Positions 1-36,112 of a stretch of 36,112 bases of DNA are shown in pieces. The stretch covers positions 1 to 36,112 of the forward strand of contig CAIJNQ010000151.1 of the NCBI GenBank assembly GCA_903822015.1, given 5' to 3'. Position numbers and translations under genes: made by a program. Positions within the stretch are counted from its first letter, which is position 1, and each line of letters opens with the position of its first letter. This DNA is from an uncultured Verrucomicrobia subdivision 3 bacterium. GTDB lineage: Bacteria > Verrucomicrobiota > Verrucomicrobiia > Limisphaerales > UBA11358. The notes beneath the pieces were generated by a model that searched no databases, was not told the DNA's origin, and was given only the letters and a program-made list of their open reading frames with translations.

Positions 1-111
1 GACGCGCCGGCCGTGCCGGCCGGCGCGCCACTTGTCCAGGGCGAAGGCCAGGAACGCCACCAGACCGGAGGCGGCAAACCAGAGGAGCGCGATGGAGCCG
101 GCAATTTTCAC
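1..111 (-). CDS. Partial DUF1294-like small membrane protein (5' end only, runs off the window)
   Basis: Reverse complement from a GTG at 111 reads MKIAGSIALLWFAASGLVAFLAFALDKWRAGRHGRRV, preceded by an in-frame stop. Hydrophobic helix followed by a DKxxAxxGxxRV motif typical of DUF1294 proteins. Not in the supplied ORF track because it is truncated. Confidence 0.5.
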   Translation of the reverse strand, partial: MKIAGSIALLWFAASGLVAFLAFALDKWRAGRHGRRV

Positions 112-290
112 GCGCCAGATTCAGCGATATTTCCGGCTAATGCGAGATCGATTACGCCGGGTTTTGAAAACAGCGCCGGACTTCGGCCGATAAAGCCAGC
201 GGATGAATTTAGGAATGCATCTGTGATTACAAAGCGCGATCCATTTTATAATTGTTGCCCGGCGGAGGAAGGTTCAAACTGGATCACGTT

Positions 291-929
291 ATGAAAAAAC
301 TAGCCATTATTATCGGGATTTTTGCGGTGCTGGGCATATTCGCTATTAGCGTGATCCTGATTGCCGGCGGCAGCTATAACCGCCTGGTCAAACTTTCGCA
401 GGGAGTGGACAGTCAATGGGCGCAGGTGCAAAACGTATACCAGCGCCGGGCCGACCTCATTCCCAACCTGGTGGCGACGGTTTCCGGCGCGGCCAATTTT
501 GAAAAATCGACGTTAACCGAAATCACGGCGGCCCGGGCGTCCGTCGGGCAGGTGAAGCTGGACGCCAACTCGGCACCGACCGATCCCGCCAAGCTGGCGG
601 CCTTTGAATCGGCGCAGGGCCAGCTCTCGTTCGCATTGTCACGGCTGCTGGTGGTGGTGGAGAAGTATCCCGACTTGAAGGCGACGGAGGGATTCCGGGA
701 TTTGCAGGCATCCCTGGAAGGGACGGAAAATCGCATCAGTGTCGAGCGCCGGGATTTCAACACCGCCGTGCAGAATTACAACACCGCGATCAAATCGTTT
801 CCGGCGGTGTTTTATGCCGGGGCCTGCGGCTTCAGCCCGAAGCCCTATTTTACTGCCACGGCCGGGGCCGTGACGCCGCCCAAAGTCTCGTTTGATTTCA
901 ACAAGCCGGCGACGGCCACAAATCCCTGA
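291..929 (+). CDS. lemA: LemA family protein
   Basis: ATG at 291 within ORF 252-929. N-terminal TM then SYNRLVKLSQGVDSQWAQVQNVYQRRADLIPNLVATV, a LemA signature. Confidence 0.92.
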   Translation: MKKLAIIIGIFAVLGIFAISVILIAGGSYNRLVKLSQGVDSQWAQVQNVYQRRADLIPNLVATVSGAANFEKSTLTEITAARASVGQVKLDANSAPTDPAKLAAFESAQGQLSFALSRLLVVVEKYPDLKATEGFRDLQASLEGTENRISVERRDFNTAVQNYNTAIKSFPAVFYAGACGFSPKPYFTATAGAVTPPKVSFDFNKPATATNP

Positions 930-932
930 AGT

Positions 933-1679
933 GTGCGACGCATCGGCGCCATCCTGATTTTGCTCTGCGGTTTCCGGCTTTTGGCCCAGGAAGTCATGCC
1001 CCCCGCGCCGGCGGCTTATTTCAATGACTATGCGAACGCTGTCGCCGCCAGCACGGCGGCACAGCTCAACACAACGCTGGAAAACTTCGAGCGGCAGACT
1101 TCCGAGCAGATTGTGGTGGCCATCTTTCCCAGGATGCAGTCGGATTCATCCATTGAGGACTACACCGTGCGGGTGGCGCGTTCATGGCAGGCGGGGCAAA
1201 AGGACAAAAACAACGGAGCGGTGCTCTTCGTCTTTGTGCAGGATCACAAAATGTTTCTGCAGGTGGGCTACGGACTGGAAGGCGTCCTGCCGGATGCGCT
1301 TTGCAAACGGATCATCGACGAGCAGATCGCCCCGCGGTTCAAGGCCGGTGATTTTGACGGCGGGCTGACGGCGGGGGTGCAGGCAATTCTGGCGGCGACG
1401 AAGGGCGAATACAAAGGAACCGGTGGAACGGTGGCGGACAGCCGCGCATCCAAAGGATCCAATAGTCCCCTGCTGGGCTACGGTTTTTTGATCCTATTGA
1501 TAATAATAGTTATATTTGCGCGAGGTTCGGGGATGTTTTTACCCTGGCTATTGCTCTCCAGCAGCGGCACAAACCGTGGCTGGGGGGGCGGAGGATTTTC
1601 GGGCGGGGGCGGCGGCGGGGGTGGATTTTCGGGCGGGGGCGGCAGCTTTGGCGGTGGCGGCGCGGGAGGGAGCTGGTAA
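933..1679 (+). CDS. TPM domain-containing membrane protein (YgcG family) with Gly-rich C-terminus
   Basis: GTG start 3 bp after lemA. Signal peptide, YFNDYANAVAASTAAQLNTTLENFERQTSEQIVVAIFP, a C-terminal TM, then a GGGGFSGGGGGGGGFSGGGG tail. Confidence 0.9.
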   Translation: MRRIGAILILLCGFRLLAQEVMPPAPAAYFNDYANAVAASTAAQLNTTLENFERQTSEQIVVAIFPRMQSDSSIEDYTVRVARSWQAGQKDKNNGAVLFVFVQDHKMFLQVGYGLEGVLPDALCKRIIDEQIAPRFKAGDFDGGLTAGVQAILAATKGEYKGTGGTVADSRASKGSNSPLLGYGFLILLIIIVIFARGSGMFLPWLLLSSSGTNRGWGGGGFSGGGGGGGGFSGGGGSFGGGGAGGSW

Positions 1680-1682
1680 TTT

Positions 1683-2081
1683 ATGCACCCCAAGCGATTT
1701 GCCAAACACCTGCACCACGACACCATCGTTGCGGCGATCAGCGATGCCGGACACAAGACCACCGGCGAAATCCAGGTGAGCATCAGCCCGAAACACATCG
1801 AAGATCCGGTCGCGGCCGCCCAGGCGGTATTCATGCGTCTGGGCCTGGACAAATCTCCGGAACGAAACGGGGTGCTGATTTTCGTGGCCCCCCGCTCGCA
1901 TAAATTTGCCGTCATCGGCGATGCAGCGGTTCACGCGAAGTGCGGTGATGAATTCTGGCGAAAGCTGGCGGACGCCATGACGGGCTATTTTCGCAAATCC
2001 GAATTCACGCCGGGCATTATCCACGGGGTGGAAAAAGCCGGCGAACTGCTGGCAGAACATTTTCCGCGGCGGCGCGGATGA
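1683..2081 (+). CDS. Second TPM domain-containing protein (lacks TM and Gly tail)
   Basis: ATG at 1683, 3 bp after the previous stop. TTGEIQVSISPKHIEDPVAAAQAVFMRLGLDKSPERNGVLIFVAPRSHKFAVIGD. Confidence 0.82.
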   Translation: MHPKRFAKHLHHDTIVAAISDAGHKTTGEIQVSISPKHIEDPVAAAQAVFMRLGLDKSPERNGVLIFVAPRSHKFAVIGDAAVHAKCGDEFWRKLADAMTGYFRKSEFTPGIIHGVEKAGELLAEHFPRRRG

Positions 2082-2331
2082 ATGGACGCAAAAGCGACAT
2101 CGCCCCTGGCATATCAAGCTGAGGGCACGGAATGCCGCTTAAGTTGCGACGACTAGCCCGACAGATTTTAACTTTCCGCCTCAACCAGTCACGGTCATTC
2201 CAGCCAAACCCGGCGGATCAAATCGGTAGCAATAATGCAGCCGCAAAAGGCGCTCCGATGGGTTTAGTAATCCAACATTTCAGCGGGAGAAATCTGTTCA
2301 AACAGCACGGCTTCAAATAAAGTCCCCGCAC

Positions 2332-2952
2332 ATGGCATCCGAGGCCGAATTGCTGGCGCGCTGCCGTCGCGGCGAAGCCGCGGCGTGGGATGAACTTTTC
2401 GACCTACATTACGCAGCGGCGGGGCGGTTTATCTTCCAGCTTTCGCCGGATTTTTCCCGCGAAGACAGCGAGGAGATCTGCCAGGAGGTTTTTCTATCGG
2501 TCATCAAAAACCTCGATTCCTTCCAAGGCGAAAGCCAGTTCCAGACCTGGCTGTTCCGCATCGCCGCCAACAAGGCGCGGGATTACCGGGAGAAACGCAT
2601 TGCGGCCAAACGCGGCGGCGGACAAACCACGAATTCGTTGCAGGCCGAAAACCCCGAAACCGGTCAGGCACCAGACCCGCCAGACCCATTGCCGAGGCCG
2701 GACGAACAGTTGATGAACGCCGAGCAGCTGACCCTCGTACGCGAATCGCTCGACCAGCTCAGCGGGCCATGCCGGGAAATCATCGAACTGCGCTATTTCG
2801 GCGATTTGAGTTATGAGGAATTAAGCGCGACCTTGGAATTGAATCTGAAAACGGTCAGTTCGCGATTGAGCAAATGCCTGGACCGGCTGGAAGAAATAGC
2901 GCGGAAATGGTTTGCCCGGGAAACTCCGGAGGTTTTCCCGTCTAACGGATGA
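2332..2952 (+). CDS. RNA polymerase sigma factor, sigma-70/ECF family
   Basis: Region 2 (DSEEICQEVFLSVIKNLDSFQGESQFQTWLFRIAANKARDYRE) and region 4 (CREIIELRYFGDLSYEELSATLELNLKTVSSRLSKCLDRL). Confidence 0.93.
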   Translation: MASEAELLARCRRGEAAAWDELFDLHYAAAGRFIFQLSPDFSREDSEEICQEVFLSVIKNLDSFQGESQFQTWLFRIAANKARDYREKRIAAKRGGGQTTNSLQAENPETGQAPDPPDPLPRPDEQLMNAEQLTLVRESLDQLSGPCREIIELRYFGDLSYEELSATLELNLKTVSSRLSKCLDRLEEIARKWFARETPEVFPSNG

Positions 2953-2959
2953 CGGAAAC

Positions 2960-4030
2960 ATGGAATCGGAACGTAAAATTGAAAAAATGCTGCGCGCTTA
3001 CGCGAAAAAACGTCGCGGACAGGCCAGCGATCATCTGAAGCTGCATCCGGCCATGCGACGAATGCTGCAAGGCGAGGTCGCACGCCGCGCAGCCAGGCCG
3101 GAGGACGAAGCGGCTACCGTGACGCTTTGGGAATTATTCCGGCAGCGCTGGGCGGTGCTGGCGGGTTTTGCGGTTATCATATTCTTTGGCGCGGCATTAT
3201 ACCTGCCGGCATTGAGCAAGGGTAAATTCAAGGCGCAAAAGGTTACTGCCATGAATCATCTCAAGCAAATCGACTTGGCTGCTGAAAAGACGGCAAACGA
3301 AAACAACAGCAACCTACCTTCACCCCTGGACAATCAAAACGGGAAACCTGCCGGCTCGCAAATCACCACGGCCAGCGGCGAGGTCCCGGCCAATGCGCCA
3401 GCCGCTCCGGCGATCACGATAAACCCCTTTGCGGATCGGGCACGGGCCGTTCCGTTCGCGACCGCCGGCGCACAGAATTTTGCCACCGGCCGGCAGAACA
3501 TTTTCAAGAACAAGGCAGCGGCCGCCGGGCCTGCCTCCGTGCTGGAGAATTTCCAGGTGCTACAAAGCGGCAATGTGATCCGCGTCGTGGATGCGGACGG
3601 CTCAGTTTACGATGGCTCGTTGCAGCGGCTAAGCGTGGCCGCGCAAAAAATGTCGGTTCAATCGGCCCAGCCCGCCCCGGCCGGCAGCGAGACGGGTCAA
3701 ATGGAACGACCCAACGGACAGCCAAAGACCATCAATAACCGCGATGAACTCCAAACCGTCCCAAATTATTTTTTCCGGGTGTCCGGTATGAACCGGACCC
3801 TGAAACAAAAAGTCGAGTTTACGGGGAATTTGCAGGCGATGGCGGTCATGACGACGAACCTGCCACAATCATCCCCGGCCGAGGCCGGGTTGGGCGTTGG
3901 AGCATCCGGCGAAAGTCCTCAAGCCATGCTGACGGGTCAATTACCGTGGTTTAATTCGCGCATTGCCGGAACGGCAATAATTGGCGACACCACCAACTTC
4001 GAAATTAATGCCGTGCCGCAACCACCATGA
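2960..4030 (+). CDS. Hypothetical single-TM protein following the sigma factor (possible anti-sigma or sigma-associated membrane protein)
   Basis: ATG at 2960 inside ORF 2912-4030. Charged cytoplasmic N-terminus, one TM (WAVLAGFAVIIFFGAALYLPAL), then a low-complexity extracytoplasmic region. Position 7 bp after the ECF gene suggests the role. Confidence 0.6.
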   Translation: MESERKIEKMLRAYAKKRRGQASDHLKLHPAMRRMLQGEVARRAARPEDEAATVTLWELFRQRWAVLAGFAVIIFFGAALYLPALSKGKFKAQKVTAMNHLKQIDLAAEKTANENNSNLPSPLDNQNGKPAGSQITTASGEVPANAPAAPAITINPFADRARAVPFATAGAQNFATGRQNIFKNKAAAAGPASVLENFQVLQSGNVIRVVDADGSVYDGSLQRLSVAAQKMSVQSAQPAPAGSETGQMERPNGQPKTINNRDELQTVPNYFFRVSGMNRTLKQKVEFTGNLQAMAVMTTNLPQSSPAEAGLGVGASGESPQAMLTGQLPWFNSRIAGTAIIGDTTNFEINAVPQPP

Positions 4031-4195
4031 ATCCGAGACGCCAAGGCTCCAGCTAAAACCGCGTTCCCACGGACCTAATCTTATTCCCCGGTCGAATTCA
4101 ATTTCCGCCGCCGCCCGGGCCAGCCGGGGGCAGCCGGCTTTCCAAGATTACAGACTTGCCTTAGCTAAAAGACCCGTTAATGCTTTAAGCTCGCA

Positions 4196-5875
4196 ATGAT
4201 ATTGAAACGGTTTTTTGAAAAGCAGCTCGTGATGATTGTTACGCCATTTGCGAGGCTGGCGCTGCTGGTTTTTCTGGGGGCCGTTTATTTTTCCCTCATA
4301 CCAAAAATCGCAGCCTCGACCAAAGAGGTCGCCCTGGTCGATTTAAAATTGGGTGATTATCTTCAGCAAGTGATGCAACACAACGAGGCGGTGCAGGCGC
4401 AGTTGCTGGAGGTGGAAGTCAGCCATCGCAAAAACACGGCGGAGATGGGCATATTTGAGCCCAAATTCAAGTCATCCGTCACTTATGAGGCGAACAAGCG
4501 CACCAACAACGTTTCGCAGGCGGCGGCGCAGAATAACCAGGGGATTTTTAAGGAAAATAATACGCTCTACGACAGCGGCCTTGAATCGGAGCTGCCCACC
4601 GGCGGCAAAGTGCATCTGGGCTATACCATGAGCAATTTGGGGAACAACGTGAATCCGAATTCCAGTCTGTTCACTTCCCCAACCAATAATAATTACTGGA
4701 ATCGGCAGTATCAGACGTTTGTCGGGGCGACATTCACCCAACCGCTATTGAAGGACGCCGGGCTGACGCCGACTTTGGCCAATCTCCGGCTGACCGCGCT
4801 CGACTCGGACATCGCGTTCCAGGAATATCGCCGGCAGTTGATGCTGACGATTTTCAAGGCGGAGGACGCCTATTGGAACCTGTATTTTTCCCAGGAACAG
4901 GTTCGTTTTTTCGACCAGTCCATTTCGGTGGCGCAGAGTGTCCTGGATGACAGCCGGGAAAAATTGAAGATCGGCCAGGGCTCGGAACTGGATATGATGG
5001 AGGCGCAGTCGGCGCTGGCGTTGCGCAGCACAAAACGGAACAACGCGCTGCAGGAATATTACGATGCCGTGGAAAACCTGCAGGTGCTCATGGGGGTTTC
5101 GCCCTCGCCGTCTCCGGCGGGTCCGGTCGGGTCAACTTTTCATGTGACCGACACGCCGCGCGAAACGAGCGCCGCGATTTCTTATTCCGAAAACTTTGAG
5201 CAGGCGTTTTCCTTGAACCCGGATTATCTAATCCAGCAGACCAAAATCAAAGAGCAACTCCTGCGGATGGGCGTGGCCAAAAATCAAATCCTCCCGGATT
5301 TAAGCCTGCTGGGCGCCTACGGTTTCAACGGCCTGGGCACCACGCCGGTGAATTCCTGGGACTCCGCCCAGTCGGGCGCCTATCCTTCTTGGTCCATCGG
5401 CATGGAATTGACCGTGCCGTTGGATGGCAATATCAAGGAACGCAATTTGTATCAGGCGTCGAAACTCACCCTGTCGGAGGCTTACCTCCGGTTCAAGGGT
5501 GTGCAGACAGAAATTTCCTACGGGTTGAACACGGCCATACAGAAAGCGGGGGCCTGGGAACAGAGCATTCAAAGCTACCAAACGGTGGTGCATTACAATG
5601 AGGAATTGCTCAAGACCCAGCTCGAACGCCTCAAGGCCGGGCGCGTGGATGGCCACAAAGTCATGGAAGTCGAGGCGGATTTGCTGGATGCCCGCCAGGA
5701 ACTGGCCAACGCGTTGACGCAATATCAGCGGGCCTTGAACCAAGTCGAGCTTGTGGCGGGTTCAATCCTGAAAAATCGCAACCTTGACCTCACCCGCGCG
5801 GAGCTGAAACAACGGACGACATTATTGCTGGATGGCGCCTCTGCGCCGGCCGCGCCAGTCTCCACCTCAAATTAA
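4196..5875 (+). CDS. TolC family outer membrane efflux protein
   Basis: 559 aa, N-terminal signal/anchor, two OEP-like halves with long heptad helices (FKAEDAYWNLYFSQEQVRFFDQSISVAQSVLDDSREKLKIGQGSELDMMEAQSAL; LKTQLERLKAGRVDGHKVMEVEADLLDARQELANALTQYQRALNQVEL). Confidence 0.92.
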   Translation: MILKRFFEKQLVMIVTPFARLALLVFLGAVYFSLIPKIAASTKEVALVDLKLGDYLQQVMQHNEAVQAQLLEVEVSHRKNTAEMGIFEPKFKSSVTYEANKRTNNVSQAAAQNNQGIFKENNTLYDSGLESELPTGGKVHLGYTMSNLGNNVNPNSSLFTSPTNNNYWNRQYQTFVGATFTQPLLKDAGLTPTLANLRLTALDSDIAFQEYRRQLMLTIFKAEDAYWNLYFSQEQVRFFDQSISVAQSVLDDSREKLKIGQGSELDMMEAQSALALRSTKRNNALQEYYDAVENLQVLMGVSPSPSPAGPVGSTFHVTDTPRETSAAISYSENFEQAFSLNPDYLIQQTKIKEQLLRMGVAKNQILPDLSLLGAYGFNGLGTTPVNSWDSAQSGAYPSWSIGMELTVPLDGNIKERNLYQASKLTLSEAYLRFKGVQTEISYGLNTAIQKAGAWEQSIQSYQTVVHYNEELLKTQLERLKAGRVDGHKVMEVEADLLDARQELANALTQYQRALNQVELVAGSILKNRNLDLTRAELKQRTTLLLDGASAPAAPVSTSN

Positions 5876-5881
5876 AATTTT

Positions 5882-6607
5882 ATGTTCAAGTATTTCTGGG
5901 TTGGCCTATTGGGAATCTCCGTCGGTTTGGTTCCCGTCGCTCGCGCAGCGGAACCGTTGTCGGTCAGCGGCATCACCGAGCCGTATCTGGACGTGACACT
6001 CGGTCTGGCCGACGCCGGCATCATCAGCACGCAGTTTTTCAAGGAAGGTGACACCGTCAAAAAAGGCGACGCCATCCTGGAGCTGGACAAACGGCTCGAG
6101 ACGTTCGAGGTCGCGCGCCGCAAAGCCGTAATGGTGCAAAACAAACGGGTTTATGATTCGACGCGGACCCTGATGGAAAGCACCAAGTCGGTGAGCCAGG
6201 AGGAAATGACCAAAGCCGAGGCCGAATACAATGTTTCCGCCGCCGAATATGACATCGCCGTCCAGCAGCTGGCCAACCGCCAGCTCGTCGCGCCGTTTAC
6301 CGGCCGCATCACGGAGGTTTTGCTCAAGCCCGGCGCCGCCGTTGCGCCGTATCAGCCGCTCGTCCGGCTCGTGGACACCTCGCGCTGTTATTTCACCGGC
6401 CACATCGAGGGCAAGGCCGCGGCGAATCTGCAACCCGACCAGCCGGTGCAAATCCAGGTGGATGGCGGCGTGACGATTCCAGGGAAAATCTGTTTCATCT
6501 CGCCGACCGTGGACGCTGCGAGCGGCCTCGCGAAAGTGAAGGCCATTTTTGACAACGCCGACGGCCGGATCCGCCCCGGTCTTTCCGCACAGCTCACCAC
6601 GGAATAA
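5882..6607 (+). CDS. HlyD/RND-type periplasmic adaptor subunit
   Basis: Signal peptide, lipoyl-like half motif FKEGDTVKKGDAILELDKR, coiled coil, QLVAPFTGRITEVLLKPGAAVAPYQPLVRLVDTS. 6 bp after tolC. Confidence 0.92.
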   Translation: MFKYFWVGLLGISVGLVPVARAAEPLSVSGITEPYLDVTLGLADAGIISTQFFKEGDTVKKGDAILELDKRLETFEVARRKAVMVQNKRVYDSTRTLMESTKSVSQEEMTKAEAEYNVSAAEYDIAVQQLANRQLVAPFTGRITEVLLKPGAAVAPYQPLVRLVDTSRCYFTGHIEGKAAANLQPDQPVQIQVDGGVTIPGKICFISPTVDAASGLAKVKAIFDNADGRIRPGLSAQLTTE

Positions 6608-6612
6608 TTTTT

Positions 6613-8466
6613 ATGGAAACCAACGGCGGCAGGGACGCTGAATTTTCGCGCACGCTTGACGAGCTTGCCGCGCTGCGCCAGTTCGCCGGCGAACCCAAAA
6701 ATTTCTGGCCGGCCTTTCTGGCCGCCGCCTCGAAACTGATTTCGGCGGACATCGCCGTGCTGCTGCTCGGCAGTCCCGGTAAAAATCCGCGCTGGGCGAA
6801 GATCGGCGAGTGGGATTCCGGCTCCGGGCTGTCGCGAGTCCGGACACAATTCACCTCACAACTCGAAGCCATCGCCGAACGCGGCTTGGGCGATGGCAGC
6901 TTCTTGGAACAGACCGACCCGACCAGCGGCAGTTTTACGGTCGCCGTTCGGCTCAAATTGCAACGCGCCGAAGACGAAGTCATTTTGGCCGCGCAATTGA
7001 AGGATTTCACCTCATCCGCTGCCAGCGAGGCGATCGCCCGCCTGCGGCTGGTGGCCGACGTGCCGCTGGCATTCCAACAGAATCTCGCCGCACAGCAGGC
7101 GCGCAACGACGTGGAAAAATTCGCCGCCGTCCTGGATTTAAACGTGCCGGTCAACGATGCGACGCAATTTATTTCCGCCGCGCTCGCGTTCGGCAACGGC
7201 ATCGCCACCCGTTTCCGCTGCGAGCGCGCGAGCCTCGGCTGGCTCGAAGGCGGCTACATCCGGCTGCGCGCGATAAGCCGCACCGAACAGTTTGACCGCC
7301 AGATGGCCGCCGCGCAGGCGCTTGAAGTTGCCATGGAAGAATGTGTGGACCAGGATGAGGAAATCCTTTTTCCGTCACCGGCAGGCGTGACGACCATAGC
7401 GCGCGACCATGAAACATTCGCCGCCGACCAGAAATCCGGGAACATCTGTTCCCTCCCGCTGCGGCTCGACGGCAAGGTGGTTGGCGTGCTGACCTGCGAA
7501 CGGCAGGACATGGCGTTCACCGCCGTTGAACTCCAGCAAATCCGCCTCGGCTGCGACCAGATCGTGCGGCGCTTGAGCGAATTGAAACTTTATGACCGCT
7601 GGTTCGGCGCGCGCTGGGCGGCACACACCCGCGATTATTTTTCCCGCTGGCTCGGCCCGGAACACACCTGGGGCAAGGTCACGGCGATTTTTCTCACGCT
7701 GGTCATGTTCGCGCCGTTCCTGGTGCGCGTCAATTATCGCGTCGAGGGCAATTTCATTCTGCGCAGCGACGAGGCGGAATTTCTGACCGCTCCGTTCGAC
7801 GGCTACATTGAGCAGGTGTTCGTCCGCGCCGGCGATCATGTCGCGAAAGCCCAGCCGCTGGTGAGCCTGAACCGCAGCGAACTGCTGCTCGACCAGTCGG
7901 CCGCGCTCGCCGACGTGGTGCGCTACCAGCACGAGGCCGAAAAAGCGCGCGCCGCGAACAATATTGCGGAAATGCGCATTGACGACGCGCAGGCGCAACA
8001 GGCGCAGGCCCGGCTGGACCTCGTGCGCTACCGCCTCGATAACGCGGTCATCAAATCCGCGTTCGACGGCGTGGTGGTCGAGGGCGATTTGCGCGAGCGC
8101 ATCGCTTCGCCGGTCAAGCAGGGCGACGCGCTGTTCAAGGTGGCGCGCATTGACACGCTTTACGCCGAGGCGGAGATCGGCGAGCGCGACGTGCAGGAAA
8201 TCCTGGGCAAGTCCAAGGGTGAAATTGCCTTCGTCACGCAGCCGAAAACCAAATATCCGGTCACATTGCAAATCGTCCAGCCGGCGGCGGTCACCAAGAA
8301 AGATGGCAACGTGTTTCTGGTGCGCCTGCAGCCGGACGGCGGTGCGGCGCAATGGTGGCGTCCGGGCCTGACCGGCCTGTGCAAAATTTCGACAGAGAAG
8401 CGGACGCTGTTCTGGATTTTCACGCATCGCACGGTGGATTTCCTGCGGATGAAGCTTTGGTTTTAA
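6613..8466 (+). CDS. GAF-domain / HlyD adaptor fusion protein
   Basis: N-terminal cytoplasmic region with GAF-like segment (ALEVAMEECVDQDEEILFP...KSGNICSLPLRLDGKVVGVLTCERQDMAFTAVELQQIRLGCDQIVRRL), TM (VTAIFLTLVMFAPFLVRV), then adaptor (AEFLTAPFDGYIEQVFVRAGDHVAKAQPLVSLNRSELLLDQ). Confidence 0.88.
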   Translation: METNGGRDAEFSRTLDELAALRQFAGEPKNFWPAFLAAASKLISADIAVLLLGSPGKNPRWAKIGEWDSGSGLSRVRTQFTSQLEAIAERGLGDGSFLEQTDPTSGSFTVAVRLKLQRAEDEVILAAQLKDFTSSAASEAIARLRLVADVPLAFQQNLAAQQARNDVEKFAAVLDLNVPVNDATQFISAALAFGNGIATRFRCERASLGWLEGGYIRLRAISRTEQFDRQMAAAQALEVAMEECVDQDEEILFPSPAGVTTIARDHETFAADQKSGNICSLPLRLDGKVVGVLTCERQDMAFTAVELQQIRLGCDQIVRRLSELKLYDRWFGARWAAHTRDYFSRWLGPEHTWGKVTAIFLTLVMFAPFLVRVNYRVEGNFILRSDEAEFLTAPFDGYIEQVFVRAGDHVAKAQPLVSLNRSELLLDQSAALADVVRYQHEAEKARAANNIAEMRIDDAQAQQAQARLDLVRYRLDNAVIKSAFDGVVVEGDLRERIASPVKQGDALFKVARIDTLYAEAEIGERDVQEILGKSKGEIAFVTQPKTKYPVTLQIVQPAAVTKKDGNVFLVRLQPDGGAAQWWRPGLTGLCKISTEKRTLFWIFTHRTVDFLRMKLWF

Positions 8467-8468
8467 TC

Positions 8469-8499
8469 AGTCAGCAGTCTGTGGTCAGTAGTCAGTAGC
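8469..8499 (+). repeat. Left imperfect inverted repeat, phased heptamers GTCAGCA-GTCTGTG-GTCAGTA-GTCAGTA
   Basis: Direct reading of bases 8470-8497 as four heptads; pairs with 8932-8962 in inverted orientation. Confidence 0.7.
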
Positions 8500-8517
8500 A
8501 TTGCGAGATGCGAGTCT

Positions 8518-8534
8518 GGCTACGGACGACTGAC
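8518..8534 (+). repeat. 17-bp perfect direct repeat, copy 1 (GGCTACGGACGACTGAC); copy 2 at 8931-8947
   Basis: Exact match on both sides of the four-helix-bundle ORF; copy 1 can also pair with 8482-8499 as a stem-loop. Confidence 0.85.
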
Positions 8535-8565
8535 TACGGACGACGAACGAAAAACTGATTTAATA

Positions 8566-8946
8566 ATGAGCCGGACAAATTTTGAAAAGCTGCGGATTTA
8601 CCGCCTGGCGGAAGACCTGGCGGATGAAATCTGGGCGATGGTTTTGCAATGGGATCGTTTCGCGCGTGCTACGGTTGGAAAACAAATTGTACGTGCAGCC
8701 GACAGCATCGGCGCGAATATTGCCGAAGGAACCGGACGCGGCAGTTATCAGGACAACAAGCGCTTTGCAAAAATAGCACGCGGATCGTTAAATGAAACCC
8801 AGCATTTTCTCCGCCGAGCCTTCCAAAGAAAACTTTTAAGCGCCACGGATGTAAAAAAACTGAAGCCACTGGTTGATAATCTGGCGCCGCAATTGAACGC
8901 CTACATCAAATCCATCGGGCGCGACCCCACGGCTACGGACGACTGA
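8566..8946 (+). CDS. Four helix bundle protein (23S rRNA intervening-sequence protein / S23 family)
   Basis: FEKLRIYRLAEDLADEIWAMVLQWDRFARATVGKQIVRAADSIGANIAEGTGRGSYQDNKRFAKIARGSLNETQHFLRRAF is the characteristic family pattern. Confidence 0.92.
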   Translation: MSRTNFEKLRIYRLAEDLADEIWAMVLQWDRFARATVGKQIVRAADSIGANIAEGTGRGSYQDNKRFAKIARGSLNETQHFLRRAFQRKLLSATDVKKLKPLVDNLAPQLNAYIKSIGRDPTATDD

Positions 8947-8962
8947 CCATGGGCCACTGACT
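8932..8962 (-). repeat. Right imperfect inverted repeat (reverse complement heptads GTCAGTG-GCCCATG-GTCAGTC-GTCCGTA)
   Basis: Ungapped alignment to 8469-8499; overlaps the last codons and stop of the four-helix-bundle gene. Confidence 0.7.
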
Positions 8963-8966
8963 AATC

Positions 8967-11117
8967 ATGGACCAGACCTTCAGCGAATCCTGGTATCGGG
9001 TGGCGAATCAAAAGATCTGCCTGCGCCCGACCATCAACGCGCGCCGCCAGAATTTCCGCGGCGAGCGCTGGATTATCCTCGAAAATCCGTTCAGCAACCA
9101 ATATTTCCGGCTGCGGCCGGCGGCCTACGAATTTGTCTCGCGCCTGCGGCCCGACCGCACGGTCGAGGAAGTCTGGCAGCAGTGCCTGAACCGTTTTCCC
9201 GACACCGCGCCGAGCCAGGAAGCCGTCATCCAACTTTTATCCCAGCTCTATTTTTCGAACCTGCTGCAATACGATCTGGCCGCCGACAGCGCGCAATTGT
9301 TCGAACGCTACAAAAAACGGAAGCAGCGCGAAATCGGTTTCCGGTTTCTGAACATCATGTTCATGCGGTTTCCGCTGCTGGATCCGGATCGTTTTCTCGT
9401 GCGCACGCTGCCGGTGGTCAAAAAGTTGATCAGCCCGTCTGGCGCGCTGTTGTGGCTGCTGGTCGTCGGCTTCGGGTTGAAAATCGCCGTGGACAACTTG
9501 AGCGACCTGCGCGCGCAGGGCGAAGGAGTCCTGGCGCCGGACAATCTGTTCCTGCTTTATCTCAGCACGGTTGGCATCAAGGCGCTGCACGAATTCGGCC
9601 ACGCGTATTTTTGCCGGCGGTTTGGCGGTGAAGTCCACGTCATGGGCGTGATGCTGATGGTGTTCACGCCGATGCCGTATGTGGACGCGACGTCGAGCTG
9701 GAGTTTCCGCGAGCGCTGGAAGCGCGTGCTCGTCGGCGCGGCGGGCATGATCGTGGAATTGTTTTTTGCGGCCATCGCGGCGTTCGTCTGGTCGAAAACC
9801 GCGCCGGGCGTCGTCCACAGCCTGGCTTACAACATCATGTTCGTCGCGTCGGTCTCGACGGTGATCTTCAACCTCAATCCGCTGCTGCGCTTCGACGGCT
9901 ATTATATTTTGTCCGACCTGCTGGAGATTCCGAATCTCAACCAGCGTGCCTCGACGCAATTGCGCCACCTTTGCGAACGGCATCTGTTCGGTGTGAAAAA
10001 TTCCGAAACGCAGGCCGCCACGCACCGCGAAGCGACGTGGCTCATCGTTTTCGGAATCATGAGCGGCATTTATCGCGTCATCGTATTCAGCGGCGTTTTG
10101 CTTTTTGTGGCCGACCGGTTTTTGATTGTCGGCATCGTGATGGCCGCCGTGTGTTTGGTCTCGTGGGCTGTCATGCCGATCGTGCGCTTCGTGAAATATC
10201 TCGCGGCGAATCCGCGCCTCGACCGCGTTCGTCCGCGCGCCATCGCGGTGACGGCGGGCATCGCGGCGGTTTTGATCGTGCTGCTCTCGGTCGTGCCGTT
10301 TCCATATTCTTTTCGCGCACCGGGGATTGTCATCGCCTCGCAACGCACGCAGGTCGCCACCGAGACGGCGGGCGATGTGGCCGGGTTGCTGGTGCCCTCC
10401 GGCAGTCCGGTGAAGCGCGGCCAACCGATATTGCGCCTGGAAAATGCCGAGCTGGCCCTGGAGCTGGCCAACACCCGCGCCCACCTTGACGAAATCAACG
10501 CGCGGCTGCGGCAGGCGATGAACAGCGAATCGGCGGACATCGTGGCGCTGACCAGTTTGCGCGATGCCGTCAGCGACGTGTTAAAAAAGCAGTCGGCAGA
10601 TTCGGAAAATCTGACGGTTCGCGCCCGGCATGACGGCGTGTGGGTGGCGCCGGACATCGAAGATTACGTCGGGCGCTGGCTCCCGCGCGGCGCGGAATTG
10701 GGCTTGCTGGCGAACCCGGCGGCGTTTGAATTTGCCGCGACGGTGAGGGAAGAAGATGCGAATGCGTTGTTTGCCAGGAAAATATCCGGAGCCAGCGTGC
10801 GGCTTTACGGTGAGGCCGGTGAAAAATTGTCCATTGCCCGGTGGCGCGTGATTCCCGGCGGCCAGCAGATCCTGCCGTCGGCGGCGCTAGGTTGGAGTGG
10901 AGGCGGCGAGGTGCCGGTAGCCCCAGAAGGCAATGCGCAAGGCAACAAATCCGTTGAGCCGTTTTTTGAGGTGCTGGGCGACCTGGATGCGCGCAACGGC
11001 GTCGCACTGCTCGACGGCCGTTCCGGAAAAATCAGTTTCAAGCTTGAGCCCCAGCCGCTGTTGCCGCGCTGGATCCGCAGCCTGTGGCAACTGCTCCAGA
11101 AACGCTATCAAATCTGA
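8967..11117 (+). CDS. M50-family (site-2 protease-like) multi-pass membrane peptidase with PqqD-like N-terminus and C-terminal HlyD-like adaptor region
   Basis: HEFGHAYFCRRFGGEVHVMGVMLMVF (HExxH at 9588-9602) and NLNPLLRFDGYYILSDLLEIPNL (N-P-x-x-FDG at 9870-9899); several TMs; C-terminal VATETAGDVAGLLVPSGSPVKRGQPILRLENAELALELANTRAHLDEINARL. Confidence 0.9.
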   Translation: MDQTFSESWYRVANQKICLRPTINARRQNFRGERWIILENPFSNQYFRLRPAAYEFVSRLRPDRTVEEVWQQCLNRFPDTAPSQEAVIQLLSQLYFSNLLQYDLAADSAQLFERYKKRKQREIGFRFLNIMFMRFPLLDPDRFLVRTLPVVKKLISPSGALLWLLVVGFGLKIAVDNLSDLRAQGEGVLAPDNLFLLYLSTVGIKALHEFGHAYFCRRFGGEVHVMGVMLMVFTPMPYVDATSSWSFRERWKRVLVGAAGMIVELFFAAIAAFVWSKTAPGVVHSLAYNIMFVASVSTVIFNLNPLLRFDGYYILSDLLEIPNLNQRASTQLRHLCERHLFGVKNSETQAATHREATWLIVFGIMSGIYRVIVFSGVLLFVADRFLIVGIVMAAVCLVSWAVMPIVRFVKYLAANPRLDRVRPRAIAVTAGIAAVLIVLLSVVPFPYSFRAPGIVIASQRTQVATETAGDVAGLLVPSGSPVKRGQPILRLENAELALELANTRAHLDEINARLRQAMNSESADIVALTSLRDAVSDVLKKQSADSENLTVRARHDGVWVAPDIEDYVGRWLPRGAELGLLANPAAFEFAATVREEDANALFARKISGASVRLYGEAGEKLSIARWRVIPGGQQILPSAALGWSGGGEVPVAPEGNAQGNKSVEPFFEVLGDLDARNGVALLDGRSGKISFKLEPQPLLPRWIRSLWQLLQKRYQI

Positions 11118-11123
11118 CCGGCG

Positions 11124-13115
11124 ATGCTGACGATTCCCACGCAAGATTACCGGCGCAGCGATTACCGCGTGCCGCCGCGACCGCTCACCGGTCTGGATGC
11201 GCTGGTGAACGCCGGCCACGGCCGATACCGGCGGCGCAACCGGGTGCTGGAAGCCCTGAAGCAGGAGGCGGACGCCGTCGTCCGGCAGGAAGGCGAATGG
11301 GTGGAATGCGCCGATGCTGATTTGCAAAGGCGGCTGCTGGAATTTCGCCAGCGTTTCCGGCGCGGTGGAAAATCCGCGGAAACATTTCTACTGCCGGCGC
11401 TCGCCGCGATTCGCGAGGCGGCGGACCGAAAACTCGGTTTGCGGCCTTTTACCGTTCAGCTCATGGGCGCGCTGGCCCTGCATCGCGGGTATCTGGCGGA
11501 AATGGCCACCGGCGAGGGCAAGACGCTGACCGCCGGGCTGGCCGCCATTCTGAACGGCTGGACCAAACAGCCGTGCCATGTCGTGACGGTCAATGATTAC
11601 CTGGTGCAACGCGATGCGGAATGGCTGGAGCCGCTATATCACTTTTGCGGCGTGCGCGTCGGTTTCGTCACGGCCGCAAGCGATCCGGCCGGGCGCGCCC
11701 GGAATTACGGATGCGATGTCACCTACGTCACCAGCAAGGAACTGCTGGCGGATTTTTTGCGCGACCGGCTGCATCTCGGCAAACTGCAGAATCCGGCGCG
11801 TCGGTTGATTCGGCGACTGCTCGCACCGCAACCCGCTGCTCCCGACGGCCTGGTCTTACGCGGCCTGCACACGGCCATTGTGGACGAGGCGGACAGCATT
11901 CTGATTGATGAGGCGGTGACGCCGCTGATCATTTCCGCCAGCCATAAAAATGAATCGTTGCGCGAAGCCACGCGGCTGGCGCAGGAAATGGTCGGCGGGC
12001 TGAAACCGGAAACCGATTATCACGCGAATCTGCGTTACAAGGAAATCGAACTGACGAAAGCGGGTTTGCAGAAAATGGTCGAGCAGGCCGCGCACCTGCC
12101 GGGCCTGTGGCAGGGTCAGGACCGGCGGCTGGAACTGGTCGTTCAGGCGCTGGTGGCCCGCGAATTCTTTCACCGCGACCAGCAATACATCATCGAAGGC
12201 GATAAACTGGTGATTGTGGACGAATTCACCGGCCGGCCGATGCCCCAGCGCTCCTGGCGGGCGGGCATGCATCAGGCGGTCGAGGCCAAGGAAGGACTGA
12301 CGATATCGGACCCGACCGAGACGATTGCCCGGCTGAGTTTCCAGCGGTTTTTCAAATGTTTTCACAAGCTGTCCGGCATGACCGGCACGGCCCGCGAGGC
12401 GGCGGGGGAATTGTGGCAGGTATATGGACTGCCGACGGTGGCCATTCCGTCCAATAAACCGTGCCTGCGCCGGCAATGGCCGGACCAGTTCTTCCCGGAT
12501 GAATCATCCAAGTGGCGCGCGATCGTTGCCGAAATCGAAAAGCAGCACGCGACCGGTCGGCCGCTGCTGGTCGGGACGCGCAGCGTGCAGGCCAGCGAGC
12601 AACTTTGGCAGCGGCTCGCCGAGCGTGGCCTGGAGGCCAAAATCTTGAATGCGACCCGCCTGAAAGAGGAGGCGGAAATCATCACCCTCGCCGGTGAACA
12701 GAGCCGGATCATCATCGCCACGAACATGGCCGGCCGGGGCACCGATATCAAACTGGGACGCGGGGTGATGCTGCTGGGCGGATTGCACGTGATAGCGACA
12801 GAATGGCACGAATCGAGCCGGGTTGACCGGCAATTATTTGGTCGCAGCGGCCGGCAGGGCGACCCCGGCAGCGCCCAGGCATTTATCAGTTTTGAAGACG
12901 AGTTGTTCCAAAAATTTCTGCCGGCAGCGATCCGAAAGGTGGTGCTGGAAAGCTGGCGGCACAATCTGCCGGCCCGGGAAAAAATCGGCCGAGCGGCGTT
13001 TCGCCTGGCCCAACGCCGGGCGCAAGCCCTGGCTTACCAGCAGCGCAAAGGGGTGATGCAATCAGATCTTTGGCTGGACGAGGCGCTTTCCTTCACGGGT
13101 GGTGACACCATCTAG
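11124..13115 (+). CDS. SecA-like preprotein translocase ATPase (short paralogue, 663 aa)
   Basis: LGLRPFTVQLMGALALHRGYLAEMATGEGKTLTAGLAA (Walker A 11502-11525), IVDEADSILIDEAVTPLIIS, LSGMTGTA, ATNMAGRGTDIKLG, LFGRSGRQGDPGSAQAFISFEDE. Ends soon after the helicase-2 domain; no Cys-rich zinc-binding tail. Confidence 0.93.
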   Translation: MLTIPTQDYRRSDYRVPPRPLTGLDALVNAGHGRYRRRNRVLEALKQEADAVVRQEGEWVECADADLQRRLLEFRQRFRRGGKSAETFLLPALAAIREAADRKLGLRPFTVQLMGALALHRGYLAEMATGEGKTLTAGLAAILNGWTKQPCHVVTVNDYLVQRDAEWLEPLYHFCGVRVGFVTAASDPAGRARNYGCDVTYVTSKELLADFLRDRLHLGKLQNPARRLIRRLLAPQPAAPDGLVLRGLHTAIVDEADSILIDEAVTPLIISASHKNESLREATRLAQEMVGGLKPETDYHANLRYKEIELTKAGLQKMVEQAAHLPGLWQGQDRRLELVVQALVAREFFHRDQQYIIEGDKLVIVDEFTGRPMPQRSWRAGMHQAVEAKEGLTISDPTETIARLSFQRFFKCFHKLSGMTGTAREAAGELWQVYGLPTVAIPSNKPCLRRQWPDQFFPDESSKWRAIVAEIEKQHATGRPLLVGTRSVQASEQLWQRLAERGLEAKILNATRLKEEAEIITLAGEQSRIIIATNMAGRGTDIKLGRGVMLLGGLHVIATEWHESSRVDRQLFGRSGRQGDPGSAQAFISFEDELFQKFLPAAIRKVVLESWRHNLPAREKIGRAAFRLAQRRAQALAYQQRKGVMQSDLWLDEALSFTGGDTI

Positions 13116-13207
13116 CCGGCATTAGTCAGGATATTGCATAATTATGTTATTTCTTATTGACGGGGAATGGCAGTCTGTGAGACAAACAGCGCGCACCAAG
13201 TAAACGC

Positions 13208-16200
13208 TTGAGCCAATCCCCCCAACAACGCAGGAATAGTTTTGAACTCGAGGCGCTTGAGCCGAGGGTTCTGTTGTCGGCGGATGCGTTTCTGGCCACC
13301 GCGGTCGCGGCAAATGTGGTTCACAAATCCACCGAGGTGATCCATCAGGCGGCGGCCCCCGATCATGGGACGGTTCACGACAGTCTGGCCTACACCCCGG
13401 CGGAAGCGGGTGGCATATTTGCCGGGGTAGCGGTGCAGGCCATCCAGTCGCACGAGCCGTCACCGACTTCATCTGGCATTCAAACCAAGCCGGCGACCGA
13501 TATCGAATCCGGCCCGAATCCGGATACTGCGGTGCAGGCCAAAACGGTGGCGGCAACGGTCGTTACGACCAGCACCACGAACTCGGCCAACAAAATTTCT
13601 CCGACCACAACGACGACTTCAGCCCCCTCCACGACAACCTCGGGGAGCGTGGCAACGCAGCAATTGACAGCGTCCCTCACGGTGGCCAATGCCCCGCCCG
13701 CAAATACACAAACAACTGTGGTTAAATCGGTTTCAAATACGACGGGCAGCACTCAAGCCACGTCAACTACTTCTTTTGCCTCAAAAGCTTCTCCAATACC
13801 TGCGTCTCCGGCGGTTACGACCACTGACTTATGGTCCACCATCACTGGTATTTTAACGGCCGCCAACATTGCCAATGGGACCTTGCCCACCGGTTCGACA
13901 TCGTATGCCAATGTCACCATCGAAGGGTTCCTCGATTTCAGCAATGTCGCCGTGACCTTCACCCAAAGCGGCGGCAAAGGGACGGCCGTCACGGTTGGAA
14001 TCAGCGGCACCGCCACGCTATTGTTTCCGGGTGGCTCCAACTTGATCAGTGTCACGCTGGGTGCCGTCTCCGGCAGCTTTACGACTTCTGTTCAACCCAC
14101 CGGACCCAGCTTTAAGTTCTCGTTGAGCATCGCCAGTGTTACCCTGAACCTCGGTCAGGCATTGTCGGTAACTACCACCTCGGCATCCAACCCGGCCGTC
14201 ACATTCAATTTTTCGCCGAATAATTCCGGTGTGAATGCGGATCCCGACGGGGCCTCCACCACGGCCGTGCCGCTGTTCAAAATCTCGACTGCCACGGCGA
14301 CCTCGCCGCAATTTCCCGGTTTGGGATCGGCGACCCTGACCAATTTCAGTTTGTGGACGAACGGGATCAGCTTTGACAACTTCAGCCTGACGAATTCATC
14401 CGTCACCATTGGAAACTTCTTCACGGCGACTCACGGGGTCACGGTTCCGCCGGGATCCCCGCAAAACACGACGCCGGTGGATGTGCCGGTCTCATTGACT
14501 GCCACCGGGGGTTCAGGTCAGCAATTCAATCTGGATATCAGCAATGTCTCGGCTTCAACCGCTCAAGTTTCGTTTTTTGCACCCAATGTTCAACTTTTCC
14601 CGAATGTCAGCGGTCTGAATCTCAGCTTTAGCAATGTCAGCGGCTCCTTTGATGTGTTGGATAGCACGCCGGTGATAGACACCTCAACCGGACTGCAAAA
14701 AGTGGTAATAAAACAAGAAATGGTCAATGGGGTTCTCCAAAATGTCAGCATTCCCCAATTCACCTCCACCATCGGAGTGGGTGCATTAAGTCTGGCAGTT
14801 GGCAATGTAAACATATCGGTTGGCGACGCATTCACTTTGCACATGAGTAGTGTCATATTGACACCAGGTGCTGCGACGATTGCGACGGTCACCAATGCCA
14901 CGATCACCTCCAACCTGATTTCCGGAATACCGACCTTTGCCCTGCCCAGTTCGATTGTGATCACCCAGACGGGATTCACCCTGAGCAACCTCAAACTTGC
15001 GACCGGGGTGACCGCTTCGATCGGCAGTTTCCTCTCGATTCAAAATTTCTCATTCACGGTCACGAATTTCAGCATTAACAGTCCCACATCAGGAACAGGG
15101 ACGTTCACCGCCTCGACTACCGCCACGGCCGACAGCATGACGTTATTCCCGTCTTATTCCGCCATCAGTTCCACCATCACCGGCCTTACGTTCAATTTCA
15201 ATATTGCGGTCCAGGGAAATGCCTTGAGCGGCGCTTTGAGCATAAGTGCCACCAGTGTTTCGCTTACCGTGGCCAATCAATTGACCATCACCGCCGGTTC
15301 GGTCGCACTTCCCGTGGTCTTCAGCCCGGAAAGCACGACGCTTTTAAGCATCGGCACCGCCACCGTTGATTTTACGCAACTCAATCTGCTGGGAAGCATC
15401 AGCGGGTTGACCATCCAGAAAATCACCAACCAGAATGTTACCAACACGGTTCTGACCATTGCCGACGGGGCATTAACCGGGAATTTTACCAACCTCGGTT
15501 TGGGTGGCGTGCTCACATTCCAAGGGGCGCCGACCGTGACGCTCAGCAATCTGACTTACACTTTGGGCGGTTCCTTGGGCGGCTCGATCTCATTCGGCCC
15601 GCTGGGCGTGACCCTCAATCTGGGCTCGTTGAGTGCGGGCACCGTTTCCGCTTCCGGCATCTTTTCCGGCAGTTACGATCTCCAGAGCGGAACGTTGACG
15701 GGAAATTTGGGAACCGCTCCGAGCCCATTCACGATCAGTGTTCCCGGTTTTGTGTCCGTCAGCGGCACCCTGGCGCTGTTCTATCAACCGTCCTCTGGTG
15801 GGACGTCAACTTTCCTGATCGGCGGCCAGGGCATCAACATCTTCATGGGATACAATGGCGGAACCACACCGGTGGGCGTTCAAGTTACCAATGCGACGTT
15901 CGCGCTGGCGGTTTTCGACACCAGCGGGACCTACACGTTCGCCTTCAATGCCACCAGTTCGAGCATCAGCCTGACCGGCCTGCCCAACCTGCCGGGATCC
16001 GTCACGCCGCTGAGCATCACCACCGGCACGGTGCTGGTACAGTTCGATAATAATGGCGCGGTGAATCTGGCGGTGAACGTGGACACCAACCCGGCCGACG
16101 CCGTGCAACTCAATTTCACCGGCAACGTGACCAGCCTGATGGTGAATAATTTGACTTTGAACGTGGCCGGCCTGATCACGCTCTCCGGCAATTTCGGCTT

Positions 16201-19200
16201 TCAAACCGTGACCGATGCCATCACCGGCTTGGTGGACGACGTGGTGATCGGCGCCGCCAACGTCAATGCGATGCTCGGGACGCCCTCGGGTCCCAATCTG
16301 ACCATCAATGGTGCCAGCCTGGGATTGGTCCTCATCCTACCCACCTCCGCCTCGCCCAAGACGACATTTGCCTTGATGCTAAACGGCGGGACGGATGCGC
16401 TGAACAACATCCCGAATTTTTCCATCAGTTCCTATACGCTCACGATTTCGGGCGCCGCGTTCACCGGGCTTGCCGTTGATTTAAACACCACCCCATTCGG
16501 ATTGGGCGGCACCGCGTGGAGTTTGCCGAATCCGATCATTAACATCGCAACACCCGATGTGCCGGCGCTGGCACTGAACTTCGGCTCAACCGCCGTGCCG
16601 GGGGATTTGAATTTCAGCACGCTGGGGATTCCGGTTGCCGGCATACCCTTCGTCGGGGTTTTTGGCCCGCTCAGCTTGAACTTCGCCGGCCTCATTTCAT
16701 TGAAGGGCGAGTTCACCTTCGAGCCGTTCACCCCGGTTTCGGCGACGGTTCCGGACCTTCTGATCGGAGCCACGGACCTGACGATCACCGCGGGAACCGG
16801 CACCACCAATCTAACCATCGGCGGCATCAGTCCCGCCACCGGCGCGACTTTGATGGCCGTGATTGTCCCCGGGGCTTCTGCCAACCTGACGACCTACGCC
16901 TTGGAGGCCACCGGCGCAATTTCGCTATACGGCATCCCCGACTTTTCGTTGAGCGGAACCGCCGCGGTGCAAATCAATACGACCGGCGTGCTGCCGGCGA
17001 CGCTGATTCCATCAACGGTCACCATTCCGACGCAGGACGGATCGGTCGCCGCCGCGAGCTTTTTCAGTGATTTTTCCAACGCATCAAATCTGACATCGAT
17101 TGAAGGCACCCTGGCGATGACGGTCAATCTTCCCGGAACGACGGATACGTTCGTCACGCTCAACGGCGCTTTCGGTTTCCAGATGTTTGCGGATTCGGTC
17201 ACCGGCTTGACGGACTTTGCGATCGGCGCGAGCCAGACCACCATTACTTTCGGCACCGCGAGCGCGGGGCTCACCATGGTCAACGCCAGCCTGGCCCTGC
17301 TGATCCGGTCCGGCGGCATGAGCGGGGGAAATCCCGTTACCACCACCTACGCGCTGGATGCGAATGGCGGCACGGACACCCTGACGCTGCCGGATATCAG
17401 CCAGATTTCATTTGGCGCAACCGGCTTCATCGTCAAGATCAACCACCTCGGAGTGGACCCGGCCACGCTGGTCGGAATTCCCGGCGGCGTGCAAACGGCG
17501 GGCGGCGTGGTGCCGTTGTCCTTCCCCGGCTATGGCACGCGTTCGTTTGAAGATTTGGAAGTCACGGGCATTTCCTTCAATGTGGGTGGTTTCGTCACGT
17601 TGACCGGCAATCTGGCCATCCAAATGTTCGCCGATCCGGTCACCTCCGGAGCCACCGATCTGGCCATTGCGGCCACCGGAATCAATGCCGCCGTGACGGC
17701 CGGGGGCGTGAGCCTTACGATCAACGGAGCGAGCCTCGGTCTGCTGGTGGTCCCCGGCAGCACCACGAATTATGCCCTGGTGGTGAATGGCGGCATGGAT
17801 GCGCTGACGGGCATCAACGGGCTGACGTTAAGCGCGACCGGGCTTTCCGTTTTTGTGAGTTCGGGCATCAATCCCGCCACCTATCTCGGCACCCTGTCGT
17901 CCATCGTCACCGCCGCCGGCAATGTGTCGCTGGCGTTCCCCGGTCTGCCCACCACCGGGCCGGTCGCGGATGTCGAAGGTACGATCACTCTATCGGTTGC
18001 GAACTTCGCCTCGCTCTCCGGCAAATTCTGGTTCCAGGAATTCACCGCCACCGTTAATAGCGCGCCGCAGGCGGTGATTCTGGCCGGTGCCAGTAATATC
18101 ACCGCGGTGGTGGGAGCCACCAGCACCGGTTCCACCAACCTCACCATCCAAGGCGCCAGCCTGGAATTGCTGCTGGTTCCCGGCAACGGCGGGCCGTCCA
18201 CTTACGCGCTGGTGGCCAATGGCGGAACCGATACGCTGAACGGAATTACCGGCCTCTCCTTGAGCACGTCCGGCCTGCTGGTCCAGATCAACAACAACGT
18301 CAGCGCCGCGCTGCTGACAGCGGCCAACGCGCAACAGGTGGCGACGACGACCGGAACCGCCAAACCGGATTTCTCCAAGCTTAAAGCCGGCAAGATGATC
18401 GAGGTCGAAGGCACGGTGACGTTGAACGTCGCCGGATTCATTTCCCTGACCGGCAGTTTTATTTTCACCGAGCAAACCAATGTGAACGGCATTGAGATTG
18501 ATATCGGAGCCAGCGGCATCAATGCGTTCCTCGGCACCGCCGACGGCACCGTGGGCGTAGGCGTCAGCGGCGCGGAACTCGGCATGGTGATCTACGAGAA
18601 TTCCACCACCAACGCGACGACCTATGCGCTTTCCGTCTCGGCACCGCTCGTCGTGACCGGGCTGCCGACCGAGGTGAAATTCACCGGCACGGCGCAAATC
18701 GCGATCAACACCACCGGCGGCGCATTAACCACCACGATCAACACCCCGGACAGCTCGGTGCCCGTCGCATTCACGGCGGCGCAGGGCAAACTCAAGAGTT
18801 TTTCAGTGACCGGACTCACCTTGACCATCACACCGGCCACGGGCACGTCCATTTCGCTAACCGGTGATTTTTCATTCGCGACCACCGTGGTTTCCGGGCA
18901 AACCGAATTACTGATCGGCGCGGCAAATGTCTCCACCTCGAGCATCGTTCCCGACGTCGGCGCTTCCGTGGCGATCACCAACGGCTCACTGGGAATGGTC
19001 GTGTTCACCAACAGCACCGGCGGCAATGCCGGTTATGCCCTCGCCGCCTCGGCCACCGTGACCGCCGCCCTAGGCAGCAGCTCCGGCAGTCTAACGCTGA
19101 CCATTCTCCGGAACACCACGACCAACGCCGTCAACCAGACGGTCGCCGTCGGCGGCGCGTCGGTTCCCGTCGTGTTGACGAGCTTGCAGGTGGCCACCAC

Positions 19201-22200
19201 CAAACCGTTTCAAAGCATCGCGGTCAGCAGCGCCAGCCTCAATATTGACAACACCCTGCTCTTCAGCGCCACCGTCACCGGCTCGTCCGGCACCACGCCG
19301 GGCGTGACGACGCAAACGCTCACCGGCGTGACGCTGACGTTGCAGGATCCGGCCACCAAAAACATTTACCTGACGCTGACCGCCGCCTCGGCCAGTTATT
19401 CAACCGTCGCCGGCGGCATCATCTACGATAATACGACCTGGGGTGCCAACGGCGGCTATGACGTGGTGCTGAACAACCTGAGCCTCTCGCTCGGCGGCTA
19501 TGTGGTTTTCAACGGCACGGTGGATGTCCAGTATAACAACAAGACATCCAGCAGCGCGGCAAAGGTGTCCTTCAATTTCACCAGCGCGGCCATCACCTTC
19601 AATCAAAATGCCGGCTCGAATCCGCTGGTCTCCGTGGCGGGAAGTTTCGCCTTTGCCTACAGCAGCACGGCCGGATTGAGTTTGATCGGCACGCCGACGA
19701 TTTCCGGCGTCAGCTTCTTCGGCCAGACCATTACCCCGGCCACCACGGCCGCCGCGGCCACCACGGCGAGCAGTCCGATCACCACCGCCGCCGCGACATC
19801 CACTTCGGGAACGCTCGGGCCGGTCACCCTCGGCTCGCCCGGCATCGGCTTCAGCAACTTCAATCTGGATACTTCCGGCAATTTGTCAGTTAAAGTCACC
19901 ATCTCCGACAAGGGCGCCGGCATCAACAGCACCTTCGGCAGCGTGGCGGTCAAGGCGTCGGTTGATTTGGAAGGTTCATTCACGGTCGGGATGACGCTTA
20001 ATCTGCAGAATCCGATTTCTGCGCCGACGAATATACAGGCCGGCAACTTTGCGTTGACCCTAAAGAACCTGAATATCACCGTCACCATCACCGGCGCCAG
20101 CAACATCACGCTCACGCTCACCGCCGCCAGTGTGAGCATCAATCCCGAAGCCGGACCGACGGACAATGCGGTGACTTTTGCCGGCACGCTGAGCGGCAGC
20201 CTGGCCATCGGGAGCCTGCAATTCACCTGTTCCGCCGGCAATTTTGCCATCACCGGCAACGGCTCGTTCGTCGCGCTGCCGGGCTTCAGCGTCTCGCTCA
20301 GCTTCGGCGCCAACACCTCGGAAACGTCATTCTCCTGGCCCAGCTGGCTGCCGCTGCAGAACCTCTCCATGGTGCTGACCTGGACCAATTTCAACTCGGA
20401 CCCGACGAGCTGCCTGATCACGCTGTCCGCCACGGTTTCGGTCACGTTGCCCAGCACCAGTCTGCAGATCACCGGCAACGTCACCAACCTCGTGATCGAT
20501 GTGAGCACATTGGTCAACGGCAATTTCCCGATCATCGGCCTCGGCTCGGTGGCGTTGAATGTCAGCGGAAATTTATTTGGCGGAACCGTCAGCGGTTCGT
20601 TGATCATCGGCGTGGCCCAATTTGATGACAACGGGAAATTGGTCAGTCAATTTTCCGCCAGTTCAGCCCAGGTCGGAACCATCACGGCCACGACCGCAAG
20701 CACCACCGTGACCGGGGTGGGCACGCTGTTTACCAGCCTGCAAGCGGGTCAATCCATCTACGATGCTTCCGGCAACCTCATCGGCACCGTGGCGAGCATT
20801 CAAAGCGACACGTCGCTGACGTTGAACGCGGTGGCGGCGGTCGCGGTGACAACCGGGGCGTTTGAAAACCAACCGGTGGCAACCACCACCACGACTTCAA
20901 CGGCCGCCGGAATTCATTCTGTGTTCTACGCCGGCATTGCTGCCAGCTGGACCTCGCCCAACGGCATGGGATTCGCCATCCAAATCGGACTGACGGAATA
21001 TGGTCCGCTGACCGCTTATTTCTCCGTGAATATCCCCATTCCCATCGGCGAAACGGGATTGATCCTAGCCAGTTTCAGTGGCGGAGTCGCATTCGGCGTT
21101 CCCCTGCCGACCTATAGCATACAAACCGACCCCAACACCGGGTTGCCCTTGGCGAGTAGCGCGTTGCAGCTCCAGACGAACGCCTTCACGCCGCTGGGGC
21201 AGCAGACCGTGACCGAATGGCAGTCGCAACTCGCACAGCAGGCGGCAACGCTATATGCGCCTTCGTTTAAAAATGGCGGCACCATCACCAATGGCTGGTC
21301 CAATTTGGGCAGCGCCCCGATTCTGATTCAAGCGGGCGCGACCCTGACGGCGGGCGATGTGGCGACCATTTCGGCCGATGAGGCGGTTTTCATGGTTACC
21401 GCCACGATCGATTTTGACACCACGGGAAAATTCCTGATCACTGGCACGGCGACGTTCGGCAGCAGCCTGACCGTGAACGTAAGCATCTATGCGAACCTGA
21501 CGCCCTTGTTCCAAAACGATGTGTCGACCACCAATCCGGTCTATGTGCTGTTCCTGCTGGATATGCCGCCGCCGCCGCCGCTGGCCAGCCTGATCAGCCT
21601 GCCCTTGGTGCAAATTTACGGCACCATCACGTTTGCTCCGATCAACAATGGCTTGGAACTTGATTTTGCCGGCGAAGCGGACCTGAACTTGCCGGGCGGT
21701 CTTTATGCGAAACTGACGGGGACCATTTCGTTGATTTTCACTTCGACCAGCTTCCAGATGACCCTCGCCAACGCCGCGCTGAACGTCAGCTATCTGGGCA
21801 CCATCGGCACAGCGGCGGGCAACCTGAATATTCAAAAAGATGGCAACGGCGTGGATATCTGGGGCGCACTGGTGGTGACTTTGAATGTGTCCTCCGCTTC
21901 GCTCCTGCCGGCCTCGACCGGCATCAGCGTCAGCGGCGAAATTGAAATGGAAATCAACACCACCGCAGTGCAGCAATCGGTCACGCTCTCCGGTTTGCAA
22001 CCTTCGGTCACCGAACCGGACGGAACCGTGGTGACGCCGAGCACGACGGTCAATCTGGATCCAAATTCGTTCAGCTTGCTGGTCACCGGCGGGGCCACGG
22101 TGACCCTCCTCGGCCAGCAAATCTTCAACATTTCTGGAACACTGGTGATTGACATCAACTCGACGTCGCTAACCATTTTTGTGCAGGCGATTCTGGACGT

Positions 22201-25200
22201 CGGCCCGGAGGATTTTAATTACGTTTCCTTCAACGCCAACGGCCTGCTCTATGTGGACCAGAACGGGTTCGCGGCGATGGTGACTTTAAGCATCAATAAG
22301 AGTTTGAATCTGGGGAACACCCTCACCTATTCGATGGGCGGCGATTTTCTGCTGGTGATGAACACCACCGGCGAAACCAATCCCATTCAGTTCATCATTC
22401 CCACGGTGGCGGCTTCACCCATTCCGGTGGTGACGGGACCGGACTTCACCAGTTCAAATTTGCTGGCCATCACGAACTATGAAAATGACGCCATCAATCC
22501 AGGCAAACGGACGCTGGTCATACCGGCGGGCCCGCCGCCATCCGGCACGACCGATTATCTGAACGGCTGGATCAACAGCACCGCGTCGATCACGCCGGGC
22601 TATTACTTCCTGATTGTCGGCCGCGGCAGTCTGACGCTGGGCTTGTCCTCCACGTCATTGGTGATCACCGGCAACATCAATATTGCCGCCAGTTACAGCG
22701 CCGGGAATATCATCTTTTCCTTCGAGCTGAACGCGAGCCTGAATCTACAGGTTGCCGGAACCAATCTGTTTTCGTTCAACGTCGTCGGCGGGATCGAAAT
22801 CAGCAACGCCGGACTGGTGGCCGCGCTCAATCTCAGCTTGAACGGCGGCCTGCCCAGCGGTCTGGGCTTCTCGCTGTCGGGTTCGCTGACCTTCACCCTA
22901 GAAATCAATACGACCGGAACTGCGGCCCAGGTGCCCGGCACAAACATCACCGTCCAGCCCGGCGCCATGGTGGCGATCAACGGCTCGCTCGCGATTCCGG
23001 GCTTCACGCTCTCCGGCGAGTTCGACCTCACCGTCACCTCGACTTATCTGGCGGTGAACGTCACCGCCTCAGCCTCCGTGCTGGGAATTACCCTGAACGT
23101 GGATGGTGCCGCGCAAATTTTTTATGGCGCCAACAAAGGTCTGGCGCTCGATCTCATGCTTTCCGTGGGGAGCGGCGCGCCAGGCAGCACCTGCACCTTC
23201 TATCCCATCAGCGCCCTCGGCAACAGCTTTGTCATCCAGGGCACGCTGGAGTTGCAATTGAACACCTGTTCCTCCGCGGTCAAATTGAGCAACGGAGTGA
23301 CCGTCCAGTCCGGCTTCCTGATCTCGCTGACGAACGTGAAAGTTTACCTCTTCCAGGTTTTCGAACTGGACGGTTCCGCGAGCATCCGGGTTTCCTCGGC
23401 CGGATTTGACCTCTACCTGAATGTCACGTTGAATTTCTTCAACCTCGTAAAATTGAATGTCACGGGGGATGTCAATTCCAACGGCACGTTTTATTTTTCG
23501 GCGAGCGCCAGCTTTTATTATTACTGGTCCATCGGCGCGGTCAGCGGTGATGTCTATGCCTATCTGACCGTTTCGTTCTGGTATTACTCCTCCAGCAATA
23601 ACGGATTTTCCGCCTCGGCGGGCTGCGGGATTGATATTTACCACATTGGCTCTTTAAGCCTGAACGCAACAGTCACGATTTCTTCCAGCGAGTTCTATCT
23701 CAACCTTAGCGTGGATTTGGTCCTCTTCTCCGCCACCATCACGATTGACCTTGGCCCGACGTCGCCGCCGCCGGCTCCGCCACCGCCCGTGGTGGCCTGG
23801 CAGAATCCGACCACCCACGTGGTGCAACTGAATTTCGGCACGGATGTCAGCAGTCGTGGAACCGATTATCCGGCACAGGCGGTTGAATCGTACGATGTCA
23901 CCGAGTCACTCGGAATCGTCACCGTGTACACGACACTACCCATACCCGGCGGCAGCGGTTCGCAAACCTATACCAATACATTTACGGGTGTGACCGGCAT
24001 TCTGGTTGACAACACGCGGGATTACGGCGGGGTGACGAAAAGCGACAGCGTCACGATTGAGGCCGGCGTCTTGGTGCCGCTCATCGTGAATCTGGGCAGC
24101 AATAATACCACGATCATCAACCGTGGCAGCGGTGCCACCACCGTTTACAATTACGGCAGCGGCACCAACACGATCACGACCGGCAGCGGCCAGGCCACCA
24201 TTTACGATTATGGCACCGGCAGCAACACTATCAATGTGGGCGGCGGCGGCGTCACTTACTACGGCGGTGAAGTGGGCGCTTCAGTAAGTTCCGCGACCTA
24301 CTCCAGCAAGGGCATCACCTATTTCATTAATTCCAGCAATCAGGTCACGGTCATCGAATCCGGGTACAAGAATTACACGCTATCCAGCACGGGACTGATC
24401 TACGGCAGCTATTCGCTGAATGGCGTCATCAACCAGGCGACGCTGAACGGGGTCAGTGCCGGCGGAACGACCTTCACTTTCAACAATTGGAACGGAACGG
24501 CGACTGTGAACGGCCAGGGCTACAATAACACCGTTGTGGCCAATCCGGGCGGCGGTGCGGCCCTGACATTCGCTTTGACCAACACATCCCTGCAAGTCAA
24601 AACCAACGGCACCGTGACGGAACAGATCACATTATCGGGAATTCAGAAGGCGAATCTGACGGGCGGCACCGGTGCGAATACGTTTAACGTCTCCAGTTGG
24701 AGCGGCACGGCGAACCTGAACGGCGCGGATGGAAACGCCACCTACAACCTGACGTTGACCGGCGTGGGCGCCGGGACGATCAACGTGCTAGACGCGACGG
24801 TCAATTCCAATGACGTGCTGAACCTGTTCGCCAACGCCTCGACCATCATCACCAGCAATCAACTCACGGTCGGCGGGCAGGTCGTCAATTACAGCGCGGT
24901 GGCGACGCTGAACGTCACGGGGACGGCGGCGGGCCTGGCTTACAACGTCCGGAGCACCAACAACACGACGACCACGACCATCAACGCCATGGGCAGCGGC
25001 AACGTATTCAACCTCGGCAGCACGGCCAGCAACGCCAAGGTTCAAGCCGGCAACCTGGAAGGGATCCTCGGCAGTTTGAATCTCAACGGCGGCGGCCAGG
25101 ATATGCTGAACGTGGATGATAGCGGCAATGCCGGCGGTCTCACCGGCGTGATGACGCCGACCACGCTGGATTACACCGGCCTCGGCACGATCACTTACTC

Positions 25201-28200
25201 GGGCATCGCCGCGCTCACCGTCGGCCTCGGCCAGGGCGCGGATACTTTCACCATCGCCGACACCATCACAAGTGCTTCCACCACGCCGGTGATCGTCATC
25301 AACAGCAATGGCGGCAACGACACCATAAACGTGTTGGACGACCACGCCGTGACCGTGATTAACGGCGGCAATGGCAGCGATACGTTCAATATGACCGACG
25401 ATCACGCCGCCACCACGGTCAACGCCGGCACTCACGGAAGCGACACGTTCATCGTGACCGACGATCATGCGCTGACCACGATCAACGGCGGCATCGGCAG
25501 CGACTCGTTCAACCTGCTGGACGACCACGGCGCCACAATTTTCAACGGCGGCACGACCAATAACATCTTCAATATTTTCAACGCGCATGCCGTCACCACG
25601 CTCAATGGCGGGCCGGGCACCAATGCGTTCTATATTTTCGGCAATTCCGCGCAGTTGAACATTAACGGCGCCGGCGTGGACGTGTATAACCTGTTCGCCT
25701 CGGTGCTGGCCGGACAAACGACCTATCAAATCAATGGCCCGGTGACGATCACCGGAGTCGCCGGCGGCAGCGACCAGCTGAACATCTACGGCACGGTCCT
25801 GAACGACACAATCGTCATCAACGGCTACCATTTGACCAGCCTCGGTCTGAACGTGACCTTCGGCAACATCGCCAACTGGGCGTTGTTTGGCCTGGCCGGG
25901 AACGACACCTTCTATGCGCAAAAAGTGGTAGTACCCACCACGATGGTGGGCGATGGCACTCTGCCGGTGTTTGCGTTGCCGGCTGGCTTGAGCGTGCCCG
26001 ACTTCACCGGCGGCAACACCTCGAATACGTTCAACGACACTTATTATATCGGCCGCTTCGGCCCGAACCTGCCCGGCTGGATCGCCGGAATCAACGCGCC
26101 GCTCACCATCGTGGGCGGACCGGGAACCGATACGGCTTACGTGGATGACGCCGCCGATATCGCCAACCGCACCTTCACTTTGACGCCGGGCGTCCTGACC
26201 AGCAATGCGATGGGACCGAACGGCCAGATTGTTTACGATGCGTCGCTGGAATATCTCAACGTGTTCTGCGGCTCGGGCAACGACACGCTCTATGTCAACA
26301 ACCTGTTGAATCCGACCGTGACCACGATTGACGGCGGCAAGGGTATAAACACGGCGTCGCTGAACTTCAGCGGGGATTTTGCGGCCGCCGATTTGACATT
26401 GGTGCGTTTCCGGAACGGCGGCCTCACCGTGGCCGGTAATTACACCGGATTGCTCAACGACGCCGGCGCGCTGACGAACGTGATCATCGGCGGATCAATG
26501 ACCGGCACCGGCGTGCTGAATGTCGGTTCGATCAACACCATGACCGTGGGCGGGGATCTGGCCGGCCTGGTGAACGTGACCGGCTTACTCAACACGCTGG
26601 CCATCACCGGCGGCTCCCCGGGGCAGATTATCGCCGGTTCGATCAATTACATCACCGTGCAATCCGGCTACGGCAACAAGGTTCTGCAAGTGACCGAAGG
26701 CGGCATCCTGCGGAAAATTCTCGCCACGCCGGCGGCGGGGGGCACGTTGCCCGGCAACATCCGGTTCGCCTTCATCTATGATTCCGCCGCGCCCGGCAAT
26801 CCGCAACTGGCCATACAAATCACCAACAGCGGAACCGTGGTGACGCATTCATTCAATCTGGCGCTGACGACGCCCAGCGCTGCTGCACAGTTCAACTTGG
26901 CGCTGGTTTACGCCACCGCCGCCACCGGCCTGGGCAACCTGTCGGTGACGGGCGATCTATTGTTCAAGGCGGATGCGGCCGAACTGAGTTTCCTGCATAT
27001 CGCCACGGCTCCGCATTTCGGTGTCATCCTGCCGTATGACAACATTACCGGATTGGAGTTCAGCGGCATCCTGCCGATCGGCATGGTGGATGTGGCCGGC
27101 ATCGAAGCCATCGCCTTCGGCCTCCTCGAGACGCAGGCGGGCCAGGTCGTCAACATCCTGGGCGACCTCGGCTCGGCGGGTAATCCGCAGGTGCTGTGGA
27201 ATCTGCTGGGCAGCCAGGCGGCCTTGCTGCTGGCAACGGATGCCATCACCGTCTCGTTCAGCACGGGTCACAGCGTCCAGTTGTTCGCCCAATGTAATTC
27301 CAACCCGACGCTGGAATATGCGATGACCTTCACGGATGAATCGTCGGCGGGCAACACGGTCACCGCGCTGGTGGCCATTCTGCCGGCGACGACGACGGTG
27401 CAAAGCATCAGTTTCCAGGGCGACGGCGGATCGGTGAACAGCCGTTATGGCGTCGGCACCATCACCAGCACCGGTTCGCTCGGGAATGTGACGGACGGCG
27501 GCGCTTTGGGCGGCATCACGGCCGCGAATATTTTTGGCAGCATCCTGGTCAACGGCGGGGCGATCACGGGAACGATTCAGACCACGGGCCTGGACACCAA
27601 TCCCTGGACCGGCGTGCAAACGACCTTTAATGCTGACCTGGGCCAGTTCACTTATAATTCGAACGGGACCATCACCGGCGTGACGAAGATTTACGCCAGC
27701 GGCGGCATCACCGGCACCGGCCGGATCATCAGCCGTGGCAACCTGGTCAGCACCGTGACCTCCGCCGCGGCCTTCAGCGGCCTCATCGCGGCGCAGGGCA
27801 ATATCGGCAAGATCCTCACCAACGCCAGCGGCGTGGCGGTGACCAGCGGAACGGGACAACTCACCCGCTACGGCGGAATCAACGTCACCGGCACCATGGC
27901 TGGCCAGGTCGTCGCGCTCGGCAACATTTTCGGCGACATTACCATCACCGGTTCGATGACCGGCCGGATCGCGGCGCAAGGCCAGGCGGTTTCCGGCTTG
28001 AGCGTCACGCGCCTCGGCATCCTTGGCAATTTCCATGTCACGAATAATTTTGCCGGCACGGCGGCGGTGGTTTCCGGCGGATTGATTGGCGACGCCCTGG
28101 ACGCGACAACCTTCCAAGCCGCCACCGTTAGCGGATCCAGTGCCACGGGTTGGCTCGCGGCGGACGGTGCGATCAATGTCGCCAACCCGTCATCGATCAC

Positions 28201-28387
28201 CGGCGTCGGCCGCTATGCGAATTTGCTGGGCAGCGCCAATGGCTCCGTGCTGAACGCGATTTTTACTGACAGCTCATTGCCGCTGAGTTTTGATAGCGGC
28301 GGAACCCTGCATGGACTGGCCTTGATTCTGGCCGACTTGGCCAAAATCACGGTCGCGGCCGGAAAACTTAGCGGCACCGTTCCGTAA
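13208..28387 (+). CDS. Giant LEPR-XLL-type repeat protein (5059 aa), putative secreted/surface adhesin-like protein
   Basis: Uninterrupted 15.2 kb ORF. N-terminal ELEALEPRVLLSADAF (13247-13291), Thr/Ser-rich linker, tandem Asn/Thr/Gly-rich beta repeats, proline linker, RTX-like repeats, beta-helix-like C-terminus. Start codon is TTG (only plausible start after in-frame stop at 13178). Confidence 0.93.
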   Translation: MSQSPQQRRNSFELEALEPRVLLSADAFLATAVAANVVHKSTEVIHQAAAPDHGTVHDSLAYTPAEAGGIFAGVAVQAIQSHEPSPTSSGIQTKPATDIESGPNPDTAVQAKTVAATVVTTSTTNSANKISPTTTTTSAPSTTTSGSVATQQLTASLTVANAPPANTQTTVVKSVSNTTGSTQATSTTSFASKASPIPASPAVTTTDLWSTITGILTAANIANGTLPTGSTSYANVTIEGFLDFSNVAVTFTQSGGKGTAVTVGISGTATLLFPGGSNLISVTLGAVSGSFTTSVQPTGPSFKFSLSIASVTLNLGQALSVTTTSASNPAVTFNFSPNNSGVNADPDGASTTAVPLFKISTATATSPQFPGLGSATLTNFSLWTNGISFDNFSLTNSSVTIGNFFTATHGVTVPPGSPQNTTPVDVPVSLTATGGSGQQFNLDISNVSASTAQVSFFAPNVQLFPNVSGLNLSFSNVSGSFDVLDSTPVIDTSTGLQKVVIKQEMVNGVLQNVSIPQFTSTIGVGALSLAVGNVNISVGDAFTLHMSSVILTPGAATIATVTNATITSNLISGIPTFALPSSIVITQTGFTLSNLKLATGVTASIGSFLSIQNFSFTVTNFSINSPTSGTGTFTASTTATADSMTLFPSYSAISSTITGLTFNFNIAVQGNALSGALSISATSVSLTVANQLTITAGSVALPVVFSPESTTLLSIGTATVDFTQLNLLGSISGLTIQKITNQNVTNTVLTIADGALTGNFTNLGLGGVLTFQGAPTVTLSNLTYTLGGSLGGSISFGPLGVTLNLGSLSAGTVSASGIFSGSYDLQSGTLTGNLGTAPSPFTISVPGFVSVSGTLALFYQPSSGGTSTFLIGGQGINIFMGYNGGTTPVGVQVTNATFALAVFDTSGTYTFAFNATSSSISLTGLPNLPGSVTPLSITTGTVLVQFDNNGAVNLAVNVDTNPADAVQLNFTGNVTSLMVNNLTLNVAGLITLSGNFGFQTVTDAITGLVDDVVIGAANVNAMLGTPSGPNLTINGASLGLVLILPTSASPKTTFALMLNGGTDALNNIPNFSISSYTLTISGAAFTGLAVDLNTTPFGLGGTAWSLPNPIINIATPDVPALALNFGSTAVPGDLNFSTLGIPVAGIPFVGVFGPLSLNFAGLISLKGEFTFEPFTPVSATVPDLLIGATDLTITAGTGTTNLTIGGISPATGATLMAVIVPGASANLTTYALEATGAISLYGIPDFSLSGTAAVQINTTGVLPATLIPSTVTIPTQDGSVAAASFFSDFSNASNLTSIEGTLAMTVNLPGTTDTFVTLNGAFGFQMFADSVTGLTDFAIGASQTTITFGTASAGLTMVNASLALLIRSGGMSGGNPVTTTYALDANGGTDTLTLPDISQISFGATGFIVKINHLGVDPATLVGIPGGVQTAGGVVPLSFPGYGTRSFEDLEVTGISFNVGGFVTLTGNLAIQMFADPVTSGATDLAIAATGINAAVTAGGVSLTINGASLGLLVVPGSTTNYALVVNGGMDALTGINGLTLSATGLSVFVSSGINPATYLGTLSSIVTAAGNVSLAFPGLPTTGPVADVEGTITLSVANFASLSGKFWFQEFTATVNSAPQAVILAGASNITAVVGATSTGSTNLTIQGASLELLLVPGNGGPSTYALVANGGTDTLNGITGLSLSTSGLLVQINNNVSAALLTAANAQQVATTTGTAKPDFSKLKAGKMIEVEGTVTLNVAGFISLTGSFIFTEQTNVNGIEIDIGASGINAFLGTADGTVGVGVSGAELGMVIYENSTTNATTYALSVSAPLVVTGLPTEVKFTGTAQIAINTTGGALTTTINTPDSSVPVAFTAAQGKLKSFSVTGLTLTITPATGTSISLTGDFSFATTVVSGQTELLIGAANVSTSSIVPDVGASVAITNGSLGMVVFTNSTGGNAGYALAASATVTAALGSSSGSLTLTILRNTTTNAVNQTVAVGGASVPVVLTSLQVATTKPFQSIAVSSASLNIDNTLLFSATVTGSSGTTPGVTTQTLTGVTLTLQDPATKNIYLTLTAASASYSTVAGGIIYDNTTWGANGGYDVVLNNLSLSLGGYVVFNGTVDVQYNNKTSSSAAKVSFNFTSAAITFNQNAGSNPLVSVAGSFAFAYSSTAGLSLIGTPTISGVSFFGQTITPATTAAAATTASSPITTAAATSTSGTLGPVTLGSPGIGFSNFNLDTSGNLSVKVTISDKGAGINSTFGSVAVKASVDLEGSFTVGMTLNLQNPISAPTNIQAGNFALTLKNLNITVTITGASNITLTLTAASVSINPEAGPTDNAVTFAGTLSGSLAIGSLQFTCSAGNFAITGNGSFVALPGFSVSLSFGANTSETSFSWPSWLPLQNLSMVLTWTNFNSDPTSCLITLSATVSVTLPSTSLQITGNVTNLVIDVSTLVNGNFPIIGLGSVALNVSGNLFGGTVSGSLIIGVAQFDDNGKLVSQFSASSAQVGTITATTASTTVTGVGTLFTSLQAGQSIYDASGNLIGTVASIQSDTSLTLNAVAAVAVTTGAFENQPVATTTTTSTAAGIHSVFYAGIAASWTSPNGMGFAIQIGLTEYGPLTAYFSVNIPIPIGETGLILASFSGGVAFGVPLPTYSIQTDPNTGLPLASSALQLQTNAFTPLGQQTVTEWQSQLAQQAATLYAPSFKNGGTITNGWSNLGSAPILIQAGATLTAGDVATISADEAVFMVTATIDFDTTGKFLITGTATFGSSLTVNVSIYANLTPLFQNDVSTTNPVYVLFLLDMPPPPPLASLISLPLVQIYGTITFAPINNGLELDFAGEADLNLPGGLYAKLTGTISLIFTSTSFQMTLANAALNVSYLGTIGTAAGNLNIQKDGNGVDIWGALVVTLNVSSASLLPASTGISVSGEIEMEINTTAVQQSVTLSGLQPSVTEPDGTVVTPSTTVNLDPNSFSLLVTGGATVTLLGQQIFNISGTLVIDINSTSLTIFVQAILDVGPEDFNYVSFNANGLLYVDQNGFAAMVTLSINKSLNLGNTLTYSMGGDFLLVMNTTGETNPIQFIIPTVAASPIPVVTGPDFTSSNLLAITNYENDAINPGKRTLVIPAGPPPSGTTDYLNGWINSTASITPGYYFLIVGRGSLTLGLSSTSLVITGNINIAASYSAGNIIFSFELNASLNLQVAGTNLFSFNVVGGIEISNAGLVAALNLSLNGGLPSGLGFSLSGSLTFTLEINTTGTAAQVPGTNITVQPGAMVAINGSLAIPGFTLSGEFDLTVTSTYLAVNVTASASVLGITLNVDGAAQIFYGANKGLALDLMLSVGSGAPGSTCTFYPISALGNSFVIQGTLELQLNTCSSAVKLSNGVTVQSGFLISLTNVKVYLFQVFELDGSASIRVSSAGFDLYLNVTLNFFNLVKLNVTGDVNSNGTFYFSASASFYYYWSIGAVSGDVYAYLTVSFWYYSSSNNGFSASAGCGIDIYHIGSLSLNATVTISSSEFYLNLSVDLVLFSATITIDLGPTSPPPAPPPPVVAWQNPTTHVVQLNFGTDVSSRGTDYPAQAVESYDVTESLGIVTVYTTLPIPGGSGSQTYTNTFTGVTGILVDNTRDYGGVTKSDSVTIEAGVLVPLIVNLGSNNTTIINRGSGATTVYNYGSGTNTITTGSGQATIYDYGTGSNTINVGGGGVTYYGGEVGASVSSATYSSKGITYFINSSNQVTVIESGYKNYTLSSTGLIYGSYSLNGVINQATLNGVSAGGTTFTFNNWNGTATVNGQGYNNTVVANPGGGAALTFALTNTSLQVKTNGTVTEQITLSGIQKANLTGGTGANTFNVSSWSGTANLNGADGNATYNLTLTGVGAGTINVLDATVNSNDVLNLFANASTIITSNQLTVGGQVVNYSAVATLNVTGTAAGLAYNVRSTNNTTTTTINAMGSGNVFNLGSTASNAKVQAGNLEGILGSLNLNGGGQDMLNVDDSGNAGGLTGVMTPTTLDYTGLGTITYSGIAALTVGLGQGADTFTIADTITSASTTPVIVINSNGGNDTINVLDDHAVTVINGGNGSDTFNMTDDHAATTVNAGTHGSDTFIVTDDHALTTINGGIGSDSFNLLDDHGATIFNGGTTNNIFNIFNAHAVTTLNGGPGTNAFYIFGNSAQLNINGAGVDVYNLFASVLAGQTTYQINGPVTITGVAGGSDQLNIYGTVLNDTIVINGYHLTSLGLNVTFGNIANWALFGLAGNDTFYAQKVVVPTTMVGDGTLPVFALPAGLSVPDFTGGNTSNTFNDTYYIGRFGPNLPGWIAGINAPLTIVGGPGTDTAYVDDAADIANRTFTLTPGVLTSNAMGPNGQIVYDASLEYLNVFCGSGNDTLYVNNLLNPTVTTIDGGKGINTASLNFSGDFAAADLTLVRFRNGGLTVAGNYTGLLNDAGALTNVIIGGSMTGTGVLNVGSINTMTVGGDLAGLVNVTGLLNTLAITGGSPGQIIAGSINYITVQSGYGNKVLQVTEGGILRKILATPAAGGTLPGNIRFAFIYDSAAPGNPQLAIQITNSGTVVTHSFNLALTTPSAAAQFNLALVYATAATGLGNLSVTGDLLFKADAAELSFLHIATAPHFGVILPYDNITGLEFSGILPIGMVDVAGIEAIAFGLLETQAGQVVNILGDLGSAGNPQVLWNLLGSQAALLLATDAITVSFSTGHSVQLFAQCNSNPTLEYAMTFTDESSAGNTVTALVAILPATTTVQSISFQGDGGSVNSRYGVGTITSTGSLGNVTDGGALGGITAANIFGSILVNGGAITGTIQTTGLDTNPWTGVQTTFNADLGQFTYNSNGTITGVTKIYASGGITGTGRIISRGNLVSTVTSAAAFSGLIAAQGNIGKILTNASGVAVTSGTGQLTRYGGINVTGTMAGQVVALGNIFGDITITGSMTGRIAAQGQAVSGLSVTRLGILGNFHVTNNFAGTAAVVSGGLIGDALDATTFQAATVSGSSATGWLAADGAINVANPSSITGVGRYANLLGSANGSVLNAIFTDSSLPLSFDSGGTLHGLALILADLAKITVAAGKLSGTVP
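15881..19080 (+). repeat. Tandem ~140-170 aa beta modules within the giant protein
   Basis: Recurrent motif LTINGASLGLxxVPG..TTYALxxNGGTDxLxGIxGLSLSxxGLxVxIN; equivalent codons at 15881, 16301, 16814, 17273, 17717, 18143, 18560 and 18971. Confidence 0.75.
24089..24235 (+). repeat. Decapeptide ladder in the giant protein
   Basis: NLGSNNTTII-NRGSGATTVY-NYGSGTNTIT-TGSGQATIY-DYGTGSNTIN; units of 30/30/30/27/30 nt. Confidence 0.8.
25277..25660 (+). repeat. Variant RTX-like repeats with DDHA core
   Basis: GGNDTINVLDDHAVTVINGGNGSDTFNMTDDHAATTVNAGTHGSDTFIVTDDHALTTINGGIGSDSFNLLDDHGATIFNGG...NIFNAHAVTTLNGG; equivalent codons at 25337, 25397, 25460, 25520 and 25580. Confidence 0.85.
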
Positions 28388-28391
28388 CCAT

Positions 28392-29042
28392 ATGAATAGC
28401 AAGATTCAATTTCTGATGGGTTGCGGAGTTCTCTCCCTGGCCTCGGCGTCGCTCGGTCAGGATATTTCCAACACGAACAGCGTTGCCGTCGACAAAAAAT
28501 ATTATTTCGGGACCGATCTGGGGCCCGCATTTCTGCAAACCGTCAATATCGTCGATGCCGACCAGATAAAGTTTAACACCGGCATCCGGGGTGACTTGAA
28601 CCTGGGCTACCGGTTGACACCCTGGTTTGCGGCGGAATTAGAGGGCGGTGTTATTTGGAACAGCGCGGATACGATCGGCGGGGTGGCCTTGTCCAGTTAC
28701 GGCGGCAGTTTGGATTTGTATCAGATACCCATGTTAGGCAATGTGGTCTTCACTCTGCCGCTGGATCACGGATTCAACGCGAAAGTCGGCGGCGGTGCCG
28801 GCGCGGTCGCTTCGATTTTGCATTTCAACAGCCCGCTGGGAGACATTCACAACACGGATTACACTTTTGCCTATCAGTTTTTCAGCGGCTTGAGCTACCA
28901 AGTCGCGAAAAATTTCGAAGTGGGCGTCGGCTTCAAGTTGCTCCGGACCAACAACCACTACTGGGAGGAAAACGGCGTCACGTTGACCACCGGCGGCGCC
29001 ATGACCTACTCCGTTACCGGTTCTTTCACCTGGGTTTTTTGA
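28392..29042 (+). CDS. Outer-membrane beta-barrel protein
   Basis: Signal peptide (MNSKIQFLMGCGVLSLASASLGQ), alternating strands, C-terminal aromatic F (SVTGSFTWVF). ATG 4 bp after the giant gene. Confidence 0.82.
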   Translation: MNSKIQFLMGCGVLSLASASLGQDISNTNSVAVDKKYYFGTDLGPAFLQTVNIVDADQIKFNTGIRGDLNLGYRLTPWFAAELEGGVIWNSADTIGGVALSSYGGSLDLYQIPMLGNVVFTLPLDHGFNAKVGGGAGAVASILHFNSPLGDIHNTDYTFAYQFFSGLSYQVAKNFEVGVGFKLLRTNNHYWEENGVTLTTGGAMTYSVTGSFTWVF

Positions 29043-29204
29043 GTGACGCTTTCGTCCTCGCCCGCGGCTTGATTATATCACCGGTTCGTCAGCACCCTCA
29101 CTTCATCGCCGCCGGTTTGATGAAAATGCTTTAGATGGCAGTTGTCGGAAACTGTGTTAACTTATTTGTATCGCGGAAAATGACGGAATAAGGCAAGTTA
29201 AGAA

Positions 29205-30275
29205 ATGATGAACGAAGGAAATACAACCAGTGCCGGCACCCGGACGGATAATGCCGCCTGGAAGGAGATCGTCCTCAAATATCAGAAACCCTCGACGTGG
29301 CGAGCGTTGTGGCAGATCATCAACACCATCGTTCCCTACGCGGCCTGCTGGTATCTTATCCATTTGAGCCTGGCGGTTTCCTGGTGGCTGGTGCTGCCGC
29401 TGGCGGTGCTGGCCGGGGCCTTGCTGGTGCGCGTTTTCATCATTTTTCACGACTGCGGCCACGGCTCATTTTTCCAATCCCGGTCGGCCAATGATTTGGT
29501 GGGTTTTCTTGCGGGGATTCTGACGTTCACCCCGTATTATCACTGGCGCTGGGAACACGCCATCCATCACAGCAACGCGGGCGATCTCGACAAGCGCGGC
29601 ACGGGTGACGTCTGGACCATGACGGTGCAGGAATATCTGGAATCGTCCCGTTGGAAACGATTCGCCTATCGGCTCGCGCGGAATCCCATCATCTTGTTCA
29701 TCATCGCCCCATTGTTCCTGTTTATTCTGCGGCAGAGGTTTCCTTCACCCAAAGCCAGCCAGCGGGAGCGTCATTCCGTCTATGCGATGAACGCCGCCAT
29801 TCTGGCCATGGCAACAGCCCTGAGCCTAGTGTTCGGCATCAAAGCCTACGTGGTGATCCAATTGACCATTATGATGGTCGCCGGGGGCGCCGGGGTCTGG
29901 ATGTTTTACGTCCAGCATCAATTCGAGGACGTTTATTGGGAACGCGGCGAAGACTGGAGTTTTGTGGCCGCGGCGCTGGAGGGGAGTTCCTTTTACAAAC
30001 TACCCCGCGTCCTGCAATGGTTTTCGGGCAACATCGGCTTCCATCACATCCACCATTTGAGCCCGCGCATTCCCAATTACAACCTGGAGAAATGCCATCA
30101 AGCCGATCCGCTGTTTCAAGCCGTGAAACCGATCACGCTGGTTACGAGCTTGCGGTCGATCACCTTCCGGCTCTGGGATGAAAACAGCCGGAAGCTGGTC
30201 GGTTATGGCCATCTTAAAAAATACCGGCATCAGAATCGCCAAAAGCAGCGAATGCCCTCAAGGTTGTCGGAGTAG
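29205..30275 (+). CDS. Membrane fatty acid desaturase
   Basis: Histidine boxes HDCGHGSFF, HHSNAGDLDKRG (with upstream HWRWEHAIHH) and HHIHHLSPRIPNYNLEKCH; multiple TMs. Confidence 0.93.
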   Translation: MMNEGNTTSAGTRTDNAAWKEIVLKYQKPSTWRALWQIINTIVPYAACWYLIHLSLAVSWWLVLPLAVLAGALLVRVFIIFHDCGHGSFFQSRSANDLVGFLAGILTFTPYYHWRWEHAIHHSNAGDLDKRGTGDVWTMTVQEYLESSRWKRFAYRLARNPIILFIIAPLFLFILRQRFPSPKASQRERHSVYAMNAAILAMATALSLVFGIKAYVVIQLTIMMVAGGAGVWMFYVQHQFEDVYWERGEDWSFVAAALEGSSFYKLPRVLQWFSGNIGFHHIHHLSPRIPNYNLEKCHQADPLFQAVKPITLVTSLRSITFRLWDENSRKLVGYGHLKKYRHQNRQKQRMPSRLSE

Positions 30276-31793
30276 AAAAAATTTCGCACTTGTGTCGGGT
30301 GTTTGCGTGACGATGATCTGTCCACCATTCGTCCGTGCTGCCGCTTCTTCGGGGATCCAGCTTCCGGTCGTGAGATTGGTGGTCGAGTAAAGTGAGAAGC
30401 TGCCGCAATTGGTAACCGGCCAACTCAACACCACATTCCCGCTTGCTCCGCCAATTGAGATCGGCGGTGCCGGCTGGCCGGCGCCCAAAAGCTCCAGATC
30501 GAAGCTCATGCCGATTTTCGATGCCGTACGCAGATGAATTTCCACGGCGACCAGATTTGTTCCTGGTTGCAGACTCGATGCCGGCAGGTTGGCCGGGTAG
30601 AATATGGAGAAAGTTTGAGGACCGGGCGTACTTAAAGCCAGGTTCGTGTAGGCGATGGGGCCGGCGGGCATGTTGGTGCTGCGAAACGCTTCCAGTCCAT
30701 TCAGCCATACCACCGCGCCATCCACCCGCGACAGGCGGAAATTAAGATTGGTAAAGGCCACGGTGGGCGGCACAACGAAACCGTGGCGGAAATAGGTGGT
30801 GATGTTTTTGTAGGCGCTGTTTGTCCCATAACTCACGGTGGTGAGCACCGCCGGGTCGGTGTAGCCCAAACGCGCCGGGCCGCCGGCCCAGCCTCTGTCG
30901 TCAAAACCGGGTTGCGACCAGTTTGTCCCCAGATCCTGGCCGGTATCGGAATATTTCCAGACCTCACCGCCGTGGATCAAGGTCGCGGTCGCCAGATTGC
31001 TGTTGACGGTGATGGCTTGAATCCGCGAGAGCCATTCCTGGGCGATGGCCTGCAAACCTAGCGCATTCGGATGCAGACCGTCGGCATTGAACATCAACTG
31101 ATTAACGCCCACGGCGGAAAATAGGTCGGCCAGCGACACGTTTTGACCGAGCGCCCGCCGCTGGTTGACCATCGCCTGCAAGGCAGAGTTGTAAATGGGA
31201 ACGTTGGCATAGTTGGAAGCGTAATTCAGGCCGGTTGTGTTCAGGGAGAGGGTTGTGATCTTGGCAAGGATCACGCTGGAATTCGGGGCATTGGAAAAAA
31301 TCAGATCCAGCAGTTTCGGCATGTCATTCGTCGCGACCTGGTAGGGATTGCGGCCCCGGCCAATGTCGTTCACCCCGATGAATACCAGCACCAGATCGGG
31401 GATGGTTCCGTTGGTGAAGGCATCCGCAACGATTTTTTGGAGGTAAACATTTGGGCCGGCGTAGCCATAAACCGAGTAGCCAAGCACCCCGGGAGCCGAG
31501 ACCACCGCTCCACAATACCCCTCATGCCGGACCTTGGTGAAGCTCCCGGACGAAGTTGACTGGTTCCGGCCAACAAACGTAAACGGATAACCGTTGGTCT
31601 CGAGTAGTGGTTGCAGATAGAGACGCCAGGCGCCGTTCGCTTCGCAGTCATCGGTGATCGAATCGCCCACGGCCATGACCTTGATCGGATTGGCTGCGCT
31701 GTAATGGTTGAGTACAAGCGCCCCGTCCGCCTTTGTCCACAAGCCAAGAATCATCAGGCCATACCGGATCCACCGGTCCACGCGCGATTTCAT
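30258..31793 (-). CDS. Secreted SGNH/GDSL hydrolase with C-terminal jelly-roll-like domain
   Basis: ATG at 31793 gives a signal peptide (MKSRVDRWIRYGLMILGLWTKADGA), then IKVMAVGDSITDD (GDS block), VLVFIGVNDIGRG, DGLHPNALG (D-x-x-H). The ORF-track extension to 32450 overlaps ribE and is not supported. Confidence 0.88.
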   Translation of the reverse strand: MKSRVDRWIRYGLMILGLWTKADGALVLNHYSAANPIKVMAVGDSITDDCEANGAWRLYLQPLLETNGYPFTFVGRNQSTSSGSFTKVRHEGYCGAVVSAPGVLGYSVYGYAGPNVYLQKIVADAFTNGTIPDLVLVFIGVNDIGRGRNPYQVATNDMPKLLDLIFSNAPNSSVILAKITTLSLNTTGLNYASNYANVPIYNSALQAMVNQRRALGQNVSLADLFSAVGVNQLMFNADGLHPNALGLQAIAQEWLSRIQAITVNSNLATATLIHGGEVWKYSDTGQDLGTNWSQPGFDDRGWAGGPARLGYTDPAVLTTVSYGTNSAYKNITTYFRHGFVVPPTVAFTNLNFRLSRVDGAVVWLNGLEAFRSTNMPAGPIAYTNLALSTPGPQTFSIFYPANLPASSLQPGTNLVAVEIHLRTASKIGMSFDLELLGAGQPAPPISIGGASGNVVLSWPVTNCGSFSLYSTTNLTTGSWIPEEAAARTNGGQIIVTQTPDTSAKFFLLRQP

Positions 31794-31927
31794 GAGTGGA
31801 AATATCCGCCAATCGTACCGGCGGTGCAACCGGATTCCTCCCCTGCCATCCTTGGTCAGAAATCCGTAGTCATACCCTGGCTGTACGGCCGGAGCTGGTG
31901 GAAGCTTTGATTTTCCCGCGCGAGATT

Positions 31928-32539
31928 TTACGCAGCGCTTCTCGCCGCGAGAAACTTTTCCACATATTTGCCGAGCAAATCCGCTTCGAGGTTCACCGCG
32001 TCGCCCAGCTTTCTCTCGCGCAACGCCGTCACCGAAAACGTGTGCGGGATGATCCAGATGCGGAAACATTTTTTCTGCACCGCGGCCACCGTCAGGCTGA
32101 TGCCATCCACCGTCACCGAGCCTTTGAATATAAGGTATCGCATCACGTCCACCGGCGCGGTGATGTCGAGGACGTGATCCTTCCCCGCGCGCTCCCAGCG
32201 GGTGATCCGGCCGAGGCCGTCCACGTGGCCCGTCACAAAATGGCCGCCCAGTTCGCCGTCCGCGCGTAGCGAGCGTTCCAGATTGACGAGCGAACCGGCT
32301 TTGGCGAATTGAAAATTTGTCCGCGACCAGCTTTCTTGCAGGAGATCGAATTGGATCAGCTTCGCCTTGCCGCGGGTGGAAATCTTCGCCGCGGTCAGGC
32401 AGCAGCCGTTCACCGCCACGCTGGCGCCGGGTTTCAGTCCCCGGCCGCACGCCTGGGCGCGGATGGTCAGCGCAATGGACTTATCCGTCGGCTGGATTTT
32501 TTCGATGACGCCCGTTTCTTCAACAATGCCCGTGAACAT
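31928..32539 (-). CDS. ribE: Riboflavin synthase alpha subunit
   Basis: MFTGIVEETGVIEKI, GASVAVNGCCLT, GGHFVTGHVDGLG, DGISLTV: duplicated lumazine-binding motifs. Confidence 0.95.
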   Translation of the reverse strand: MFTGIVEETGVIEKIQPTDKSIALTIRAQACGRGLKPGASVAVNGCCLTAAKISTRGKAKLIQFDLLQESWSRTNFQFAKAGSLVNLERSLRADGELGGHFVTGHVDGLGRITRWERAGKDHVLDITAPVDVMRYLIFKGSVTVDGISLTVAAVQKKCFRIWIIPHTFSVTALRERKLGDAVNLEADLLGKYVEKFLAARSAA

Positions 32540-32548
32540 GAAATTATT

Positions 32549-33781
32549 TTAACGGTGGGGCGTGACTCCGTCGAGCCGCGTTTGGTCAACCCGTGCCGTC
32601 AACAGCAGGTCGTCGCCCAGCTGGCGCCATTCCACCCCGCAGAGTTTGACGGCTTCGCCCAGGCTCTTGGCGCCTTCGCCGGCCATGGCTTTGCGCGCCG
32701 CGCGTCCGCCCAGGATTTTCGGTGCGTAAAAAAACGCCACTCGCTGGGCCCGGCCCGCGAGCAGGAACGACGCGTTCACCTCGCCGCCGCCCTCCACCAG
32801 CAGGCGGGTCACATTTTCCGATCCGAGTTTTTTCAACAGCCACTTTAAATCGAGTGACCGGTGACCGGTGACCGGTGTCAAGGGCTTGGCGGTTGGTGCG
32901 ACCAAAATGTTAACGCGTTTGGCCAGCGCTGCCACGCGGGTTTTTGGCGCTTGTTGGCTGACGACAATCGTCGTCCACCCCGCGAATTTGTCGTTCACGA
33001 CCTGCGCGTTCAAGGGCGTCCGCGCCAGCGAATCCAGAATGATGCGGCGAAGTATTTTTTCTTTCTTCATTCTGCCTGCTTCATTCTGCCTTCGCACCGT
33101 CAAGCCTGAATCATCCGCCAGAATCGTGTTGATGCCGACGAGGATCGCATCGCTGCCCTGCCGCAATTTCATGCCGTGCGCGCGGGCCTTTTCGCCGGTG
33201 ATCCATCGGGATTCGCCCCTGGCCGTGGCGATTTTTCCGTCCAGCGTCATCGCGGCCTTCACGATGACAAACGGCGTGCGGTGGACAATCCAATGATTAA
33301 ACGCTTCATTTAAGACCGCGCACGCCTCGCCCAGAATCCCGTGAACGACCTCCACTCCCGCGCGCCGCAAAACCGCAAAACCCCTTCCCGCATGCTTCGG
33401 ATTTGGATCGGTTGTGCCGATGATGACGCGCCGGATGCCGGCGGCGATGATGGCGTCCGTGCAGGGCGGCGTGCGGCCCTGCGTGCAGCACGGTTCCAGC
33501 GTGATGTAAAGCGTCGCGCCGCGCGGCGGGCGCCCACGTTTTTGCGCGTCGCGGAGGGCCGCGATTTCCGCGTGCGGCCCGCCCGCGCGCCGATGCCAGC
33601 CGCGCCCGATGATCTGACCTTGCTTGACCAGCACCGCCCCAACCATCGGGTTAGGTGAAGTCGTACCCTGGCCCCGCCGGGCCAGCCGGAGGGCAAGGCC
33701 CATGATGGTTGGGTCGGGAGCCTCGCCGGATCGTCCGCGTGTCGGTGTCGCAAATTGCAACTGATTCAATTTTCGCTTCAA
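32549..33781 (-). CDS. ribD: Bifunctional diaminohydroxyphosphoribosylaminopyrimidine deaminase / 5-amino-6-(5-phosphoribosylamino)uracil reductase
   Basis: TSPNPMVGAVLVKQGQIIGRGWHRRAGGPHAEIAAL, TLYITLEPCCTQGRTPPCTDAI, VIVKAAMTLDGKIAT, LLVEGGGEVNASFL. ORF-track start is TTG at 33781; an ATG at 33703 (MGLALRLARRG) is an alternative. Confidence 0.93.
   Translation of the reverse strand: MKRKLNQLQFATPTRGRSGEAPDPTIMGLALRLARRGQGTTSPNPMVGAVLVKQGQIIGRGWHRRAGGPHAEIAALRDAQKRGRPPRGATLYITLEPCCTQGRTPPCTDAIIAAGIRRVIIGTTDPNPKHAGRGFAVLRRAGVEVVHGILGEACAVLNEAFNHWIVHRTPFVIVKAAMTLDGKIATARGESRWITGEKARAHGMKLRQGSDAILVGINTILADDSGLTVRRQNEAGRMKKEKILRRIILDSLARTPLNAQVVNDKFAGWTTIVVSQQAPKTRVAALAKRVNILVAPTAKPLTPVTGHRSLDLKWLLKKLGSENVTRLLVEGGGEVNASFLLAGRAQRVAFFYAPKILGGRAARKAMAGEGAKSLGEAVKLCGVEWRQLGDDLLLTARVDQTRLDGVTPHR
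32854..32874 (+). repeat. Three tandem heptamers GTGACCG inside ribD
   Basis: GTGACCG GTGACCG GTGACCG followed by GTGTCAA, read directly. Confidence 0.9.
33065..33093 (+). repeat. Two 14-nt phased repeats (TTCATTCTGCCTGC TTCATTCTGCCTTC) inside ribD
   Basis: 13-bp direct repeat CTTCATTCTGCCT at 33065 and 33079, spacing 14 nt. Confidence 0.85.
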
Positions 33782-33800
33782 ACCTTCATCCGCTGCCGGA

Positions 33801-36014
33801 TCATTTTCTCAGCCGCCGGAGCAGAAAATATTCATTGAACGGCCGGTCATCCGTGACTTGAACCTCGGGATCGGGATTGAGGGCTGCCGGGAGGGAATAT
33901 TCATTGGTGACCACCCGGTCAAGATAAGCGGTTGCAGTCTGGGACTTGGTCCATTCCAAAAGGTCCTGTTTGGCTTTTCCGGGCATCCGGTCGGCCAGTC
34001 GCCCCGCGTCGAGCTTTTCAATTGGCTCCATCGATGCAAGCAGGTGAATTCCCCAGCCTTCAACCGATGGAAAGCCGCGCACATAGGGAAACGATTCATG
34101 AATGGAGCGGATGACAGCCTGCGCGGTAAGAAATTCGTCACTCCCGCCGGGGAACCACATCTGCAAGATGCCGTTGGTGTTCAAATGTTGTTTGGCGAGC
34201 GTGTAGAAATCCCTCGAGAAAAGCAGGCTGGAACCGGCGGCTTCCACCGGTGGCGGCGGGTCCACCACGATGACATCAAATTTCCTGCCGCAGCGGCTGA
34301 GATAACGGCGGCCGTCGTCAACAATGATGTGGCCGTTGGGGTCGTCGATGAATTTTTGGGCGTCCGCATGATAAAATCCAAAGGCTTTGGTCACGCCCGG
34401 CACCAGCTCCACCACGGTTGTGTCGATGTCCCAACTCAAAGCCGAGCGATATGTCGTCCCCATGCCGAAACAAATGACCAGCACGGATTGGGGTGGCCCC
34501 TGGTGGAATGCCAGCGGCAGATGGGCGATGAACTTGGTGATAGGTGTCAATTTTGTCATCCCGATGCCGTTAACCAGCAGCCATTTGTCATCCATTTCCA
34601 CGCCCAGCGAAATGACGGAGGCGGCATAATCACGGTGAATCAAGGTTTTCGTGGTTTGTTTGAGCACGGAATGTTCGAAATCTTCAGAGAAAACTAACGC
34701 CCCGATCAACATCGCGGCGAGCACCACTCCGAAACTCAGCCGGCGCCGCCAGGATTGGGAACCGCTCAACCCGAGCCAGAAAGCGATGAACGGCAGTCCC
34801 AATAAGATCAAGGCATAACGCTCGCTGACCAGCGGCAGCATCAGATAGCAGGCCACGAGCGGACCGAGAATGCAGCCCAGAACATTGATGGCATAAGCCT
34901 GACCGGCCCGCCGCGGCTGACCGCTGGAGTATTCGTCAATCAAGCTCGGGGTCAAATAGCCCAGTAGCGCGCAAAACGGACAGATGCTGCCCAGCAGGAT
35001 GAACGCGCTGAGCGGGTCGATGTTTCCAATCCAGAATTTTTCCACGATCAGCCGGGGATCGTTGGCCAGGACGGGCAGGAACGTGCAGAATCCCAGCGCC
35101 GAAAACAGCGCGCTCTTGGAGCGGACCCGGGTTTTGCGTAAATCTCGGCGATATGCGAGCGAACCCGCAAAAGTGGCGCCCAGATAGATGAAGACGATCA
35201 GGGCGAAGGAATACACCTGGGTTTTCAAGACCGGGGTGAACGCGCGCGTCCACACGACCTCCATGGCCATGGCGATAAAGCCCGTTGAAAACAGAATTAG
35301 TTTGACCAGCCCGGCCGGGGCATTTTCCACCGGCACCGGCGGCTCGCTCCGGGCTGCGCCGGCCGCGTCCGGTGATTTTTTTTGCTGCTGTTCCCAGGCC
35401 AGGCAGGCGCTGATGAAGGCGATGGTGAAATTTCCCGCTGCCGCCACCCACAACGTGTGGTTGAATCCCAGATTCTCCACGAACAGGACGGCGGTGCAAA
35501 AGGTTCCGCTCATGGCCCCCAGCACGTTCGCCAGGTAGAGAAAACTGAAGCTCTCCGAGTTGCGGCCATCCACCTCCCGCACGTAGCTCATCATGAAGGG
35601 AAACGTCGTGCCCATGCACACGCACCAGGGAAAGATTGAGATGGCCAGCGCCAGTGCGGAGAGCAAAAGATAGCTGAACGAATCCATCTGGCCTGCCGGC
35701 AGCAGCAGATGTTCGCTGGCCGAAAACAACTTCGGCACCGCAAACGCGCCCAACCCGATCAGCAATTCCGCCCCGGCATAAAAAACGGCGGCGGATAAAC
35801 CGCTTTTTCTGACACCTGAGGCAATCAGCCGCCCGCCCGCCCACGATCCGATGGCCAGTCCGAGCATGAATACCGACAACACCACCGAGAGCACCGGCGT
35901 GATGATGCCGAAGGACGCGAACGCCATACGCGTCCACACCACCTGATAAACGAGGCTGGCAAACCCGGAAAAAAAGAACAGGAAAAAGAGGACCCGGCGT
36001 GTAAAACGGTTCAT
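33801..36014 (-). CDS. Multi-TM (MFS-like) protein fused to a spermidine synthase-like domain
   Basis: N-terminal TMs (FFLFFFSGFASLVYQVVWTRMAFASFG), C-terminal SAM-fold segment VLVICFGMGTTYRSALSWDIDTTVVELVPGVTKAF...IIVDDGRRYLSRCGRKFDVIVVDPPPP. Confidence 0.88.
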   Translation of the reverse strand: MNRFTRRVLFFLFFFSGFASLVYQVVWTRMAFASFGIITPVLSVVLSVFMLGLAIGSWAGGRLIASGVRKSGLSAAVFYAGAELLIGLGAFAVPKLFSASEHLLLPAGQMDSFSYLLLSALALAISIFPWCVCMGTTFPFMMSYVREVDGRNSESFSFLYLANVLGAMSGTFCTAVLFVENLGFNHTLWVAAAGNFTIAFISACLAWEQQQKKSPDAAGAARSEPPVPVENAPAGLVKLILFSTGFIAMAMEVVWTRAFTPVLKTQVYSFALIVFIYLGATFAGSLAYRRDLRKTRVRSKSALFSALGFCTFLPVLANDPRLIVEKFWIGNIDPLSAFILLGSICPFCALLGYLTPSLIDEYSSGQPRRAGQAYAINVLGCILGPLVACYLMLPLVSERYALILLGLPFIAFWLGLSGSQSWRRRLSFGVVLAAMLIGALVFSEDFEHSVLKQTTKTLIHRDYAASVISLGVEMDDKWLLVNGIGMTKLTPITKFIAHLPLAFHQGPPQSVLVICFGMGTTYRSALSWDIDTTVVELVPGVTKAFGFYHADAQKFIDDPNGHIIVDDGRRYLSRCGRKFDVIVVDPPPPVEAAGSSLLFSRDFYTLAKQHLNTNGILQMWFPGGSDEFLTAQAVIRSIHESFPYVRGFPSVEGWGIHLLASMEPIEKLDAGRLADRMPGKAKQDLLEWTKSQTATAYLDRVVTNEYSLPAALNPDPEVQVTDDRPFNEYFLLRRLRK

Positions 36015-36076
36015 GTCGGGCGGTTATTTAACCGTCCCGGCCCTTTTGCACAAGATTCAAAGTCGGGCGGAATGAT

Positions 36077-36112
36077 TCATTCTTCAAACAGGGCTTGCGC
36101 AAATTGTTTGGC
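36077..36112 (-). CDS. Possible C-terminal end of an upstream gene (partial)
   Basis: Reverse complement at the window edge reads AKQFAQALFEE-stop; too short to identify. Confidence 0.25.
   Translation of the reverse strand, partial: AKQFAQALFEE

Follow-up and report, generated by a model that had tools for sequence, protein, structure and literature searches.

How could a bacterium release a protein of 5059 residues through a TolC duct and HlyD-type adaptors encoded next to a shortened relative of SecA? The question is raised by a contig (CAIJNQ010000151.1) of an uncultured Verrucomicrobia subdivision 3 bacterium, whose genome (GCA_903822015.1) is 73% complete and spread over 310 contigs. 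The stretch that we analyzed, positions 1 to 36,112 of this contig, is hereafter called the window. It carries an operon entirely on the forward (+) strand, starting with a TolC/OEP outer-membrane duct protein (559 aa, 4196..5875; PF02321, 2.1e-38). This is followed by a stand-alone HlyD/RND-type adaptor (241 aa, 5882..6607; TIGR01730 (RND_mfp), 1.8e-40, also HlyD_3), with a hydrophobic segment at its N-terminus by hydropathy, and by a GAF-HlyD adaptor (617 aa, 6613..8466) made of a GAF domain (aa 201-318), a transmembrane segment (about aa 356-374), and a HlyD domain (aa 386-597). After an inserted gene come a polytopic PqqD-M50-HlyD protein (716 aa, 8967..11117; PF02163, 6.6e-7), a secondary SecA-like ATPase (663 aa, 11124..13115), a giant LEPR-XLL protein (5059 aa, 13208..28387, TTG start), and a small beta-barrel outer-membrane protein (OMP; 216 aa, 28392..29042; PF13505 (OMP_b-brl), 2e-7). 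The gaps along the operon are 6, 5, (99 + inserted gene + 20), 6, 92, and 4 bp. We reproduced all the open reading frames, coordinates, gap sizes, and domain calls given in an earlier note on this DNA, together with the shared orientation of the genes. The operon encodes no ABC transporter, SecY, or TpsB, as that note had also stated.

The earlier note presented the system as undescribed, which does not hold. Kamneva, Poudel & Ward (PLoS One 2015, PMC4452313) reported a locus with a secondary SecA_DEAD protein lacking the wing, HlyD, GAF-HlyD, M50-HlyD, and sometimes OEP, in Planctomycetes, Verrucomicrobia, Proteobacteria, Nitrospirae, and Chlorobi. They proposed that the SecA-like protein is the ATPase or motor and the M50 protein an inner-membrane pore, and gave the wider role as unknown; they named no cargo, and LEPR, giant proteins, and PqqD are absent from their text. 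The operon in the window has the same composition: a second SecA_DEAD protein of 663 aa without the SecA_SW wing/scaffold, adjoining genes for HlyD, GAF-HlyD, and M50-HlyD, and an OEP. In the searched literature (subscription papers and preprints lay outside the search), theirs is the sole description of the locus, and no paper links LEPR-XLL to it.

To assess how widely the apparatus is conserved, we searched with a profile built from 17 M50 proteins of the order, which matched 554 relatives, and fetched 80 loci from public genomes. The neighborhood on which the earlier note had staked its claim turned out to be conserved: the core of GAF-HlyD, M50-HlyD, and SecA-like genes is kept in these loci across more than 10 phyla, and in that order in nearly all loci of sufficient length. 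The loci are labeled Verrucomicrobia, Lentisphaerae, Kiritimatiellae, Planctomycetota/Phycisphaerae, Fibrobacter/Chitinispirillaceae, Spirochaetales, Elusimicrobia, Nitrospirota, Desulfobacterota-type, Myxococcota, Rokubacteria, and beta/gammaproteobacteria. This range is wider than that of the 2015 locus, with for example Fibrobacter, Elusimicrobia, Lentisphaerae, Spirochaetales, and Rokubacteria. The three core proteins also co-vary in their distances (Mantel r 0.83-0.89, a value reached in 0 of 2000 permutations). TolC and the free HlyD lie 5' of the core in most verrucomicrobial loci, with the TolC/OEP gene in the same upstream place as here, and 3' or elsewhere in the others. Clustering of the neighbors also gave a 21-locus family that coincides in part with the weak HlyD matches and an 11-locus family of membrane proteins that look like sensor kinases.

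Two genes of the operon fall outside this pattern. The inserted gene (8566..8946, +; PF05635, 8e-28) encodes a 23S rRNA intervening-sequence (four-helix-bundle) protein and is outside the machine; it is an insertion, since GAF-HlyD lies directly 5' of the M50 gene in nearly all intact loci. The OMP had been counted as part of the system in the earlier note. In spite of its direction and the 4-bp gap that precedes it, we rejected it as a conserved part, because none of the 80 related loci has a homologue.

What, then, does the apparatus transport? The giant protein has 7 Cys and 1.6% K+R, and none of its four quarters matches a Pfam domain. A pattern count finds an RTX-like patch of GGxGSDxF / DDHAxT repeats at 25337..25540 (+; about aa 4044-4110). 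At its N-terminus lies the LEPR-XLL tag (FELEALEPRVLLSAD; 13241..13312, +), matched by NF012209 at aa 12-34 with 29 bits for a cut-off of 17 (34 bits in the genome search). Among 59 copies, the tag has the consensus F/Y-x-L-E-x-L-E-[P/Q]-R-[L/V/I]-L-L-S-[A/G]-[D/E] and lies at a median of 31 codons past the upstream stop. It has no hydrophobic core (the mean hydropathy over 15 residues is as high as 2.0 in 3% of the copies) and does not have the look of a Sec signal peptide. Two of the papers open to search mention LEPR-XLL, and none assigns the motif a role.

We then searched NF012209 over whole genomes. Among 116 genomes of the order, the tag is found in 18 of the 23 with the M50 gene and in 4 of the 93 without it (Fisher p=4e-13, this and the following Fisher values being inflated by shared ancestry). 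A survey of the phylum covered 289 genomes, almost all with a completeness of 90% or more. There the tag occurs in 21/23 M50-positive and 2/266 M50-negative genomes (p=1e-27); when genomes are sorted by the SecA-like gene instead, the counts are 22/25 and 1/264 (p=1e-28), leaving three SecA-like-positive genomes without a detected tag. One of the two M50-negative exceptions, G383, has a SecA-like gene 336 bp from the LEPR match, and the match in the other, G284, is partial and borderline. The proteobacterial order of a Comamonadaceae genome gave a similar picture in 250 genomes (22/25 M50-positive vs 4/225, p=2e-24); in three of these four exceptions the tag is 12-17 kb from an M50 gene of the divergent group II described below. 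Of 50 genomes with the module sampled from different phyla, 39 have the tag as well. In all, the association of tag and machine is seen in 11 families of one phylum and again in a second one.

Of the 80 loci, which are often truncated, about 17 have a tag-bearing giant frame directly next to the module, proteobacterial loci included. These frames are nearly Cys-free, and many run to the contig end, without closing, after 1,000-2,600 aa. NF012209 detects 9 of 10 such N-termini tested; the proteobacterial ones have the variants LEDR, LEER, and LEQR. In 10 of the 21 co-positive genomes of the phylum, tag and module share a contig and are no more than about 15 kb apart. On two roseobacter plasmids, the public annotation has a 'LEPR-XLL domain-containing protein' 5' of the HlyD, M50, and SecA-like genes. 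In the cultured isolate Pseudosulfitobacter DSM 107133, the LEPR gene next to the module measures about 38.8 kb. The LEPR gene and the module are not linked in most genomes of the order; the unlinked giant genes are dispersed, with as many as 7-13 in a genome and open frames of up to about 20,000 aa. A single machine apparently serves several cargoes.

We are therefore confident that the module exports giant LEPR-XLL proteins. Could they instead leave by an ordinary ABC-type type 1 secretion system (T1SS) or another route, with the module doing something else, such as the export of small peptides? The RTX-like patch of the cargo would fit this, as would the resemblance of the M50/PqqD protein to a daptide protease model and the lack of a visible giant gene in some group II clusters. 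However, the T1SS model TIGR03375, used as a control, is above cut-off in 6 of the 289 genomes, with no significant association (p=0.07), and in only 2 of the 23 LEPR genomes, whereas the SecA-like gene is in 22 of these 23. The giants do not, then, routinely occur with an ABC-type T1SS, the outcome that would have counted against the earlier note, and we rejected such a system as their usual partner. LEPR giants moreover adjoin the module in several phyla, and we regard this other-route explanation as very improbable.

If the module exports the giants, what drives them? The SecA-like protein matches SecA_DEAD (1e-96), PP_bind (9e-25), and the SecA P-loop (3e-53), with an NBD1-PPXD-NBD2 arrangement that stops in the first scaffold helix; wing and scaffold are absent. 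Its alignment spans residues 19-604 of a B. subtilis-type SecA and then ends. Homologues have a common length of about 660 aa, with about 80 aa after the GRxGRQG motif and no scaffold/wing/two-helix finger region for SecY. In SecA, the lost region includes elements that engage SecY. Among 38 sequences, the residues of Walker A (MATGEGKT, 11502..11525, +), DExD, TGR, GRGTD, and GRxGRQG show little or no variation, and G130, G132, and K133 of Walker A show none. A SecY-independent motor is the natural reading of a protein truncated in this way, and we lean towards the view that it drives transport without SecY.

The SecA-like protein might alternatively work as in SecA2-type accessory Sec, passing the cargo to ordinary SecYEG, with the M50 protein trimming the leader and HlyD and TolC providing the passage across the outer membrane. 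In favor of this route, the protein is truly related to SecA and has kept the preprotein-binding domain intact, and SecA2-only systems use canonical SecY (PMC4452313). Canonical SecA also coexists with the module, as a separate gene (about 1000 aa or more) in 7/7 module genomes checked; six module-free genomes have canonical SecA alone. The source genome gave no match to canonical SecA, which we ascribe to its incompleteness (73%). Against this route, the region that grips SecY is lost throughout the homologues, the tag has no hydrophobic core, and no SecY is seen beside the modules. SecY2/Asp partners are likewise not evident in the window, the annotated neighbors, or the clusters of the 80 loci, not all of which were scanned with SecY models. 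We thus find the accessory Sec route unlikely and retain the SecY-independent motor.

The second candidate for a central role is the M50 protein. Its zinc motif HEFGH (aa 208-212; 9588..9602, +) and second motif NPLLRFDG (aa 304-311; 9876..9899, +) contain seven residues (H208, E209, H212, N304, P305, D310, and G311) that do not vary among 45 sequences with identities as low as 34%, and this speaks for an active protease. Its match to the daptide protease model NF041824 (6e-56) reaches 190 bits, below the curated cut-off of 300. The N-terminal domain (aa 1-111; 8967..9299, +) is PqqD/RRE-like and winged-helix; Pfam PqqD matches aa 41-95 of it, and 26 of the 45 homologues. The AlphaFold2 model of the whole protein has a pLDDT of 86.3, and in a fold search with it the matches listed concern the HlyD part alone. 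The N-terminal domain was for this reason folded separately (pLDDT 86.7), giving strands followed by three helices. Its best PDB folds in Foldseek are lasso-peptide B1 proteins with bound leader (6jx3, 5v1u, and 5v1v), other RiPP enzymes coming lower; the probabilities are 0.98-1.00 and the TM scores 0.66-0.70 of the target, with weak E values (0.02-0.14) and agreement among the top matches. The domain hence models as a RiPP recognition element (RRE), a fold that binds leader peptides. We consider it rather probable, on the strength of this model, that it reads the LEPR-XLL tag.

The M50 protein could also be a structural pore or scaffold, inactive as a protease, with the tag recognized elsewhere, for instance by the SecA-like protein. 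It is indeed polytopic, and its weak M50 similarity and transmembrane helices have been read as a possible pore (PMC4452313). Yet seven motif residues invariant across phyla to such low identity are unexpected in a mere scaffold, the N-terminal RRE-like fold also speaks against this reading, and we judge it unlikely. The earlier note had made the M50-HlyD protein the inner-membrane component; a pore and nothing else is unlikely, since the protein looks like a working protease and has a predicted leader-binding domain.

Taken as a whole, these data are best explained, and quite probably so, by a dedicated SecA-powered, T1SS-like exporter of giant proteins. The cargo would carry a short, non-hydrophobic N-terminal leader, LEPR-XLL. 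The M50 protein, which is polytopic, would bind this leader through its cytoplasmic RRE/PqqD-like domain and would probably cut it at its zinc active site during export. The truncated SecA-like protein, with motor and preprotein-binding domains kept and the grip on SecY lost, would feed the chain into a pore-forming assembly that the M50 protein builds in the inner membrane. The periplasmic HlyD domains of the M50 protein, GAF-HlyD, and the free HlyD would join this assembly to TolC, so that the chain would pass out of the cell in a single step; a sensor or gate is the probable role of the GAF domain. Of the earlier note's proposal, the non-ABC duct and the dedicated giant substrate are supported by the conservation and by the co-occurrence of the tag, while the energizing of transport by the SecA-like ATPase stays a matter of inference.

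Is the SecA-like motor needed in all such systems? The scores of the PqqD-M50-HlyD matches are bimodal, above 480 bits in the main group and 275-456 bits in group II. We rejected the treatment of all matches as one system, given these scores and the fact that group II mostly lacks the SecA-like gene and NF012209. In group II loci, OEP and HlyD genes accompany the M50 gene, and giant proteins are encoded next to them. One of these giants, when scanned, had DUF4347; their N-termini read LE[PD]R-x-[ML]-F-D (LEPRxxFDG-type). No SecA-like gene adjoins in the group II loci examined (L172-L174 and L178). Hence, not every such system needs the SecA-like motor, which may be an added rather than the sole driver. 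Three genomes (G351, G354, and G383) have a group II-scoring M50 together with a SecA-like gene. Loci L176 and L177 have a group II M50 in clusters without visible giant gene, and the match in Azospirillum B510 is group II-like, with no clear cargo directly beside it. Group II, with its tagged giants, suggests one superfamily of exporters of leader-tagged giant proteins, with and without the SecA-like protein.

How does this compare with known systems? Type 1 secretion (HlyB-HlyD-TolC; LapBCE with LapA) also has HlyD adaptors, a TolC duct, and giant low-Cys repeat cargo with, here, an RTX-like patch. In contrast, the module has no ABC transporter, its place being taken by a SecA-like ATPase and an M50 protease, and the conserved element of its cargo is an N-terminal tag, where type 1 cargo is marked by a C-terminal secretion signal. 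SecA2 accessory Sec shares a second SecA paralogue with dedicated cargo, but differs from the present case in its envelope (here Gram-negative), scaffold (here truncated), tag (here non-hydrophobic), and SecY2/Asp (here not evident). RiPP leader proteases (daptide NF041824; lasso B1 RREs) share the PqqD/RRE fold, the M50 membrane protease, and an N-terminal leader in the substrate, whereas here there is an extra HlyD domain and, instead of a peptide, a substrate of thousands of residues. The module may or may not, with about even chances, represent a distinct Gram-negative secretion class of more than 10 phyla, in which the ABC transporter of T1SS gives way to a RiPP-style, leader-reading membrane protease together with a truncated SecA that works without SecY, for the one-step export of LEPR-XLL proteins of 3,000-20,000 aa, with LEPR-XLL as the signal and the SecA-less group II (LEPRxxFDG/DUF4347) as a sister branch.

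The machine itself was known computationally; the cargo link, the tag, and the probable leader-reading PqqD/RRE domain appear to be new. They bear on how proteins of 5,000-20,000 residues are exported outside ABC-T1SS and two-partner secretion, and the tie between tag and locus gives a cargo to a locus orphan since 2015, a function to the tag, and a likely reader domain. If a SecA does work here without SecY, a motor that is among the most thoroughly studied would be put to a new use. Direct tests are within reach, since cultured roseobacters, Methylosinus, and rhizobia have copies on plasmids. In the annotation of the roseobacter plasmids, the SecA-like gene is named 'prepilin peptidase' or 'DEAD/DEAH box helicase'.

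Group II is the lower-scoring sister family of PqqD-M50-HlyD proteins. At four loci (L172, L173, L174, and L178), genes for an OEP, an HlyD, an HlyD fusion, and PqqD-M50-HlyD adjoin giant proteins with an LEPRxxFDG-type tag at the N-terminus, one of them also with DUF4347. A SecA-like gene is absent from these four clusters, which apparently represent a second variety of the same export principle. At two further loci (L176 and L177), in the small genomes G207 and G237, the group II M50-HlyD genes have HlyD genes as neighbours, and neither a giant gene nor a SecA-like gene was found. Such a cluster is possibly a peptide exporter.

The giant protein of the window carries RTX-like repeats (GGxGSDxF / DDHAxT, 25337-25540), and because of these motifs its sequence suggests Ca-dependent folding outside the cell. 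LEPR-XLL open frames reach around 20,000 aa in G098 and G180 (20,890 and 20,466 codons); these two rank among the longest bacterial frames.

Within the export operon, an inserted 23S rRNA intervening-sequence (four-helix-bundle) gene (8566-8946) separates GAF-HlyD from M50; in relatives these two genes adjoin each other without it. Immediately 5' of the operon lie an ECF sigma factor and a 372-aa membrane protein (2332-4030). The latter is possibly the anti-sigma of the former, and together they may regulate the export operon.

In three public plasmid records (L186, L187, and L189), SecA-like genes of this family are apparently labelled "prepilin peptidase" or "DEAD/DEAH box helicase", and in two of the three a small DUF3467 gene separates the giant gene from GAF-HlyD.
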